In this document: positions 1 through 64,000 of the stretch, piece by piece
How the letters are laid out: each line of letters starts with the position of its first letter
Numbering within the stretch: the first letter of the stretch is position 1
Assembly: GCF_025152405.1 (NCBI RefSeq)
Contig: NZ_CP102292.1
Location: 2,356,001 to 2,420,000, forward strand
DNA from: [Ruminococcus] lactaris ATCC 29176
GTDB taxonomy: Bacteria; Bacillota; Clostridia; Lachnospirales; Lachnospiraceae
Length of the DNA: 64,000 nucleotides
Reading direction: 5' to 3'
The notes under the pieces: model-generated
The model's input: the letters and a program-made list of their open reading frames with translations, nothing else
The model's database searches: none
Told to the model about the DNA's origin: nothing
Position numbers and translations under genes: made by a program

Positions 1-17
1 AAGGAGGGACAGCAGAA

Positions 18-1403
18 ATGTCAATAGAATATTTAGGATTAAGCAGTATCAACGGCCCTCTGATCGCACTGGAGGGCGTACAGGATGCTTTTTATGATGA
101 GATCGTAGAATTTGTCGTAAACGGAGAAGAACGCAAGCTTGGACGTATTGTAGAGGTCTACGAAGATAAAGCAGTCATCCAGGTCTTTGAAGGCTCTGAA
201 AATATGTCTTTGAAAAATACGCATACCAAACTGACCGGACACCCGATGGAGATTGCACTTTCACCGGATATGCTCGGTCGTACGTTCAACGGAATCGGAC
301 AGCCCATTGATGATCTCGGACCACTGGTCTCAAACCTGAAACGGGATGTCAACGGTCTTCCGCTGAACCCGATCCGCAGGGAATACCCCCGGAACTATAT
401 CCACACCGGTATCTCCGCCATCGACGGACTGACCACACTGATCCGCGGACAGAAACTTCCGATTTTCTCAGGAAACGGACTCCCGCATGACCAGCTTGCG
501 GCACAGATCGTAAAGCAGGCCTCTCTGGGGGATGATTCCGATGAACAGTTTGCTATTGTATTTGCCGCTATGGGCGTCAAGCATGATGTCGCTGATTTCT
601 TCCGGAATACTTTTGAAGAAAGCGGTGTTGCCGACCATGTTGCCATGTTCCTGAACCTTGCAAATGATCCGGTCGTAGAACGACTCATCACTCCGAAGGT
701 TGCCCTGACTGTCGCGGAATATCTGGCTTTTGAACGGCATATGCACATTCTTGTCATCCTGACGGATATGACTTCTTTTGCCGAAGCGATGCGTGAGGTT
801 TCCTCCTCCAAAGGAGAGATTCCAAGCCGAAAGGGATTTCCGGGATACCTCTACAGTGAACTCGCCACGATCTACGAACGTGCAGGAATCGTCCGCGGTG
901 TAGATGGCTCTGTGACTCAACTGCCGATCCTCACCATGCCAAATGATGATATCACACATCCGATCCCGGATCTGACCGGTTATATTACAGAAGGACAGAT
1001 TGTACTTGACCGCCCGTTACACGGACAGTCCATTTATCCGCCGATTAATATCCTTCCTTCCCTTTCCCGTCTGATGAAGGACGGAATCGGAGCAGGCTAT
1101 ACACGAGAAGACCACCAGGATCTTGCCAATCAGCTTTTCTCCGCCTACGCCAAAGTAGGAGATGCAAGAAACCTCGCTTCTGTTATCGGTGAAGATGAAC
1201 TCTCTCCGATTGATAAAAAGTATCTTGCATTCGGAAAAGAATTTGAAGAGCGTTATATCGGACAGCGGCCGGATGAAAACCGCAGTATGGAAGAGACACT
1301 GGATCTCGGCTGGGAACTGTTAGGAAAACTTCCAAGAGAGGAACTGGATCGTGTAGATACAAAGATCCTCGACAAATACTACAAACCTGCACCGGAAGAA
1401 TAG
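18..1403 (+). CDS. atpB: V-type ATP synthase subunit B
   Basis: Non-catalytic B subunit of the V/A-type ATPase headpiece, which with subunit A forms the ring that couples ATP to H+ or Na+ movement across the membrane. At 461 aa it has the usual family length. The N-terminal barrel is followed by a nucleotide-fold domain whose P-loop position reads [14 protein letters not shown], the degenerate loop typical of B rather than A. The motif [16 protein letters not shown] is also characteristic. An AAGGAGGG ribosome site lies at 1-8, so the start at 18 is secure. Subunit D follows 55 bp downstream; the rest of the operon lies left of the window. Confidence 0.97.
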
Positions 1404-1458
1404 ACCGGAACCTTTATTCAGAAATACTCTGTAAATGGATCTGAAAGGAGGGAAATTT

Positions 1459-2088
1459 ATGGATCCTCGTACCTTCCCCACCAAGGGAAACCTGATGCTT
1501 GCCAAAAATTCACTGTCCCTGGCCCGTCAGGGATACGACCTGATGGATAAAAAAAGAAATATCCTCATCCGGGAACTGATGGATCTGATCGAAGAGGCCC
1601 GGACGATCCAGGAGGACATTGATTCGACTTTCATGTATGCTTATCAATGCCTTCAGCGTGCCAATATCGAGAACGGAATCAGCACAGTCGAGCTTCTCGC
1701 CTATACGGTTCCGATCGAAAATTCCATCACGATCCAGACACGCAGTATCATGGGAACTGAAATTCCTCATGTGAAATATGTTCCCGATCCCGGGCAGCCG
1801 ACTTATTCTTTCAGCACAACCAGGGAATCCATCGACAAGGCCCGTGAGGCCTTCCGGAAAGTAAAAGAACTGACGATCCGGCTTTCCATGATCGAAAATG
1901 CCGCTTACCGGCTGGCAAGTAATATTAAAAAGACGCAGAAGCGTGCCAATGCACTGCAAAATATTACGATCCCGATGTATGAAAATCTGGTCTATACAAT
2001 TTCCAATGCACTGGAAGAAAAAGAACGTGAAGAATTTACAAGACTGAAAGTCATCAAGCAGATGAAGGAAAAGAAAGAAAAGAAGTAA
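1459..2088 (+). CDS. atpD: V-type ATP synthase subunit D
   Basis: Central-stalk rotor subunit D, 209 aa, a mainly helical coiled-coil protein that transmits rotation between the catalytic head and the membrane ring. The N-terminus PRTFPTKGNLMLAKNSLSLA and the following long charged helix are diagnostic. An in-frame ATG exists 24 bp upstream at 1435, but the ribosome site AAAGGAGGG (1444-1452) falls inside that extension, so 1459 is the start. The C-terminal helix ends in a Lys/Glu-rich tail. It is the last gene of the operon and is followed directly by a strong terminator. Confidence 0.96.
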   Translation: MDPRTFPTKGNLMLAKNSLSLARQGYDLMDKKRNILIRELMDLIEEARTIQEDIDSTFMYAYQCLQRANIENGISTVELLAYTVPIENSITIQTRSIMGTEIPHVKYVPDPGQPTYSFSTTRESIDKAREAFRKVKELTIRLSMIENAAYRLASNIKKTQKRANALQNITIPMYENLVYTISNALEEKEREEFTRLKVIKQMKEKKEKK

Positions 2089-2138
2089 AAAAGACCGAAA
2101 AAACGGGAATAAAACGATAATAAAAAGAGAATAAAAAG

Positions 2139-2191
2139 AAGCGGCTGAACGGAAGATCTAAAAGCATTCTTCACTGTTCGGCCGCTTTTTT
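2139..2191 (+). terminator. Intrinsic terminator of the V-ATPase operon
   Basis: A 12-bp stem AAGCGGCTGAAC / GTTCGGCCGCTT (one G-U pair) is followed by six T residues. It lies 50 bp after the atpD stop. Confidence 0.93.
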
Positions 2192-2250
2192 CGGTATATT
2201 TATCACTCAGGCATGCTTATCTCTTGTATATGTTTATCAGCCATATACGC

Positions 2251-3135
2251 TCATCCTTTATGATTTACTGCTACGATCAGCTCATATCCATTCACAAAAG
2301 TCTCTCCCGCATCTACATGATTGATAAATGGTTTCTCTGAGATATCCTTGTTAAAACCAACGTTATCACACCGTCCCATCCATGGCTCCATGCATACGAA
2401 CGGGGCATTCGGCATAGACCAGATTCCCATACTCGGGATGCCCTGATATTTCATTCCCACATAGGGGCTTCCATCCTTATGACATACCCACACTTCATCA
2501 AACTGTTCATGATCAAAAATCAGTGCATCATTGGCAAGAAGCTCTTCCGTCAACGGATAACATTCATTTTCAAGCTCCATCTTATAAATTGTATCCGGGT
2601 CTGCTGCCGCCTCAGATTCGATCACCCCGATGTACTCCAGCGTCTTCTTTCCCGGGAATTTCAGGACATAATCTGTCTTCTTCTCTTCCGGTTTCGCAAA
2701 ACGGATCGCCGGATGTCCCCCGATGCAGAAATACATCGTCTTATCTGCCGGATTCTTTACTTCCCATTTTACATTCAGTCTGTTCTCTTCCAGCGTATAC
2801 GTCACATACAGTTCAAATGCGTAAGGAAACATTTTCTTTGTCTCCTCGGAATCCTTCAGCATATAAGTTACTGAATTTTCGCTTTCCGCCACACAATCAA
2901 ATAAACTTGTACGTGCAAATCCATGCTTTTCTGTATCATACTGCTTTCCATCGATCCACAACTTATTCTGATAAGTCTTTCCTACATACGGGAAAAGCAG
3001 TGGAGAATGGCGACACCAGAAGACCGGATTTCCTTCCCACAGTACATCTGTCTCATCTTTTTTGTTAAAAATTCTTGTTACCTCTGCCCCCTGTGCAGCG
3101 ATCTCCACAAGGAGAAATTCATTTTCAAGCTTCAT
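2251..3135 (-). CDS. Aldose 1-epimerase family protein (LacX/GalM-like)
   Basis: Cytoplasmic mutarotase-type enzyme, 294 aa, expected to interconvert alpha and beta anomers of an aldose; the substrate cannot be read from sequence. Family features visible are the early EVTRIFNKKDETDVLW strand region, the HGFAR motif near residue 71, the GGHPAIRF motif holding a catalytic His, and a late Glu in FVCMEPWMGRCD that would act as the general base. It has no signal peptide. It converges on atpD and lies 26 bp downstream of the foldase lipoprotein gene, so it may be co-transcribed with it. Confidence 0.88.
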   Translation of the reverse strand: MKLENEFLLVEIAAQGAEVTRIFNKKDETDVLWEGNPVFWCRHSPLLFPYVGKTYQNKLWIDGKQYDTEKHGFARTSLFDCVAESENSVTYMLKDSEETKKMFPYAFELYVTYTLEENRLNVKWEVKNPADKTMYFCIGGHPAIRFAKPEEKKTDYVLKFPGKKTLEYIGVIESEAAADPDTIYKMELENECYPLTEELLANDALIFDHEQFDEVWVCHKDGSPYVGMKYQGIPSMGIWSMPNAPFVCMEPWMGRCDNVGFNKDISEKPFINHVDAGETFVNGYELIVAVNHKG

Positions 3136-3160
3136 ATCGACCCCTCCAATTTCTCATTTC

Positions 3161-4282
3161 TTATTTATCATCTGTAGATGATGTACCTGTTGAAGATGTA
3201 CCTGTTGATGTGGATGCATCTTTTGTCTGCTTGCAGTTATCTACGAGGAAATCCAACACTTTATCGCATAAGATCATCGTCTTAAGGTTATCCTCACCTA
3301 CCTGCTCTTTATAAGAATCCACATCATCTGCACCTGCATTTTTAGCATAGGTTTTCATTTCTTTCTCATAATCTTTATCAGAAAGCTCCAGCTTCTCTTT
3401 CTTGGCGATCAGTCTGAGTGCCTGCTCTAACTGAACCGTTTTCTTCGCCTGCTCTTCAATCTTCGTATTAAAGTCATCCTCTGTTGTCTTCAGGTAACTC
3501 GTAATGAAATCGCTGAGTTCCATTCCGTAGTAATTTTTAACTGTCGTCTCATAACTCTCTTTGATCTGAGAAACTTTATCATCCACTGCACCATCCGGGT
3601 ACTTCTTCACTTCTGAAGTTTCCAGCAGCTTGTCCTCAATCTCGGATTTCACCTGGGAATCATACTGACTGTCATAGTACTCCTGCATCGTCTCCTTCAG
3701 ACCTTTTCTAAGCTCATCAACTGTTGTATAGGAATCATCGTTTGATGCTACCCACTCATCTGTCAGTTCTGCCGGAGCATAAACCTTATTCAGGACAATG
3801 TGGAAATCTGCCGGTTTACCGGACAGGTCTGTATTGTTCTGATACGGATCCGGGAACTGTACCTGGATATCAAATTCTTCTCCTGCCTTATGTCCTACGA
3901 TCTGTTCCTCAAATCCTTTGTAGTCATCTGTCGCAGCAAGAAATGTACCCGAACCAAGCTGGAGGTCATATCCTGTGGATGTTCCGCCATCAAAAGCTGT
4001 ACCGTCAACAGAACCTGAATAATCAATATTTACCCAGTCTCCGTCCTCTGCCGCACCGTCCTTTGTCAGACCATCCGTTTTTCCTGAAGAAAGAAGACGG
4101 CTCTGGATCGTCTGTTCCACATCATCATCACTGACTTCTTTCTTCTCCACTTTTGCTATTTCCAGTCCCTTGTACTGGTTTACTGTCACATAATCATTTG
4201 ACAGCTTTCCATCCCCACCGCAACCGGCAACGGATACTGTTACTGCGATTGCAGCAAGTGCAACCATCAATCCTTTTTTCAT
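3161..4282 (-). CDS. Lipoprotein peptidyl-prolyl isomerase, trigger-factor-like
   Basis: A 373-aa lipoprotein with an FKBP-type domain in a trigger-factor-like layout. The signal peptide ends in a lipobox (VSVAGCGG, modified Cys at about 21). The FKBP domain spans roughly residues 85-170 (GDWVNIDYSGSVDGTAFDGG, then KGFEEQIVGHKAGEEF). A long charged helical region like the trigger-factor C-domain follows, ending in a TSTGTSS repeat and DDK. The ribosome-binding N-domain of cytosolic trigger factor is absent. I infer that it folds proteins outside the membrane, like PrsA. An AAGGAGAAG ribosome site precedes the ATG. Confidence 0.9.
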   Translation of the reverse strand: MKKGLMVALAAIAVTVSVAGCGGDGKLSNDYVTVNQYKGLEIAKVEKKEVSDDDVEQTIQSRLLSSGKTDGLTKDGAAEDGDWVNIDYSGSVDGTAFDGGTSTGYDLQLGSGTFLAATDDYKGFEEQIVGHKAGEEFDIQVQFPDPYQNNTDLSGKPADFHIVLNKVYAPAELTDEWVASNDDSYTTVDELRKGLKETMQEYYDSQYDSQVKSEIEDKLLETSEVKKYPDGAVDDKVSQIKESYETTVKNYYGMELSDFITSYLKTTEDDFNTKIEEQAKKTVQLEQALRLIAKKEKLELSDKDYEKEMKTYAKNAGADDVDSYKEQVGEDNLKTMILCDKVLDFLVDNCKQTKDASTSTGTSSTGTSSTDDK

Positions 4283-4326
4283 TTTTCTTCTCCTTGTATA
4301 AATTATTCTATGATTACCCTTACCAC

Positions 4327-5802
4327 TTACAAAAGTGGGGATAACAACCTTGAAAACTGCTCTTTTGCACGGATGAGCAAACTCCGTTCATCATAAACTT
4401 TCCTTGTAACCTGCTTACATTTTGTAATATCATTTTCAAATGCTGCCTCCAGCCTTCCGACTGTCCGCTCACTGTAGATCGTCGCATTCACCTCGAAATT
4501 CAGTGCAAAACTGCGGATATCCATATTGGCAGTCCCAACGCACGCCACCAGTCCATCCACCGACAAAGTCTTCGCATGAAGAAATCCGTTATCATAGACA
4601 TAGCATTTTGCTCCGGCAGCCACCATCTCACCTATGTAAGAATAAGTTGCCCAGTATACAAATGGATGATCCGGCTTACACGGAATCATGATCCGCACAT
4701 CAATCCCCGACTGGCTTGCAATCTTCAGGGCATCTAAAATAGAATCATCCGGAATAAAATACGGTGTCTGTATATAGACATGATCCTTTGCATGGTGGAT
4801 CAGCCGGAGATAATTATCATGGATCTCCTTCGACTGGGAGTCCGGTCCACTGGAAATGATCTGCACCGGGTCATGCCCTCCGCGTACATACTGCGGGATC
4901 TCAAAAAGAGAATCTCTTAAAAAGAGGTTTTCCTTTGCCGCATAATTCCAGTCCAGCACAAATCGCACCGCCAGTGACGTAACTGCCGCTCCCTCAATAC
5001 ACAGATGCGTATCCCGCCAGTAGCCAAACTTCTCATCCAGACCCAGATATTCACGGCCTACATTGAATCCACCGACAAATCCGATCCGTCCGTCTATGAC
5101 TACGATCTTCCTGTGGTTTCGGTAATTCATACGAAGCTGCAGCTTTCCAAGCAACGCCGGGAAAAACTCTGCGATCTGTACACCGCCCGCCTTCAGCCGG
5201 TTCCAGTCTTTTTTATGCATTGTTCTGCAGCCCATACTGTCAAATAAGACTCTGACCTCCACGCCTTCTTTTGCCTTTTGGATCAGTACCGGTTCAATCT
5301 CCTGCCACAGCTCATCGCTCCGTATAATATAATACTGCATATGAATGTACTTTTTTGCCTGCTTCATCTCATGGATCAAGGCCCGGAATTTCTCTTTTCC
5401 ATCTGTATAAATACGGATATCATTATTATCCGTAAGCACAGCACTTCCGGCCTCCAGATTATACAACATCAGATCCCTGAACCGGTCAAGTTCCGGATTT
5501 GCCAGCTTTAGCTGCTTTTTGTAGATCGTCTCTTCCTGCCGCCGGACTGCATATTTGACTTCTCCCTCAATCTCCTTTGCCTTGAACATCCTGCTCTTGT
5601 GGAAATCCTGACCAATGACCAGATACAGGATAAATCCAACAATCGGTATAAAATACAACAGCAGCAGCCATGTCCACACAGCCTGTGGTGACCTTCGCTC
5701 AAAAAATACAATAATCAGGGAAAGAATGATATTGATAATGACAATATTGTCCATTATAAAATGAAGCATTGTCGATATACCAGTTCCAAGCATTTCAAGC
5801 AT
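4327..5802 (-). CDS. cls: Cardiolipin synthase
   Basis: Membrane phospholipase-D-family enzyme, 491 aa, joining two phosphatidylglycerol molecules into cardiolipin. Two N-terminal membrane helices (about residues 15-35 and 43-64, the PLDc_N region) precede two HKD motifs: HRKIVVIDG at 230-238 and HAKTLSVDG at 409-417, each with the downstream GG/GT-N signature (GFVGGFNVG, ACVGTANMD). Both catalytic motifs are intact and the length is typical. A GGAG ribosome site lies 10 nt before the first ATG, and a second in-frame ATG follows 9 bp later. The promoter of the divergent gene at 6024 lies in the 220-bp upstream gap. Confidence 0.94.
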   Translation of the reverse strand: MLEMLGTGISTMLHFIMDNIVIINIILSLIIVFFERRSPQAVWTWLLLLYFIPIVGFILYLVIGQDFHKSRMFKAKEIEGEVKYAVRRQEETIYKKQLKLANPELDRFRDLMLYNLEAGSAVLTDNNDIRIYTDGKEKFRALIHEMKQAKKYIHMQYYIIRSDELWQEIEPVLIQKAKEGVEVRVLFDSMGCRTMHKKDWNRLKAGGVQIAEFFPALLGKLQLRMNYRNHRKIVVIDGRIGFVGGFNVGREYLGLDEKFGYWRDTHLCIEGAAVTSLAVRFVLDWNYAAKENLFLRDSLFEIPQYVRGGHDPVQIISSGPDSQSKEIHDNYLRLIHHAKDHVYIQTPYFIPDDSILDALKIASQSGIDVRIMIPCKPDHPFVYWATYSYIGEMVAAGAKCYVYDNGFLHAKTLSVDGLVACVGTANMDIRSFALNFEVNATIYSERTVGRLEAAFENDITKCKQVTRKVYDERSLLIRAKEQFSRLLSPLL

Positions 5803-5946
5803 TCAGTTCTTACTCCTTTTCTCTGAAACGTAAAATAATAAATGAGTTACTCCCCTGCTTACTTTTCCAGTCTGCAGGGTAAAATGCGTCACAATAAACA
5901 GTATACTCGTTTTTCCGGTGAAAAGTAACCCCTAATTGAATTTTAC

Positions 5947-5975
5947 TTGCACTTCCTTTTAAAGAATGTTACAAT
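5947..5975 (+). promoter_or_regulatory. Sigma-A promoter for the gene at 6024
   Basis: TTGCAC at 5947-5952 and TACAAT at 5970-5975, with a 17-bp spacer. Confidence 0.7.
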
Positions 5976-6023
5976 ATTTTATACATATCAAGCGGAAATA
6001 CCGCGTTTTAGGAGGGTTTTATT

Positions 6024-6476
6024 TTGAGTACAGGAATGATAATCTTTCTCGTAGTCCTCGTAGTCCTCATTGGAATATGCGTAGGATTATATTTCTTCGG
6101 TAAGAAAGCAGAGAAAAAGCAGGCAGAGCAAAAAGAGCAGATGGATGCAGTTGCACAGACCGTCAGTATGCTCGTTATTGATAAAAAGAGGTTGAAGCTG
6201 AAAGAGGCCGGACTTCCGGCGGCTGTTGTTGAGAATACTCCAAAGTACTTAAGACGTACCAGAGTCCCGATCGTCAAAGCCAAGATCGGACCAAAGATCA
6301 TGACACTGATGTGCGAGGAAAAAGTATTTGAGGTTCTTCCGGTAAAGAAGGAAGCCAAGGTAGTTCTCAGTGGTATTTACATCACAGGAATCAAGAGCGT
6401 TCGCGGTGGTATTCCTGAGGTTGCAAAGAAAAAGAAAAAAGGACTTTTCTCAAGATTCAAAAAAGAAAAGAACTGA
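6024..6476 (+). CDS. Conserved hypothetical membrane-anchored protein
   Basis: A 150-aa protein of unknown function. One N-terminal membrane helix (about residues 5-27, IIFLVVLVVLIGICVGLYFF) is followed by a Lys/Glu/Gln-rich linker, a compact basic domain (about 50-130) and a very basic tail (KKKKKGLFSRFKKEKN). The start is TTG at 6024, chosen because GGAGGG sits 7 nt upstream and no ATG fits. The promoter and a strong terminator on each side show that it is transcribed alone. The basic domain might contact nucleic acid or acidic lipid; this is a guess from charge only. Confidence 0.75.
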   Translation: MSTGMIIFLVVLVVLIGICVGLYFFGKKAEKKQAEQKEQMDAVAQTVSMLVIDKKRLKLKEAGLPAAVVENTPKYLRRTRVPIVKAKIGPKIMTLMCEEKVFEVLPVKKEAKVVLSGIYITGIKSVRGGIPEVAKKKKKGLFSRFKKEKN

Positions 6477-6481
6477 AAGTA

Positions 6482-6526
6482 AAAAGTTCCGCTCCTGCCA
6501 GTCAGACAGGAGCGGAACTTTTTTAT
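6482..6526 (+). terminator. Intrinsic terminator after the gene at 6024
   Basis: A perfect stem AAAAGTTCCGCTCCTG / CAGGAGCGGAACTTTT with a short loop and a T-run. Confidence 0.93.
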
Positions 6527-6595
6527 TCTTTTCATCCTATTTCCAAATTTCTTTATTTTCCGATCTTCTCTATTCCCCGGATCACTCCTCCGTGA

Positions 6596-8047
6596 TCACT
6601 CTTCCAAACTTTTCTTTTTACACGCTTTTCCTGCCTCGTACTCCCGAAGCTCCTTTAACGCTTCTCCGCCAAGGAGATACAGGATTGCTGTATTGAAGAT
6701 CGTCATCAAACCGATCCCGACATCACCAAGATCCCATACAACTGTATAGGCCGCAAGACCTCCTGCAAAAAGCATCACCAGTGCCATAACCTTATAAGCC
6801 GTCTGTGACAGCCAGTTATCCCCGAACAAATAAGCCACATTACTTCTTGCATAAAAGAGGATTCCAAGGAATGTTGAAAAGCTGAACATGAACAGGGTCG
6901 CAGCTATAAAAATCACTCCAAATTCACCGAGATGATACCGCATGGCAGTCTGCAAAAGTTCCATTCCCGACAGTCCCGCCACCAAGTCTTCCGGTACAAG
7001 AAGCATGATCATCGCTGTACAGCTACAGATGACAATCGTATCAATAAAGACTCCCAACGCCTGAACCAGTCCTGCCTGAACCGGATTTTCACATTCTGCT
7101 GCCGCTGCCGCACAGGGAGCAGAACCCGATCCTGCTTCATTTGAGAAAAGCCCTCTCTTGATTCCATTCATCAGTACTGCACCAAACCCTCCTGCCGCAA
7201 TCTGCCGGAACCCGAACGCCTCCTGAAAGATCCTCTCAAAAACCTGAGGAAGGCTTCCGATATTCCTGAAAATGATCACGATCGTCAGAACGAAATAGCA
7301 TACCGCCATAACCGGTACTAAAAGATCCAGTACTTTCACAGTTGCGTTCTTCCGCAATACGATCACTGCCGCAAGTGCTACAAGCACGATGGTTGTATAA
7401 AGGGGCGGAACAGAGAATGCATTTTCTAAAGAAGAAGTCACTGAATTGCTGATCACCTGACTGATGCCGCACCAGCAGATCAGTCCCGATATCGCAAATA
7501 ATACTGCGATCAGGGAATAACGCTTTTTCTTTTTCTGCCTCCGCTCCATATAACGATGCATATAATAAGCCGGACCACCCCGGTATCCACCATACAGGGG
7601 ATCTTTTTCCTTATAAAGCTGGGCGAGCGTTGCCTCAATGAATGCTGTCGATGAACCAATCAGTGCCGTGACCCACATCCAGAATACAGCTCCGGCACCA
7701 CCTGCTGAAATTGCTGCAACCACTCCGACCAGATTCCCCATCCCGACTCTCGTTGCCGTTGAAACGATCAGCGTCTGAAATGTGGACAAGCTGCCCTTTT
7801 CTTTCTTTTCCTTTTTTTCACTTTTACCGTCCGCATCTTTTTTCGCTTTTGTCCCCACCAATGCACGCACCATATCAGGGAAAAGCCGGATCGGGAGAAA
7901 CCGGGTTCTTACTGTAAAATAAATTCCCATCGGGATCAGAAGAATAATAAGCAGTGAAATTCCCACACTGCTGCCTCCCGGTAATGGGATCTGAATCAGG
8001 TCTCCCCATAAAAATGAATAAACAATTTCTATCAGTTTTGTTATCAT
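6596..8047 (-). CDS. Sodium:alanine symporter family protein (AGCS)
   Basis: Integral membrane Na+-coupled transporter of alanine or glycine, 483 aa with about ten or eleven hydrophobic segments. The family signature FSNEAGSGSAP follows GGFGAVLMNGIKRG in the middle of the protein. A Lys/Glu-rich cytoplasmic loop (KAKKDADGKSEKKEKKEKG) lies after the second helix. It is the third gene of a leftward set murI-DUF1934-symporter with gaps of 5 and 28 bp. Moving alanine next to glutamate racemase suggests a common theme of cell-wall amino acids, which is inference. Confidence 0.92.
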   Translation of the reverse strand: MITKLIEIVYSFLWGDLIQIPLPGGSSVGISLLIILLIPMGIYFTVRTRFLPIRLFPDMVRALVGTKAKKDADGKSEKKEKKEKGSLSTFQTLIVSTATRVGMGNLVGVVAAISAGGAGAVFWMWVTALIGSSTAFIEATLAQLYKEKDPLYGGYRGGPAYYMHRYMERRQKKKKRYSLIAVLFAISGLICWCGISQVISNSVTSSLENAFSVPPLYTTIVLVALAAVIVLRKNATVKVLDLLVPVMAVCYFVLTIVIIFRNIGSLPQVFERIFQEAFGFRQIAAGGFGAVLMNGIKRGLFSNEAGSGSAPCAAAAAECENPVQAGLVQALGVFIDTIVICSCTAMIMLLVPEDLVAGLSGMELLQTAMRYHLGEFGVIFIAATLFMFSFSTFLGILFYARSNVAYLFGDNWLSQTAYKVMALVMLFAGGLAAYTVVWDLGDVGIGLMTIFNTAILYLLGGEALKELREYEAGKACKKKSLEE

Positions 8048-8075
8048 CTGTCCTTATCCTTTCCGTGCCATTCAC

Positions 8076-8549
8076 TCATCCTAACACGGAAAAACTTCCA
8101 TTGCTGCGGGACATGATATTCATTTTGATCCTGCAGTCCGCCATAGGCTCATGATTTACATCCAGTTCATACTCGATCCGTACATCAATTTCATCCTCTG
8201 TCACCTGAATCTCCAGCTCTCTGGTATTCACATCAAGCAGCATCTGTCCATACGGTGTCCGGTAATACGTCGAGTTCTTTTTATTCTTTTCAAAGATCAT
8301 GTGAGAATCTGACAATCCGCTCTTTACGATCTCCACGCATCCAGTTCCTGTGATCTTGATCCGGTTTCTGATCATTTCAGAAGACCCTTCCACAGCCTCA
8401 TCATATACAATATAATGCTTCTCGTTTCTGAAGTAATAGCTGCCCGGAGTCACAACTTCGATCGCTTCTGCCTCGTCCCTTTCAACTGCAGGCGTCTCTG
8501 CAATCTCTTCGTGCATACCGGAAATGCTTACAAATACATCCTTTGTCAT
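8076..8549 (-). CDS. DUF1934 domain protein (YwiB-like)
   Basis: A 157-aa cytoplasmic protein of the DUF1934 family, predicted to form a small calycin-like beta barrel. It starts KDVFVSISGMHEE and has the internal strand pairs YYFRNEKHYIVYDE and IRIEYELDVNH typical of the family. No catalytic role is established. It follows murI by 5 bp, so the two are very probably co-transcribed. Confidence 0.85.
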   Translation of the reverse strand: MTKDVFVSISGMHEEIAETPAVERDEAEAIEVVTPGSYYFRNEKHYIVYDEAVEGSSEMIRNRIKITGTGCVEIVKSGLSDSHMIFEKNKKNSTYYRTPYGQMLLDVNTRELEIQVTEDEIDVRIEYELDVNHEPMADCRIKMNIMSRSNGSFSVLG

Positions 8550-8554
8550 AATCT

Positions 8555-9376
8555 TTAATATCCTTCTATATTCACTACATTCGTTATCGGCACATCAAAT
8601 GGCATGACTGTATTTGCAAATTTTCTGAACTTCTCTGCCGCATCACTTACATAAAATGAATAATTGCTGTGCTGCCCTTCTGTTCCGTCATTCGCCATAT
8701 CATTCTCTTCCAGCAGACATTTCAGATCCATCGCTGTCTCATAAGCAGGGTTTACAATCTGAATCTTGTCCCCCATATAAGCCCGGATCTTAGATCTGAG
8801 CAACGGATAATGCGTACAGCCAAGAATCATGGCATCAATATCCGTACTTCGCATAGATTCCAGATAATACTCGATTACTTCCTCTGTTACCTGATGCTCT
8901 TTAAATCCTTCTTCCACCAGAGGAACAAACAACGGGCAGGCCTTCTCAATGACCGTGATCTCCGGGTTCATTCCCTGGATCACTTTCGTATACATCCCGC
9001 TCTGAACCGTTGCCTCTGTCCCAACTACTCCGACTTTCCTGTTCTTCGTCGCCTCTACGGCTGCTCTCGCACCCGGAATAACCACTCCCAGGATTGGGAT
9101 ATCAAACTCATCTTTCACCGCATCCAGTGCCAATGCACTTGCAGTATTGCAGGCGATCACGATCGCCTTCACCTCTTTGGTCTTCAAAAAACGAATGATC
9201 TGTTCCGAAAAACGAATGATCGTATTCTGCGACTTACTTCCATAAGGAACGCGGGCAGTATCTCCGAAATAAACAATATTCTCATCCGGTAACTGTCGGC
9301 TGATCTCTCTTGCAACCGTCAGTCCTCCGACTCCTGAATCAAATACTCCGACAGGAGCTGTCTTTTTATTCATCAT
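8555..9376 (-). CDS. murI: Glutamate racemase
   Basis: Cofactor-independent racemase making D-glutamate for peptidoglycan, 273 aa. The N-terminal motif GVFDSGVGGLTV is followed by the two catalytic cysteines, Cys76 in VIACNTAS and Cys187 in ILGCTHYPLL. The YFGDTARVPYG motif near residue 36 is also intact. Two adjacent ATG codons open the frame, with GGGAGA upstream; either could be used. It heads a three-gene leftward operon. Confidence 0.97.
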   Translation of the reverse strand: MMNKKTAPVGVFDSGVGGLTVAREISRQLPDENIVYFGDTARVPYGSKSQNTIIRFSEQIIRFLKTKEVKAIVIACNTASALALDAVKDEFDIPILGVVIPGARAAVEATKNRKVGVVGTEATVQSGMYTKVIQGMNPEITVIEKACPLFVPLVEEGFKEHQVTEEVIEYYLESMRSTDIDAMILGCTHYPLLRSKIRAYMGDKIQIVNPAYETAMDLKCLLEENDMANDGTEGQHSNYSFYVSDAAEKFRKFANTVMPFDVPITNVVNIEGY

Positions 9377-9417
9377 ATCCGACTATATTCTCCCCTATTT
9401 TTCTATAATGACACAAA

Positions 9418-9460
9418 TTCAGCCATGCGGACTCCGAAGACTCCACAAGGCTGAATTATC
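9418..9460 (-). terminator. Terminator of the dnaE-pfkA operon
   Basis: Hairpin ATTCAGCC / GGCTGAAT closing a GGAGTC / GACTCC core, followed on the minus strand by TTTGTG. It lies about 60 bp after the pfkA stop. Confidence 0.75.
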
Positions 9461-9517
9461 ATCATGTCGTTGCCTTATAATATTATAATTTGAATCACCA
9501 GGATTTGCAATGCTTAT

Positions 9518-10537
9518 TTAGATTGCAAGTGATTTAGCCACATCATACTGGTATGCAGAAATGGTCTTCTTCATTGCAAGAGCTTCCTCAATATCAAAAT
9601 CAACGAACTCCCCATGCTGATATCCTACAACACGGTTTGTCTTGCCCTGGCAGAGAAGGTCAACTGCCATAGCTCCCATTGTAGAAGCGTAAACTCTGTC
9701 CTTACATGTCGGGCTTCCACCACGCTGCATATGTCCAAGGATCGTAGCTCTTGTCTCAATACCTGTTGCATCTTCGATTCTCTTTGCAAGATTGATAGAA
9801 TCACCAACACCCTCAGCATTGATAATGATATAATTCTGTTTACCGCGTTTCTTATTCTCAAGAATGTCCTCGATCAGGGCTTTCTCATCAAATCCATGCT
9901 CTTCCGGCATCAGGATACGCTCAGCTCCGTTGGCAATACCGCACCACAGTGCAAGATATCCTGCGTCACGACCCATAACCTCAATGACACTGCATCTCTC
10001 ATGAGATGTAGAAGTATCACGAACTTTATCGATCGCATACATAGCTGTATTAACCGCTGTATCAAATCCGATCGTATAATCTGTGCAGGCGATATCCAGA
10101 TCGATCGTTCCCGGAACACCGATCGTATTAACTCCGAGATTTGCAAGCTTCTGAGCTCCTGCAAATGATCCGTCTCCTCCGATTACTACAAGACCATCAA
10201 TGCCATACTTTTTACAGATAGCAGCTGCCTTCTGCTGTCCTTCTTCTGTACGCATTGTCTTGCAACGTGCTGTCTGAAGAATTGTACCACCACGCTGAAC
10301 AATATCAGACACATCACGTGCTGTCAGATCGATGATCTCTTCTTTCAGAAGTCCATGATATCCTCTGCGGATTCCGCGAACCTTTAATCCTTTTGCAAGG
10401 GCACGTCTTACGACTGCACGGATTGCTGCATTCATTCCAGGAGCGTCTCCTCCACTCGTCAGAACTCCGATCGTACGGATCTTATCCTCAATCTCGTCCA
10501 GATATTTTTCTTTTTCATTCATAGTTTTCTCTGCCAT
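9518..10537 (-). CDS. pfkA: ATP-dependent 6-phosphofructokinase
   Basis: Glycolytic enzyme phosphorylating fructose-6-phosphate, 339 aa. TSGGDAPGMNAAIRAVV forms the ATP site, GGDGSF marks the ATP-type (PPi-dependent enzymes have GGDDT), and VMGRDAGYLA and the HMQRGGSP substrate motif are present. The catalytic loop reads TIDLDIA where the usual text is TIDNDI, so the Asn between the two catalytic aspartates is Leu. The frame is open to 10561, but the AAAGGGTGGAG ribosome site lies inside that extension, so ATG 10537 is the start. It follows dnaE by about 80 bp without a terminator. Confidence 0.95.
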   Translation of the reverse strand: MAEKTMNEKEKYLDEIEDKIRTIGVLTSGGDAPGMNAAIRAVVRRALAKGLKVRGIRRGYHGLLKEEIIDLTARDVSDIVQRGGTILQTARCKTMRTEEGQQKAAAICKKYGIDGLVVIGGDGSFAGAQKLANLGVNTIGVPGTIDLDIACTDYTIGFDTAVNTAMYAIDKVRDTSTSHERCSVIEVMGRDAGYLALWCGIANGAERILMPEEHGFDEKALIEDILENKKRGKQNYIIINAEGVGDSINLAKRIEDATGIETRATILGHMQRGGSPTCKDRVYASTMGAMAVDLLCQGKTNRVVGYQHGEFVDFDIEEALAMKKTISAYQYDVAKSLAI

Positions 10538-10620
10538 GTTATCTCCACCCTTTCTCTGCAATGTCTGATAAAGATCTCTATTGTCTATTTTTTATCAACT
10601 CCGCAAATATTCTACCTTAT

Positions 10621-13600
10621 TTAGAAGTGGTTTTCAATAGCTTTTTCTACTACTTTTACCCGATTCTCACCAAAATGGTTCATTAACCTGCTCAAAATCT
10701 GTGGATTTATACTGATATTCTTATTCGCAGGTAATTTTTTCACAATTTTTTCCTTCTCACAGTAGATCATGACTTCGTCATTTCCTTCTGAATCAGCCAA
10801 ATATCCATAGGTTATCGCCTCTTCCTCCAGATACGTTTCCTTATCCGGAAACTGGATCCATAATTCCTTTTTCTTCTGCCCGAACGGAAGGATCTTCTCG
10901 CAGATCAGCTTGCTTGCCTTGTCATCTTCTTCCGAAACTCTTCCCTTTACAAAGATCTTATTATCTTCCTCAAGATACTGCCGATACTTCTCGTAGTCCC
11001 TCGGAAATACAACTACTTCTACTGTTCCGAAAAGATCTTCTACCGTCAGAAATGCCATCATCTGGTTCGTCTTGGTATGCTTCACCGTCTTTTCCGCAAT
11101 GATACCGCCGATGATCTCCCTGGCTCCGTCTCTTACTTTCGTATATCCGACTTCAGGATCAACCTGAAAATCAGCAGTGGTCGCAGAAATCACCTTCCGC
11201 CACTCTTCTTCATAAGACTCCAGCGGATGGCCGCTGACATACACTCCGAGTACCTCTTTTTCAAATCCAAGGAGGTTCTCCTTTGTATATTCTCCGACAT
11301 CCGGCATTCTGATCTGAAACTCTTCCTTCTGCTCCTCGCTCACCATATCGAACAGGCTCATCTGACCGACCATGGAATTTTTCTTTTCCTGCTGCATATG
11401 GTCGACGATCTGAATATAAATACTCATGAACTGCTTTCTTGTTCCCCCCAGGACATCCAATGCCCCGGCTTTGATGAGATTTTCCACCAGCCGTTTATTC
11501 ATCAGCTCCCGGCTCGAAATCCTAGTAATAAAATCTTCCAGATTTCTGAACTCTCCGAGTTCCTTTCTGTCATTCACAATGGCACGGATCACCGGGCGGC
11601 CGATACTCTTGATCGCAGCCAGTCCATAACGGATATCTCCGCCGTCTACTGAAAAATCCGCCTCCCCTTTGTTGATATCCGGCGGAAGGATTTTGATCCC
11701 CATCTGACGGCAGACGTAAATATATTCTGCAACCTTCGTCGGATTATCGATCACAGAAGTCATCAGGGCTGCCATATACTCTACCGGATAATAGTATTTC
11801 AGCCACGCCGTCTGATAAGATACTACTGCATAAGCAGCCGCATGAGACTTGTTAAAAGCATATTTTGCAAAATCGATCATCTCATCATAGATCTTATTTG
11901 CAGTCTGCTCATCAATCCCGTTCTTGATACATCCCGGTACACCGGTCTCTTCATCGCCGTAAACGAAAGTTTTCCGTTCCTTTTCCATGACCGCTGCTTT
12001 TTTCTTGGACATGGCACGACGCAGAAGGTCACTTCGTCCAAGTGTATAACCTGCAAGATCCCGCACGATCTGCATAACCTGTTCCTGATAAACGATACAG
12101 CCATAAGTCGGTGCAAGGATTGGTTCAAGTTGTGGGCAGTCATATGTGATGGATGATCTGTCGTTCTTTCCCCGGATATACTGTGGAATGAAATCCATCG
12201 GACCCGGACGGTACAGAGAAATTCCCGCGATCACATCCTCCAGGCTATGGGGCTGCAATTCTTTCATGAAATTCTTCATCCCGCCACTTTCCAACTGGAA
12301 GATTCCTTCCGTCTTTCCTGTACCGATATAATCCAGCACTGCCTTATCATTGTAGTCAATCTTGTCGATCTGAAGATCCGGCTGCTTTTTTCTTGCAAGC
12401 TGTACCGCATTCTGAATCACGGTCAGTGTACGCAGGCCCAGGAAGTCCATCTTCAAAAGTCCCAGTTCTTCCAGCGTTGTCATAATAAACTGGGTCGTGA
12501 TTGTCCCATCTGCTGCCCTTGAAAGAGGTACATACTCCTCTACAGGTTTCTGGCAGATCACCACTCCTGCCGCATGCATCGAACAGTGCCTCGGCAGTCC
12601 CTCCAGTCGCTTCGCCATATCGATCAGATGCGTCACCGTCTCATCCGACTCATAAAGCTTACGAAGCTCCGGATTCATCTGCAGAGCTTTATCAATCGTA
12701 ATTCCAAGCTCCTGGGGAATCATCTTGGCAATCGAATCCACATAGGCATAAGGCAGATCCATGACTCTTCCTACATCACGGATGACACCTCTTGCCGCAA
12801 GCGTTCCAAATGTAACGATCTGAGCCACGCAGTCTTTTCCGTATTTTCTCGTTACATAATCGATCACTTCCTGCCGTCTCTCATAGCAGAAATCCACATC
12901 AATATCCGGCATGGATACACGTTCCGGATTCAGAAAACGCTCGAACAGGAGCTGATAATGGATGGGATCAATGGTTGTGATCCCCAGACAATAGGACACG
13001 ATACTTCCCGCTGCTGAACCACGCCCCGGTCCGACTGCGATTCCATGGTCTTTTGCATATTTGATAAAATCCCATACGATCAGGAAATAATCGACATATC
13101 CCATATGCCGGATCGTATCCAGCTCGTATGCCAGCCGGTCTTTCAGCTCCTGCGACGGTGTCCTATAACGCTGATCCAGTCCTTCATAGCACAGCTTCTG
13201 CAGGTACTCCCAGGAAGTATAGCCTTCCGGCACGTCATATTTAGGAAGCTTCGTCACTCCGAACTCAATCTCCACAGAACAGCGGTCCGCGATCTTCTGC
13301 GTATTCTCCAGTGCCTGCCTTGCATACGGGAACAGAGCCGCCATCTCTTCTTCGGACTTCACATAATACTGCCCGCCTTCATAACGCATCCGGTTCTCAT
13401 CCGACAGCTTTTTCCCCGTCTGAATACAGAGCAGGATATCATGTGCCTTCTCATCATCTGCATAGGTATAATGCACATCATTCGTAGCAACCAGTTCAAT
13501 CCCGGTCTCCTGCGACAGCTTCATCAACTGCTGGTTTACCAACTGCTGATCCGGGATTCCATGATCCTGAAGCTCCAGAAAATAATTCCCTTTTCCGAAA

Positions 13601-14094
13601 ATCTCCTGATACTCCAAAGCCCGGTCTTTTGCCTCTTCATACATCCCTTTGGTAAGATATCTTGGAACTTCTCCTGCAAGACACGCACTCAACGCAATAA
13701 TCCCCTTATGATAGGTTCTTAAAAGTTCTTTATCTACTCTCGGCTTGTAATAGTACCCTTCCACAAATCCTTTGGAAACGATCTTTGTCAGATTCTCGTA
13801 TCCTTCGTTATTCTCAGCCAGCAGCACTAAATGGTAATACCGGTCATCTCCGCCTGTCACTTCCCTGTCAAACCGGGAATTGGGAGCTACATAGACCTCG
13901 CATCCGAGAATCGGATTGATCCCCTGCTTACGTGCCTCCCGATAAAAATCGATCACTCCGTACATGACTCCGTGATCCGTAATTGCCGCACTGTTCATCC
14001 CCAGCTCTTTCACTCTTGCAACATACTCTTTGATCTTGTTCGAGCCATCCAGAAGACTGTACTCCGTATGGACATGTAAATGTGCAAAACTCAT
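10621..14094 (-). CDS. dnaE: DNA polymerase III subunit alpha
   Basis: Replicative or lesion-tolerant DNA polymerase of the DnaE class, 1157 aa. It begins with the PHP domain (FAHLHVHTEYSLLDGSNKIKE), followed by the palm with the catalytic aspartates in PDIDVDF and the GRGSAAGSIVSY nucleotide-binding loop, then the beta-clamp-binding and OB-fold region (GGIIAEKTVKHTKTNQMMAF) near the C-terminus. Length fits DnaE, not PolC. No intein or frameshift is seen. It is transcribed with pfkA downstream. Confidence 0.97.
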   Translation of the reverse strand: MSFAHLHVHTEYSLLDGSNKIKEYVARVKELGMNSAAITDHGVMYGVIDFYREARKQGINPILGCEVYVAPNSRFDREVTGGDDRYYHLVLLAENNEGYENLTKIVSKGFVEGYYYKPRVDKELLRTYHKGIIALSACLAGEVPRYLTKGMYEEAKDRALEYQEIFGKGNYFLELQDHGIPDQQLVNQQLMKLSQETGIELVATNDVHYTYADDEKAHDILLCIQTGKKLSDENRMRYEGGQYYVKSEEEMAALFPYARQALENTQKIADRCSVEIEFGVTKLPKYDVPEGYTSWEYLQKLCYEGLDQRYRTPSQELKDRLAYELDTIRHMGYVDYFLIVWDFIKYAKDHGIAVGPGRGSAAGSIVSYCLGITTIDPIHYQLLFERFLNPERVSMPDIDVDFCYERRQEVIDYVTRKYGKDCVAQIVTFGTLAARGVIRDVGRVMDLPYAYVDSIAKMIPQELGITIDKALQMNPELRKLYESDETVTHLIDMAKRLEGLPRHCSMHAAGVVICQKPVEEYVPLSRAADGTITTQFIMTTLEELGLLKMDFLGLRTLTVIQNAVQLARKKQPDLQIDKIDYNDKAVLDYIGTGKTEGIFQLESGGMKNFMKELQPHSLEDVIAGISLYRPGPMDFIPQYIRGKNDRSSITYDCPQLEPILAPTYGCIVYQEQVMQIVRDLAGYTLGRSDLLRRAMSKKKAAVMEKERKTFVYGDEETGVPGCIKNGIDEQTANKIYDEMIDFAKYAFNKSHAAAYAVVSYQTAWLKYYYPVEYMAALMTSVIDNPTKVAEYIYVCRQMGIKILPPDINKGEADFSVDGGDIRYGLAAIKSIGRPVIRAIVNDRKELGEFRNLEDFITRISSRELMNKRLVENLIKAGALDVLGGTRKQFMSIYIQIVDHMQQEKKNSMVGQMSLFDMVSEEQKEEFQIRMPDVGEYTKENLLGFEKEVLGVYVSGHPLESYEEEWRKVISATTADFQVDPEVGYTKVRDGAREIIGGIIAEKTVKHTKTNQMMAFLTVEDLFGTVEVVVFPRDYEKYRQYLEEDNKIFVKGRVSEEDDKASKLICEKILPFGQKKKELWIQFPDKETYLEEEAITYGYLADSEGNDEVMIYCEKEKIVKKLPANKNISINPQILSRLMNHFGENRVKVVEKAIENHF

Positions 14095-14243
14095 ACCTTC
14101 ACCTCATTGTCCTTTCTTTTGCAGTTATCAATAAGTTCCATCTATCGCTTCTGCCAGCTTAATTTCAAGTAGTATTTTTCTTTTTTTGACCGGACACCTG
14201 ACATTCTCTCTCCATAGGCTCTGCCTGATCTTTTTATTTCAGA

Positions 14244-15065
14244 TCACAGTCTGTAAATCCCGTCTTCCCTGATCTGAATCTTTCTCTGCTTCAAAAGTCT
14301 TCCGACCGCACGCTTGAATGCCGCCTTGCTCATCCCCATCTCCATCTTGATCTGCTCCGGGTCTGCCTTATCCGTAAATGGCAGCCTGCCCCCACACGTC
14401 TCAATACAGTCCAGGATCAGTTCTGCATCTTCGTCCATCTGCTGCGGGATCTTGCCACGTACACTTAAATCAAGCTTGCCATCCTCTTTTACGGCTGCTA
14501 CACGGGCTTCGATCTCCTGTCCTGCAGACATCCTTCCGTACATCTCTCTTTTCGGGATCAGTGCAGAATAAAGATTATCTACCGCCACGAAAGCACCGAT
14601 CTCCCGGTTCACTTCGTAAATCGTACCTCTGACTGTATCATCCTTTTTATAAGGAGAATCCGTCCGCAGAAGGTGATAGATCTTCATTGTGGCACAAAGT
14701 CTCTCGCTCTTGTCAATATAAAGACTCACAAGACATTTATCCCCTTTTTCCACTTTCTCTGTCTGCTCTTTAAATGGAAGGAACAAATCTTTCTCCAATC
14801 CCCAGTCAAGAAATGCCCCCATTCTGCCAACATCTGCTACCGTCAGCACTGCCAGCTCCCCAAGTGTCAGCTTCGGCTCATTCGTCGTCGCAATCATGCG
14901 GTCTGATGAATCTTTATAAAGAAAGACTTCTATCGGATCCCCGACCTCGATTCCTTCCGGAACCTGCTTCTTTGGCAGAAGCACTCTCTCTTCATCGCTG
15001 CCCAGATACACTCCAAAATCTACGATCTTTACAACCGTCAGTACCTGCTTTACTCCTAATCTCAT
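14244..15065 (-). CDS. S1 RNA-binding domain protein (CvfB/YitL-like)
   Basis: A 273-aa CvfB-family protein. In this family three S1-type OB folds are followed by a winged helix; here the S1-like segments fall at about residues 1-60, 65-130 and 140-205 (DTVRGTIYEVNREIGAFVAVD, GQEIEARVAAVKEDGKLDLS) and the winged helix at about 215-273 (MGMSKAAFKRAVGRLLKQRKI). Homologues bind RNA and affect virulence-factor expression in staphylococci; here the function is unproven. The 186-bp gap to pncB carries the divergent pncB promoter. Confidence 0.88.
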   Translation of the reverse strand: MRLGVKQVLTVVKIVDFGVYLGSDEERVLLPKKQVPEGIEVGDPIEVFLYKDSSDRMIATTNEPKLTLGELAVLTVADVGRMGAFLDWGLEKDLFLPFKEQTEKVEKGDKCLVSLYIDKSERLCATMKIYHLLRTDSPYKKDDTVRGTIYEVNREIGAFVAVDNLYSALIPKREMYGRMSAGQEIEARVAAVKEDGKLDLSVRGKIPQQMDEDAELILDCIETCGGRLPFTDKADPEQIKMEMGMSKAAFKRAVGRLLKQRKIQIREDGIYRL

Positions 15066-15191
15066 TCTCTACTCCAATCTGCTGCCCCTGCAGCACTCAC
15101 TTCACTGATCTTCCTGTCATTCAATCGGATTTCATCCTAATCTTCCATATAGATTAAGCTATTTGACAGTCCCTTGTCAATGGATTCTTTA

Positions 15192-15220
15192 TTGATTTAC
15201 ACGCATTAATTATGTATAAT
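15192..15220 (+). promoter_or_regulatory. Sigma-A promoter for pncB
   Basis: TTGATT at 15192-15197 and a perfect TATAAT at 15215-15220, with a 17-bp spacer. Confidence 0.82.
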
Positions 15221-15251
15221 TGATTCAATGCTACAGAAAAGAGGGAAATTT

Positions 15252-16700
15252 ATGAGTGCACAGAACCTTACTTTACTGACAGACCTGTACGAACTTACTA
15301 TGATGCAGGGCTATTTTGAAACTCAGGAAAACCAGACCGTAATCTTCGACGTATTTTTCCGTGAGAACCCAAATAAAGGTGGGTACTCCATTATGGCCGG
15401 CGTTGATCAGGTCATCGATTATATCAAGAATCTGAATTTTTCATATGAAGATGTGGACTATCTGAGAGGGCTGGGGCTTTTCAGTGAAGACTTTCTTCAT
15501 TACCTGAGCGGATTCCATTTCAGCGGGGATATTTATGCGATTCCGGAAGGAAGTGTGATTTTCCCACGAGAGCCGCTCATCAAAGTGGTTGCCCCGATCA
15601 TGGAGGCACAGCTTGTAGAAACTGCGATCCTGACCATCATCAACCATCAGTGTCTGATCGCTACCAAGGCATCCCGTGTTGTATACGCCGCACAGGGAGA
15701 TGGGATCATGGAATTTGGTCTCCGCCGGGCACAGGGACCGGATGCCGGACTTTACGGTGCAAGAGCTGCCGTCATCGGTGGATGCGTAGGTACATCCAAT
15801 GTACTCGCAGGAGAGATGTTTGATGTGCCTGTTATGGGAACACATGCCCACAGTTGGATCATGACATTTAAGGATGAATACACTGCATTTAAAGAATACG
15901 CAAGACTGTATCCGGATGCATGTACCCTGCTGGTAGACACTTATGATACTTTAAAATCCGGTGTTCCGAATGCGATCCGTGTATTTAAAGAGCTTCGTGA
16001 GGCAGGTATCAAACCGAAGAGCTATGGAATCCGCCTTGACTCCGGTGACCTTGCCTACCTTTCCAAAAAGGCAAGAAAGATGCTGGATGATGCCGGTTTC
16101 CCGGATGCCGTTATTGCTGCATCCAATGACCTCGATGAATACCTCATCCACGATCTGAAAATGCAGGGTGCTGCCATTACTTCCTGGGGGGTCGGAACGA
16201 ATCTGATCACTTCAAAAGACTGCCCGTCCTTTGGCGGTGTATACAAGCTGGCAGCGATCCAAAATGCAGAAGGACAGTTTATCCCGAAGATCAAGATCTC
16301 CGAAAATACGGAGAAGATCACAAACCCGGGAAATAAGACGATCTACAGAATTTATGATAAAGAAACTCATATGCTTCGTGCAGACCTTATTTGTTTCGCT
16401 GATGAGGTTTATGATCCTGAAGAAGACCTTCTTCTTTTCGATCCGAATGCAACCTGGAAAAAGACACTTCTCAAAGGCGGAACCTATACTATGAAAGAAC
16501 TTTTACAGCCAATTTTTATTCACGGAGAATGTAAGTATGAGTCCCCTTCCGTCAAAGAGATCGCAGCTTTCTGTAAAGAAGAAAAAGCAACTCTCTGGGA
16601 TGAGACAAAGCGTTTGTTCAATCCTCATAAAGTATATGTGGATCTTTCTCAGAAATTATATGATACAAAAACTGAGCTTCTGAATGAAGCACATAAATAG
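15252..16700 (+). CDS. pncB: Nicotinate phosphoribosyltransferase
   Basis: NAD salvage enzyme joining nicotinate to PRPP, 482 aa. It has the DLYELTMMQGYF start motif, an EFGLRRAQGPD loop, the THAHSW motif (His198/His200) with the phosphohistidine residue, and the YGIRLDSGDLAYLS phosphate-binding segment. An upstream in-frame ATG at 15228 contains the AGAGGG ribosome site, so 15252 is the start. Its end overlaps the ribosome site of the following HAD gene, indicating translational linkage. Confidence 0.95.
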   Translation: MSAQNLTLLTDLYELTMMQGYFETQENQTVIFDVFFRENPNKGGYSIMAGVDQVIDYIKNLNFSYEDVDYLRGLGLFSEDFLHYLSGFHFSGDIYAIPEGSVIFPREPLIKVVAPIMEAQLVETAILTIINHQCLIATKASRVVYAAQGDGIMEFGLRRAQGPDAGLYGARAAVIGGCVGTSNVLAGEMFDVPVMGTHAHSWIMTFKDEYTAFKEYARLYPDACTLLVDTYDTLKSGVPNAIRVFKELREAGIKPKSYGIRLDSGDLAYLSKKARKMLDDAGFPDAVIAASNDLDEYLIHDLKMQGAAITSWGVGTNLITSKDCPSFGGVYKLAAIQNAEGQFIPKIKISENTEKITNPGNKTIYRIYDKETHMLRADLICFADEVYDPEEDLLLFDPNATWKKTLLKGGTYTMKELLQPIFIHGECKYESPSVKEIAAFCKEEKATLWDETKRLFNPHKVYVDLSQKLYDTKTELLNEAHK

Positions 16701-16707
16701 GAGAATT

Positions 16708-17523
16708 ATGCAATATCAGGTTATCGTGCTGGATTTGGACGGCACACTTACAAATTCAAAAAAGGAGATCACCGAACCGACCCGTCAGGCTCTCATCGAC
16801 ATTCAAAAGAACGGAAAGACAGTTGTTCTTGCCAGCGGCCGCCCCATCAACGGGGTTGCTCCACTGGCAAAGCAACTGCGTCTTCAGGATTTCGGAGGCT
16901 ATATGCTTTCCTTTAACGGTGCAAGAGTGACACGCTGTTCAGATGGGAAGATCATTTATAATAAGCAGATTCCACCTGAGATGATCCGACCGATTTGTGA
17001 TATCGTCCGCTCTTATGCAGAACAGGGGGTTGATCTGATCACTTATACTGATACAACGATTATCTCTGCGATCGCTCCGAACCAGTATACCCGGATTGAA
17101 TCGGGAATCAACCGTATGGAGATTTACCAGCCGGATGACTTTGTCTCCTATATTGATTTCCCGATCAATAAGCTGCTTGTCCCAGGACCCGCAGATGTCC
17201 TTCAGGAGCTGATGAAACTGCTGAAAGAGAAATACCACGGACTACTCAATATTTATCTTTCCGAACCGTATTTCCTTGAGATCATGCCTCAGAACATTGA
17301 TAAGGCTCATTCTCTGCAAAAACTTCTCAACAGTATCGGACTGACTGCTGATTCCATGATCTGCTGCGGTGACGGCTTTAATGACCTTTCCATGATCGAA
17401 TATGCCGGACTCGGTGTCGCCATGGAAAATGCACAGCCAATTATAAAAGACTCCGCTGATTTCATCACCCGCTCGAATGATGAAGACGGAGTCCTTCATG
17501 TTGTTAATCTATTCATGCGTTAG
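16708..17523 (+). CDS. Cof-type HAD-IIB family hydrolase
   Basis: Cytoplasmic HAD phosphatase, 271 aa. The nucleophile motif is DLDGTLTNSKK near the N-terminus, the Ser/Thr motif is VLASGRP, and the C-terminal Mg site is CGDGFNDLSMIEYAG. A large cap domain (about residues 85-200) places it in subclass IIB with Cof/YidA proteins that hydrolyse sugar phosphates or pyridoxal phosphate. An ATG at 16684 overlaps pncB, but TAGGAG directly before ATG 16708 fixes the start. Co-transcription with pncB suggests a nucleotide-linked substrate, which is inference. Confidence 0.92.
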   Translation: MQYQVIVLDLDGTLTNSKKEITEPTRQALIDIQKNGKTVVLASGRPINGVAPLAKQLRLQDFGGYMLSFNGARVTRCSDGKIIYNKQIPPEMIRPICDIVRSYAEQGVDLITYTDTTIISAIAPNQYTRIESGINRMEIYQPDDFVSYIDFPINKLLVPGPADVLQELMKLLKEKYHGLLNIYLSEPYFLEIMPQNIDKAHSLQKLLNSIGLTADSMICCGDGFNDLSMIEYAGLGVAMENAQPIIKDSADFITRSNDEDGVLHVVNLFMR

Positions 17524-17547
17524 GGGCATATTCTGCAACCCTGCAGT

Positions 17548-18486
17548 TTATTCTGAAACTGTCCGATTTCCGGAACTGACTGCTTTCCGTTCCGGGAGCT
17601 GGGCAATAATCACTGCTGAGAATACCAGTACGCATCCCACAAATTCTCTGACGGAAAGTCTTTCTCCTAAAATGACCCATCCCGCCAGTACAGCAAATAC
17701 AGATTCCAGGCTCATCAACAATGATGCTACCGTCGGGTCTGTATTTTTTTGTGCAATGATCTGAAGCGTATATCCGACGCCACTGGACAATACACCTGCA
17801 TATACGATCGGTCGCCAGGATACCAGTACCGCATTCACTGTCGGCTGTTCTGACACCAGCATCGGAATGGCACAGATCATCCCGCAAATAAAAAACTGAA
17901 GACACGAAAGACATACTCCATCCACTTTCGGCGAAAAATAATCGATCACAAGAATGTGTCCCGCAAAAGCGAAAGAACCTGCCAAAATGATCCAGTCTCC
18001 CTTTGAAATAGAAAATCCGTCTTTTACGCAAAGGAAATACATTCCAACCACAGCCAAAATAACACCGCACCAAACTTTTTTCCCTGCTTTTCTCCCGAAT
18101 GCCAGTCCCAAAAGTGGAACAATCAGAATATAGAGAGCTGTAATAAATCCGCCTTTTCCTGCTGTGGTATATTGCAGTCCGATCTGCTGTGCCATACTTC
18201 CGATCGTCAGACAGATACCACAGCAGATACCTCCCGCCAGCAAAGTCTTTCTTTGCTCATTTTTTTCTTTCTTTTCATCCGGTTCTGCTTTCCCTTTATT
18301 TGCCTGTGACTTTTTCTTTCTGAAAAAGACGACCGGGAGCAAAGTTACTCCCCCTAAAATGCTCCGGGCTGCACCAAACGTAAACGGTCCGATATATTCC
18401 ATTCCGATGCTCTGTGCCACGAATGCACTTCCCCAAATTAACGCTGTCAGAATCAACAGCATATTACTTAGTTTTCTTTTGTCCAT
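17548..18486 (-). CDS. DMT/EamA family transporter
   Basis: Inner-membrane drug/metabolite exporter, 312 aa. It has ten hydrophobic segments arranged as two EamA repeats (from ILTALIWGSAFVAQSIG and from DWIILAGSFAFAGHILVIDY). A Lys/Glu-rich loop (about residues 58-82) sits after the second helix. The late motif LLMSLESVFAVLAGWVILGE is typical of the family. The substrate is unknown. It converges on the HAD gene. Confidence 0.9.
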   Translation of the reverse strand: MDKRKLSNMLLILTALIWGSAFVAQSIGMEYIGPFTFGAARSILGGVTLLPVVFFRKKKSQANKGKAEPDEKKEKNEQRKTLLAGGICCGICLTIGSMAQQIGLQYTTAGKGGFITALYILIVPLLGLAFGRKAGKKVWCGVILAVVGMYFLCVKDGFSISKGDWIILAGSFAFAGHILVIDYFSPKVDGVCLSCLQFFICGMICAIPMLVSEQPTVNAVLVSWRPIVYAGVLSSGVGYTLQIIAQKNTDPTVASLLMSLESVFAVLAGWVILGERLSVREFVGCVLVFSAVIIAQLPERKAVSSGNRTVSE

Positions 18487-18597
18487 CTTCTCTCGACTTC
18501 CTTATCTGATCTTTTTGATCTGTTCCTCATGACAATCTCATATCTTTTGAAGTTTTTATCTGCCAATTCATGACTGTCAACAGTCCTGACATCTTGA

Positions 18598-20085
18598 TCA
18601 ATAATGGATCACTACCGGATCTCCCACCTGAATCAGATCATATAATTGTCCTGCATCGGAATAGCTCATGTTGATACATCCATGTGATCCACGATAAGTA
18701 TAAACATCACCACCGAATGTCCTCTGCCATGTTGCATCATGGAATCCAACCCCTGAATACGTTACCCGCATCCAGTAATCTACCGGTGTCTCATACTCAT
18801 AAGTTCCGTCCGGCTTCAAAGCTCCTCGTAATGTCTTATTTCTCATCCTTTCAAGAATCGTATAAACACCTTCCGGGGTCTGCCTTGCCCTGGTCGGAAG
18901 TCCCGTCACAATATCCGTGCTCATCAGGATCTGTCCATCCCTGACATACCACATTTTCTGATTCGTCAGATCGACTTCTGCATAGGTTGTCCCCCAGTCA
19001 GATGCACCATGGGAAATCGCCGTCTTTCCCTCTACATATGCCGGTTCACGGCTGACCGTATCCCCATTCTCAATATTGGCAAGCAATGCTGTCAGCTCGC
19101 TTTCTTCATCGATCTCCCAACCATAGGTTCCTCCACTCACCTGAGCTGACCGGCCATCCGCTGTCGTAAAAGTCCTTGTCTTTCCGACTGTATCATACTT
19201 TTCCGCAAATTGCTTCAACCACTCCTGTACCAGTTCCGGATGAAAAGTCACAGCAAAATTTTCATCAGCCGTTACCCACTGCGAGATCACTGTCCCGTCT
19301 ACTACAACCGGTTCATCCATCTCATAAGTAATCCTTGCTTTCAGATAAGGGTTCATTTGATCGCATGCTGCCTGAACTTCCGGAGAATCCTTAATATATT
19401 TCGGTCTGACATAGCATCCTGTATCATCAAGCTCCAGCTCTTCTGTCAAATGGGAAACTGCATCTCCGATCACTTCGTTCAATGTATCTACATCTACTGC
19501 CGTCCCTTTTCCTTCCTCTCCCGGTACGAATTTTTCTCCGTCAAAAAAAGGAGTGGAAGAAGCCGGCTGCGTCTGTTCACCTGTCACTACATTCAATGTA
19601 CTGATCTTTTCTTTTAACTTTTCCTTATCATAAGATACACTGACCGGAATTTCCAGCGTCTGCTCTCGATCAAATGCAACCGGCCACAGCCAGAAATTCT
19701 GCTCCCGTAACAACTTACCTGCCGCATCATCCGCCTCATATTCAACACCGATTTCCGAACCTTGAATCTGATCTTTCACATTTTCCCGGCCTTTTATCTC
19801 CAACACATAATTTTTTGTATCTTCTTTTAAATAGTCCTCAATTTCTGCCCTGTTCGCATAAGAAAAATCTTTTCCATTAATCTCCGTATTCGGCAGACAA
19901 TGAAAATAGAAATACGCTGCTGTTCCAATGTAAACTGCAGCAGTTGTTCCTGCAATCCCTCCAAGCGTGATCAACAATGGTTTTCTCCATTTGTGGGGCT
20001 TCTCAGTTTCCTCTGACACCTGCTGTTCTGACGTTTCTGTCTCTGTTACTTCTATATCGTTTCCGTCAAAAGTTTCCTTTTCCAT
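18598..20085 (-). CDS. L,D-transpeptidase with peptidoglycan-binding domains
   Basis: A membrane-anchored cell-wall cross-linking enzyme of 495 aa. An acidic cytoplasmic N-terminus (1-35) precedes one membrane helix (about 37-60), then two PG_binding_4-like regions (about 75-330) and a C-terminal YkuD domain. The catalytic signature is GVGFHDATW followed by SHGCIN, with the nucleophile Cys470 and His468. YkuD enzymes form 3-3 meso-diaminopimelate cross-links and resist most beta-lactams. It stands alone; a 240-bp gap separates it from aroE. Confidence 0.93.
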   Translation of the reverse strand: MEKETFDGNDIEVTETETSEQQVSEETEKPHKWRKPLLITLGGIAGTTAAVYIGTAAYFYFHCLPNTEINGKDFSYANRAEIEDYLKEDTKNYVLEIKGRENVKDQIQGSEIGVEYEADDAAGKLLREQNFWLWPVAFDREQTLEIPVSVSYDKEKLKEKISTLNVVTGEQTQPASSTPFFDGEKFVPGEEGKGTAVDVDTLNEVIGDAVSHLTEELELDDTGCYVRPKYIKDSPEVQAACDQMNPYLKARITYEMDEPVVVDGTVISQWVTADENFAVTFHPELVQEWLKQFAEKYDTVGKTRTFTTADGRSAQVSGGTYGWEIDEESELTALLANIENGDTVSREPAYVEGKTAISHGASDWGTTYAEVDLTNQKMWYVRDGQILMSTDIVTGLPTRARQTPEGVYTILERMRNKTLRGALKPDGTYEYETPVDYWMRVTYSGVGFHDATWQRTFGGDVYTYRGSHGCINMSYSDAGQLYDLIQVGDPVVIHY

Positions 20086-20253
20086 TCACTTTCTCCTCAT
20101 CCTTTGTATCCGGTTCTTTCCGGCAGCATTCTCTTTACCACAGGCAGAATGCCTCTCTCTATTAGACTACATTTTTGCAAAAAAAGATAGATTAAATTAA
20201 ATTTTTATAAAATTTTCTTTTCATCAAGAATGATTTAAAAAGTTTTATACTCT

Positions 20254-20298
20254 CAAAGAGGCAGGATGGAAAAACATTCCATTCCTGCCTCTTTTCAT
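20254..20298 (-). terminator. Terminator after aroE
   Basis: A long stem AGAGGCAGGAATGGAA / TTCCATCCTGCCTCT with a TTT start of a T-run on the minus strand. Confidence 0.85.
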
Positions 20299-20326
20299 TC
20301 AGACTCACTCTATATTCCCGTTATCT

Positions 20327-21208
20327 TTATGCCTCTGAGAAAAACTTTTCTTTCACTTCTTCTACCGGCATTTCTTTTCCTGTGAATAATTCAAATGCTG
20401 CTGCTCCCTGCCATAACAGCATTCCAATTCCACCGATCGCCGCACGGCAGCCTGCCTCTTTTGCTTTCTTCACAAGTAAAGTCTCTAATGGATTGTATAC
20501 AACATCTGCAACTGCCAGTTCCGGACGAAGGACATCCTCCGGTACCGGAATCACATCCTGAAGCGGAGCCATTCCCGCACGGGTAGCATTGATAAGGATA
20601 TCGCTTTCTGCGATCACAGCTCGCAATTTCTCCGTATTATCCAAATCTTCTATGTACACCTTTCCGATCGTCGGAACAGCTTTTTTGATCTTCTCCACGG
20701 TTTTCTCACCATTGGCAAAAAACTCATCTTTTCTGTTGAAGATCGCAATTTCAGCTACTCCGTCCAACGCTGCCTGGACTGCGATCGCTGTCGCTGCTCC
20801 GCCAGTTCCAAGCACCACGATCTTCTGATCTTTTACTTCTACACTATGCTCTTTCAGATTGCGTACAAAACCTGTCCCATCCGTGATATGACCGGTCATT
20901 GTACCATCTTCTTCCACAACGACCGTATTGCACGCACCGATCAATTCGGCAGCCGGTGATAAACGGTCAACCAGTCTCGCTACCTCCGTCTTACATGGCA
21001 TCGTTACATTGAATCCACCTACATTCAGAGTACGGAACGCCTCCAGTGCTTTAGCTGTCTGCCCTACATTCACATCAAATGCAAGATAAGCCGCATCAAT
21101 CCCAAGCTTTTCAAAACTATAATTCTGCATTGCCGGTGATCCTGAATGACCTACCGGTGATCCGATCAAAGCGTATAATCTCGTATGTCCGTTAATTCTC
21201 TTTTCCAT
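20327..21208 (-). CDS. aroE: Shikimate dehydrogenase
   Basis: NADPH-dependent step of the shikimate pathway to aromatic amino acids, 293 aa. The shikimate pocket motif GSPVGHSGSPAMQN is near the N-terminus. The catalytic Lys is in NVTMPCKTEVARLVD, where a Cys replaces the common His. The cofactor loop is VLGTGGAATAIA, and the C-terminal GIGMLLWQGAAAFELFTG is intact. GGGAGG lies 7 nt before ATG. It is a single gene with its own promoter. Confidence 0.95.
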   Translation of the reverse strand: MEKRINGHTRLYALIGSPVGHSGSPAMQNYSFEKLGIDAAYLAFDVNVGQTAKALEAFRTLNVGGFNVTMPCKTEVARLVDRLSPAAELIGACNTVVVEEDGTMTGHITDGTGFVRNLKEHSVEVKDQKIVVLGTGGAATAIAVQAALDGVAEIAIFNRKDEFFANGEKTVEKIKKAVPTIGKVYIEDLDNTEKLRAVIAESDILINATRAGMAPLQDVIPVPEDVLRPELAVADVVYNPLETLLVKKAKEAGCRAAIGGIGMLLWQGAAAFELFTGKEMPVEEVKEKFFSEA

Positions 21209-21241
21209 TACAAATACCTCCCAAAATCAAAACGTAGGTAC

Positions 21242-21270
21242 AGTATAACATCTCTTTTTCAAAACTTCAA
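21242..21270 (-). promoter_or_regulatory. Sigma-A promoter for aroE
   Basis: Minus strand TTGAAG (21265-21270) and TATACT (21242-21247), with a 17-bp spacer. Confidence 0.7.
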
Positions 21271-21366
21271 TACTGTAAAGTGTAAAATTTTTATCGCTTT
21301 AACGCGTTAAATTTTTAACTTTTTCCACTTTACGTTGTCCGCTGTCAACCTATTTTATGACACTTT

Positions 21367-21852
21367 CTATTGCATTCCAAAAGATGCAAGCTTCATATCC
21401 TCATCAAACGCTAATGTATAATGAATCTCTACATTCTCATATGTCGCTGTGACATAAGCAACCGCTGCATTCACACCACGCTTGGAAATCGTTGTCGTGG
21501 ATATATCTCCCATTGACTTAAATGCACCCCAGTCATCTGAAACTTTTTCTTTTGCCTCTGACAGACGCTCTTCTGTCATGATCTCTTTCATCTTATCAGC
21601 TGAAACATCCTGCAGACTTTCATAATCATCCGCATTAATATATCCTATGACTTTTTCTGCCTGACTTTTTACGGTTGCTTCATCAAAAAGAGTACTGTCC
21701 TCAAGCGAACCTGTCCTCGGCATCATCCAGTAGGTTGCCACTGAAGCCAAAACCAGTATGACCGCAATGATCACAATATTTCTGGTCTTCTTCTTTTTTT
21801 CAGCCGCTGTCTTTTTTTCTTTAAACTTAGGGTTATATAATTTCTGGTTCAT
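21367..21852 (-). CDS. DUF3887-type membrane-anchored protein
   Basis: A 161-aa protein with a basic cytoplasmic start (KFKEKKTAAEKKKKTR), one membrane helix (about residues 26-44) and an extracellular NTF2-like DUF3887 domain (about 60-161, VIGYINADDYESLQDVSADKMKE). Family members are thought to be secreted or surface binding proteins with no known reaction. It precedes aroE by about 160 bp and appears to be its own unit. Confidence 0.78.
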   Translation of the reverse strand: MNQKLYNPKFKEKKTAAEKKKKTRNIVIIAVILVLASVATYWMMPRTGSLEDSTLFDEATVKSQAEKVIGYINADDYESLQDVSADKMKEIMTEERLSEAKEKVSDDWGAFKSMGDISTTTISKRGVNAAVAYVTATYENVEIHYTLAFDEDMKLASFGMQ

Positions 21853-21957
21853 CTGCTCCCTCTTATCTCTCTGATCTCCCGGATCACATTTCTCTGTTCC
21901 GACCGGTCACTCAAATCTCATTTTTCTATTTTTTGAAGTCCTGCTATAATTCCGAGA

Positions 21958-22560
21958 TTATTTCATTGCTTTTTTGATCGCAGTAAGAAGCTCGTCATAA
22001 CTTTCATATGCCGGAATTTCAGGATAATCTGCTTTGATCTTCTCTGTACTTCTGAACAGGAATCCTGCACTGCTTGCCTGGATCATTCCCAGATCATTAT
22101 AGGAATCTCCACTGGCGATCGTCTCAAATCCGATGGACTGTAACGCCTTTACTGTACTCAGCTTGGACTGTTCCGTACGCATCTTAAATCCGGTGATTTC
22201 ACCATTCTCCGCCACTTCAAGACTATTACAAAACAGTGTCGGCCATCCCAGCTTCTCCATCAGCGGAGTTGCAAACTGCGTAAATGTATCACTGATCAGG
22301 ATCACCTGGCTGAAGGTACGAAGTTCATCCAAAAACTCCTTTGCACCCGGCAGCGGATCAATCTTTGCGATCGTCTCCTGAATCTCTTTCAGACCCAGAC
22401 CATGCTCTCTTAAGATTCCAAGTCTCCAGTTCATCAGCTTATCATAGTCCGGCTCATCACGTGTCGTTCTTTTCAGCTCCGGGATACCGCTTGCTTCCGC
22501 AAATGCGACCCAGATCTCCGGTACTAAAACTCCTTCTACATCAAGACAGGTAATATACAT
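21958..22560 (-). CDS. thrH: ThrH: phosphoserine phosphatase / homoserine phosphotransferase
   Basis: HAD enzyme of 200 aa, the typical ThrH length. The nucleophile motif is CLDVEGVLVPEIW, where the usual second Asp is Glu, the ThrH hallmark. ASGDSYNDLGMI supplies the Mg site, and VILISDTFTQFA the Ser/Thr motif. ThrH makes serine from phosphoserine and can pass the phosphate to homoserine. The frame is open to 22617, but the ribosome site GGAGGAAG sits just before ATG 22560, so the longer N-terminus is rejected. Confidence 0.92.
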   Translation of the reverse strand: MYITCLDVEGVLVPEIWVAFAEASGIPELKRTTRDEPDYDKLMNWRLGILREHGLGLKEIQETIAKIDPLPGAKEFLDELRTFSQVILISDTFTQFATPLMEKLGWPTLFCNSLEVAENGEITGFKMRTEQSKLSTVKALQSIGFETIASGDSYNDLGMIQASSAGFLFRSTEKIKADYPEIPAYESYDELLTAIKKAMK

Positions 22561-22696
22561 AACTTTCTTCCTCCATTTATTCAACTTTATTCGCTTTGTT
22601 GCTTTACCTTGGTACATCCATTATCTGAACATTGATTTCATTCTACCACACTGCTTTCTGCTGTGCAATTTATAATTGGCAATCACGGGATTTTGA

Positions 22697-22720
22697 TTGT
22701 ATACTTGAAATAGTATACAG
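22697..22720. promoter_or_regulatory. Palindrome upstream of the phospholipase-like gene
   Basis: The inverted repeat GTATAC-TTGAAATA-GTATAC lies about 30 bp before the gene at 22751, where a -35/-10 region would be expected. It could be an operator; no regulator is known. Confidence 0.4.
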
Positions 22721-22750
22721 CTAAATCACCAAAGAAAGGATCTATACTTT

Positions 22751-23443
22751 ATGCCTGGTTTTATTTTACATCTGACTTCCGCTAAAATGCTTCTGAACCA
22801 ATTACCGGATCACCCTCATTTTCCCTATATGATTGCTTCCGAAAATGATTTCATGACCGGTTCTCTGCTGCCCGATGCCACTGCCAACAAGAACCGGACT
22901 CATTTCCGCAATCTGCTTTATGCCGACAAAATGATGCTTTGGCCGGACCTGAAACGTTTTCTTTCCAGCTATCAGAATCAGCTTGCAAATGATCTGTATC
23001 TCGGCTACTATTTTCATCTTTATATTGATAAACGCTTTTTTAAAGATTATATTCCCCAGATCGTATCCTTTTACGATAAAGAAGGAAAGATTACCGACAT
23101 CCGCAATGAGATCTGCTCTGTCCTGATCCATAAATCGAATCAGTGCATTTCTCTGACCGATTACTTATCTGAAAAATACTATTACGGTGATTACACTAAA
23201 ATGAACCGGTATCTGGTTGAAAAATATCAACTGCCGACAGAACTTTATCCCCACCTTCCCCAAAACGGCATTGAGGGAATCCATTCCGAGGATATGAACG
23301 GTCTGCTTTCTATGCTAAAAAAATTTATGGATCTTTCGCCTTGTGCAGTGGAAGAACTGACCGTCTTTGAACTTTCTCCATTACTGGAATTTTTAGGAAA
23401 AGCAACATCTGACTTTCTTACAGGACAAGAGCTTTTCAGATAG
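22751..23443 (+). CDS. Zinc-dependent phospholipase C family protein
   Basis: A 230-aa protein of the Zn-dependent phospholipase C / S1-P1 nuclease-like fold. It starts MPGFILHLTSAKMLL and carries possible metal ligands: His7, His23, Asp37 (TGSLLPDA), His47 and a YYFHLYIDKRFF motif. There is no signal peptide, so it is cytoplasmic, unlike toxin-type enzymes. Many Clostridia have such uncharacterised relatives. The start is set by AGAAAGGATC upstream. Confidence 0.75.
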   Translation: MPGFILHLTSAKMLLNQLPDHPHFPYMIASENDFMTGSLLPDATANKNRTHFRNLLYADKMMLWPDLKRFLSSYQNQLANDLYLGYYFHLYIDKRFFKDYIPQIVSFYDKEGKITDIRNEICSVLIHKSNQCISLTDYLSEKYYYGDYTKMNRYLVEKYQLPTELYPHLPQNGIEGIHSEDMNGLLSMLKKFMDLSPCAVEELTVFELSPLLEFLGKATSDFLTGQELFR

Positions 23444-23452
23444 AAGAAAGAA

Positions 23453-23488
23453 AAGCAGACTTTGGATTCGATGATCTAAAGTCTGCTT
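23453..23488 (-). terminator. Terminator between convergent genes
   Basis: A 15-bp stem AAGCAGACTTTGGAT / ATCTAAAGTCTGCTT. On the minus strand it is followed by TTTCTTTC, so it mainly serves the phosphosugar mutase gene. Confidence 0.8.
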
Positions 23489-23515
23489 CGTTGGTAAATA
23501 GATTCTCTTTTCTTC

Positions 23516-25198
23516 TTATACCAGCATCGGTTCGATTGCTGCTGCCAGTTTCTCTTTTTCAGCCTCAGCCTCAGCAAGGTTCTTACCAAGCGTTGTATAA
23601 TAAATCTTGATCTTCGGTTCTGTTCCTGAAGGCCGGACAATGACTGTCTCGTTATTCTCCAGCTTATAGATCAGAACATTCGCTGCCGGAAGACCTGTCT
23701 CCTCCGGTTTCTGATAATCCGTTACATTCACAACCTTATATCCTGCAATCTCTGTCAGTGGATTCTCACGAAGTCCCTGCATGATAGCTGCCATCTTATC
23801 CATTCCACTGAGTCCCGGGAACTCAAAGCTGTCTACCTTGTTGAGATAACGTCCATACTGGGCATAAATCTCTTCCAGTCTCTGCTTCAGTGAACTTCCG
23901 ATACTTCTATAGTAAGCTGCCATCTCACAGATCAGCATGGAACCGATCACGGCATCTTTGTCACGTACATATGGTCCTGCCAGATATCCGTAGCTCTCTT
24001 CAAATCCAAAGATAAAACGATCGACCTCTCCGGCATCTTCCAGTCTGGCGATCTGATCACCGATCCACTTAAATCCTGTCAGAACGCTGCGGAGTTCTAC
24101 TCCGTAATGCTCTGCAACCGCATCTGCCAGTGGAGTAGAAACGATGGACTTCACAGCCACCGGCTTCTCCGGCATCGTTCCCTTCTCAATGCGACCTGCA
24201 CATATGTAGTCCAAAAGAAGAACTCCCATTTCATTTCCGCTGACAAGCTCATAAGAACCATCCGGGCATTTCATTGCAATTCCTACACGGTCTGCATCCG
24301 GGTCTGTCGCCAGCATCAAATCTGCCTCTGTCTCTTCTGCAAGCTTCAATCCCAGCTCCAATGCCTCGAAAATCTCCGGGTTCGGATAACTGCAGGTTGT
24401 GAAATAACCATTCGGATACTCCTGCTCCGGAACAAACGTGATATCTGTAATGCCGATATCTTTCAATACCCGGGTAACAGGAACAAGCCCTGAACCATTC
24501 AACGGGCTATACACCAGTTTCAGTCCTGCTGTACTGCAAAGACCCGGACGCACCTGACGAGACTCAATCGCTTCATAAAGAGCCTTCTTGCAGTCATCTC
24601 CCACAAAACGGATCAGACCTTCCTCAACGCCCTCTGCAAAGGACATATATTTAGCTCCAGTCAGAACATCCGTCTTCTGAATCTCTTCGTATACGATCGC
24701 TGCTGCATCATCCGTCATCTGACAGCCATCCGGTCCGTATGCTTTGTAACCATTATATTTTGCCGGATTGTGGGACGCTGTCACCATAACTCCTGCATTA
24801 CACTGATAATAACGTGTCGCAAAAGAGAGTGCCGGAACCGGCATCAATGCATCATAAATTCTTACTTTGATCCCATTGGCAGCAAGAACACCTGCAGCAG
24901 TCTTTGCAAATACATCACTCTTGAGACGGCTGTCATAACTGATCGCAACAGTCTGCGTTCCACCCTGCGTCTTAACCCAGTTTGCAAGTCCCTGCGTAGC
25001 CTGTCGTATCACATAAATATTCATGCGGTTTGTTCCGGCTCCAAGTACACCGCGAAGTCCAGCTGTTCCAAACTTCAGTGCAACTGCAAAACGTTCCTTG
25101 ATCTCATCATTATTTCCTTCGATTCTGGATAACTCCGGCTTCAGATCCGGATCTTCAAGATCTGCTGCCAGCCAACGCTTAAACTCTTCCTGATACAT
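23516..25198 (-). CDS. Phospho-sugar mutase (phosphoglucomutase/phosphomannomutase)
   Basis: Alpha-D-phosphohexomutase of 560 aa that links glycolysis and cell-envelope sugar synthesis. The four domains show their signatures: the active-site serine in TASHNPAKYNGYKAYG, the Mg loop DPDADRVGIA, the sugar-binding GFEESYGYL, and the phosphate loop RPSGTEPKIKIYY. The length fits the PgcA type. A GTG at 25207 is possible, but TAGGAG is 8 nt from ATG 25198, which I prefer. Confidence 0.93.
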   Translation of the reverse strand: MYQEEFKRWLAADLEDPDLKPELSRIEGNNDEIKERFAVALKFGTAGLRGVLGAGTNRMNIYVIRQATQGLANWVKTQGGTQTVAISYDSRLKSDVFAKTAAGVLAANGIKVRIYDALMPVPALSFATRYYQCNAGVMVTASHNPAKYNGYKAYGPDGCQMTDDAAAIVYEEIQKTDVLTGAKYMSFAEGVEEGLIRFVGDDCKKALYEAIESRQVRPGLCSTAGLKLVYSPLNGSGLVPVTRVLKDIGITDITFVPEQEYPNGYFTTCSYPNPEIFEALELGLKLAEETEADLMLATDPDADRVGIAMKCPDGSYELVSGNEMGVLLLDYICAGRIEKGTMPEKPVAVKSIVSTPLADAVAEHYGVELRSVLTGFKWIGDQIARLEDAGEVDRFIFGFEESYGYLAGPYVRDKDAVIGSMLICEMAAYYRSIGSSLKQRLEEIYAQYGRYLNKVDSFEFPGLSGMDKMAAIMQGLRENPLTEIAGYKVVNVTDYQKPEETGLPAANVLIYKLENNETVIVRPSGTEPKIKIYYTTLGKNLAEAEAEKEKLAAAIEPMLV

Positions 25199-25342
25199 AC
25201 TTATCACTCCTACCTACTTTTTCTACTAGCTTGTCCGAGACAACACCAACCATAATATACCATGATTCTTATTTAACATCAATAAAACTCCGGCATTTTA
25301 AACCGGAGTTTTGATGAAATTTATTCTCATTTTTCGACGTTT

Positions 25343-25831
25343 TTATGTATCTTCCTGTCGGAGCAGAAACTCTTTTGCAAGAAAATATTTCTCCTGTCTT
25401 CTCAAATCCCTCTCTGTCACTTCAATCAGACGGGTCAGATCGCTGTTATGTTCCAGATCTGCCAGTTTAACTTTTCTCGCAATCTGATTTCCACTCAGTC
25501 GTTCAATATAAGCCATATATGGTACATCTTTCTCTCTGGTCAGCAGCCTGACTGCCTCCAGCACACCTGTCGGAAACCCCTCTGCCTCAAGTTCTTTCAG
25601 TGTCCACTTCGTATCTTCCACCACATCATGCAGCAATGCAGTACAGATTTCCTCTTCTGTCTCCATCTGCTCCGCAAGATGGATCGGATGAAAGACATAT
25701 GGTACACCGCTTTTGTCCATCTGTCCCTCGTGTGCGGCATAACAGATCCGCATCGCCTTTCTTGTCAGGGCGGTATAACGGCCTGTGGTGGATGACGGAA
25801 TAGTTTGTCTATAGGTATTTTCTTCTTTCAT
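25343..25831 (-). CDS. HD domain protein (RelA/SpoT hydrolase-like, HD only)
   Basis: A 162-aa metal-dependent HD phosphohydrolase. The metal ligands are in VFHPIHLAEQM, ALLHDVVEDT and KLADLEHNSD, the set seen in the ppGpp hydrolase domain of SpoT. There is no synthetase, TGS or ACT domain, so it resembles small alarmone hydrolases or nucleotide phosphohydrolases. Start ATG 25831 follows CGGGAGC at 8 nt; an ATG 21 bp upstream lacks a site. It is last in line after the RiPP island. Confidence 0.85.
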   Translation of the reverse strand: MKEENTYRQTIPSSTTGRYTALTRKAMRICYAAHEGQMDKSGVPYVFHPIHLAEQMETEEEICTALLHDVVEDTKWTLKELEAEGFPTGVLEAVRLLTREKDVPYMAYIERLSGNQIARKVKLADLEHNSDLTRLIEVTERDLRRQEKYFLAKEFLLRQEDT

Positions 25832-25870
25832 GGTATTGCTCCCGTTCTTCATGAAATGCTATTTCAGTTC

Positions 25871-25907
25871 AAAGAAGCTCTGATAATAAATCATCAGAGC
25901 TTCTTTT
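25871..25907 (-). terminator. Hairpin terminator after the RiPP precursor
   Basis: A perfect 14-bp stem AAAGAAGCTCTGAT / ATCAGAGCTTCTTT with an 8-nt loop, 43 bp after the precursor stop. The T-run is weak, so processing or partial termination is possible. Confidence 0.65.
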
Positions 25908-25949
25908 GGTTCACAGCATTCTATATGCGGTCTTATCTAAAGGTAGATT

Positions 25950-26090
25950 TTAATAATATCCTGTCCAGATTCCTTCATCAGCATCCTCCCTATCATCAAC
26001 TGCTATACCACTTGTAGAGCTTGTATCCATATGGATCTTATCGAAAGCAATTACCTCCATTTCAAGTTTCTCATAACTCTCTTTTTTCAT
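25950..26090 (-). CDS. Putative RiPP precursor peptide (lasso-like core)
   Basis: A 46-aa peptide with a strong AGGAGGA ribosome site. The leader (residues 1-27) begins MKKESYEKLEMEVIAFDK, close to the YxxPxL pattern read by PqqD-like recognition proteins, except that Pro is Leu and the last Leu is Met. It ends TSSTS, so Thr is at -2 before the proposed cleavage. The proposed core is GIAVDDREDADEGIWTGYY: Gly1 with Glu8 or Asp9 at the right distance for a lasso macrolactam ring. A PqqD-like protein, a kinase and a nucleotidyltransferase are encoded just upstream. The peptide call is from sequence; lasso topology is inference, as no cyclase or protease gene is present. Confidence 0.7.
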   Translation of the reverse strand: MKKESYEKLEMEVIAFDKIHMDTSSTSGIAVDDREDADEGIWTGYY

Positions 26091-26386
26091 GTTGCACATC
26101 TCCTCCTAAATAAAATATTATATTCAAAGTATAAATTATTTTACAGTTACTAATACTTGGTAATGTAAGCGTTCCATTCTCATATGTATACAACCTTGTC
26201 AGGAGCTTTCACTGTGATATCAATTAGTTTCTGCAATCCGTAGGCATCAAAGTCGGGGGCTTTTGACCCCGACATCACATATACATTATATCCAACAGTG
26301 GCTACATTATCAAGAGCCTCTTCCCATAAAACTTTAGCTCGCCATTTTTAACAGTTACTGCACAATTTTTATCTAATTCGGAACGG
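26091..26386. other. Gap with repeat fragment and gene remnant
   Basis: This 296-bp stretch holds the precursor ribosome site, a 45-bp fragment of the 194-bp repeat (26232-26276) and, next to the nucleotidyltransferase stop, a short degraded reading frame on the minus strand. That remnant (26287-26386) begins SELDKNCAVTVKNGELKFYG and then meets a stop. Its DNA around GTTCCGAATTAGATAAAAA resembles the start of the remnant at 28915-29008, so both may derive from one duplicated sequence. Confidence 0.5.
26232..26276 (-). mobile_element. Fragment of the 194-bp structured repeat
   Basis: The outer left end only: minus strand GATGTCGGGGTCAAAAG, then the CCCCCGAC hairpin arm and TTTGATGCCTACGGATTGC. 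The inner hairpins and right end are lost. Confidence 0.85.
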
Positions 26387-27583
26387 TTAATCGCTTTCAA
26401 ACAATTCCAGAGCATCCATCACTTTTTTTACTTTCTCCAATCTATCTTGTTCTATATTTGTAGACTGCAGGGTCGAAGTGATTTTGTCCTTACGCCATAC
26501 TATTGTTCTGAAAATCCGTTGTATCCATGCCACCGGAAGAAGAAATGGAAATTTCTCCAGATATAAATACTGTTCTTGCATTCCTTCATATGGTAAAAAA
26601 ATAATTTCCAGTTTGCTGCGTATCTTTCCTACAGAAAGATTTTGATTTTTTCCACCCAATTCAACAACATGACTTGCATGATAATTTTTTATAGTTCCAT
26701 AAGTTCCACTGTCTACAATAAACTCTGTCAATTCATCATACAAAGGTGTAGTTTTTTCTGTGCCAAACCAGACTTCACTTAATTGCCGCATCCAATATTC
26801 AAATTGACTTAAATGCAGTTTTTTTAGTTCTTCTTTCACATAATCCCAATTCAGTTCTTCCTTCTTTTTATCAAGGAAAATCTTGATATCAATTATGGAG
26901 CGGATTCCACTGCCTCCAAGTTTTATATGCTTTGCAAGATGCACAAGCATATAAATATAGTAATCTTCCCATGAAAATTCATAAATGGAAGTATATCCTT
27001 TTTTAAGATGAACTTTGGTCGTCCATACATCTTTATAATATTTTTCAGCGACAGGATCTCCATCTGTTAAATGATGATGCATCTCCACATTCATAAATGG
27101 CTTTCGCTGATAAACATCATGATGTGGACCGTCGTGATCAAATACATACCCCTTAGACACCAGTACTTTTTCTATTTTTTCCTCATCACCTTGTCTGTAA
27201 AAAATATCCAGATCTGACATGGTTCTAAGACTGGAATCCGGATAAAACTCTTTCATATAAATTCCTTTTAGAGGCACGCAATCTATCTTATCCTTTTCAA
27301 ATGCATCCAATATCTCATCAATGGAGTACTTCTGCACAGCATCTTTTGCCCTCTCGATCTGCCACAATTCTTCTAGTTTTCCGATCATCTTTTCCGGTAT
27401 TTTATCTTTTGAAGAAATCTTTTCCAATCCTCTACAGAGAATCGTATGGATTTTATGCTCCCGGCTGATCCGATAGATCAGTTTCCAGTCTGCCTCCGCA
27501 TTTATTTCAAATTCATCACTGTCGAACAAACTAACCCGAATGATCTGAAACAAAATTTTGCACTGTGCTTTATCATACATCAT
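26387..27583 (-). CDS. Nucleotidyltransferase family protein (NTP_transf_5-like)
   Basis: A 398-aa protein of the nucleotidyltransferase fold often found next to lasso and related peptide genes. The visible core is CVPLKGIYMKEFYP (residues 102-115) and the metal motif MSDLDIFY (about 122-129), followed by HHDVYQRKPFMNVEMHHHL. The middle and C-terminus are helical. It would transfer a nucleotidyl group to a peptide or small molecule; the acceptor is unknown. GAGGAGA precedes the ATG. It lies 21 bp after the PqqD-like gene, in the same transcript. Confidence 0.82.
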   Translation of the reverse strand: MMYDKAQCKILFQIIRVSLFDSDEFEINAEADWKLIYRISREHKIHTILCRGLEKISSKDKIPEKMIGKLEELWQIERAKDAVQKYSIDEILDAFEKDKIDCVPLKGIYMKEFYPDSSLRTMSDLDIFYRQGDEEKIEKVLVSKGYVFDHDGPHHDVYQRKPFMNVEMHHHLTDGDPVAEKYYKDVWTTKVHLKKGYTSIYEFSWEDYYIYMLVHLAKHIKLGGSGIRSIIDIKIFLDKKKEELNWDYVKEELKKLHLSQFEYWMRQLSEVWFGTEKTTPLYDELTEFIVDSGTYGTIKNYHASHVVELGGKNQNLSVGKIRSKLEIIFLPYEGMQEQYLYLEKFPFLLPVAWIQRIFRTIVWRKDKITSTLQSTNIEQDRLEKVKKVMDALELFESD

Positions 27584-27604
27584 CTATTTTTCTCCTCGTA
27601 ATGA

Positions 27605-27871
27605 TCAGACTTCCAGTATCCCCGCTTTACTAAGATTTTCTATAAAAGTATTTACATCTGCTTCTGCATCTTCTCTACTTGCATCATATTTCTCCAAAAA
27701 CAGATCGATCAATTCCTGTTTTGTCCTCTCTTCTGAGAGACATTCCCATAAAAATCCTCCGGTCACATTCATCTGTATCATTCCCTGAAATCCCTCTGGC
27801 TCGCCTCCTACCGGAAGAACTACATATCTTCCGGCAAGTTCTTTCATAATATATCCTTTTTTTAACTTCAT
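27605..27871 (-). CDS. PqqD family peptide-recognition protein
   Basis: An 88-aa PqqD-like RiPP recognition element. It has the family order: beta strands (RYVVLPVGGEPEGFQGMIQMN), then NVTGGFLWECL, then a helical half (TKQELIDLFLEKYDASREDAEADVNTFIENLSKAGIL). Such proteins bind the leader peptide and present the core to modifying enzymes. It sits between the kinase and the nucleotidyltransferase, each within 25 bp, with AAGGAG upstream. A remote precursor partner is the peptide at 25950. Confidence 0.86.
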   Translation of the reverse strand: MKLKKGYIMKELAGRYVVLPVGGEPEGFQGMIQMNVTGGFLWECLSEERTKQELIDLFLEKYDASREDAEADVNTFIENLSKAGILEV

Positions 27872-27883
27872 TTTGCTCCTTCT

Positions 27884-28594
27884 TTATCCCTTCATTGCTT
27901 CATATGACATCTTTACAGCTTCTTCTGATATATCACACTGCATTCTATAGACCGGAACTTCTCTAAGAAGCTGATCCATAATCTCCATCATCTTTCCAAG
28001 GTATTTTTCATTCTTTGGACGGATCGTCTGCTGAAGAATCAGAGGGATTGCCTCTGCCGGCTGAATCTGCCGTATCCGATTCTCTCCCCGTTCAAGCATA
28101 CAGATTCCCTGAAGTTTTACTTTCTTATTTACATTCTCATCGGTTTTCCCACTAAAAGGTGTTCCATATGCATACCATCCATCTTCCAGTCGTCTTAGAA
28201 CCGGTTTATCATCATTAATTATAATCGCCTGATCTGCACCAAAATATTTTTGCCACTGCTTCGTATGTGTCGATTTTCCTGTACCACATGGAGCAGAAAA
28301 TAAATAGGCTTTTCCATCCACTTCGACCGCAGATGAGTGAATCATGATACCACCGTATTTTAAAATTTTTCTATTAAATTCAGCTCCAACATAAACGTAT
28401 TCTAGTTTTTCACAGGTAATTTCTGGATGCATTTTTTGCTTTTTTTTATAATATGCATCCGACTTATACCCTAAATATATACATGAATTTTCACTTTCTC
28501 CATGAAACCGCTCTTCATATGGTTTTATTTTCTTTTGCATATACATATAATTCGGCTCATATTTCACAAAACAATCAGCAATCTTATAATACAT
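27884..28594 (-). CDS. HprK/PEPCK-like kinase of the RiPP cluster
   Basis: A 236-aa protein related to the C-terminal kinase domain of HPr kinase. The P-loop is SAPCGTGKSTHTKQW (about 100-114), followed by an acidic metal motif INDDKPVLR (126-134) and a GTPFSGKTDEN loop like that of HprK. HprK-like kinases in lasso clusters phosphorylate the precursor's C-terminal Ser; here the core has no C-terminal Ser, ending TGYY, so a Thr or Tyr, or a free nucleotide, would be the target. This is inference. GAGGGG supports the start. Confidence 0.8.
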   Translation of the reverse strand: MYYKIADCFVKYEPNYMYMQKKIKPYEERFHGESENSCIYLGYKSDAYYKKKQKMHPEITCEKLEYVYVGAEFNRKILKYGGIMIHSSAVEVDGKAYLFSAPCGTGKSTHTKQWQKYFGADQAIIINDDKPVLRRLEDGWYAYGTPFSGKTDENVNKKVKLQGICMLERGENRIRQIQPAEAIPLILQQTIRPKNEKYLGKMMEIMDQLLREVPVYRMQCDISEEAVKMSYEAMKG

Positions 28595-28606
28595 CCTTTT
28601 CCCCTC

Positions 28607-29008
28607 TCATCTGCTTTTGTTACAATCACATTTGAAAATCTGTGCCTGTCCATTCTGTTTCCATCCCGCAAAAGTCTGTCCTTCTTTTTCTTCTGCGGTT
28701 ACAGTAATCTTATGATGTCAGGGTCAAAAGGTCTGACACCACGTGTGCCTGCACACTGGTGGTAGAATGACCTTGAGGCCCGCCCCGATATGAGCATAAA
28801 AGTGGGGCGTAAGCACCATGATATGCGAATAGCGGGTAGGATTGTGGGAGTGCGTAGCACGAAACAATCCGTTGGCATCATTGTTGGGGGCTTTTGACCC
28901 CAACATCATCTTATCATTATACTGTCCTCTTGTATACTCTTTTCCATCAACTGCATTCTGCTTTTTGTCTGATTCGGAACTTTTTGTACTTTTGCACAAG
29001 TTAGTCAA
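28607..29008 (-). pseudogene. Surface-protein remnant split by the 194-bp repeat
   Basis: A broken frame. The part 28915-29008 reads SESDKKQNAVDGKEYTRGQ, then the repeat (28714-28907) interrupts it. Removing the repeat and one copy of the duplicated ATAAGAT joins it in frame to ITVTAEEKEGQTFAGWKQNG and a stop at 28607. The joined text resembles one unit of the InlB/Listeria-Bacteroides repeat of secreted proteins (EGxTFAGW). No proper start or signal peptide remains, so the gene was already a fragment. Confidence 0.6.
28714..28907 (-). mobile_element. 194-bp structured inverted-repeat element, copy A
   Basis: A complete non-coding element. Its ends, read as GATGTTGGGGTCAAAAG and the complement of CTTTTGACCCTGACATC, are imperfect inverted repeats. 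It is flanked by the 7-bp duplication ATCTTAT (28707-28713 and 28908-28914), which proves insertion. Internally it folds into several hairpins shared with copies B and C. It encodes no transposase. An open frame through it is a by-product (see rejected items). Confidence 0.92.
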
Positions 29009-29211
29009 TTATATTTTTCTTTTTCCTACAAATTCACTTTGAAATAGGGTATTATAATAAGATGTCGGGGTCAAAAGCCCCCGACTATGATACCTACGGA
29101 TTGTTACGCACTACGTGCTCCCACAATCCTACCCAACATTCGCATATCGTGGTGCTTACGCCCCACTTTTATGCTCATATTGGGGCGGGTCACAAGGTCA
29201 TTCTACCACTA

Positions 29212-30499
29212 GTACAAAAGTTTTTAAATAAATGGACTATATTTCTTTTCTGTAGTATACTGTTCTCATCAAATCAAAAGGAGCATTAAACTATGGGAAG
29301 AAAAGCATCCACTATTAATCTTAGCGAGGACGAACGTTTATATCTTGAAACTCAGATGCGTGCAAGAACAATTCAAGCCCAGACAGTAATTCGGGCAAGA
29401 ATTTTACTACTCAAAGCAGAAGGTATTTCAGTTGACCATATTGCAGACAAAGTAGGAATGAATCGCAAAAGCGTCATGCTCTGTATCAATAAATACCTTG
29501 AGGGTGGTGTGGAAAATGCTCTGTTTGATGCACCCGGTCGTGGCAGGAATGCTGAAATAACCGATGATGAAAAAGCCTGGATAATAAATATCGCCTGTCA
29601 GAAGCCTGTCAATCTTGGATATTCAGCAGAAGTATGGACGCGTGCTCTTCTTACAAAACATATTAATAAATTTGCCGAAGAAGCAGGTCATACAAGGTTG
29701 TCAACAATCAGTCAGTCAAAGGTCCGCACAATACTGGAAGAAGCGGATATTAAGCCTAACAAAATAACTTATTACTGCGAAAATCGTGACCCTGATTTTG
29801 ACCAGAAAATGCATAATGTTCTTCTTGTATATAAACAATTGTCTTTACAGTTTGACGAGAAGGGACAGCTCATTCCGTTTAAGGAGGATGAACAGGTTGT
29901 ACATGTACTTTCCTATGATGAAAAACCCGGAATTCAGGCAATTGCCAATACCACAGAAGACCTCTTGCCGGATGAAAATCACAAGACGGTCAGCCGTGAT
30001 TATGAATATAAACGTCTTGGAACTATTTCACTGCTTGCTGGAATCGACTTACAAACAGGGGAGGCAATTCCGCTTGTAAAAGATAAACACAGCAGCAAGG
30101 AATATATTGAGTTTCTAAAAATACTTGATTCAAAATATCCGGAGACTGACCGGATTCGTCTGGTATTGGATAATCTGAAAGTTCATTCTTCAGAGGAAAC
30201 CCGAAAATACCTTGCGACAAAGCCGGGAAGATTTGAATTTGTGTTTACTCCCAAGCATGGTTCATGGTTGAATCTTGTTGAGGGATTCTTTAGTAAACTC
30301 ACACGTCAGATGCTAAAAGGCATACGTGTAAAAACTAAGGATGAACTTGTGCAGCGTATCTATAGATACTTCGATGAAGTAAACGAACAACCTGTCGTAT
30401 ATCACTGGAAGTATAAGCTTGAAGAAATTAATTCAAGTGAAGAGGTGGTGGTTGATACGTTGCCAATTCAAAAGTCCAGTTAATTAATAACGGTTATAC
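29212..30499 (+). mobile_element. IS630 family insertion sequence
   Basis: A 1288-bp element bounded by TA duplications (29210-29211 and 30500-30501). The ends GTACAAAAGTTTTTAAATAA and the complement GTATAACCGTTATTAATTAA match at 15 of 20 positions. It holds one transposase gene. TA target choice agrees with IS630/Tc1 biology. The element is nested inside copy B of the 194-bp repeat. Confidence 0.92.
29293..30483 (+). CDS. IS630 family transposase
   Basis: DDE transposase of 396 aa, full length and intact. An N-terminal helix-turn-helix region (about 10-80, VDHIADKVGMNRKSVMLCIN) is followed by a GRGRN linker, a second DNA-binding region and the catalytic core with Asp209 (SYDEKPGIQA), Asp293 (LVLDNLKVHS) and Glu330 (WLNLVEGFFSKL). 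AAAGGAGC precedes the ATG. It probably still works. Confidence 0.95.
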   Translation: MGRKASTINLSEDERLYLETQMRARTIQAQTVIRARILLLKAEGISVDHIADKVGMNRKSVMLCINKYLEGGVENALFDAPGRGRNAEITDDEKAWIINIACQKPVNLGYSAEVWTRALLTKHINKFAEEAGHTRLSTISQSKVRTILEEADIKPNKITYYCENRDPDFDQKMHNVLLVYKQLSLQFDEKGQLIPFKEDEQVVHVLSYDEKPGIQAIANTTEDLLPDENHKTVSRDYEYKRLGTISLLAGIDLQTGEAIPLVKDKHSSKEYIEFLKILDSKYPETDRIRLVLDNLKVHSSEETRKYLATKPGRFEFVFTPKHGSWLNLVEGFFSKLTRQMLKGIRVKTKDELVQRIYRYFDEVNEQPVVYHWKYKLEEINSSEEVVVDTLPIQKSS

Positions 30500-30578
30500 T
30501 AGTGTGCAAGCACACGTGGTGTCAGACCTTTTGACCCTGGTATCATAATAATAACGAATCAACGTAGGAGGAATAATT

Positions 30579-30989
30579 ATGATTATATCTACCAGGGGAA
30601 GATATGCACTTCGTGTCATGATTGATCTGGCCGGACAAGATCCGAATACTTATACGCCACTCAAGGAAATTGCAGCACGGCAGGAGATTTCTGAAAAATA
30701 TCTTGAAAATATTCTCAAGTCTCTTGTTACCGGTGGCCTGATCTTTGGACTTCGCGGAAAAGGCGGTGGCTATAAGCTCACTAAGAAACCGGAGGATTAT
30801 ACTATTTCTTCAATTCTCCGTCTCACAGAGGGATCACTTGCACCGGTGGCATGTCTTGAAGAAAATGCGACTGAATGTGAAAGGGAAGCGGTTTGCCCTA
30901 CCCGCCCACTTTGGAAAAAACTGGATACACTGATCCAGGATTATCTTGGCAGTGTCTCACTGAAAGACCTGATTGATGGGACTGTCTGA
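30579..30989 (+). CDS. Rrf2 family transcriptional regulator
   Basis: A 136-aa dimeric winged-helix regulator. It begins with the family motif ISTRGRYALRVMIDLA, has the recognition helix region ISEKYLENILKSL and the wing GLRGKGGGYKL. Three cysteines in the C-terminal half (VACLEE, TECERE, AVCPTRP) match the spacing class that binds an Fe-S cluster in IscR-like members, so it may sense iron-sulfur status or redox. TAGGAGGA precedes ATG. No cysteine-desulfurase gene is adjacent; a terminator follows at once. Confidence 0.92.
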   Translation: MIISTRGRYALRVMIDLAGQDPNTYTPLKEIAARQEISEKYLENILKSLVTGGLIFGLRGKGGGYKLTKKPEDYTISSILRLTEGSLAPVACLEENATECEREAVCPTRPLWKKLDTLIQDYLGSVSLKDLIDGTV

Positions 30990-30990
30990 C

Positions 30991-31047
30991 AAAAAAGAAC
31001 GTTACTCCCGAATGACTGCACATCCATGGAGTAACGTTCTTTCTTTT
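30991..31047 (+). terminator. Terminator after the Rrf2 gene
   Basis: Stem AAAGAACGTTACTCC / GGAGTAACGTTCTTT with a T-rich tail; usable on both strands. Confidence 0.88.
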
Positions 31048-31128
31048 CTATAACTATCTTTATGCCAGACTTCCGCCTGTCTTATACAAAATTTTCCGCT
31101 CTGCTTTCCTCTCTCTTTTTAACTTCTC

Positions 31129-31821
31129 TTATACCTTGAAGCGGTATCCGACCCCCCAAATTGTCTCAATGTACTGTGGATGAGATGTGTCATATTCAAT
31201 CTTTTCACGGATCTTTTTAATATGTACGGTAACTGTTGCAATATCTCCTATTGACTCCATATCCCAAATCTCACGGAATAATTCTTCCTTTGAATAAACA
31301 TGGTTTGGATGTCCTGCCAGAAACGAAAGCAGATCGAACTCTTTTGTTGTAAAGGAACGTTCCTCACCGTTCACCCATACACGTCTCGCTGTCCGGTCGA
31401 TCTTAAGTCCGCGGATCTCTATCACATCATTCTGTTCCACAACACTTCCGATCAGACGCTCATATCTTGCAAGATGGGCTTTCACGCGTGCGACCAGCTC
31501 GCTTGGACTAAACGGCTTCGTCATATAATCATCCGCACCAAGTCCCAGTCCACGGATCTTGTCAATATCATCTTTCTTCGCTGAAACCATAATAATTGGA
31601 GTATTTTTCTGCCCCCGGATCTGACGGCAGATTTCAAATCCGTCAACTCCCGGCAGCATCAGATCTAAAATAATCAGGTCAAATTCTACGGCAAGTCCTC
31701 TCCGAAGACCTGTCTCTCCGTCATTTGCTACTTCTACTTCAAATCCACTCAGCTCCAGATAATCTTTCTCCAGATCTGCAATGCTTTCTTCATCTTCCAC
31801 GATCAAAATACGTTTACTCAT
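31129..31821 (-). CDS. OmpR/PhoB family response regulator
   Basis: A 230-aa regulator. The receiver domain (1-120) has the acidic pocket IVEDEES, the phospho-acceptor Asp in LIILDLMLPGVDGFE (about 53) and the Lys in MTKPFSPSEL. The C-terminal winged helix (about 130-230) ends TIWGVGYRFKV. Its gene follows and overlaps the kinase gene by 8 bp, so they form a two-component pair. The signal is unknown. Confidence 0.95.
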   Translation of the reverse strand: MSKRILIVEDEESIADLEKDYLELSGFEVEVANDGETGLRRGLAVEFDLIILDLMLPGVDGFEICRQIRGQKNTPIIMVSAKKDDIDKIRGLGLGADDYMTKPFSPSELVARVKAHLARYERLIGSVVEQNDVIEIRGLKIDRTARRVWVNGEERSFTTKEFDLLSFLAGHPNHVYSKEELFREIWDMESIGDIATVTVHIKKIREKIEYDTSHPQYIETIWGVGYRFKV

Positions 31822-32869
31822 TCACCGGTACCTCCTGATACTTCCTTATTACAAAATACATCGTAGTACCAACGCCCTCTTCGCTGGTAGCCCAGATATT
31901 TCCGCCATGCTCCTCCACGATCTTCTTCACGATCGAAAGTCCGATACCACTTCCTCCTTTTGAAGAATTTCTTGAAGCATCCGCACGATAGAACCGGTCA
32001 AAGATAAACGGCAGATCCTTTGCCGCAATCCCTCTTCCATTATCTCCCAGCTCTATCTGGATAAAATCTCCCACGTCCTTTACATCCATCGTAATCTCCA
32101 CTTTCGGTTTATCTGTATACTTCAGCGAATTTGATACGATATTATTGATGACTCTTCTTAACTGTTCCGGATCTACGATCACTTTACAGTCATCATCCAT
32201 AAAGTTTCGGTATGTAAACTCTGCCCCTTTTGACTCCAGCTCCACACTCAGATCTTCTGCACAGTCTCCAAAATAACCTTTTGCAGAGATCGTTGTGAAA
32301 TTATATGGAATCCTGTTCGTATCGATCTTGGAGTAAAGGGTCAGCTCATTGATCAGAAGATTCATCTCATTAGCCTTATTATAAATGGTTCTGATGTATC
32401 TGTCCATCTTTTCCGGTGTATCTGCCACACCATCCATAATTCCTTCCACATAACCTTTGATCGCTGTGATCGGAGTCTTCAGATCATGTGAAATATTACT
32501 GATCAGTTCCTTATTTTCCCGGTCAAACGCAACCTTTTCCTCTGCCTGCACCTTCAACCGAAGACGCATTTCCTCAAAATCCCTGCAAAGCTGCCCGATC
32601 TCATCATCATTTTCTGCTTTAATCTCAAAATCCAGATTTCCTTCTTTGATATTCCTTGCCGCTTTCTGTAATTTTTGCAGCGGCACTGATACCGCACGAT
32701 AAATCCATATGATCAACAATGCTGCCGTGATGGATACGACGATCAGATACATCTGCTGGATCTCCGTTGCCTTTTCCGGTACAAATGCCCTTGTCATCAC
32801 TCCGGTAAAAAGCATCGGAAATACCATGACCACCATAAATACGATAACGAGTTTTGTCTTAAGCTTCAT
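31814..32869 (-). CDS. Sensor histidine kinase
   Basis: A 351-aa membrane kinase with two helices (about 7-29 and 41-60) separated by only a short outer loop, so it probably senses membrane or intramembrane signals. A HAMP domain (about 60-112), the H-box ISHDLKTPITAIKGY and the ATPase boxes NNIVSNSLKYT, DNGRGIA and GGSGIGLSIV follow. The translational overlap with the regulator supports equal expression. Confidence 0.95.
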   Translation of the reverse strand: MKLKTKLVIVFMVVMVFPMLFTGVMTRAFVPEKATEIQQMYLIVVSITAALLIIWIYRAVSVPLQKLQKAARNIKEGNLDFEIKAENDDEIGQLCRDFEEMRLRLKVQAEEKVAFDRENKELISNISHDLKTPITAIKGYVEGIMDGVADTPEKMDRYIRTIYNKANEMNLLINELTLYSKIDTNRIPYNFTTISAKGYFGDCAEDLSVELESKGAEFTYRNFMDDDCKVIVDPEQLRRVINNIVSNSLKYTDKPKVEITMDVKDVGDFIQIELGDNGRGIAAKDLPFIFDRFYRADASRNSSKGGSGIGLSIVKKIVEEHGGNIWATSEEGVGTTMYFVIRKYQEVPVNE

Positions 32870-32906
32870 TTGCAGCTCCTTTCCGAAAATCGAGTATGAT
32901 TAACGA

Positions 32907-32944
32907 AAGGTGCCTGAACCTTTTCAGGAGATCAGACACCTTCT
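32907..32944 (-). terminator. Terminator after metK
   Basis: Stem AAGGTGTCTGA / TCAGGCACCTT in the 142-bp gap between metK and the kinase gene; the T-run is short. Confidence 0.65.
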
Positions 32945-33011
32945 TTTGATACTTCTGCTTATTTTACAGATTCTACAAATATTTCTTTCATTTTTGAGAT
33001 ATTCTTTCACT

Positions 33012-34205
33012 TTACAGATATTTCTTTAAATCTTCTACCTTGTCAAGTTTCTCCCACGGAAGATCCAGGTCATTACGTCCAAAATGTCCGTAAGCGGCTG
33101 TCTGCTTGTAGATCGGTCTTCTCAGATCCAGCATCTTAATGATTCCTGCCGGGCGGAAATCAAAATTCTCACGAAGGATCTCAACCAGCTTTGTATCAGA
33201 TAACTTTCCTGTACCAAATGTATCAACTGCGATAGAAGTCGGCTGTGCCACACCGATCGCATAAGAAAGCTGGATCTCACATTTCTTTGCAAGTCCTGCT
33301 GCTACAATATTCTTTGCTGCATAACGTGCTGCATAAGCTGCAGAACGGTCTACCTTTGTGCAGTCTTTTCCTGAAAATGCTCCGCCACCGTGACGTGCCA
33401 TTCCACCATAAGTATCAACAATGATCTTACGTCCTGTCAGTCCACTGTCTCCGTGAGGTCCGCCAATTACAAACCGGCCTGTCGGATTTACAAAGAATTT
33501 CGTCTCATCATCTACCAGCTCTGCCGGGATGATCTCATCGAATACATACTTTTTGATATCCTCATGAATCTGCTCCTGAGATACTTCCGGGTCATGCTGC
33601 GTAGAAAGCACAACTGCATCCAGACGCTTTACAGAACCATCTTCATTGTACTCTGCAGTTACCTGAGTCTTTCCGTCCGGACGCAGGTAAGTCAGCGTTC
33701 CGTCTTTGCGAACTTTAGTAAGCTGAAGTGCAAGCTTATGTGCCAGTGCGATCGGATATGGCATATACTCTTCTGTCTCATCAGAAGCATAACCGAACAT
33801 CATTCCCTGATCTCCTGCTCCAATGGCTTCGATATCTTCATCTGACATCTTATTTTCTTTTGCTTCCAGAGCCTTATCAACTCCCATTGCAATATCTGTT
33901 GACTGCTCATCCAATGTTGTGAGTACACCGCAGGTATCTGCATCAAAGCCATATTTTCCTCTTGTATATCCGATCTCGCGAACTGTATCACGAACGATCT
34001 TCTGGATATCTACATATGCTTTTGTAGTGATCTCTCCCATAACCATAACAAGACCTGTTGTACAGCATGTCTCACATGCAACACGGCTCATCGGATCCTG
34101 ACGCATTAACTCATCCAGAATCGCATCTGAAATCTGATCACACATCTTATCCGGATGTCCCTCTGTAACTGACTCAGATGTAAATAAAATCTTTTCCTTT
34201 TCCAT
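33012..34205 (-). CDS. metK: S-adenosylmethionine synthetase
   Basis: Makes S-adenosylmethionine from methionine and ATP; 397 aa, normal length. The signatures [32 protein letters not shown] and GGGAFSGKD are intact. The frame opens at 34220, but AAAGGAG lies inside that stretch 5 nt before ATG 34205. It is controlled by an S-box leader about 440 bp upstream, so the product represses its own gene. GC-rich tandem repeats lie between the leader terminator and the gene. Confidence 0.97.
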
Positions 34206-34265
34206 AAGTTCTCCTTTCACTCACTTTCTCTTCTGCTTACTGCTTTCACGTAATATCGCCTTCGT

Positions 34266-34520
34266 CCGCCTGACCTGCCCCGCGGAACCTCGATTCCGCT
34301 TCGCTTCATCTCGGTCGCGGGCGGCCTGCTCTTCTTCCGGTACAGGTTTTCTGACTGCCTCCGCCTGACCTGCCCCGCGGAACCTCGATTCCGCTTCGCT
34401 TCATCTCGGTCGCGGGCGGCCTGCCCTTCTTCCGGTACAGGTTTTCTGACTGCCTCCGCCTGACCTGCCCCGCGGAACCTCGATTCCGCTTCGCTTCATC
34501 TCGGTCGCGGGCGGCCTGCC
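34266..34520 (-). repeat. 95-bp GC-rich tandem repeats, 2.7 copies
   Basis: Units begin at 34266, 34361 and 34456 (period 95) and are nearly identical. On the minus strand each holds the hairpin GCGGAA-TCGAGG-TTCCGC and the text GACCGAGATGAAGCGAAG. The base composition is much richer in GC than the neighbours. They sit in the metK leader transcript. Confidence 0.93.
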
Positions 34521-34524
34521 TATA

Positions 34525-34579
34525 CCCTGGCAACTCTCTGTCTGCTCACGCAAGCGTGGCAGCCAATGAGTTGTCAGGG
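34525..34579. repeat. Long hairpin next to the tandem repeats
   Basis: Outer arms CCCTGGCAACTC (34525-34536) and GAGTTGTCAGGG (34568-34579) enclose an inner stem CTGCTCACGC / GCGTGGCAG with an AA loop. Both stems pair almost completely. It lies between the S-box terminator and the repeats and is followed by the same GCAGGTCAGGC text as the repeat units. Confidence 0.8.
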
Positions 34580-34602
34580 TGCAGGTCAGGCTTTAATACG
34601 CG

Positions 34603-34630
34603 AAAACAGTCCGCATAAGGCGGACTGTCA
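34603..34630 (-). terminator. S-box expression-platform terminator
   Basis: Minus strand ACAGTCCGC-CTTAT-GCGGACTGT followed by TTTTC, directly after the riboswitch. Confidence 0.85.
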
Positions 34631-34645
34631 ATCTATCGTAACAAT

Positions 34646-34748
34646 CCTCTTATTGTTCGAGTAACTCGCTCAGGTTGGCACCTTCCTTTATAATGTGGGG
34701 TTGCCGCAGCTTCTTAGATCCTTTGTATCTCCACTGCTCTGAATAAGA
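34646..34748 (-). promoter_or_regulatory. SAM-I (S-box) riboswitch
   Basis: The minus strand shows CTTATTCAGAGCAGTGGAG at the 5' end, GCTGCGGCAACC, AAGGTGCCAACCTGAGCGAG and the closing GAACAATAAGAG, which pairs with the 5' end. These are the conserved S-box elements in order. SAM binding would favour the adjacent terminator and shut off metK. Confidence 0.92.
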
Positions 34749-34789
34749 GAAAGTTTCTTTATTAAATTAGTATTTTACTTTCGTATCAG

Positions 34790-34818
34790 ACTATACAACG
34801 CATTGTCTATTATGTCAA
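34790..34818 (-). promoter_or_regulatory. Sigma-A promoter for the metK leader
   Basis: Minus strand TTGACA (34813-34818), 17-bp spacer, TATAGT (34790-34795). Confidence 0.85.
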
Positions 34819-34896
34819 TATAGTTTAGAAAACTTTCATTATATTTTCTTATCTATGACTTCCCAGTAACCATACTTTGGGAATCCATTTCACAAG

Positions 34897-36054
34897 TCAA
34901 AATACCGACACGCTGCCTGTACCTGCCCGCCACAACCGGTACACCTGCTCTGCCGTATCTGCCAGGTTTCTCTTTGCATTTTCATTTTTCATGGCTTCTT
35001 CCAGTGTAACCACATTTCGCAGAATCGGAAAAAATGCATCGATTCCATGTTCATTGCATTTTTCTGCATCCACTCCGGCTGCCCCGGTAAATGCGATCAC
35101 AGTCTTTCCGTATTTCTTTGCAAGTCCGGCTACTCCTATCGGTGCTTTCCCCATGGCGGTCTGTCCGTCCATCTGTCCTTCTCCGGTAATCACCAAGTCT
35201 GCTTCTCTGATGTACTCTTCCAGCCGGGTTTCTTCTAAAACAATCTTGATCCCTGACTCTAAAACTGCATCGGTAAATGTCAGAAATGCAAATCCCAGTC
35301 CTCCGGCTGCCCCGGTTCCTGCCTGCTGCGGATCTGCTTTCGGGAATTTTTTTCCTGCCAGTGCCGCATAATTTTCCAGCCATTGATCCATCTCCACAAC
35401 CATGGACGGAGTTGCCCCTTTCTGCGGACCAAAGACAGCACTGCACCCCTGCTCACCGCATAGGCTGTTCGTTACATCACACGCTATACGGAATCTGCAC
35501 TCCTTTAATTCCTGCAGAACATGCGTCTCCGTGATCGTTTCTAAAACTTTCAGCCCTCTCGCTCCGAAGGGAATCTGGTTTCCATTTTTATCGAGGAATC
35601 CGTATCCAAGTGCCTGCAGCATCCCTGTTCCACCGTCATTGGTTGCACTTCCACCAATGCCGATAATGAATCGCCTGCAGCCTTTTTTGATGGCATCCCG
35701 GATCACTTCACCGACACCATATGTTGTCGTATAGAGCGGATTTCTTTTTTCATCTGGAACGAGTGTGATCCCGGCCGCACCTGCCATCTCAATCACGGCT
35801 GTCCCGGAAGCTTCAATAATTCCATATTCGCATATGACCGGTGTTCCCAGTGGTCCTGTTACCTGTACCTGCTGTCTGCTCCCGTTCATTCCCGACGTCA
35901 GTGCTTCTACCGTTCCTTCACCACCATCTGCCAGCGGTCTTACGAGTACTTCTGCCCCGGCATCTGCCCTGTGGATTCCTTCTGCCACAGCCCTTCCGGC
36001 CTCCATGGATGTCATACTGCCTTTAAACGAATCTATCGCTGTTACAATTTTCAT
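34897..36054 (-). CDS. Glycerate kinase (GarK/GlxK type)
   Basis: Phosphorylates D-glycerate, giving 2- or 3-phosphoglycerate; 385 aa. Family features: KIVTAIDSFKGSMTSMEAG at the N-terminus, RPLADGGEGTVEAL, GIGGSATNDGGTGMLQALG and the late VITGEGQMDGQTAMGKAP. The frame is open to 36141, but ATG 36054 overlaps the stop of the TenI-like gene (ATGA) with AGGAAGGA upstream, so the shorter start is right. It is the last gene of the thiazole operon; why a glycerate kinase is translationally coupled there is unclear. Confidence 0.92.
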   Translation of the reverse strand: MKIVTAIDSFKGSMTSMEAGRAVAEGIHRADAGAEVLVRPLADGGEGTVEALTSGMNGSRQQVQVTGPLGTPVICEYGIIEASGTAVIEMAGAAGITLVPDEKRNPLYTTTYGVGEVIRDAIKKGCRRFIIGIGGSATNDGGTGMLQALGYGFLDKNGNQIPFGARGLKVLETITETHVLQELKECRFRIACDVTNSLCGEQGCSAVFGPQKGATPSMVVEMDQWLENYAALAGKKFPKADPQQAGTGAAGGLGFAFLTFTDAVLESGIKIVLEETRLEEYIREADLVITGEGQMDGQTAMGKAPIGVAGLAKKYGKTVIAFTGAAGVDAEKCNEHGIDAFFPILRNVVTLEEAMKNENAKRNLADTAEQVYRLWRAGTGSVSVF

Positions 36055-36686
36055 TCTGCTTTTCCTTCCTCTTCTGACAGCGTCATCATTCCTGACATAA
36101 TGCAGCCACCCTTTGCTCCGGCTTTGGCGAGTTCTTTCCACTGCTCCGGCTCAAAATGGATCCCACCGATCCCATAGACCGGCAGCCTCACTGCATCACA
36201 GACTTCTTTCAAAAATCTGATTCCCCTTGGAGGAACGCCTTTCTTACAATCCGTCACATAAATATGGCCTGCCACCAGATAAGATGCCCCCAGCTTTTCC
36301 GCTTCAACCGCTTCTTCCACCGAGTGAACCGAAGTCCCTATCTGATAAAATGTTCCGCTGCCCTGATTTTTCTCCTGTATCACAGCCTGATTCACCAACT
36401 GCCGCAGCACAGGAAGTGGGAGATGAATCTGGTTACAGTTTAATTTTACCGCAATTTGCCAGAAATTGTGAAGAATACATGGAACTTTATACGTTTCACA
36501 AATTTTCATTACCTGTCCGGCCAGTTGTTCATACTCCGCTTCTGTCAGATCCTTTTCCCTTAAAATCAGTGCTTTGGGATGCCATTCGCATACTATTTTG
36601 ATCTGCTCAAGGAACGGTCTTTTGCACAAATGCCGGTTGCTGACTGCGATCACATTTTCGCAGTACTCCTGATTTTCCTTATACAT
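36051..36686 (-). CDS. tenI: ThiE/TenI family protein, probably thiazole tautomerase TenI
   Basis: A 211-aa TIM-barrel protein. Both ThiE (thiamine phosphate synthase) and TenI belong here. The segment GTSVHSVEEAVEAEKLGASY, then AGHIYVTDCKKGVPPRG and VYGIGGI, follows TenI closely: TenI proteins have GHVFETDCKKG where ThiE has a pyrophosphate loop with Thr-Lys. I therefore favour the aromatising tautomerase acting on the ThiG product. It overlaps thiH by 8 bp upstream and glycerate kinase downstream. Databases may label it ThiE. Confidence 0.75.
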   Translation of the reverse strand: MYKENQEYCENVIAVSNRHLCKRPFLEQIKIVCEWHPKALILREKDLTEAEYEQLAGQVMKICETYKVPCILHNFWQIAVKLNCNQIHLPLPVLRQLVNQAVIQEKNQGSGTFYQIGTSVHSVEEAVEAEKLGASYLVAGHIYVTDCKKGVPPRGIRFLKEVCDAVRLPVYGIGGIHFEPEQWKELAKAGAKGGCIMSGMMTLSEEEGKAE

Positions 36687-37962
36687 AGATATAATCGCTC
36701 ATAACCGGCTGAAGATGATTTGTCAGCAGTGCATCATAAACTTCCTTCACTGACCGTCCATCGGAAATCTCAAACTGGTCATCGCCTTTCTCTTCAATTT
36801 CTTCCACGTGACCTCCAATTCCTGTACTGACCCCGGCAGAAATTTTCGTCGCTGCAATCTGAACAAGATGATCTCTTACCCGTTCGCATTCCCTTGTCGA
36901 AACCGTAATGCTGGCAAATGGCATAAATAACCGGTATGCACAGACAACCTGCAGAAGCTGTTGTTCATGCACATCCATCGGATTGATCCGGTCATTATTG
37001 ATGATCGGACGAAGTCGCGGACAGGAAAATGCAATCTCAGCATGGGGATATTTTCTTTGAAGAAGATATGCATGATATCCTGTCGCAAATGCATCTTTTC
37101 TGAAATCATCCAGTCCCAGCAAAGCACCGAACCCCACACCACGCATTCCGCCCATTAATGCACGCTCCTGTGCATTGACACGATACGGATAGATTCTTTT
37201 ATGCCCTGCCAGATGCAGTGTCTCATATTTATCTGAATTATAAGTTTCCTGAAATACTGTCACATAATCTGCTCCACACTCATGCAGATAAGCATACTCA
37301 TCTGAATTGACCGGATAGATCTCAAGCCCGATTACTTTGAAATATTTTCTTGCGATCTTACATGCCTCTCCAATATATTCTACATCCGATTTGCTCCGGC
37401 TCTCACCTGTCAGGATCAGAATTTCCTGCAGTCCTGTCGCTGCGATCGCCTGCATCTCTTTTTCGATTTCTTCTGCATTCAGCCTTGCTCTGTTGATCTT
37501 GTTATGGCAGTTAAATCCACAGTAAATACAATAATTTTCACAGTAATTCGCAATGTAGATCGGAGTGAACATATAGACGCTGTTCCCAAAATGCTTTCTT
37601 GTCTCCACCTGTGCCGCCTGTGCGATTTCCTCCAGATATGGAAGGGCTGCCGGGGACAGAAGTGCCTGAAAATCCTCCGGTGTACGCTGTGAATGTGCCA
37701 ATGCCCTTTTTACATCTGCTGCCGTATACTGGTCATAATCATACGCATTCATTTTTTCCACAACCTGATCCAGTATTTCCGATCCAATGTCCTCCATTCC
37801 CGGAAGGTATGTCATATGGTCGATCCGGTTTTTCTTCTGATCCTCCAGAATTTCCTTACTCAGAATGCTCTCATTGATATGCATCTCATGGGTATGTCTA
37901 TCTTCCCTGGTCTGTGTGCTTTCCTGTGTATGTGTATCTTCCATTGTATTTGTATGTTCCAT
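36679..37962 (-). CDS. thiH: 2-iminoacetate synthase ThiH
   Basis: Radical SAM enzyme splitting tyrosine to dehydroglycine for the thiazole ring; 427 aa. The cluster cysteines are 141, 145 and 148 (CENYCIYCGF), and the C-terminal BATS-like region ends ITVSTRECERVRDHL and GIGGHVEE. The enzyme is oxygen sensitive, which fits an anaerobe. The first 30 residues form an unusual His/Thr/Glu-rich tail (MEHTNTMEDTHTQEST) absent from ordinary ThiH. TAGGAGG right before ATG 37962 supports that start. Confidence 0.95.
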   Translation of the reverse strand: MEHTNTMEDTHTQESTQTREDRHTHEMHINESILSKEILEDQKKNRIDHMTYLPGMEDIGSEILDQVVEKMNAYDYDQYTAADVKRALAHSQRTPEDFQALLSPAALPYLEEIAQAAQVETRKHFGNSVYMFTPIYIANYCENYCIYCGFNCHNKINRARLNAEEIEKEMQAIAATGLQEILILTGESRSKSDVEYIGEACKIARKYFKVIGLEIYPVNSDEYAYLHECGADYVTVFQETYNSDKYETLHLAGHKRIYPYRVNAQERALMGGMRGVGFGALLGLDDFRKDAFATGYHAYLLQRKYPHAEIAFSCPRLRPIINNDRINPMDVHEQQLLQVVCAYRLFMPFASITVSTRECERVRDHLVQIAATKISAGVSTGIGGHVEEIEEKGDDQFEISDGRSVKEVYDALLTNHLQPVMSDYIYV

Positions 37963-37973
37963 TCTGCTGCCTC

Positions 37974-38750
37974 CTAATCCTGAAGAAATCCTGTCAGTGG
38001 TGAGGACGCACTACCGCCCCGCTCCATGGTTCTTCCCAGTCCTGAAAGATACGCATTTCTTCCGGCCTCGATCGCTTTTTTGAAAGCTTCTGCCATCATC
38101 GGCACATCTCCTGCGGTTGCGATCGCTGTATTTGCCATCACAGCATCTGCTCCCATCTCCATTGCTTCACATGCCTGAGATGGCCGCCCGATCCCTGCAT
38201 CCACAATCACCGGAATCTCAATTTCATCGATCAGGATCTGAATAAACTCTTTCGTACTCAGTCCTTTATTGGAACCGATCGGTGCTCCCAGTGGCATCAC
38301 GCATGCCGCACCTGCATCCACCAAAGCTCTTGCCACATTCAGGTCAGGATACATATATGGCATGACAACAAATCCTTCTTTTGCCAGTATTTCCGTTGCT
38401 TTTATCGTTTCATAATTATCTGGCAGTAAATACTTTGAATCATGAACCACCTCGATCTTAACAAAATCTCCGCATCCTACTTCTCTTGAAAGTCTTGCGA
38501 TTCGCACTGCCTCCTCTGCAGTTCTTGCTCCTGACGTATTCGGCAGAAGTGTGACATTTTCCGGGATATAATCCAGGATGTTGGCAAGTCCTCCCTCATT
38601 CGCCCGGCGCAGAGCCAGTGTGATGATCTGTGCATCTGCTTTTTCAATACAGGCTTTCACCAGTTCCAGTGAAAATTTTCCTGATCCTAAAATAAACCGG
38701 GAAGTAAATTCATGACCTCCCAAAATTAATTTGTCTTCTGCTGTCTTCAT
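37974..38750 (-). CDS. thiG: Thiazole synthase ThiG
   Basis: TIM-barrel enzyme combining deoxyxylulose phosphate, ThiS thiocarboxylate and dehydroglycine into the thiazole; 258 aa. The Schiff-base Lys98 is in FVKIEVVHD. Other family motifs are [38 protein letters not shown] and [20 protein letters not shown]. It is in the middle of a tight operon; its stop codon overlaps the thiH ribosome site. Confidence 0.97.
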
Positions 38751-38782
38751 TTTTTAATTTCTCCTTCTTTTTTATTTTCTCT

Positions 38783-39418
38783 TTAAGCCTCTTCTTCTCC
38801 AAGAATCAGTCTTGTGATCATATTTGCCTCATGGGCGGCACAGACCGCAACTCTCGCTGCCATCAGCCCCCTGCCATATTCCGGCTCACTCACCCTGTCA
38901 CCACAAAGGTAAAAATTTTTCATCAGCCTCTGCGTTCGGATCGTATTACTGCTTCCATAACCTGCCATTCCGGTTGCAGAAACTAATTTCTTTTCTGGGA
39001 AATGTTCCAGTATCCCGTTGACCAGCATTGCCTTTGCCTCCGGTCTGTCGAAGGCCTCACAGACGATCGGTGCATCAGCAAAAAGTTCCTGTAAATTTTC
39101 TTCCGTCACCTTCACTGTATCTGTTCGGATGTCTAAATATGGATTGATTCGCTCCAGCAGAGATTTCAGTGCATCGGTTTTATACATTCCGATCTGATCG
39201 ATAAAATACTGCTGCCGGTTCAGATTTGTGATATCCACCACATCAAAATCGATCAGATGCAGATGCCCTACTCCGATCCTTGCCAGTGCATATGCCACAT
39301 TTGATCCAAGACCTCCCAAACCTGCGACTGCTACATGACCTTCTGATAAAAGCTTCTGCTTTTCCGGTGAATGACGCTCATTCAACGCTTCTATAATTTC
39401 TTCTTTTGTTAATATCAT
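38783..39418 (-). CDS. thiF: ThiS adenylyltransferase ThiF
   Basis: E1-like enzyme that activates the ThiS C-terminus with ATP; 211 aa, the short Gram-positive type. The nucleotide site is VAGLGGLGSNVAYALARIG (about 32-50), followed by LIDFDVVDITNLNRQQYF with the Arg/Asp catalytic set. No CxxC zinc pair is seen, as in other short clostridial ThiF proteins. It lies 3 bp after thiS. Confidence 0.94.
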   Translation of the reverse strand: MILTKEEIIEALNERHSPEKQKLLSEGHVAVAGLGGLGSNVAYALARIGVGHLHLIDFDVVDITNLNRQQYFIDQIGMYKTDALKSLLERINPYLDIRTDTVKVTEENLQELFADAPIVCEAFDRPEAKAMLVNGILEHFPEKKLVSATGMAGYGSSNTIRTQRLMKNFYLCGDRVSEPEYGRGLMAARVAVCAAHEANMITRLILGEEEA

Positions 39419-39421
39419 TTT

Positions 39422-39619
39422 TCAGCCTCCTCCAACAAATGTCACGATTTCCATACTGTCACCATCTTTCAGACGGGTCTCTGAGTATTTGTATTTTGGA
39501 AGAATCTCTCCATTTAACTCCACAGCGATCCGGTTCATCCGATAACCATTTTCTTCAAGATAATCCGCAACCGTCTGCTCTTCCTGACCTTTTACTTCTT
39601 TTCCATTTACTGTAATCAT
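39422..39619 (-). CDS. thiS: Sulfur carrier protein ThiS
   Basis: A 65-aa ubiquitin-like sulfur carrier, beginning MITVNGKEV and ending EIVTFVGGG with the C-terminal Gly-Gly that becomes a thiocarboxylate; one more Gly than usual ends it. The frame extends to 39652, but AAGGAGGAG lies in that extension and sets ATG 39619. It is the first gene of the operon. Confidence 0.95.
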   Translation of the reverse strand: MITVNGKEVKGQEEQTVADYLEENGYRMNRIAVELNGEILPKYKYSETRLKDGDSMEIVTFVGGG

Positions 39620-39848
39620 TTTCTCCTCCTTCTGCTCTTTCCTGCACCTCATCTTGTGCGTCCCGCTGAGTGTTCTTACATATCACGGAGACACTCATCC
39701 TGGTATAGGAAACAATCTACTGGATCTTTTGCCATATGCCCGACAACAAAAAAAGAAGTCCACAAAGAACTACACCCGCGGTGGTGTACCCCTTCATGAA
39801 CTTCTGTCCACTCTAAATCAGTATCTCTATTTATTTTCAGCAAGATTT
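39620..39848 (-). promoter_or_regulatory. thi operon leader with attenuator-like terminator
   Basis: The promoter would start RNA near 39842. About 35 nt later comes a long hairpin at 39747-39807: arms AGAAGTTCATGAAG / CTTTGTGGACTTCT pair over 14 positions with G-U pairs, an inner TACACC / GGTGTA stem follows, and then seven T. So the operon is behind an intrinsic terminator and needs readthrough. I looked for the TPP riboswitch signs (CTGAGA, ACCTGAtCTGG) and do not see them. A leader motif upstream of thiS has been proposed for Firmicutes; whether this matches is not tested. Confidence 0.7.
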
Positions 39849-39877
39849 AGTATAAAAGACTTTCCTGAAAATGTCAA
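39849..39877 (-). promoter_or_regulatory. Sigma-A promoter of the thi operon
   Basis: Minus strand TTGACA (39872-39877), 17-bp spacer, TATACT (39849-39854). Confidence 0.85.
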
Positions 39878-40026
39878 TCTTTTACGTCCGGCTGTTTGTG
39901 TCAAGTAAACGTTGGCAACTTCCTCATTGTTTTTCTTGAATGATATTTTTGGTGCTAGAATCGGTTTACGTTTACCATTTAAGCTTTGATTAGTGCCATG
40001 CTCGGCACACATAAAAAAGCGGCACA

Positions 40027-41139
40027 CTATTTTAGTGTACCTGCTCTTTCTAACTTTCCAAGTCTCTCTGCCTGCTCCAGAAGTTCCCCAATCCTGCGGT
40101 TATACGTTCCGATCTGCACCCCGGCATCGATCACTCTTCCACATCGTTCTATCATTTTCTCTGCACTTGCAAAGGTTTCATCCGAAATTTCCTCAAAAGC
40201 TTTTTCTGTGATCACTTCAACTGCAAGCTGCCTTGCCAGCTCGCAGTCAATATCATTTTCATACAAAATGCCGGCTGCAAAAGGAATCCTCTCTTTTCTC
40301 AGTTTCCTGTATACCGGGATTCCGCTGCCGCCTGAAGAAATGACCAGCACTTCCGGCTCTCCCTTTATTCCCGGCAGTTCAATACTTCCAAACCTGGGAT
40401 CAAAGGACCCGTTCGTTATCCCATATAAGTCACGGATGATCTCTTCCTGAAATACCTCTTCCGGCTTTCCGAAATGGGAGATATTTTCTCCTTGCACGCA
40501 TACGATCTTGTCTGATACTTTCTGTGCAAGGTCGATTTCATGCAAAGACATGATCACCGTCATTTTTTTCTCTCTTGCCATTTTTTCCAGGATTGCCAGA
40601 AGCTCCAGCTTATGCTTCACATCCAAAAAGGAAGTCGGCTCATCCAGGATCAGGATTTCCGGCTCCTGACAGATTGCCCTCGCCAGTAAAACTCTCTGCC
40701 GCTGTCCATCGCTGATCGCATTGAAATCCTGGTTGCCCAGTTCCTGTGCATGGACTGCCTCCATTGCTTCTTCTACCAGTTCTTCATCCCGCTTTGTCAG
40801 GATTCCAAGTCTGCCGGTATACGGATACCGCCCGGTTGCCACAATATCATGACAGTTCATCAGTTCTGTCTTGATCCGCTCGGTAAGAACCACAGCCATT
40901 TTGGAAGATAACTCTTTATACGACAGTTCCATCAGGGATGTATCATCAAAAAATACCGTTCCACCGATCAGCTTCAACTGTCTTGTAATACTTTTTAAAA
41001 TCGTAGATTTTCCAGAGCCGTTTGGCCCGATCAGCGTCACAATCTCGCCTTTGTCTATCCCAATATTGATATCCCGGATCAACGGATTTCCATGATACCC
41101 GACTGCCAGGTCTTTTAACTGAAAATAAAAATCCGCCAT
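40027..41139 (-). CDS. B12/iron-chelate ABC transporter ATPase with C-terminal extension
   Basis: ATPase of a FecCD/BtuCD-type importer, 370 aa. Walker A GPNGSGKST (38-46), Q-loop, signature SDGQRQRVLLARA and Walker B LILDEPTSF are all present in the first 250 residues. Beyond the usual end, about 110 residues form a separate domain (PEVLVISSGGSGIPVYRKLR to the end) that could bind a ligand or regulate transport. Its gene is last in the cobalamin-riboswitch operon, so cobamide is the likely cargo (inference from control, not from the ATPase). Confidence 0.9.
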   Translation of the reverse strand: MADFYFQLKDLAVGYHGNPLIRDINIGIDKGEIVTLIGPNGSGKSTILKSITRQLKLIGGTVFFDDTSLMELSYKELSSKMAVVLTERIKTELMNCHDIVATGRYPYTGRLGILTKRDEELVEEAMEAVHAQELGNQDFNAISDGQRQRVLLARAICQEPEILILDEPTSFLDVKHKLELLAILEKMAREKKMTVIMSLHEIDLAQKVSDKIVCVQGENISHFGKPEEVFQEEIIRDLYGITNGSFDPRFGSIELPGIKGEPEVLVISSGGSGIPVYRKLRKERIPFAAGILYENDIDCELARQLAVEVITEKAFEEISDETFASAEKMIERCGRVIDAGVQIGTYNRRIGELLEQAERLGKLERAGTLK

Positions 41140-41142
41140 ACA

Positions 41143-42183
41143 CTACCTTCCCTTCTCCCGTTTCACCATCATATAAATGACGATCGGTGCACCTAAAATG
41201 GATGTTACCGTACTGATATTCAGTTCCACCGGTGCAAGTGCCATTCTTGCGATCAGGTCACAGATCATACAGAAAACCGCCCCCGCAAAGAATGTTCCCG
41301 GAATAATCACGATCGGCTTTGATGTTCCGAACGCTTTTCTTGTCAGAAACGGAACTGCGATTCCCACAAAGGAGATCGGTCCTGCAAATGCAGTTACACT
41401 TGCGGACAGCACACTGGAAAGCAGGATCAGTACCACCCGGAAAACTTGAATATTCACACCCATACTCTGTGCATATGCTTCACCAAGCTGGTAGGCACTG
41501 ACCGGTTTCGACAACAGGAACGTGCATACAAATGCGATCCCGACTACCACTGCCGCCACCTGCACATTGCTCCAGCTCATTCCTGAAAAACTTCCCTGCG
41601 ACCAGCCATGCAGATTGACAATGTCTGAATCATCTGCAAATGTGACAACAAAATCTGTGATAGCAGAACAGATATAACCGATCATGATTCCCCCGACCAG
41701 CAGTGCCGCCATATGATGTACTTTTTTTGACATCAGAAGAATGAACCCCGTCGAGATCAGCGATCCGATAAACGCTGCCACGATCAGTGTATACGATGAA
41801 AAATGACCAATATATTTTAAAAAAATGATCATCGTCAGTGCTACGACCATTTTTGCCCCGGAAGAAATTCCAAGGACAAACGGTCCTGCAATGGGATTGG
41901 CAAAAAATGTCTGCAAAAGGAAACCGGACAAAGATAAGGCTCCTCCCAGCATCGCTGCCATCAGGATTCTCGGAAGGCGGATTCTCCAGATAATACTGTA
42001 TTCCGTTGCCGCCCCGTCACGCAGAAAAAGAATCCTGAGGATCTTAGGAACGGAAATATGCACATTTCCTGTATTGATATTGAGTACCACTGTCACTGCA
42101 AATGCAATCACAAGCCCTGAAAATACAGCTATGTATCTGGCTCTCCGTCTGAGATTTTCTCCGTGAAAACTTGTATCTTTCAT
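41143..42183 (-). CDS. FecCD/BtuC family ABC permease
   Basis: Membrane subunit of a vitamin B12 or iron-chelate importer, 346 aa with about nine or ten helices. Diagnostic texts are RLPRILMAAMLGGALSLSGFLLQ, NPIAGPFVLGISSGA, and the late GPISFVGIAVPFLTRKAFG before the coupling region. It lies 3 bp before the ATPase gene and 10 bp after the binding protein gene, as expected for one complex. Confidence 0.93.
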   Translation of the reverse strand: MKDTSFHGENLRRRARYIAVFSGLVIAFAVTVVLNINTGNVHISVPKILRILFLRDGAATEYSIIWRIRLPRILMAAMLGGALSLSGFLLQTFFANPIAGPFVLGISSGAKMVVALTMIIFLKYIGHFSSYTLIVAAFIGSLISTGFILLMSKKVHHMAALLVGGIMIGYICSAITDFVVTFADDSDIVNLHGWSQGSFSGMSWSNVQVAAVVVGIAFVCTFLLSKPVSAYQLGEAYAQSMGVNIQVFRVVLILLSSVLSASVTAFAGPISFVGIAVPFLTRKAFGTSKPIVIIPGTFFAGAVFCMICDLIARMALAPVELNISTVTSILGAPIVIYMMVKREKGR

Positions 42184-42193
42184 AGTTTCTCCA

Positions 42194-43405
42194 TTATTTC
42201 ATCTTCTCAAGGAAGGTCATTTCTTTCGGATCCCCATCCGTCAGCATCAGATGCATATCCATGATCAGTTCTCCAACCGTATCTGTTGCCTGATACAGGT
42301 TCTTTCCTGTATACCATACATTTCCTTCTTTTACTGCTTTAAATTCGGAAAACAAATTGCTCTTCGCTTCCAGGTCGCTGATACTCTTCACCTGCCCGTC
42401 GATTGTTCCGTTATAGATCAGATAATCTGCATCCACTGCTGTTGCATAAAATTCTTCCATAGTCAGTTTGACTGACGGAGCATTGCTGTCCACATTTTTC
42501 AGGTTCTTGAATGCATAACGTCCGCCTGCAATCTCAATCATGGAAGGGATATAATCTTCTGATTTTCTTACTACGATAGAACCGTCTGTATTCACATAAA
42601 AATATGCCACCGTCTTTTCTGTATTTTCAAAGCCTTTCAGCTTTTCGATCACCTGGGCCTGCTTTTCAAAAAAGCTGTCGGCTGCATCTTCTTTATTCAG
42701 CATTGCACCGTACAGTTTGATCCACTCGGTTCTGCCCAATGGGTGAGATTCATAACTGGAATAGTCCACAAAGACCGGTATATCCAGATCTTCGATCATC
42801 TCCTGTACTTTCGGAGTATGAAGGATCATGGTTGATTCTACGGCAAGATCACACTCTCCGTTCACCAGAGTCTCATAATCCGGCTCACTGTATTTTCCTG
42901 CGTAGATCATGTCACCGGACTCCATCGCTTTCTTTGCATCTTCTACATACCAGCCGGATGCATTAAGACCGGAAAATTTCACCTGGTCAATGGCATCCAC
43001 TGCATCCAACAGCGACATGATTGCTGTTGCTGCCATATAGATATGATCCAACGGCTGCTGCAGGACTACAATATCCTCCGACAATCCTTCCGGAGCTTCT
43101 TTCCCTTCCGGCACAACAAGGTACTGTCTGTCTTCATGTACATCCAACAGCTTGTATCCGTCTTTATAATCATATACGTCAAATTCTGTCGCATAGGTCA
43201 GATCCATTGTCGACTCATAGGTAAGGCCGTCAATCTCCGGCCCTTTTTTATCACTTTTTGACTGATCTTCTTTTTTATTTTTTGTCTCTTCTGTCTGCTG
43301 TGTACTGTCTGTTCTTTTTTTACCAGCCCCCGGCTGACCGCAGCCCCCCAGTGAGAGGACCGCTGCCAACAGCAATGCAGTTATTCTACAAAGCTTCTTT
43401 TTCAT
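42194..43405 (-). CDS. ABC transporter substrate-binding lipoprotein (BtuF-like)
   Basis: A 403-aa lipoprotein, lipobox LSLGGCGQ with Cys22, then a charged low-complexity linker (23-55) and a TroA/BtuF-like two-lobed binding fold. It has the segments YLVVPEGKEAPEGL, DAVDAIDQVKF, GKYSEPDYETLVNGECDLAV (a second-lobe BtuF-type text) and IPVFVDYSSYESHPLGRTEWI. It should deliver the cobamide to the permease encoded next. Its gene abuts the large surface protein gene with no gap. Confidence 0.9.
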   Translation of the reverse strand: MKKKLCRITALLLAAVLSLGGCGQPGAGKKRTDSTQQTEETKNKKEDQSKSDKKGPEIDGLTYESTMDLTYATEFDVYDYKDGYKLLDVHEDRQYLVVPEGKEAPEGLSEDIVVLQQPLDHIYMAATAIMSLLDAVDAIDQVKFSGLNASGWYVEDAKKAMESGDMIYAGKYSEPDYETLVNGECDLAVESTMILHTPKVQEMIEDLDIPVFVDYSSYESHPLGRTEWIKLYGAMLNKEDAADSFFEKQAQVIEKLKGFENTEKTVAYFYVNTDGSIVVRKSEDYIPSMIEIAGGRYAFKNLKNVDSNAPSVKLTMEEFYATAVDADYLIYNGTIDGQVKSISDLEAKSNLFSEFKAVKEGNVWYTGKNLYQATDTVGELIMDMHLMLTDGDPKEMTFLEKMK

Positions 43406-46400
43406 TTACTGATTCTCCTGTACTCCTGCTTCATCTACTGCCTTTTCAAACATCTTGTCCATTTTCTCTTCACATCCGAAAAGTACTCCATATACCTTGA
43501 TCCACTCGTACTGTGCAAGTTCCGTCTTTTCATCTGCACTCCGGTCAATGATCACCGGAATACCAAGCAATGCAAATTTTTCGGTGATTTCTTCCAATCT
43601 TTCTGTCTGTTCTTCTACGGTCAGTTCATCAGAATCACCGGTTGACTGCTCTTTTGTCTTCTTATCCTCTGTCTTTGCACTGTCCTTTTTCGTGCTGTCT
43701 GTCTTTGCATCGTCATTTTTTTCTGCATCTTCTGCATCTCTCGGCAGAAGTTCTCCCGGAAGCAATGCAAGAGATACTTCTTTCTTCACAAGTGCTTTTA
43801 ATTCCGGTTTTTCAAAGCTTCCCCCGTAAATAACTTCAGCATCCGCTTCATCTTCATCCTCATTTACCTGCATTTTTTCTGCAATCTCAGGAACAGTACA
43901 AGCTTTCTGCTCCATTCCTACTGCTGCCACAGAGTCAAGGAGATCCAGTTCTTTCATCTGTTCAAGGATCTCATCTGATGCCACATAGGTTTTATCTGCC
44001 GGCATTTTCACAATGATCATATCCTGATCCAGACCGACCGGTACTTCTACGTCTTCCGGCACAAGCAGATATTTTACAACATTGCCTTTATACAGTTCTG
44101 CTGCCAGTTCTTCTTCACTGACTCCATTCTGATCCGACGTGGAATCTCCGCTTTCCTCTTCCGCAGCGTCACTCTTACTGCTCTTATTTTCTGTGCTGTC
44201 TTTCTTATCGGACTTGGAAACCTCTTTCTCTGTATCCTCAGAAGTTTCTTTGGATGTCTTTTCAGGATCTCTTGCCGTATCTTTTGTCATGTCTACTTCC
44301 AACAGAACGATTCCCTGATCGTAATGGTAGATCTTGAAATATTCTGCATATTCCAGTTCTGTTTCTGACTGATATTCAAGTCCCATGATCTCCGGTGCTT
44401 TTTCGTCCAGTGTCTTATTACTGTTCTCCCCGACAGTTGTGCCATTTCCTGCTGCGGCAAGATAGACGAAAATACTGTACTCGATCTCATGTGCCACAGA
44501 CATCTTATCTGTCATTCCAAGGATCTTATTATTTTTATTCAATGCGATCGGGATAACTACGGTCGCTGTTCCTCCGCTCTTTGTCGTATAATATGTATTT
44601 CCGTTGGCTTTTACATACTGGTAATGGTCACTGCTGAATACCAGTGTTGCATAAGCCTGTCCATTTTTGATTGTTACTTTATTACAGGTAATCCTTACTT
44701 TTCCTGTACCGCCGGACCAGGTAAAGCGATCCGGTGTATATACTCCGTCTTTTAAGGCCGTTGTGCTGTCTACGCGTCCTGTAGAACCACTGGTATCTGC
44801 CTCATATTTTGACTCATGATCAGCCTTGCCGTCATTCTTTCCATTAGAACCATTGGATGGTTTCGTTGACGGTGTCGTTGGTTTTGTCGGGTTGGACGGT
44901 TTTGAATCATTTCCCTGATCATCTTTTCCGATATCACCGGTCTTTACAAGCGTATCAGATTTAAATGTCAGCATTCTGTCATACCAGATCTTATTTTTGA
45001 TCGAATAAGCTGCAACTGCAATTTTCTTATCTAATGACTCCACCGGAATTTCATAAGTATACTTTTCTCCGTTCTCTGTCATCTTTGTCTGGAATGGAAT
45101 CCAGCTTGATTTGTCTGCTGCCGCCGCCTGTTCTTTTGTTCCGACATACAGATAACCGTATCCCGTACCACTCAGCGTCAGAACCGCCTTCATCTTTCCA
45201 TTTTTTACAGTCAGTTCGCATCCAATGACACGGAACATAGACGCACTGGAATCCACCTGGATACTGTAAATTCCATCTGCCGGAACTTTTGTGCCAGGTT
45301 CCGGATCTGGTGTCGGATCAGGATCCGGTGTCGGAAGTTCTCCTGTCTTTGGCAGGATTCCATTAATATAGAAAGTACTCTGCTTTTCTGCCCATTTATT
45401 TGATTTCTGAATGTGGACTACATAATTGATCTCTTTTCCAAGATCCTTTGTTGGAATCGTAAATGTAAATGTCTTATAACCACTGGCGATCTCGGACTTA
45501 TCTTCCGCACTGATGGCACCGGCATCTTTCACACTATCCGCATCTGACACTGTTCCAAGATATAATTTATCATAAGCAGATGCCTGCGTAACCATAGTCA
45601 CGGTTGCTGTATCCCCATTGATGGAAATACTGCTGCCCCGTTCAAAATTCAGGCTTGCATAGCTGCTGGTCGGATATGCTGAGCCGTACAGATCATAAAC
45701 TCCATTTTCTGTTACATTTGCTTTTCCTTCCAGATTCGGCACATTGATATATAAATCTCTCGCCCAGGACATCCACGCAGAAGCCGTTCCCGGTGTAACT
45801 GCAATGTTCATTCCCTGCTTTTCTGCAGGAACTGTCAGTGTAAATGTCGTTGTATCATCCTCTGCACGATAAACTCCATTTACTGCAGATGTCTTATCTG
45901 CATCTGCCTGAACTCCCTGATACAGGCGGGTCCATTTCTGACCTTTCACATTCAAAGTCAGGATTACATTTTTTCCCTTTAATACCGCCTTTGAAGAAAC
46001 AATATTGAAATCATTGTACGCTGCACCCGTTCCCCCGGCGATCACTTTTACTGCATCTGCCGCACTCGGAAGTTCTGTGATTCCCTCATCCGGGATATAC
46101 ATCCACAGATACTGGTTCGAGTACCAGCTTCCATCCGGCTTTCCAAGTGTTACTGGGATTGTCGTTCCCTTTGCAGAAGCCGGCAGATGGAATGTGAAGC
46201 TCCATTCTCCATTTGCTTCTGTGCCATTTGCTACAGATTCTTTCAGTTCATCATCTTTATAGCCAAAATAGATCTTGTCAAAGGAGACATTCTTTGTTGA
46301 CAGAGTGATCTCCAGTTCCTCTCCATCCTGTACCACTTTTGATTCACTGGTCTTGAACATTGCAAAGTCAGCTCCGTTGGACTTTACTACTTTTACCTGA

Positions 46401-47995
46401 TTCCCCGTAACAACCGGAGCCTCCGGCAGCTTCACTACTGCTTCGGAAGAAGTGACACTCGTTCCTGTCGCATCAGAAACGATACAACGATACTTTCCTG
46501 CTGTCTCCAGAGACATGGTAAATGTATATGTTGCAGTCTTTGCAGTAACTCCGGTACAGTCTGCCCACGTTGCACCATCGGCACTGAACTGCCACTGATA
46601 ATTCAGATTGATTCCTTCTTCACCGGATGCCTCCACCGACAGTGCCACAGAACTTCCGCTGCCTGCCTCAGTCTCCTGCTTCGGCTGCGTTGTGATGTTG
46701 ATCTCTGACGGTTTCACAAAATCGTCCATTGCAGGAAGCTTGAATGCCAGTGAACTTGAAGTGCTCCACTTCTGCGTTCTTCCATTTCTTGGTACAAAAG
46801 AGACTTCTCCGCCTGCTTTTTCAAGTGGCACGGTAAAGGTAAATTTTTCAAGATTTTTTTCTGTATCGACTTCACCTAAAATGATCGGTTCTTTTGTCTC
46901 ATCATTTCTATTTCCGATATAGATTGCATCATAAGTAAAACTGCCACTGCTTGCCGGCTGTATCCAGACCGAAACCTGCAATGCCCCGCCTTTTACAACC
47001 ACTTTAGATGCAGCGATCTTGATCATACTGTAAGCCTGTCCCGGCTTCTTTGCATCATCAGAACCATAAATTGCCGTAACTCCGTCATTTGCCTGATAAT
47101 CTTCTTTTTCTCCTGATGTCTGCACATCCGGGATACTCATCCACAGCAGATTTTCAGACCATGTTCCTTTATCTGAACGTCCTACCGAAACCGGAATCCA
47201 ACTGTTCTTTGCGGAAATCGGAACCTGGATCGTAAACTGGCAGGTACTTCCGGTATTCGTACCCTGAACATAATTGCTCTTATCCTCGTCTGTCGCTGCA
47301 CCGAGATACAGACGGTCAAACACAGTCTTTGTACCGGTACTAAAGGAAATCTCGATCTTATCCCCTTTTACGGTACACGTTGCATCTGTGATCGGGAACA
47401 TTCCATAAGAAGTTCCATCATTTTTCAGAACTTCAACCCCTGTGATCTCTTTCGTCGGTGTTACAAGTGTCTCTTTTGCAGTTGTCTCATCGGCCTGCTT
47501 TGCAGTTTCTTCCGAAGATTTCTCTTCTGCATCCTTTTTCTCCGCATCAGCTTTGTCAGACGGATCATCTGATTTTTCATTCATTTTTTCAGAATCTTTT
47601 CCTTCTCCCGTCTCATCAGAAGTATTCTGATCTTCTCCCGAATTTTCACCGGTACTGCCGGAATCCTGTGACGGTGTATTCTGATCCTGTGAACCTGTAT
47701 TTTCTGAACCTGCATTCTCAGAACCATTTTCTTTTGATCCGTTTCCGGTATGATCTGCATCAGCGGACTGCGATCCATCGGATGTATTGGTTCCACCAGA
47801 GGTATCTGTTCCACCGGAAGTATCTGTTCCTTCCTGAATGCCTGCTCCGTCTGCCAAATTTTCTCCTGCATTCACCGCTCCTGCCGCCTGTGCGGTCTCC
47901 GCATTTTCTGCGTATGCTTTCGTATAAGACATCGGTGAAACTGCCATAGAAAACGCAAGCAACATGGCAAGATATTTAACCTTTTTGTTCTTCAT
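43406..47995 (-). CDS. Large secreted multidomain protein of the B12 operon
   Basis: A 1529-aa protein I do not recognise by name. It has a signal peptide (1-29), a Gly/Ser/Asp/Glu-rich linker (about 30-180), then about seven beta domains of 100-115 residues, interrupted by one Ig-like domain (about 432-522, NYQWQFSADGATWADCTG). The domains share a DG-Y or similar start, a V-KNGK middle and a Y-GT-D motif (for example DGIYSIQVD, LTVKNGKMKA, YLYVGTKEQ), recalling NEAT-type haem-binding folds. The last 340 residues (about 1185-1529) resemble the first part of the neighbouring BtuF-like protein. There is no sortase signal or C-terminal helix. The cobalamin riboswitch upstream implies a role in cobamide capture (inference). 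Confidence 0.8.
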   Translation of the reverse strand: MKNKKVKYLAMLLAFSMAVSPMSYTKAYAENAETAQAAGAVNAGENLADGAGIQEGTDTSGGTDTSGGTNTSDGSQSADADHTGNGSKENGSENAGSENTGSQDQNTPSQDSGSTGENSGEDQNTSDETGEGKDSEKMNEKSDDPSDKADAEKKDAEEKSSEETAKQADETTAKETLVTPTKEITGVEVLKNDGTSYGMFPITDATCTVKGDKIEISFSTGTKTVFDRLYLGAATDEDKSNYVQGTNTGSTCQFTIQVPISAKNSWIPVSVGRSDKGTWSENLLWMSIPDVQTSGEKEDYQANDGVTAIYGSDDAKKPGQAYSMIKIAASKVVVKGGALQVSVWIQPASSGSFTYDAIYIGNRNDETKEPIILGEVDTEKNLEKFTFTVPLEKAGGEVSFVPRNGRTQKWSTSSSLAFKLPAMDDFVKPSEINITTQPKQETEAGSGSSVALSVEASGEEGINLNYQWQFSADGATWADCTGVTAKTATYTFTMSLETAGKYRCIVSDATGTSVTSSEAVVKLPEAPVVTGNQVKVVKSNGADFAMFKTSESKVVQDGEELEITLSTKNVSFDKIYFGYKDDELKESVANGTEANGEWSFTFHLPASAKGTTIPVTLGKPDGSWYSNQYLWMYIPDEGITELPSAADAVKVIAGGTGAAYNDFNIVSSKAVLKGKNVILTLNVKGQKWTRLYQGVQADADKTSAVNGVYRAEDDTTTFTLTVPAEKQGMNIAVTPGTASAWMSWARDLYINVPNLEGKANVTENGVYDLYGSAYPTSSYASLNFERGSSISINGDTATVTMVTQASAYDKLYLGTVSDADSVKDAGAISAEDKSEIASGYKTFTFTIPTKDLGKEINYVVHIQKSNKWAEKQSTFYINGILPKTGELPTPDPDPTPDPEPGTKVPADGIYSIQVDSSASMFRVIGCELTVKNGKMKAVLTLSGTGYGYLYVGTKEQAAAADKSSWIPFQTKMTENGEKYTYEIPVESLDKKIAVAAYSIKNKIWYDRMLTFKSDTLVKTGDIGKDDQGNDSKPSNPTKPTTPSTKPSNGSNGKNDGKADHESKYEADTSGSTGRVDSTTALKDGVYTPDRFTWSGGTGKVRITCNKVTIKNGQAYATLVFSSDHYQYVKANGNTYYTTKSGGTATVVIPIALNKNNKILGMTDKMSVAHEIEYSIFVYLAAAGNGTTVGENSNKTLDEKAPEIMGLEYQSETELEYAEYFKIYHYDQGIVLLEVDMTKDTARDPEKTSKETSEDTEKEVSKSDKKDSTENKSSKSDAAEEESGDSTSDQNGVSEEELAAELYKGNVVKYLLVPEDVEVPVGLDQDMIIVKMPADKTYVASDEILEQMKELDLLDSVAAVGMEQKACTVPEIAEKMQVNEDEDEADAEVIYGGSFEKPELKALVKKEVSLALLPGELLPRDAEDAEKNDDAKTDSTKKDSAKTEDKKTKEQSTGDSDELTVEEQTERLEEITEKFALLGIPVIIDRSADEKTELAQYEWIKVYGVLFGCEEKMDKMFEKAVDEAGVQENQ

Positions 47996-48187
47996 TTTTC
48001 CTCCTGTCTTGAATAATACGGGAAATAAGCTGAACTTATCTAAAAGTAAGTAAGAAACGTCAGAAAGACAATGAAAATAAACCGGTTTCTTTGAGCTGTC
48101 TGAGTCAGAAAAGAATTTCTTTTAAGAAAAGCTCCCGGATCCATTACTTTTCGGTACAATCAATTACTCGTGATCTGGAATGTACAT

Positions 48188-48385
48188 TCCCCGCACCAGC
48201 GACCGGCAGGTTTCCTGACTTACAAATCTTATGCCCGAACGCCTTCCCGGTCTCCCAGTGGCTGCGTCTTCACGCCTGCCGGTCACATTTGCTTACAGTG
48301 ACGAGTTCGTGCAGGAATTGCACCTGCTTCCCTTTTACCTGTTGCTATATCTTCCTATATAGAACAGCACCGAACGCTTTATTTA
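48188..48385 (-). promoter_or_regulatory. Cobalamin riboswitch
   Basis: The minus strand carries the ordered elements GTTCGGTGCTG, GGAAGCAGGTGCAATTCCTG, CACGAACTCGTCACTGTAAG, the B12-box-like GCCACTGGGAGACCGGGAAG, and AGTCAGGAAACCTGCCGG. It lies about 190 bp before the 1529-aa gene and controls the importer operon; B12 would lower expression. Confidence 0.94.
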
Positions 48386-48399
48386 CTTTTTTCTTCGCT

Positions 48400-48428
48400 A
48401 CTATAGCATGATGCCATAGGAAAGTCAA
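48400..48428 (-). promoter_or_regulatory. Sigma-A promoter of the B12 operon
   Basis: Minus strand TTGACT (48423-48428), 17-bp spacer, TATAGT (48400-48405), just ahead of the riboswitch and overlapping the end of the rsmH-like gene region. Confidence 0.82.
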
Positions 48429-48430
48429 CG

Positions 48431-49486
48431 TTACGCCTTGACCGCCCAACGCATCTTCGTCGATCTTGCACGCCCATTCTTTGCACATTCCTGTGCGGAC
48501 GGGCGGATCACATCCTTCGCATAATCAGAATAGATGCCTGCTTTATAACCTGCTTTTAATGCTTTCTTTACCAGCTTGTCCTCACCGGAATGAAACGTCA
48601 GGATTGCAACTCTTCCGCCCGGACGCAGTGCATCCGGCAATTTCTCCATAAACTCATACAAAACTTCAAACTCATTATTCACATCGATTCGCAGAGCCTG
48701 AAATGTTCTCTGACAGGTTTTCTTTACGATATCCTTTTTCTCTTTATTGTCTGGAAGAAAAGAAAGTGTCTTCTCGATCACGTTCCTGAGCTTTGTCGTT
48801 GTATCAATCCGGTTTCCTCTGCGAATCTCATCCGTGATCGCTTTTGCCAGTTCTTCACAATATGGTTCATCAGAATTTTCATATAACATTCCCGCAAGTT
48901 CTTCTCTTGAGATGGTATCCAGACGCTCTGCTGCACTGATTCCCTTTTCCTGATTCAGCCGCAAATCCAGAGGCCCATCGGCTTTAAATGAAAATCCTCT
49001 TTTGGGATTGTCAATCTGCATGGACGATACGCCAAGATCTGCCAAAATAAAATCGAATCCACCCACTTTCTCTGCAATTTCATCAATCGTGCAGAAATTC
49101 TGAAGGCAGACCGTCAGGATTTCCTCTCCGAATCCCTGCTCTTCCAGTCGTTTCTTCGTCTTTGCCGATTCCTCCGGGTCTACATCTGTAGCATAGATAT
49201 GCCCCTGTCCTTTCAAACATTCCAGCATGGCTTTTGTATGCCCGCCATATCCTAATGTTGCATCAAATCCGGTCTGTCCCGGCTGAATATCCAGGAAATC
49301 CAGTATTTCCTTTACCATAATTGAAATATGCATCCCGGCAGGAGTATTTCCCTTACGTATCACATGCTCCACGGTCTCCTGATATTTTTCCGGCTGAAGC
49401 TCTTTGTATTTTTCCTCGAATTTCTTCGGATATTTTCCTTTATACCGCACACGCCTTTTGTGCGGTGTCTGCTGCTCCTGACTCAT
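48431..49486 (-). CDS. rsmH: RsmH-like 16S rRNA (cytosine-N4) methyltransferase
   Basis: A 351-aa SAM-dependent methyltransferase of the MraW/RsmH family, which methylates C1402 of 16S rRNA. FDATLGYGGHTKAML is the SAM loop, LADLGVSSMQIDNPKRGFSF and ILTFHSGEDKLVKKAL are family blocks. It is longer than usual at the N-terminus (about 50 basic residues, KRRVRYKGKYPKKFEEKY), and the canonical HxPVL entry is replaced by GMHISIM. It is not in a division-wall cluster, so it is probably a divergent paralogue of the standard enzyme. Confidence 0.85.
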   Translation of the reverse strand: MSQEQQTPHKRRVRYKGKYPKKFEEKYKELQPEKYQETVEHVIRKGNTPAGMHISIMVKEILDFLDIQPGQTGFDATLGYGGHTKAMLECLKGQGHIYATDVDPEESAKTKKRLEEQGFGEEILTVCLQNFCTIDEIAEKVGGFDFILADLGVSSMQIDNPKRGFSFKADGPLDLRLNQEKGISAAERLDTISREELAGMLYENSDEPYCEELAKAITDEIRRGNRIDTTTKLRNVIEKTLSFLPDNKEKKDIVKKTCQRTFQALRIDVNNEFEVLYEFMEKLPDALRPGGRVAILTFHSGEDKLVKKALKAGYKAGIYSDYAKDVIRPSAQECAKNGRARSTKMRWAVKA

Positions 49487-49543
49487 ATTCTTTTATTTCC
49501 TTTCCTAAAATACACTCTGACTGAATTTTTCATTTTTATATAT

Positions 49544-49615
49544 GATGTCGGGGTCAAAAGCCCCCGACTTTGATGCCCACGGATTGCTCCGTGCTACTCA
49601 CTCTCACAATCCTAT
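49544..49615 (+). mobile_element. Truncated copy D of the 194-bp structured repeat
   Basis: The first about 70 bp of the element (GATGTCGGGGTCAAAAG to CACAATCCTATC). The right part is missing, and the second hairpin is damaged (GTGCTACTCAC). It encodes the stop and last residues of the oxidoreductase on the other strand. Confidence 0.88.
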
Positions 49616-50561
49616 CAAATATTTTGGCACATTCCAATGTCATCCGATGTGGAACTATGCTGCTTTCAGTCTTACCATTTCGTACACAGTCAACCATTTC
49701 TTTGATTTCATACACAAACCCATTTTCCGTCACCTGATCGGAATATTGCTCTATCAGCTTTCCCTGCCCATCGTACAAAACGATCTGATCTGCATAATGC
49801 GGATGTCGGATCATTATTTTTCCTTCTGATCCTGTCAGTTCCAGTCTTTCATCTACATTTGCCAGATACGTGGCAGTCATAAACGAAAGATGCTCCTCAT
49901 ACCGAAGTATAACATGTTCCGTCACATCCACCTGATCTTCATTGTAGATTACCTGAATCTGTTCTTCCTTCCAGTCTTCACCACAAAAATACATCGTCAG
50001 TGCCAACGCATAAATTAACAGATCCAATGCCGCCCCTCCACCGGCTTCTTTGTTAAAATAGCGATTTTCTTTATTCTTCGGAGCTGTAAATCCGATTTCA
50101 ACATTACTGACTGCAAGTTTACCGATACGCCCTTCCCGCAACCATTCTCTGGCTTTTCTATTTGCAGGAAGAAAAAGACTCCATACTCCCTCCATAACAA
50201 AAATTTTCTTTTCTTCTGCCAGCTTGAAAATTCTTTCTGCCTCCTCCGAACTTCCTGTCAATGCCTTTTCACACAAAACCGGAATCCCGTATCTGATACA
50301 TAATTCTGTCAACTGCACATGCATTCCGGTAACCACACCAATATAGACCCCATCCAGCTTTTCTTTCTGAAGCATTTCTTCATAATTTCCATAATAGGTA
50401 TGTATTTCATATTTCTCTGCAAACTCTCTGGCTCTTTCTTCTGATCTCGCTGCTACAGCAGTCACACAGACCTCTTCTGTCTTCTCTGCTGCATCGCAAA
50501 ATTTATTTGAAATATTTCCGGCACCCATAACGCCAAAACGAAAAGTTTCTTTCTTTTCCAT
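49554..50561 (-). CDS. Gfo/Idh/MocA family oxidoreductase, repeat-derived C-terminus
   Basis: NAD(P)-dependent sugar or polyol oxidoreductase, 335 aa. The Rossmann start is FRFGVMGAGNISNKF, the dinucleotide-binding CEKALTGSSEEAERIF has Ala where most relatives have Pro (EKP), and the C-terminal fold has GGGAALDLLIYALAL. About the last 19 residues (IVRVSSTEQSVGIKVGGF) come from the repeat fragment, which also supplies the TGA stop. The native tail was thus replaced; activity may remain because the active site lies upstream. Substrate unknown. Confidence 0.85.
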   Translation of the reverse strand: MEKKETFRFGVMGAGNISNKFCDAAEKTEEVCVTAVAARSEERAREFAEKYEIHTYYGNYEEMLQKEKLDGVYIGVVTGMHVQLTELCIRYGIPVLCEKALTGSSEEAERIFKLAEEKKIFVMEGVWSLFLPANRKAREWLREGRIGKLAVSNVEIGFTAPKNKENRYFNKEAGGGAALDLLIYALALTMYFCGEDWKEEQIQVIYNEDQVDVTEHVILRYEEHLSFMTATYLANVDERLELTGSEGKIMIRHPHYADQIVLYDGQGKLIEQYSDQVTENGFVYEIKEMVDCVRNGKTESSIVPHRMTLECAKIFDRIVRVSSTEQSVGIKVGGF

Positions 50562-50648
50562 CCCTTTTCTCTCCTTTACAAGTTATAATCTTGTCATGGC
50601 AATCGTTCCTGCAGTCAGAAGTACCAGCCCGGACTTTCTAAACATTTC

Positions 50649-52031
50649 TTAAATTTTTTGCTTTTTACCTAAGAGGATCGGCATCACCGTCAGAAGCATT
50701 GTTCCAAAGCTTGCGATCCCACCAATATAATTGCTGACCGGCTCTGCAACAAAGACTCCCTCAACTCCCATAAAATATGGGAGTAATATCGTCAATGGCA
50801 CAACGATCACAACTTTTCTCAACAGACTGAAAAAAATTGCCTGCTTCGGGAATCCCAGCCCCACGAATGTCGCCTGTCCGCAGAACATAAATCCCATCAT
50901 AAAAAATCCTGCAAAAAAGAGTTTCAGTGCCGGTGCTGCAATCTCAGCCAGTGCTTTGTCAGACGTAAAAAATCCCACCAGGAAAGACGGGAAGAAATGA
51001 ACCGTCAGCCATGCCAGCACCATATAGCTCAGAATCATACCGCACGTAACAAAAATTCCTTTCCTGACCCTCTCATATTCCTTTGCTCCGAAATTATAGC
51101 CAAGCACCGGTTTCGCACCTTCCGCCACACCGTTTGCCGCAAGATTGAAAATTTCACGCACCGAATTTAAAATCGTCATCGCACCGACATACAGATCTCC
51201 ACCCCAGCGTGCCAGCGTTGCATTGCAGGCGATCTGACTCAGACTGTTCGTAACGCACATAATAAAGCCTGACAGTCCCAGACCCAGGATGGAAAGAATC
51301 ATTTTTCTGTCTTTTAGCTTCATATACTTTCTCTGCAATGGGTACTGCACCTTTTTCCCAGTCAGAAACCACAGAACCCACATACATCCTGCCATCTGAC
51401 TGAGAACCGTTGCGATCGCTGCTCCCCGTACTCCCAGTTTCCACACAAAAATAAAAAGCGGGTCAAGAAAGAGATTCAGAACAGCCCCGATACAGACTGT
51501 CATCATTCCCATTGTCCCGAACCCCTGTGCATTAATGAACAGATTCATCCCTGAACTGATCATGATAAAAAGTGTCCCCAGCAGATAAATCTGTAAATAG
51601 GATGCTGCCACAGGATAAGTTGCATCCGATGCTCCCAGAAGATACAGGATCGGCTTCATAAAAATATAAAAGACACCCATCAATACAACTCCGGTTAAAA
51701 TAAGAAGTACAAAGCTTACATTCTCAAGCTTTAATGCCTTTTCCTCCTCTCCTGCACCTCTTGCGATAGACATCAGTGGTGCTCCACCGCCTGAATAAAG
51801 CTGCGTAAATGCACTCACGATCGATATAATCGGAAATACCAGCCCCACACCGGTCAGAGCCTGATCTGCTCCCTGACCGATATGTCCTAAATAGACCCGA
51901 TCTACCAGATTGTATAAAAGCTGCACCGCCTGTGCAATCGTGACCGGAACTGCCATGGACAAAATATTCCGGATCATTGATCCTTTTGAAAAATCATGCT
52001 CAACATTCTTTTTATTATTCATCGCTTTCAT
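50649..52031 (-). CDS. MATE family efflux transporter
   Basis: Multidrug or metabolite antiporter, 460 aa with 12 hydrophobic segments in two halves (MAVPVTIAQAVQLLYNLVDR and MTILNSVREIFNLAANG blocks). It uses Na+ or H+ gradients; the substrate is unknown. The frame is open to a TTG at 52073, but no good ribosome site supports that; I chose ATG 52031, and ATG 52022 is also possible. It lies between the oxidoreductase and the pucR-type gene. Confidence 0.88.
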   Translation of the reverse strand: MKAMNNKKNVEHDFSKGSMIRNILSMAVPVTIAQAVQLLYNLVDRVYLGHIGQGADQALTGVGLVFPIISIVSAFTQLYSGGGAPLMSIARGAGEEEKALKLENVSFVLLILTGVVLMGVFYIFMKPILYLLGASDATYPVAASYLQIYLLGTLFIMISSGMNLFINAQGFGTMGMMTVCIGAVLNLFLDPLFIFVWKLGVRGAAIATVLSQMAGCMWVLWFLTGKKVQYPLQRKYMKLKDRKMILSILGLGLSGFIMCVTNSLSQIACNATLARWGGDLYVGAMTILNSVREIFNLAANGVAEGAKPVLGYNFGAKEYERVRKGIFVTCGMILSYMVLAWLTVHFFPSFLVGFFTSDKALAEIAAPALKLFFAGFFMMGFMFCGQATFVGLGFPKQAIFFSLLRKVVIVVPLTILLPYFMGVEGVFVAEPVSNYIGGIASFGTMLLTVMPILLGKKQKI

Positions 52032-52095
52032 ACTGACTATTATAGTCTTCTTTTCATAAAACACCAGTACCAACTCATTTATCTTCTTTTTTACT

Positions 52096-53760
52096 TTAAC
52101 GTGCTTTCTCCAACATTTTATAAAGAATCAGCCCGATTCTCACATTCAACATTTCATTTGGATTCTTAAAATCCATTCCTGTCATTTTTCCAATCTTGTC
52201 AATTCTGTACGTTGCAGTTTTATAATGAATAAATAATGCCTGTGCAGTCTTATTCAGACTTTGATTATTATCAAGGTAAGTTTGCAGCGTCAGAATCAGA
52301 TCTTTCCGCTGCGGTTTATTGTAACTGTATAACCGTTGCAAGGATTCAGGGATATAATCCATTAGTGTGTTCAGATCATCAATATCTCCAAGGAGTTTAA
52401 AAAATCCAAGATCTGAGTACAGTGTAACTGTCTGATTTTCATTTCCAGAAATAACTTTCGCAATATCCCGATAGGAGATCGCTCTTTTTGCCTCATAATA
52501 AGAATCTTTCAGATTATAGATCCCTTTGACCATCTTTCCGATTCCGACCTGGATCTTCTCTGTCTTATGGCGGTAACGGATCGCATTCTGCAATGCCGCA
52601 CACATCTCTTCCATTTTATTCAGATATACCTCGCGCTTCTGCTTTTCATCCACTCTTTGAATCATCACGATCTGATCTATATTCCGGTATACATGCTGTC
52701 CCGGGCAAAGTGTCATGATCTCCCCTTCAATAATTCCGGTTTCCCGCAACTGTTCACTTGTATACATATCTCCCCGTTCTTTTTGGAAAGTATAAAATGT
52801 CACAACCCGGTAATATTCCTCAGAATGGATCTCCAGCAGATTTGCTGCTTCTTCCATTTCTTCTTTTCCAAGCATCCCGCTCAGTACATTATGCACAATA
52901 TCTCTGTGATATTTCTTTTCAATCTCATTTTGCACAAATTCTGTAACAAAACCATACTGCAGTGTAATAATCGCATTCTCGATCGCCATGCAATCCATTG
53001 CTGACAACTTTCTATTTTTCTCTGTCACCACCAGATAAGCTTCCACCTCTTCCATAACACTGATCTTGATTACGTACTGGATTTCTCCTGTCCCCTTTTT
53101 CCGTTGCCGCATATAAGAAAATTTCGTAATGACAGATGGAATATACTCTTCAAGATCTTCCCGTAATTCCAGACGCGAATGATCCCCTCCACTGGTCACA
53201 TAGCAGTTGAGATTACTGTAATAAAGTGTAACTGGATTATCCACCATGTCACTGAGAAGTTCCAAAATATCCTGCGTCTTACTGGATGTGATATCTCTTC
53301 CAAAAGAAAGTGTATTGAAATTATCCTGCGTCAGTTTAAAATACCTAAGCCGTGCAACATCTTTTGTAAAAATCCGGTTCATGACAAAACTGATCATTAC
53401 CCAAAAGCTGATTTTTTTTGGCATTTCAATCAATGGAATCTTTTTACTTTCGCAATACGTTTTCAGTAATTTGATTTTCTTCTCTTTTTCGCTGATCTGT
53501 TCCCGTTCTTTCAAAAGGATTCCACTGATATGCTTCTCCTCAAAAGCGATCAGATACTGATAAAATTCCTCCGCACTGCAATCTCTGTATACATACAGGC
53601 TGGTCAGGAGCAGTTCCCCTCCCGTCAGATATCTTGCCATTTCCGGTACTTCTATAATGCGGATGCCTTCAATTTTTCGTTTACAGGACTCTTTACCCTC
53701 AATCACATTTAACTGCTTCCATTGTTCCTCTGCCAGCAATTTTTCAATCGTATATTCCAT
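52096..53760 (-). CDS. PucR family transcriptional regulator
   Basis: A 554-aa regulator with an N-terminal PucR_1 domain (about 1-120, IEGKESCKRKIEGIRIIEVPEM), a middle GGDEF-like/CdaR segment (about 290-440), and a C-terminal helix-turn-helix (LDNNQSLNKTAQALFIHYKTATYRIDKI). Relatives control purine or amino acid catabolism genes. The nearest candidate target is the MATE gene 64 bp downstream on the same strand. Its ribosome site AAAGGTG lies inside the lgt remnant. Confidence 0.9.
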   Translation of the reverse strand: MEYTIEKLLAEEQWKQLNVIEGKESCKRKIEGIRIIEVPEMARYLTGGELLLTSLYVYRDCSAEEFYQYLIAFEEKHISGILLKEREQISEKEKKIKLLKTYCESKKIPLIEMPKKISFWVMISFVMNRIFTKDVARLRYFKLTQDNFNTLSFGRDITSSKTQDILELLSDMVDNPVTLYYSNLNCYVTSGGDHSRLELREDLEEYIPSVITKFSYMRQRKKGTGEIQYVIKISVMEEVEAYLVVTEKNRKLSAMDCMAIENAIITLQYGFVTEFVQNEIEKKYHRDIVHNVLSGMLGKEEMEEAANLLEIHSEEYYRVVTFYTFQKERGDMYTSEQLRETGIIEGEIMTLCPGQHVYRNIDQIVMIQRVDEKQKREVYLNKMEEMCAALQNAIRYRHKTEKIQVGIGKMVKGIYNLKDSYYEAKRAISYRDIAKVISGNENQTVTLYSDLGFFKLLGDIDDLNTLMDYIPESLQRLYSYNKPQRKDLILTLQTYLDNNQSLNKTAQALFIHYKTATYRIDKIGKMTGMDFKNPNEMLNVRIGLILYKMLEKAR

Positions 53761-53955
53761 TTATTCACCTTTCAGTTTTCTTATTTTTCTGCGACAAACT
53801 GAGCCGATTGACAAAATGATCATAATAAGACTGATCCATTGAGATGTTGAAATTCCCATCATACTTCCTCTGACCGCATCATATCGCAAATTTTCAAGTA
53901 CAAATCTTATCATACCATATGTCAGCAAATAAGTTTCTATTGTATAATACCACTT
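53761..53955 (-). pseudogene. lgt: C-terminal fragment of prolipoprotein diacylglyceryl transferase
   Basis: About 62 residues resemble the end of Lgt: YLLTYGMIRFVLENLRYDAV, then GISTSQWISLIMIILSIG and a basic tail. The N-terminal three quarters, with the catalytic His and Arg, are absent. The fragment starts 5 bp after the ClC stop and ends where pucR begins. A start codon is missing. It looks like the scar of a deletion that joined ClC to a lost lgt. Confidence 0.7.
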
Positions 53956-53959
53956 CTTT

Positions 53960-55264
53960 TTAATGTGTCTTTTTATTGATATATCTTGCCTTATATTTTG
54001 AATAAACGATCGTCTGGTCTTTATACAGACTGTAATATCCCGACAGGGCATAACTGATCGAAATGGCGATCAGATAATACGCTGCCCCTGAAAATCCAAA
54101 TAATTCAAATGAGATCAGCATGGATGCGATCGGACAGTTCGTCACTCCGCAGAATAATGCCACCATGCTTGCCGCTGCTGCAACTTCCGGAGAAAAACCA
54201 AGCAGTCCACCTGCCACACAACCGAATGTGGCTCCCACTGAAAATGCCGGAACGATCTCCCCACCACGATAACCTGCCCGCATCGTGATCGCTGTCAGGA
54301 TCATTTTCCACAAAAAGTCTAACGGTCTTGCTTTTCCCTGTTCCACTGCCCTTGCGATCAGTTCATTACCTGCTCCCATATAATCTCCTGTTCCAAGAAG
54401 CATTGTGATCCCGATCACCAGACATCCTGCCACACAGACACGAAGATACGGGTTCTTCAAATATTTTCCATAAATCCCGGATACTGCCTTTAATGCCACG
54501 CAGAATAAAATGCTCAGCAATCCACAACCGGCTGCGATCACTGCCATCTTCAAGCCGCTCTCAACACTTAATTGTGGAATCCTTGCAACCGGAAATGTCT
54601 CCGGGTTCAGACCAACTCCTGTCGCAAACTCTGCGGCAATGATCGATGCGATCACACACGGCAGTAATGCTGCATAATACATCACCCCCACGCTGACAAC
54701 TTCCATCGCAAAGACTGCCGCTGCCATCGGTGTTCCGAAAACTGCAGCAAACGCCGCACTCATTCCACACATGATCATCACATGATGATCTGTCTCATCC
54801 AGATGCACCAGCTTTGCCAGCCAGCTTCCGATACTGCCTCCAAACTGGATCGATGCACCTTCCCTTCCTGCAGAACCTCCGGTCAGATGCGTCAGTAATG
54901 TAGAAATAAAAATCAGCGGGGCAGAGATAAAGGGAACATTATCTTTTGACTTGATCGTTGATAAAACCTGATTCGTTCCTCCATCCTGTCTTCCCAGCCT
55001 TTCATACATAAATACGATCACGATTCCTGCCAGCGGAAGGCAGAGAAATACCCATAGATGACTGTTTCTGTATTCAGTTGCCGCACTGATACAGGCTGCA
55101 AATGCACTGCTTGCCCCACCGACCACCAGTCCGGTCAGAATTGCCAGTAACATCCATTTGATAAAATTAGTAACATCCCGCCTGATCCGTTCGTAATAAT
55201 ATTTTATAAGAATTTTCTTTTTTGAAGATCCGATCGATAACCCTTTTTCTTTCTCTGTCTGCAT
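53960..55264 (-). CDS. ClC family chloride/fluoride channel or antiporter
   Basis: A 434-aa membrane protein with about ten or eleven helices. The second ClC signature reads GSAGREGASIQFGG, where most Cl-/H+ antiporters have GREGP, and GYRGGEIVPAFSVGATFG replaces GxFxP. This resembles the fluoride-exporting CLC-F branch, but I cannot prove the ion. No fluoride riboswitch is seen upstream. It stands divergent from nothing and is followed by the lgt fragment. Confidence 0.85.
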   Translation of the reverse strand: MQTEKEKGLSIGSSKKKILIKYYYERIRRDVTNFIKWMLLAILTGLVVGGASSAFAACISAATEYRNSHLWVFLCLPLAGIVIVFMYERLGRQDGGTNQVLSTIKSKDNVPFISAPLIFISTLLTHLTGGSAGREGASIQFGGSIGSWLAKLVHLDETDHHVMIMCGMSAAFAAVFGTPMAAAVFAMEVVSVGVMYYAALLPCVIASIIAAEFATGVGLNPETFPVARIPQLSVESGLKMAVIAAGCGLLSILFCVALKAVSGIYGKYLKNPYLRVCVAGCLVIGITMLLGTGDYMGAGNELIARAVEQGKARPLDFLWKMILTAITMRAGYRGGEIVPAFSVGATFGCVAGGLLGFSPEVAAAASMVALFCGVTNCPIASMLISFELFGFSGAAYYLIAISISYALSGYYSLYKDQTIVYSKYKARYINKKTH

Positions 55265-55375
55265 GATATTCCCCTTACCTCTTTTCTATTTTCCAGTGTA
55301 TCAAAAAAGCGGAATAAAGTGAAGTGTTAACAGCACTTTCCGGTCAGCTTTCCAGTTAGTTTCCTAAAAATTTTC

Positions 55376-55432
55376 CAAAAAAAGAACCCGGAAATCTTCT
55401 TTTATCAAGAAAATTTTCGGATTCTTTTTTCC
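55376..55432 (-). terminator. Terminator after the BASS gene
   Basis: Inverted arms AAGAATCCG / CGGGTTCTT with inner TTCTT / AAGAA and T-runs on both sides; usable on both strands. Confidence 0.7.
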
Positions 55433-55467
55433 TGCTTAGAACCGGTTAAGTTTCCTTTGCAACAGCA

Positions 55468-56463
55468 TTATTTCTTTTTGCATTTATCATAAAATGCAAA
55501 CATTCCTGCCAGTAATGTTCCTGAAATTGAATGCCATGTACAGGATACTGCACAGATGATCGCTGACTCCGGTGTAGATGCAAACTGAGCTGTCGTTGTG
55601 GCAAGATTGGTTGCAAGTCCTGCATTCTGCATACCGACCTCGATCGCAATCGTTCTCTTCTTCGCTGTATTCATGCCAACCAGTCTGCCTGCCCCGTAAC
55701 CAAGCAGATAACCAAGTCCGTTGTGAAGGAAGACTGCAACAAAGATGATAACTCCTGACTCAAAGAATTTTGCACCCTGAGAAGATACAACTCCACCAAC
55801 CACGCATGCCAGTCCAAGTACGGCGATTCCCGGCATTATTTTCTGCAGTTCACCAAATGTCTTTTTCTTTCCGAATAAATAGTTCAGCAAAAATCCAAGT
55901 GCAACCGGAAGAATGACTGTCTCTACGATAGACACCAGCATTGGAAGTGCCTTAATTGAAATATGCGTTCCGCTGGCAAGGAATGAAACCAAAAATGGTG
56001 TCATCACTGGTGAAAGGATCGTGGAAACCGTTGTCATTCCAACAGAAAATGCCACATCCCCTCCGCACAGATAAGACATGATATTGGATGACACTCCTCC
56101 TGGACAGCATCCGACCAGAATCAGGCCAAGTGCGATTCCGTCCGGAAGGTTCAAAAGCTTTGTCAGTCCTAATGCCAGAAATGGCATGATCAGATACTGG
56201 GCGATCGCACCCACACAGATATCAAAAGGTCTCTGGGCAAGAATCTTAAAATCCTCAGTTGTCAATGTCAGTCCCATACTGAACATAATGACTCCGATGA
56301 TGATCGACTGGCACGTAAACTTATTGGATACCGGATCTGTAAATAACTGGAGATTAACCCATCCCATCATTCCCGGTACAAAGAACGTAATGACTGCAAT
56401 CGCAATTACTACGATTGAAGTATAATCTGATAAAAATTTGCTGACTTTCTGTAATGCTTTCAT
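55468..56463 (-). CDS. Bile acid:sodium symporter family (BASS) transporter
   Basis: A 331-aa membrane transporter of about ten helices, Na+-coupled uptake of an organic anion. Family blocks are MFSMGLTLTTEDFKIL, LVGCCPGGVSSNIMSYLCGG (the Pro-Gly crossing helix) and AIEVGMQNAGLATNLA. Bacterial members take up pantoate or keto acids rather than bile acids. The T-box leader makes an amino-acid-related substrate likely. AAGGAGG precedes ATG. Confidence 0.92.
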   Translation of the reverse strand: MKALQKVSKFLSDYTSIVVIAIAVITFFVPGMMGWVNLQLFTDPVSNKFTCQSIIIGVIMFSMGLTLTTEDFKILAQRPFDICVGAIAQYLIMPFLALGLTKLLNLPDGIALGLILVGCCPGGVSSNIMSYLCGGDVAFSVGMTTVSTILSPVMTPFLVSFLASGTHISIKALPMLVSIVETVILPVALGFLLNYLFGKKKTFGELQKIMPGIAVLGLACVVGGVVSSQGAKFFESGVIIFVAVFLHNGLGYLLGYGAGRLVGMNTAKKRTIAIEVGMQNAGLATNLATTTAQFASTPESAIICAVSCTWHSISGTLLAGMFAFYDKCKKK

Positions 56464-56492
56464 TACATTTCCTCCTTACTTCTGTCCACTCA

Positions 56493-56788
56493 ATAAAAAA
56501 GTCCCTTTTCAGAAATCAATCTGAAAAGGGACGAATATAATCCGCGTTACCACCCTGATTCCGCAAAAAATCTGCGGCTCTTCACATACCAGCATATGCT
56601 ATCCATATAACGGTGGATACCGGCGAGGTTTACTGACGTGCATCACGCTTTCAGCCCGCTTCTTAGAGAGGATATCCTTATCCGGTTATTACCTGCTCAC
56701 ACCACCCACAGGCTCTCTGAAAATAATCTCGAATATGACTTTGTTCTCATCAACGAATTTGGTGAACAATATTTTCTTTACGGGGATT
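56493..56788 (-). promoter_or_regulatory. T-box leader of the BASS gene
   Basis: The T-box sequence AGGGTGGTAACGCGG is at 56542-56556 on the minus strand. A terminator follows (56493-56532, GTCCCTTTTCAG / CTGAAAAGGGAC, six T). Upstream, the stem I arms AGAGAG / CTCTCT enclose a GGTGGTGTGAGC-type distal region. The specifier is probably in the GGATATC just before CTCTCT; ATC (Ile) is one reading, not certain. Uncharged tRNA would allow transcription. Confidence 0.88.
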
Positions 56789-56816
56789 ATTATAGTCCTC
56801 TCACGAAATAAGTCAA
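56789..56816 (-). promoter_or_regulatory. Sigma-A promoter of the T-box transcript
   Basis: Minus strand TTGACT (56811-56816), 16-bp spacer, TATAAT (56789-56794). Confidence 0.8.
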
Positions 56817-56826
56817 GTGAAAATTT

Positions 56827-57906
56827 TTACTCTTCGCTCTGCTGATTTTGTTCAATTTTTCCAACTGTCACATGATGGATCATTCCAAGAACTGATTCAT
56901 TTGCATTTACCGGAATTAACCGGATTGATGGATGTCGATTCTGAAATACCCGGAATATTTCATCTGCAAACCCCTGCCCCATGAAATCAATTCCCTGAAA
57001 ATCAAAAATGATCTCCTCAAACTCATCCAGCCGACGCAGAATCCTTCTTGCCTGTGAACGTGCCACCGGATTTCCCAGCGGACACATCTCTCTCATTGGG
57101 ATTTCGGTTCTCACAAACCCTCTTTCGATCGGTGCAAAACGGTCAAATATATCCTTTGATGTATGTGCTGGCTGATTTTCCAATTTCATCACTACCATCG
57201 TCCCCACTTTCTCTAACCTCGTATAATATGCAATCAGATGCGACCGGATAAAACTTTCCCTGTTTTCGCTTTTCATGGAAAAAATCGCATGATCTGATAA
57301 TATTGCAAACTCTGTCAACATCCTTGATGAAAAAAAGATGCCTTCTCCTGAATGTTCTTTTAAATTTGTCGTAAGCTTTCCTTTATATAATTCAAGAACT
57401 GCCTGTTCTGTACTGACATTTTTTATCCCATGAGCTAAGAGATACTTCTGTATATTCTTAAAAACTCCAATCCCATCATCTACAATAGAAATCTCTGTAT
57501 ACAGGCAATCTCTCTTTACTGCATAACTGATCTTTTCTGCTTCTGAATGCTCGATAGCATTATTCATGATTTCAGCAAATGTATATGCCCATATATCTTT
57601 TGCATTTTTCGAAATTTCCTTCAGTTCCGGTAAAATCTCTGCGTAAAAGATTTGATCCTCTTCTAAAGTTCCATCATTACTGACACTCCATTTTTTCTCA
57701 TAAGTTACAAGTCGATAACCACACTGATTTTTATTTGATACTTCAATCAACTTTTTATCTATGCACATCTTTACATAACGCCGTACAGATGTCTCTGAAA
57801 TAGAAAATACTTCTGCTGTCTTTTTCAGAAAAAGTGTATCATCCATACGGATTTTTTCTAACATATATAATTGTATCGCTTTTCTCTTCTCTTCACTGAA
57901 TGACAC
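56827..57906 (-). CDS. Winged-helix / HATPase / STAS-like (DUF4325) protein
   Basis: A 359-aa predicted regulator with three parts. A winged helix (about 1-70, KKTAEVFSISETSVRRYVKM) is followed by a GHKL ATPase domain with N-box AEIMNNAIEHS (111-121), DDGIGVFKN (143-151) and GEGIFF (187-192), and a C-terminal STAS-like DUF4325 domain (about 255-345, EEIIFDFQGIDFMGQGFADE). The parts resemble an anti-sigma kinase and its antagonist joined in one chain with a DNA-binding head. The role is unknown; partner switching or signal-dependent DNA binding are possibilities. It precedes the T-box gene by its own unit. Confidence 0.8.
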   Translation of the reverse strand: MSFSEEKRKAIQLYMLEKIRMDDTLFLKKTAEVFSISETSVRRYVKMCIDKKLIEVSNKNQCGYRLVTYEKKWSVSNDGTLEEDQIFYAEILPELKEISKNAKDIWAYTFAEIMNNAIEHSEAEKISYAVKRDCLYTEISIVDDGIGVFKNIQKYLLAHGIKNVSTEQAVLELYKGKLTTNLKEHSGEGIFFSSRMLTEFAILSDHAIFSMKSENRESFIRSHLIAYYTRLEKVGTMVVMKLENQPAHTSKDIFDRFAPIERGFVRTEIPMREMCPLGNPVARSQARRILRRLDEFEEIIFDFQGIDFMGQGFADEIFRVFQNRHPSIRLIPVNANESVLGMIHHVTVGKIEQNQQSEE

Positions 57907-57995
57907 GCTTCCTTTTCCTTTCTTTAAATCATAATTTTTAAACTATATTTTCTATTTATTAAACTATAGCATTTCCTGATTTAATTTTCAATACA

Positions 57996-58060
57996 CAAAA
58001 AAAGACCTTCTCCGGTGTTCGGATTTTTCCACATTCATCCACCGGAAACGGTCTCTTTTT
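57996..58060 (-). terminator. Terminator after the FKBP gene
   Basis: Arms AAAGAGACCGTTTCCGGTG / CACCGGAGAAGGTCTTTT with a long loop and T-run on the minus strand. Confidence 0.85.
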
Positions 58061-58086
58061 CACTTTTCTCTAAAGTTATCCACTTT

Positions 58087-58548
58087 TTATTTCACTTCTA
58101 CAAGTTCAATCTTAAAGTTAAGCTCTTTGCCTGCCATCTCATGGTTTGCATCAAAAGTGATCGTCTTCTCTTCTTTTTCCAGTACTTTTACCGGAAATGG
58201 CTGTCCGTACTGATTAGAAAGATAAACCTGCTGTCCAACTTCCAGATTCTCTGATCCCGGAAGCTGTGCGATCTCAAGTGTAAAAATTGCCTCCGGATCC
58301 GGCATACCATAAGCTTCTTCCGGCATCAGATGAATATCGACAATCTGTCCCACTTCCATATCCGCTACAGCCGCATCAAATCCTTTAATCATCTGACCTG
58401 CTCCACAGACAAATTCCAGTGGCTCTCCACGGTCATAAGAAGAATCAAACTGCGTTCCGTCATTAAAAGTTCCCCGGTAATGAGTACGGCATGTCTTTCC
58501 GACATTACGTCCTGTCAGTGTGTTCTCATTTGTTCCTGTATCTGGCAT
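58087..58548 (-). CDS. SlyD-like FKBP peptidyl-prolyl isomerase
   Basis: A 153-aa cytoplasmic isomerase and chaperone. The FKBP half has RTHYRGTFNDGTQFDSSYDR and GAGQMIKGFDAAVADMEVGQ. An inserted flap domain (about 85-135) and the text FDANHEMAGKELNF are typical of SlyD. The metal-binding His/Cys tail of E. coli SlyD is missing. It follows the FUSC gene by about 20 bp. Confidence 0.92.
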   Translation of the reverse strand: MPDTGTNENTLTGRNVGKTCRTHYRGTFNDGTQFDSSYDRGEPLEFVCGAGQMIKGFDAAVADMEVGQIVDIHLMPEEAYGMPDPEAIFTLEIAQLPGSENLEVGQQVYLSNQYGQPFPVKVLEKEEKTITFDANHEMAGKELNFKIELVEVK

Positions 58549-58568
58549 TTACAAATCCTCCATTCATT

Positions 58569-59633
58569 TCATTCAGTCTCTGTGGAACCAGTATAAGCTG
58601 ATATGGCTGTAAAAGCAAGCCCCAAACCTTTACTGCATACCACTGTATACACTGCACTGAATACATTTGCTCCGATCCTGAGTGCCACCGCATACGGCAT
58701 CCCGAAAAGTCCTGAAGCGATCGACAATGCACCAAATGTGTTAAATGCAGTCTGCCATGCGTACCCCGCAGAATATCCTACTCCGATTCCTCCGATCATT
58801 CCGATATATGGATAAAATGATTGGGGAAGCAGCAGATACAGTCCGGCAAATAACAGACATCCTACTATATTAAATGCAGCTCTTTTTCCGGCTCTCTCCA
58901 GCCCGTCCTCCGGGAATGGAAGACATACCGACATACAGGCGATTCCCGCCCACATTGCCCTGGGCAAGCCTGCCAGCGACATAAACAGCATTGCACTGGA
59001 AGCGATCAATGCCAGCCGGATATACCATCTGCTTCTTGCGGAATGGACATCAAACTCCCTGAACAGATCAAGGAATGTCCTGCGATATGGTCTGTTCTTC
59101 TGATTTTTATAAAATATGATCATACAGAGAATCATTCCGACCAACAGCCCTTCCACTCTGCGGACATACATCTTGCCTGTTACGTCATATCCCTGGAGCA
59201 GAAGATACCCCAGTACAAAAGTAGAATGATTATACATGATCACATTATGACATCCAAGGATCATCAAAAGTAAGATGCAGATTACATTAATAAAAAATGC
59301 AGGAACCGGAGAAACCAGATTGCTGATCCTCGGTCCTGTCATCAGGATCGTAAAGATTCCCAGGATCGATCCAAGACCATGTGTAGTCCGTATTCCAAAA
59401 TCTGCCTGTCGCAGTACAAGCACAGCTAACAGGACTGTAACTCCTACTACACTGTTATCTTTTCCCGTCAGACTACTGTACAATGATACCACTGCCACGC
59501 AAAAAGCCATGACCAGATATACCTTAAAATTATAGATCAGAATATGTCTTCTTTTTTCCTTCTTATCTTCTGTTGCCCGGATCAGTTGCTTCGACCCAAC
59601 CGAACTAAGCTGTAGTTCCTGATAAATTGTCAT
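58569..59633 (-). CDS. FUSC family membrane protein
   Basis: A 354-aa protein with about ten helices in two halves, related to fusaric-acid-type exporters (FUSC). Blocks include FGIRTTHGLGSILGIF, RVEGLLVGMILCMIIF and RAMWAGIACMSVCLPFP. The two 5-helix halves each end with a conserved R-E/G-x-G motif. The frame opens at 59810 by chance; AGGAGG just before ATG 59633 sets the true start. It probably exports an aromatic or other weak acid. Confidence 0.82.
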   Translation of the reverse strand: MTIYQELQLSSVGSKQLIRATEDKKEKRRHILIYNFKVYLVMAFCVAVVSLYSSLTGKDNSVVGVTVLLAVLVLRQADFGIRTTHGLGSILGIFTILMTGPRISNLVSPVPAFFINVICILLLMILGCHNVIMYNHSTFVLGYLLLQGYDVTGKMYVRRVEGLLVGMILCMIIFYKNQKNRPYRRTFLDLFREFDVHSARSRWYIRLALIASSAMLFMSLAGLPRAMWAGIACMSVCLPFPEDGLERAGKRAAFNIVGCLLFAGLYLLLPQSFYPYIGMIGGIGVGYSAGYAWQTAFNTFGALSIASGLFGMPYAVALRIGANVFSAVYTVVCSKGLGLAFTAISAYTGSTETE

Positions 59634-59715
59634 ACTGCCATTTCCTCCTGCTATTTTTCCAAAGCAACGAGAAACTATAATACAATTTTGCAGATACGTC
59701 AAGCTGAATCTGACA

Positions 59716-59755
59716 TAAAAATACCCCCGGGAACTTGACTCATCCCCGGAGGCAT
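59716..59755 (-). terminator. Terminator upstream of the FUSC gene
   Basis: Arms TGCCTCCGGGGA / TCCCGGGGGTA and a T-run on the minus strand. It would stop transcripts from the surface protein gene after passing repeat copy C. Confidence 0.75.
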
Positions 59756-59796
59756 CCATACCTGTTCTGCTGAATCCATTTGTCAGGCAACTTATT

Positions 59797-59990
59797 GATG
59801 TCGGGGTCAAAAGCCCCCGACTTTGATGCCTACGGATTGCTCCGTGCTACGCACTCCCACAATCCTACCCAATATTCGCATATCGTGGGATTATCATCCC
59901 ACTTTTATGCTCATATCGGGGCGGGTCCTAAGGTCTTTCACCCACCTATGAGCAAGCTCATGTGGGCTTAGACCTTTTGACCCTGGCATC
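59797..59990 (+). mobile_element. 194-bp structured inverted-repeat element, copy C
   Basis: Complete, with the 8-bp duplication AACTTATT on both sides (59789-59796 and 59991-59998). Its hairpins differ from copies A and B but still pair: GTGGGAT-TATC-ATCCCAC against GTGGTGC-TTAC-GCCCCAC, and ATGAGC-AA-GCTCAT against GTGTGC-AA-GCACAC. Confidence 0.93.
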
Positions 59991-60035
59991 AACTTATTTT
60001 ATTAAATTTACTCTTTTTCCCTGTAGATTACAACC

Positions 60036-63000
60036 CTATCTTTCACGCTTTTTTGTAAGCTGCACGATGCTTAATCCTGCTCCAAAAGAAAGAACCAGCA
60101 TGGTCATCCAAAGAGCAAGATCCGCAGTATCTCCGGTCTTCACACTCTTTGCCTGCGTAACTGCCTGGGTCTGGCTGTTCTTTTTGCCATCTGCACTGAC
60201 TTTATTTCCATTCGTCTTATCAGAACCATTTTCCTTATCTACAGCACCGTTATTTCCCTTATCTACGGCACCGTTATTTCCTGCATTGGAATTATTATCC
60301 TTACCGGAATTAATTCCGTTGTTGCCGTTATCTCCATTTCCGGAATTATTTCCATTATCGGATGAATCCTTTGTAATGTTGAAAATAATCTCTTTTGACA
60401 TGCCTGTATAATTGCCGATTCCGGTAATTGTCAGTACATATTTTCCGGCTTCAACAAACTCTGCTCCCTCAAACGGTCTTGCTGTAGCGTCATCACCAAA
60501 TACATAAGTAATGACATAATCTGTTCCTGCGACAAGCTCTTTATCTCCGTCTTTTACGGTAACAGTCGGAATTTGATTATTTCCGTCATAAATAACAGAA
60601 TCTACATCTGCCGTTACCTCAAATAAACCGGCAGATGGTGTTGTCACAAATTTTTCCAGTGGCGGAACTGCATCTACACCGGTTGTCCAGTAAAGATCTG
60701 CCAGCGGATCATTTGTAACCTCATTCCCGATCAGCGTTCCATCTGCAATATGTCTTCCGGAGCCGGTAACTTTGATTCCGTGTTCCAGAGCCTTACCCGG
60801 TGTTGCCTTATTGGAAATGCGGGCTGTTGCTCCCTGAAGGAATACTTCATTTGTATAAATAGTTCCATTTCCTGTCACGGCATTTCCACCGTCACCCCAA
60901 AGTACATCGCCACCGATCGCAACGACTTTTCCATTTCCTGTGATTGTTCCGTTATCCAGCTCAATGGCTGTACCGCCCTGTGCATAGAGCTGCACATTTC
61001 CGCCACCGCCATAAGTAACAAGTACCGCACCGTCTGCCAGATTCAATGTGCCGTCTTTCACTCTAAGGGCTGTCTGACCTTCCTCACTTCCGGCCTCATC
61101 ACCTTCAATAAATACCTGTCCCTTTACTGTTACATTTCCAGTTGTCGTAACAACCGGCTCTGCACTGCTACGATCAGTCAGATCTCCATTGGCAAGGTAA
61201 TTAATATGAGAATAAATTGCTGCATTTTCCAGAACCGATCCATCTTCCATACGAAGCTGTCCACAGATTGAAGAACCTGTTGTAAATTTCTGATTAAAGG
61301 AATCATAATTCATAGAAAATGTACCGCCGCTTTGTACTTCTATCATTCCCTGGACTACAGAATCTGAAAGTGTCAGCTTTCCGCCGTTTTCCACAACAAT
61401 ACGCACACTACTGAGAATTTCCATATTAGTCAGTGTCAGACTGCATCCTGCCGGAATGTAAAGTGTCTGAGGAATATTTCCTTTCTTCACTTCTTTCCAT
61501 GCAAGATCATAACCAAGATATCCATAAGTTCCGCTTTCATGGGAACCGAACCATGCTTCTAATGCTGCCGGTACACGAACACTGTTCTCTTCACCGTCTA
61601 CATTACTTCCAAAATTTTTGATCGCCCATGGCTCCATGATATCCCATGCGTACAATCCACTTTCATACTGTCTGAAATTCTCGACTTTCAGGCGGTCTGC
61701 CAGGGTTTCTTCTCCTGTATAAATGCGGAATGGAAGTGTATTGCTGACAGCCGTACGTCCCTGCATATCAGTAATGGAAACCGAAATCTTGTAAGTTCCT
61801 GCATCCTTTGGCGTACCATTCAGTGTCAGGTCACTGCTGAGTGTCATATAAACACCTTCCATACCACTGTCACTGTTCTCCGGTGTTCCGGCTTCTGTGT
61901 CCGGTACAATGCTTACTTTGCACTTACTTCCGTTCAGGCTGATCTGAGAGGAATGATCCAGCTCTTCCCAGTCACTCTCTGAAGGCTCTGTTCCTTTTTC
62001 CGTAATTGCTCCATAAACCTTTACGGCACTGTTCTTATTGCCCGATGCCCCGCCAACACTCGCACTGGATATTCCGTCATAATCTTTCTGTCCTACAATC
62101 GCTGCCTCAAAAGAGCCATCGATCTTCACATGAAGTTCATATGGATCACCCTGTCCGTCATCCGGCTGTAAAGAAATCGTTCCATTCTGATCTACAACAA
62201 ATTTGAATGAAAGATCTTCATAACCATTTGCTGTGATCGTCACAGAATCTCCGCTTTTTAAAACCGGTGAGTCTGAACTTCCACTGAAATCTTTCGCAGA
62301 AAATACAATCTGATTATTTTCTGTATCAATAAAATATTTTCCTCCAGCCGACGGTTTGAAAGATGATTTCTCCCAGGATATTCCGTTGACTTTAACATCG
62401 GTAACTGCTGCCACATAACCATCTGCATTCGCAAAGACCAGATGCCACTCATTTCCAAAAAAGTCAGTCTCCATACTTACCTGGCTTAAATCAATGCTGC
62501 CCGGCTCTATCGGTGCAGTTTCCCTGAATGTTGCCGCTACCGTTACATTTTCAGATGGCATTGTAAATGTATAAACGCCTTCTGTATTCTGCACATCTAC
62601 AGAAGCACCGCTCACTCCATTAACATTCACCGCTTCTACTTCATATCCTGCATCCGGTGTAGCTGTTACAGTAACCGTTGCTCCTGCCTGAATCCCTTCC
62701 GTTGCACTTAAGCTGACGGTACCATTTGTAGCTGCTGCCGCAGTTGCCGTATAAGTTTTTTCTCCTGACGGTGTACTTACGACTGTCGCTGTATAAGTAT
62801 AAGGATAACTCGATGTATCTTTCGTTACCTTAAAAGTCACATCCTCATATCCGTCTGCTGTCACAGCGATCGTCAGCGGATAAGTTCCCGGACTTACGAT
62901 CTTCAGAGCTTTATAACTTCCAAATGTTCCGGTCGCATTTCCAATTTCCCACAGATTTGTATCACTTCCAAAGGAATTGATCGTTCCTTTCGCATATTGA

Positions 63001-63215
63001 ATCTCATTAACTGTTACACTGCTGATTTTATCCATCCAGGCAGTATCTTCAAATCCCAGACTTAAAACCTCTGTCCAGAAACCACTGGCTTCACAATTTG
63101 TAACTGTCGTCGGAGCCGCTTTTTTCTCCGCTGCCATGACAGGTGTTCCTGCTGTTGTCAGGATCACCATCACGGACAGAACCAGTGATAGTAATTTTCT
63201 CCAATTTCTTTTCAT
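60036..63215 (-). CDS. KTGD-anchored surface protein with HID-like and beta-helix regions
   Basis: A 1059-aa secreted protein. It has a signal peptide (about 1-29), a domain resembling DUF1533/HID of haemoglobin-binding proteins (about 45-140, SVTVNEIQYAKG, TVTADGYEDVTFKV), a bacterial repeat (about 155-230, ATPDAGYEVEAVNVNG), a second HID-like unit (about 240-345), a beta-helix-like region rich in short G-N repeats (about 570-830), an MBG-like domain (about 870-960, DSVIYDGNNQIP) and an Asn/Gly-rich spacer. It ends SVKTGDTAD, a membrane helix and KKRER, a sortase-type anchor lacking LPxTG. Ligand unknown. TAAGGAGG supports the start. Confidence 0.85.
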   Translation of the reverse strand: MKRNWRKLLSLVLSVMVILTTAGTPVMAAEKKAAPTTVTNCEASGFWTEVLSLGFEDTAWMDKISSVTVNEIQYAKGTINSFGSDTNLWEIGNATGTFGSYKALKIVSPGTYPLTIAVTADGYEDVTFKVTKDTSSYPYTYTATVVSTPSGEKTYTATAAAATNGTVSLSATEGIQAGATVTVTATPDAGYEVEAVNVNGVSGASVDVQNTEGVYTFTMPSENVTVAATFRETAPIEPGSIDLSQVSMETDFFGNEWHLVFANADGYVAAVTDVKVNGISWEKSSFKPSAGGKYFIDTENNQIVFSAKDFSGSSDSPVLKSGDSVTITANGYEDLSFKFVVDQNGTISLQPDDGQGDPYELHVKIDGSFEAAIVGQKDYDGISSASVGGASGNKNSAVKVYGAITEKGTEPSESDWEELDHSSQISLNGSKCKVSIVPDTEAGTPENSDSGMEGVYMTLSSDLTLNGTPKDAGTYKISVSITDMQGRTAVSNTLPFRIYTGEETLADRLKVENFRQYESGLYAWDIMEPWAIKNFGSNVDGEENSVRVPAALEAWFGSHESGTYGYLGYDLAWKEVKKGNIPQTLYIPAGCSLTLTNMEILSSVRIVVENGGKLTLSDSVVQGMIEVQSGGTFSMNYDSFNQKFTTGSSICGQLRMEDGSVLENAAIYSHINYLANGDLTDRSSAEPVVTTTGNVTVKGQVFIEGDEAGSEEGQTALRVKDGTLNLADGAVLVTYGGGGNVQLYAQGGTAIELDNGTITGNGKVVAIGGDVLWGDGGNAVTGNGTIYTNEVFLQGATARISNKATPGKALEHGIKVTGSGRHIADGTLIGNEVTNDPLADLYWTTGVDAVPPLEKFVTTPSAGLFEVTADVDSVIYDGNNQIPTVTVKDGDKELVAGTDYVITYVFGDDATARPFEGAEFVEAGKYVLTITGIGNYTGMSKEIIFNITKDSSDNGNNSGNGDNGNNGINSGKDNNSNAGNNGAVDKGNNGAVDKENGSDKTNGNKVSADGKKNSQTQAVTQAKSVKTGDTADLALWMTMLVLSFGAGLSIVQLTKKRER

Positions 63216-63518
63216 AAATGCCTCCTTAAAAGTTCGATAATAATTTTGTCTTTCTGATAAGGTTTTCGCTATGAAATTTCCCCTTTACATCAATCAGATA
63301 CCTGACGCCTTTCCTTTTCAACTCTTTTCAAACGCCGGATATCATATTGAAATATGCCTCCTTTCATGCTATACTTTCAGTTGATTTTCTTTGGTTAGTC
63401 TGTGCTAATCACAGTTGCACAATACTAACACTGTTCATTTTCTTTGTCAATCAAAGAAAAAAAATTCTCTTTTTATTGAAAATTTTTACCATTAATTACC
63501 ATTTGGAGGCTTTCATTT
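63216..63518. other. Divergent intergenic region
   Basis: The 303-bp gap between the surface protein and apbE. It holds the two ribosome sites (AAGGAGG on the minus strand and GGAGG on the plus strand) and an 8-bp inverted repeat TTTCTTTG-TCAAT-CAAAGAAA near 63439-63459. Promoters for both genes must be here; I see no unequivocal -35/-10 pair. Confidence 0.5.
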
Positions 63519-64000
63519 ATGAAAAAACTTTTATTTTTTTCCGCTCTTTGTGCCTTTTTGCTCTGTGGATGTTCCGAATCTTCCACAAGTTCTTCTTCCG
63601 GGCTACAAAAAAGCAATTTTTTTGCTATGGATACTTCGATTGAATTTAATATTTACGGGGATGCTTCTCTGTTAAAAGAGGCACAGAATGTGCTGACCGA
63701 TCTGGAATCTGAAGTTTCTGTCACAGACCCTGACAGTGAAATTTATAAGATCAATCAGGATGGAACTGGTACACTGACCGGGAATGCTGGCGATCTGATG
63801 CAGGAAGCTTTAGAAATGTGCAGACGCACAGACGGTGCATTGGATATTTCTGTTTATCCGATCGTACGTGCATGGGGATTTACTACGGAAGAATATCAGG
63901 TTCCTGAGGAAACAGAGATTGAATCCCTTCTCCCGCTTGTTGATTATACAAAGATCCAATATGATACTGCTACAGGAACTGTATCCATTCCAAAAGGAAT
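63519..64000 (+). CDS. apbE: FAD:protein FMN transferase (ApbE), 5' part
   Basis: Incomplete at the right edge; 160 residues are visible. It has a lipoprotein signal peptide (LLCGCS, Cys18), then a Ser-rich linker and the ApbE core: NFFAMDTSIEFNIYGD, the SEIYKINQDGTG segment and GALDISVYPIVRAWGF. ApbE attaches FMN to threonine of exported or membrane flavoproteins such as Rnf or Nqr subunits, and to extracellular electron carriers. GGAGG precedes the ATG at 12 nt. The lipoprotein form places it outside the membrane. Confidence 0.9.
   Translation, partial: MKKLLFFSALCAFLLCGCSESSTSSSSGLQKSNFFAMDTSIEFNIYGDASLLKEAQNVLTDLESEVSVTDPDSEIYKINQDGTGTLTGNAGDLMQEALEMCRRTDGALDISVYPIVRAWGFTTEEYQVPEETEIESLLPLVDYTKIQYDTATGTVSIPKG

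What the first reader, a model, noticed from the sequence alone, without database searches (positions are those of the whole stretch)
28714..59990. A 194-bp mobile element whose hairpins change by compensating base pairs
Copies A (28714-28907), B (29061-30544, minus the IS) and C (59797-59990) are all exactly 194 bp, with inverted ends and 7-8 bp target duplications. Between copies, paired bases change together. Hairpin 1: GTTGGGG/CCCCAAC against GTCGGGG/CCCCGAC. Hairpin 2: GTGC-TAC-GCAC against GCAC-TAC-GTGC inside GGATTG/CAATCC. Hairpin 3: GTGGTGC/GCCCCAC against GTGGGAT/ATCCCAC inside GCATA/TATGC. Last hairpin: GTGTGC/GCACAC against ATGAGC/GCTCAT inside AAGGTC/GACCTT. Ordinary non-autonomous elements do not need such conservation. 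A folded RNA or single-stranded DNA intermediate appears to be under selection.
Basis: seen in the sequence. Interest (0 to 1): 0.78.

Follow-up and report, generated by a model that had tools for sequence, protein, structure and literature searches.

The report
Mobile DNA carrying a structured RNA
A 194-letter DNA element that has spread through this gut bacterium's chromosome turns out to be a known but unexplained structured RNA, whose fold has been kept through changing sequences in related bacteria.

Summary
A, B and C are copies of one mobile family with 17-bp inverted ends and 7-8 bp target duplications; B is split by an IS630-like element. They match Rfam RF01699, "Clostridiales-1 RNA", an orphan family of 2010. 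The genome has 109 matches; 161 of 299 sampled same-family genomes have at least one. Across 57 sequences from 45 genomes, 26 of 29 predicted pairs show compensating changes and 97.4% of cells pair: the fold is selected. But A, B and C belong to three old subfamilies. Private mutations of single copies break pairs freely (57 breaks, 30 keeps, 1 double) with no G-U excess: single copies decay, only source lineages keep the fold. I read it as a MITE-like DNA transposon carrying RF01699, moved by an unidentified transposase; no longer element with these ends was seen in 2.0 Mb of fetched DNA, and no reverse transcriptase in the genome. Unexpected: RF01699 copies without inverted ends mostly lie sense to their neighbours, often starting at the upstream stop codon (21 of 60 within 5 nt; mirror position 1 of 60).

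The parts
28707..28713 (.). Copy A, left target duplication ATCTTAT
28714..28907 (+). Copy A, full-length 194-bp element, RNA sense on +, subfamily II (3 differences from its consensus)
28714..28730 (+). Copy A, 5' terminal inverted repeat GATGTCAGGGTCAAAAG
28713..28880 (+). RF01699 match in copy A, 139.7 bits
28891..28907 (-). Copy A, 3' terminal inverted repeat; its inner part is the outer arm of the 3' terminal hairpin GTTGGGG...CCCCAAC
28908..28914 (.). Copy A, right target duplication
29054..29060 (.). Copy B, left target duplication ATAATAA
29061..30544 (-). Copy B, subfamily III element split by an IS; 194 bp without the 1,290-bp insert (1 difference from its consensus)
29088..29217 (-). 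RF01699 match in the left piece of copy B, 92.8 bits
29214..30503 (.). Insert in copy B (IS630-like), repeating ACTAGT at its edges; edges uncertain by 6 bp
29293..30483 (+). 396-aa transposase of that IS: DDE_3 (PF13358) plus HTH domains
30545..30551 (.). Copy B, right target duplication
59789..59796 (.). Copy C, left target duplication AACTTATT
59797..59990 (-). Copy C, full-length element, RNA sense on -, subfamily I, identical to its consensus
59824..59991 (-). RF01699 match in copy C, 157 bits
59991..59998 (.). Copy C, right target duplication
26233..26276 (+). Truncated copy keeping only the RNA-3' end (about 44 bp)
49544..49623 (-). Truncated copy keeping only the RNA-3' end (about 80 bp); weak RF01699 match 49571-49710

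Best explanation
The element is a non-autonomous DNA transposon (MITE-like) that carries the structured RNA family RF01699. SHOWN: similar 17-bp inverted ends (consensus GATRYYRGGG[T/G]CAAAAG); mostly exact 7- or 8-bp duplications of AT-rich targets (roughly AWTnnnAWT); empty and filled versions of one target repeat; high copy number; deep covariation of the RNA fold; subfamilies, mosaics and internal-deletion derivatives; near-neutral decay of single copies. INFERRED: a trans-acting DDE-type transposase, not found here, cuts at the inverted ends. The RNA fold is selected in the few source lineages because the RNA itself does something when transcribed, probably as part of read-through transcripts, since the RNA begins at the first base of the element and leaves no room for a promoter upstream of it inside the element. 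The RNA domain also exists without the inverted ends, mostly sense-oriented between genes, so I infer that a cellular or cis-acting RNA was captured by a pair of transposase-recognised ends, as eukaryotic SINEs captured tRNA or 7SL sequences (recalled comparison), but in a DNA transposon.
For: RF01699 matches for A, B, C and 109 in the genome. 66 copies used (65 of 194 bp; one of 196 bp, cut at 194): 38 exact 7-bp and 12 exact 8-bp duplications, 10 with one mismatch, 6 none, of which one is exact at its true end. Other genomes: 47 of 84 entries show a direct repeat of 7 bp or more (three of the 47, L161, L165 and L197, only 85-90 bp beyond the RNA; one place entered twice). Target repeat: CAAATAGTAAATACAATATC intact at one locus, interrupted at others with TAGTAAA duplicated. 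All 146 inverted-end pairs with a TSD in 1,997,706 fetched bases are under 260 bp apart except IS-split copy B (some places are held in more than one locus, so 146 is not a count of distinct elements). Covariation: 97.4% of 1,631 cells paired, 26 of 29 pairs with double changes, 325 double-change cells against a shuffle mean of 88.9, slid controls 27-45% paired. G-U 28 against A-C 11, p 0.009. The closing stem, whose strands lie about 160 nt apart, covaries in 4 of 4 pairs.
Against: No helper was found: no longer element with the same ends in the fetched DNA; PF00872 gave 0 matches in the genome; the 4 PF01609 copies have other ends; other transposase families were not searched genome-wide. 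Truncated copies keep the RNA-3' end far more often than the 5' end (26 against 6, p 0.0005; one of the 6, 838242, may be a diverged complete copy), which a symmetric cut-and-paste model does not predict. Two truncated copies (831387, 1176347) carry an exact 7-bp repeat at the broken end. Single copies show no significant protection of paired positions (94 of 152 private changes, p 0.065). RNA expression was not tested.
Confidence: 0.72

Rival explanations
1. RNA-mediated mobility (SINE-like, target-primed reverse transcription): the folded RNA is copied into DNA at a nicked target, giving 5'-truncated copies with target duplications.
For: Among 43 solo or internally deleted ends examined, 26 keep only the RNA-3' end and 6 only the 5' end. 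Copies 831387 and 1176347 have exact 7-bp repeats at the truncation point; 2238991 has an inverted segment before a near-match.
Against: No RVT_1 (PF00078) match in the genome. Duplication length is nearly constant. Both ends share a 17-bp inverted sequence. Most one-ended copies have no duplication.
Confidence: 0.07
2. Single-stranded DNA transposition (IS200/IS605, REP/RAYT or another HUH enzyme) acting on DNA hairpins.
For: Hairpin-rich element; 59 of 75 full-length copies point against the replication fork.
Against: IS200/IS605 elements make no target duplications (recalled); these do. Target preference plus strand composition predicts about 66% anti-fork (58-65% above looser score cut-offs, 32 against 4 at the strictest, with a matrix made from the same sites). 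G271 shows no anti-fork excess. G-U exceeds A-C.
Confidence: 0.04
3. No selection: hairpin-templated repair of imperfect palindromes creates apparent compensation in palindromic DNA.
For: Many short nearby inverted repeats; snap-back-like derivatives exist, such as the 28-bp palindromes at 171928 and 864139.
Against: Within subfamilies 57 pairs are broken and only 1 is doubly changed, so no continuous repair is seen. The long-range closing stem covaries. Unpaired motifs such as ATGAG and CGAAT are nearly invariant.
Confidence: 0.05
4. Ordinary MITE whose fold only limits damage in host transcripts (as proposed for BOX/RUP), with no RNA function of its own.
For: Pneumococcal repeats with extensive secondary structure are thought to affect co-transcribed genes (PMC3049150, passages). 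TIR-bearing copies of other genomes show no orientation preference (11 --, 14 ++, 12 +-, 12 -+ of 54).
Against: Conserved unpaired nucleotides and a junction kept across 45 genomes exceed what insulation needs (judgement). Copies without inverted ends keep the same core.
Confidence: 0.2

Closest known systems
Rfam RF01699, Clostridiales-1 RNA (Weinberg et al. 2010, PMC2864571; four main-text passages seen)
   Same: Same RNA: matches far over the gathering score.
   Different: The table passage lists it as probably an RNA and probably not cis-regulatory; the word 'mobile' occurs 0 times in the main text. Mobility, inverted ends, target duplications and the 3' terminal hairpin (outside the 166-position model) were not seen there. 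Its supplements could not be read.
BOX and RUP repeats of Streptococcus pneumoniae (PMC3049150, passages)
   Same: Small dispersed repeats, TIRs paired within the folded transcript, structured RNA, high copy number.
   Different: Recalled: RUP makes TA duplications and is linked to IS630-Spn1. Here 7-8 bp duplications, no known helper, spread over many genera, with a compensated multi-branch core.
Prokaryotic MITEs in general (review PMC10969869, one passage)
   Same: Direct repeats, intergenic AT-rich targets, structured transcripts; also TIRs and no coding capacity (recalled).
   Different: No IS parent with the same ends was found; the internal region is a conserved RNA family, not a visible deletion derivative of an IS.

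Membership tests
RF01699 Clostridiales-1 RNA | Covariance-model score over the curated cut-off | tested here: met
   139.7, 92.8 and 157 bits against 48
RF01699 Clostridiales-1 RNA | Consensus secondary structure | tested here: met
   The minimum-energy fold of copy C has the same closing stem and three arms as the Rfam structure line; a few pairs of the first arm are mismatched
MITE | Terminal inverted repeats | tested here: met
   17 bp at both ends; pattern 107 forward and 113 reverse against 1 and 2 in the reversed-pattern control
MITE | Target site duplications of fixed length | tested here: met
   50 of 66 exact at 7 or 8 bp, 10 with one mismatch, 6 none
MITE | Short, no transposase gene, many copies | tested here: met
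   194 bp, 109 matches; the ORF list shows no transposase ORF inside A (C was not listed but is the same length); the one in B belongs to the inserted IS
MITE | Autonomous partner with the same ends | tested here: inconclusive
Retrotransposed SINE-like element | Reverse transcriptase available | tested here: not met
   PF00078: 0 matches in own genome
Retrotransposed SINE-like element | 5' truncation bias | tested here: met
   26 RNA-3' against 6 RNA-5' solo ends
IS200/IS605-derived element | No target duplication (recalled) | tested here: not met
   Duplications of 7-8 bp
BOX-type structured repeat | Transcribed and structured | not testable with these tools
   Structure shown; transcription needs RNA-seq

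The most novel reading that the evidence does not exclude
RF01699 is a selfish RNA with two life forms: (1) a TIR-bearing DNA transposon that scatters and decays, and (2) a TIR-less form placed sense-oriented at the ends of genes (at stop codons and, in examples read by eye, directly after terminators), often in tandem head-to-tail units. Form 2 would arise by a targeted or transcript-level insertion, or by strong selection for a translation-termination-linked function, and form 1 would be its export vehicle.
Probability: 0.1. Interest if true: 0.85.

Novelty: new variant of a known kind. Interest (0 to 1): 0.6.

Why it matters
It gives an orphan Rfam RNA family an identity: a small mobile element found in about half of the sampled genera of one bacterial family. 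It offers a natural case in which RNA-level selection on source copies can be separated from neutral decay of dead copies, and it raises a concrete question: why TIR-less copies begin at stop codons. It also warns that covariation among mobile repeats can mark the source lineage and not the function of each copy.

Tried and rejected
Target-primed reverse transcription was taken seriously because of 5' truncation; weakened by no PF00078 match, near-constant duplication length and shared inverted ends. IS256-type helper: 0 PF00872 matches. IS4-type helper: 4 PF01609 copies whose right end reads TCCCATCTTTGACAG inward, not similar. Autonomous element with the same ends: none seen. Plasmids: no match; phages: 20 unannotated faecal records, not pursued. 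Replication-fork coupling: strong in this genome (59 of 75, p 6e-7; still 20 of 25 in convergent or divergent gene contexts), no such excess in G271, largely predicted by target sequence and strand composition (partly circular); not related to copy divergence (12:4, 22:4, 19:5 anti:co). Empty site of copy C in genus relatives: only one relative aligned to a flank, inconclusive. Rpn-like gene: copies sit in a repeat beside one such gene (family name recalled, not tested), no evidence of a role.

Stop codons: TIR-bearing copies of other genomes also show 11 of 57 within 5 nt against 1 of 57, but their mirror was measured from the RNA's 3' end and not from the element's end, so it is not a fair control; measured from the element ends in this genome there is no preference (4 sense, 6 antisense of 66). 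TIR-less against TIR-bearing copies (21 of 60, 11 of 57) is p 0.065. For this I lowered the novel case from 0.13 to 0.10.

Rows dropped before counts: 4 of 66 copies unclassified by the subfamily rule and 4 diverged or mosaic copies (503401, 1653941, 2064046, 2563915) are not in the private-mutation count. L183 and L202, repeats of L148 and L209, were left out of the context counts. 20 copies with a 5' end only were kept apart (++ 8, -- 3). The covariation set is 54 of 99 sequences left after removing those over 90% identical, plus 3 from this genome. The 5-nt stop-codon window was chosen after the first set was seen; the second set repeats it: 10 of 25 sense against 1 of 25 mirror, p 0.005. 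Pattern lists show only about the first 100 of 107 and 113 ends. One search scored only the 9 best candidates per genome.
Full report
WHAT IS THERE. The three copies are as described: A and C are 194 bp, B is 194 bp plus a 1,290-bp insert carrying a DDE_3/HTH transposase gene. Each has inverted ends and a 7- or 8-bp target duplication. A cmscan identifies all three as RF01699, Clostridiales-1 RNA. Positions 1-167 of the element are the Rfam RNA: a closing stem (GATGCC with GGCATC) around three arms. The last 27 bases form a further hairpin whose outer arm belongs to the 3' inverted repeat, and Rfam does not model it. The sense strand of C folds to this structure at -104.6 kcal/mol, z -10.9; the other strand gives -86.5, z -9.8.

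A MOBILE FAMILY. The genome (2.73 Mb, one contig) has 109 RF01699 matches at E <= 0.001 and 220 matches to the end sequence, against 3 for the reversed-pattern control. After fetching stretches around them, 66 copies were used; 50 have exact duplications of 7 bp (38) or 8 bp (12), 10 have one mismatch and 6 none. One of the 6 (425287, two extra bases, cut at 194) is exact at its true end. Recurrent derivatives of 113 bp (6, of which 3 with exact duplications) and 75 bp (7, of which 4) exist, as do forms of about 81 bp. In other genera, seven forms of about 36 bp consisting of little more than the two ends have flanking repeats, 4 exact at 7 bp and 3 with one mismatch (read from the printed flanks); these could be deletions made in place. 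Another repeat of the genome shows the uninterrupted site CAAATAGTAAATACAATATC and interrupted versions with TAGTAAA duplicated. The consensus target in RNA-sense orientation is nearly palindromic, AWTnnnAWT with a T-rich core, as expected for a dimeric transposase (inference).

SPREAD. RF01699 occurs in 161 of 299 sampled genomes of the family, one per genus (130 over the curated cut-off), but in only 9 of 291 sampled genomes of the class: seven of the same family, one of the same order, one weak match elsewhere. Of 84 entries from other genomes, 47 show a direct repeat of at least 7 bp, three of them only far beyond the RNA.

IS THE FOLD SELECTED? Across 57 sequences (54 of 99 kept after removing those over 90% identical, plus 3 from this genome), 97.4% of 1,631 cells form standard pairs. 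26 of 29 pairs have changes on both sides, with 325 such cells; shuffles average 88.9 cells, and slid structures pair 27-45% of cells. Shuffles do not allow for relatedness. RNAalifold found this structure on a plain MAFFT alignment. G-U cells number 28 and A-C cells 11 (p 0.009), which favours the RNA-sense strand. The long-range closing stem covaries in all four pairs counted, so the signal is not confined to short palindromes.

AT WHICH LEVEL? The window copies belong to three subfamilies (A: II, C: I, B: III). Between subfamily consensuses, 12 of 31, 16 of 33 and 10 of 21 differing positions are compensated on both sides. Within subfamilies, 152 private substitutions in 57 copies fall 94 in paired and 58 in unpaired positions (134 of 194 positions are paired; p 0.065). 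They break 57 pairs, keep 30 and doubly change one, with A-C 27 against G-U 26 (correcting). Individual copies are therefore close to neutral, and the selected object is the source lineage.

MECHANISM. Shared 17-bp inverted ends, near-constant duplications and end-only derivatives point to a DDE-type transposase acting in trans. None with these ends was found: the 146 end pairs with duplications in 1,997,706 fetched bases (overlapping loci included) are all short, except the IS-split copy B. PF00872 is absent, the PF01609 copies have other ends, and PF00078 is absent; other transposase families were not searched. Reverse transcription is the main rival because solo RNA-3' ends outnumber solo 5' ends 26 to 6; I give it 7%.

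A SECOND FORM. Seventeen genomes have one to three RF01699 matches. Most of the copies read there lack the ends and duplications while keeping the fold, including a variable closing stem (L146 and L212 have ends and duplications). Copies without the inverted ends are sense to both neighbours more often than antisense to both (20 against 5 of 38; copies with both ends 14 against 11 of 54; with the second set 29 against 8, p 0.0008). In 11 of 35 the upstream gene's stop codon ends within 5 nt of the RNA start, mirror 0 of 35. An independent set gave 10 of 25, mirror 1 of 25; combined 21 of 60 against 1 of 60, p 1.6e-6. Against a clean split of two forms: copies with ends in other genomes also start near stop codons (11 of 57), the difference from 21 of 60 is p 0.065, and this genome's own copies show no preference (4 sense, 6 antisense of 66). 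Several others follow terminator-like hairpins (read by eye), and tandem units occur with spacing from small overlaps to about 13 nt (coordinates). ORFs were called by a simple length rule, without annotation, so these counts need repeating.

ORIENTATION. In this genome 59 of 75 full-length copies point against the replication fork (p 6e-7); short and truncated copies do not (22 of 50). A-rich intergenic sequence along the fork combined with the T-rich target predicts about 66%, and G271 lacks the excess. I treat it as mostly a target effect.

NOVELTY. RF01699 was published in 2010 as a probable RNA (PMC2864571, passages). Searches for its name, its accession, MITE terms and its end sequence listed no paper whose title or abstract describes it as mobile; four other papers that hold the name or accession (PMC3466250, PMC7302867, PMC7682815, PMC6808178) were seen in listings only. 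The library is open-access only and supplements could not be read. Structured MITE transcripts are a known kind (PMC3049150, PMC10969869, passages). I file this as a new variant of a known kind.

Noticed in passing
L209-L224, L379-L391, L412-L441: RF01699 copies without inverted ends lie mostly sense between genes, often starting at the upstream stop codon or just after a terminator-like hairpin.
   Followed up: partly
G062:C5:256720-257222 and 1148792-1149190; G204:C54:13583-13921; G259:C4; G069:C4; L379; L380: Tandem head-to-tail RF01699 units with almost no spacer.
   Followed up: no
own genome, G000:C1: 59 of 75 full-length copies point against the replication fork; 113-bp forms do the opposite (0 of 6 anti-fork).
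   Followed up: yes
own genome, copies 503401, 1653941, 2022283, 2064046, 2563915: Mosaic copies that combine segments of different subfamilies, suggesting recombination or gene conversion between copies (read from the sequences).
   Followed up: no
L243, L248, L266, L301, L307, L314, L321: Elements of about 36 bp consisting of the two ends back to back, 4 with exact 7-bp flanking repeats and 3 with one mismatch.
   Followed up: partly
L209: A single-copy RF01699 RNA lies about 30 bp upstream of the RNase P RNA gene on the same strand.
   Followed up: no
L031 1113-2216 and flanks; own genome 171957, 262011, 505790, 845496, 1239403, 1500428, 1525647, 2228155: A second dispersed repeat, seen next to a 367-aa gene resembling Rpn nucleases (name recalled), is a repeated target of the element.
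   Followed up: partly
own genome 912971, 751162 and window 29214: The IS630-like element of copy B also abuts the copy at 912971, again at CTAG; the copy at 751162 has a different insert at the same kind of site.
   Followed up: no
window 56524-56762, 48188-48389, 34647-34749 (all -): T-box leader, cobalamin riboswitch and SAM riboswitch over their gathering scores.
   Followed up: no
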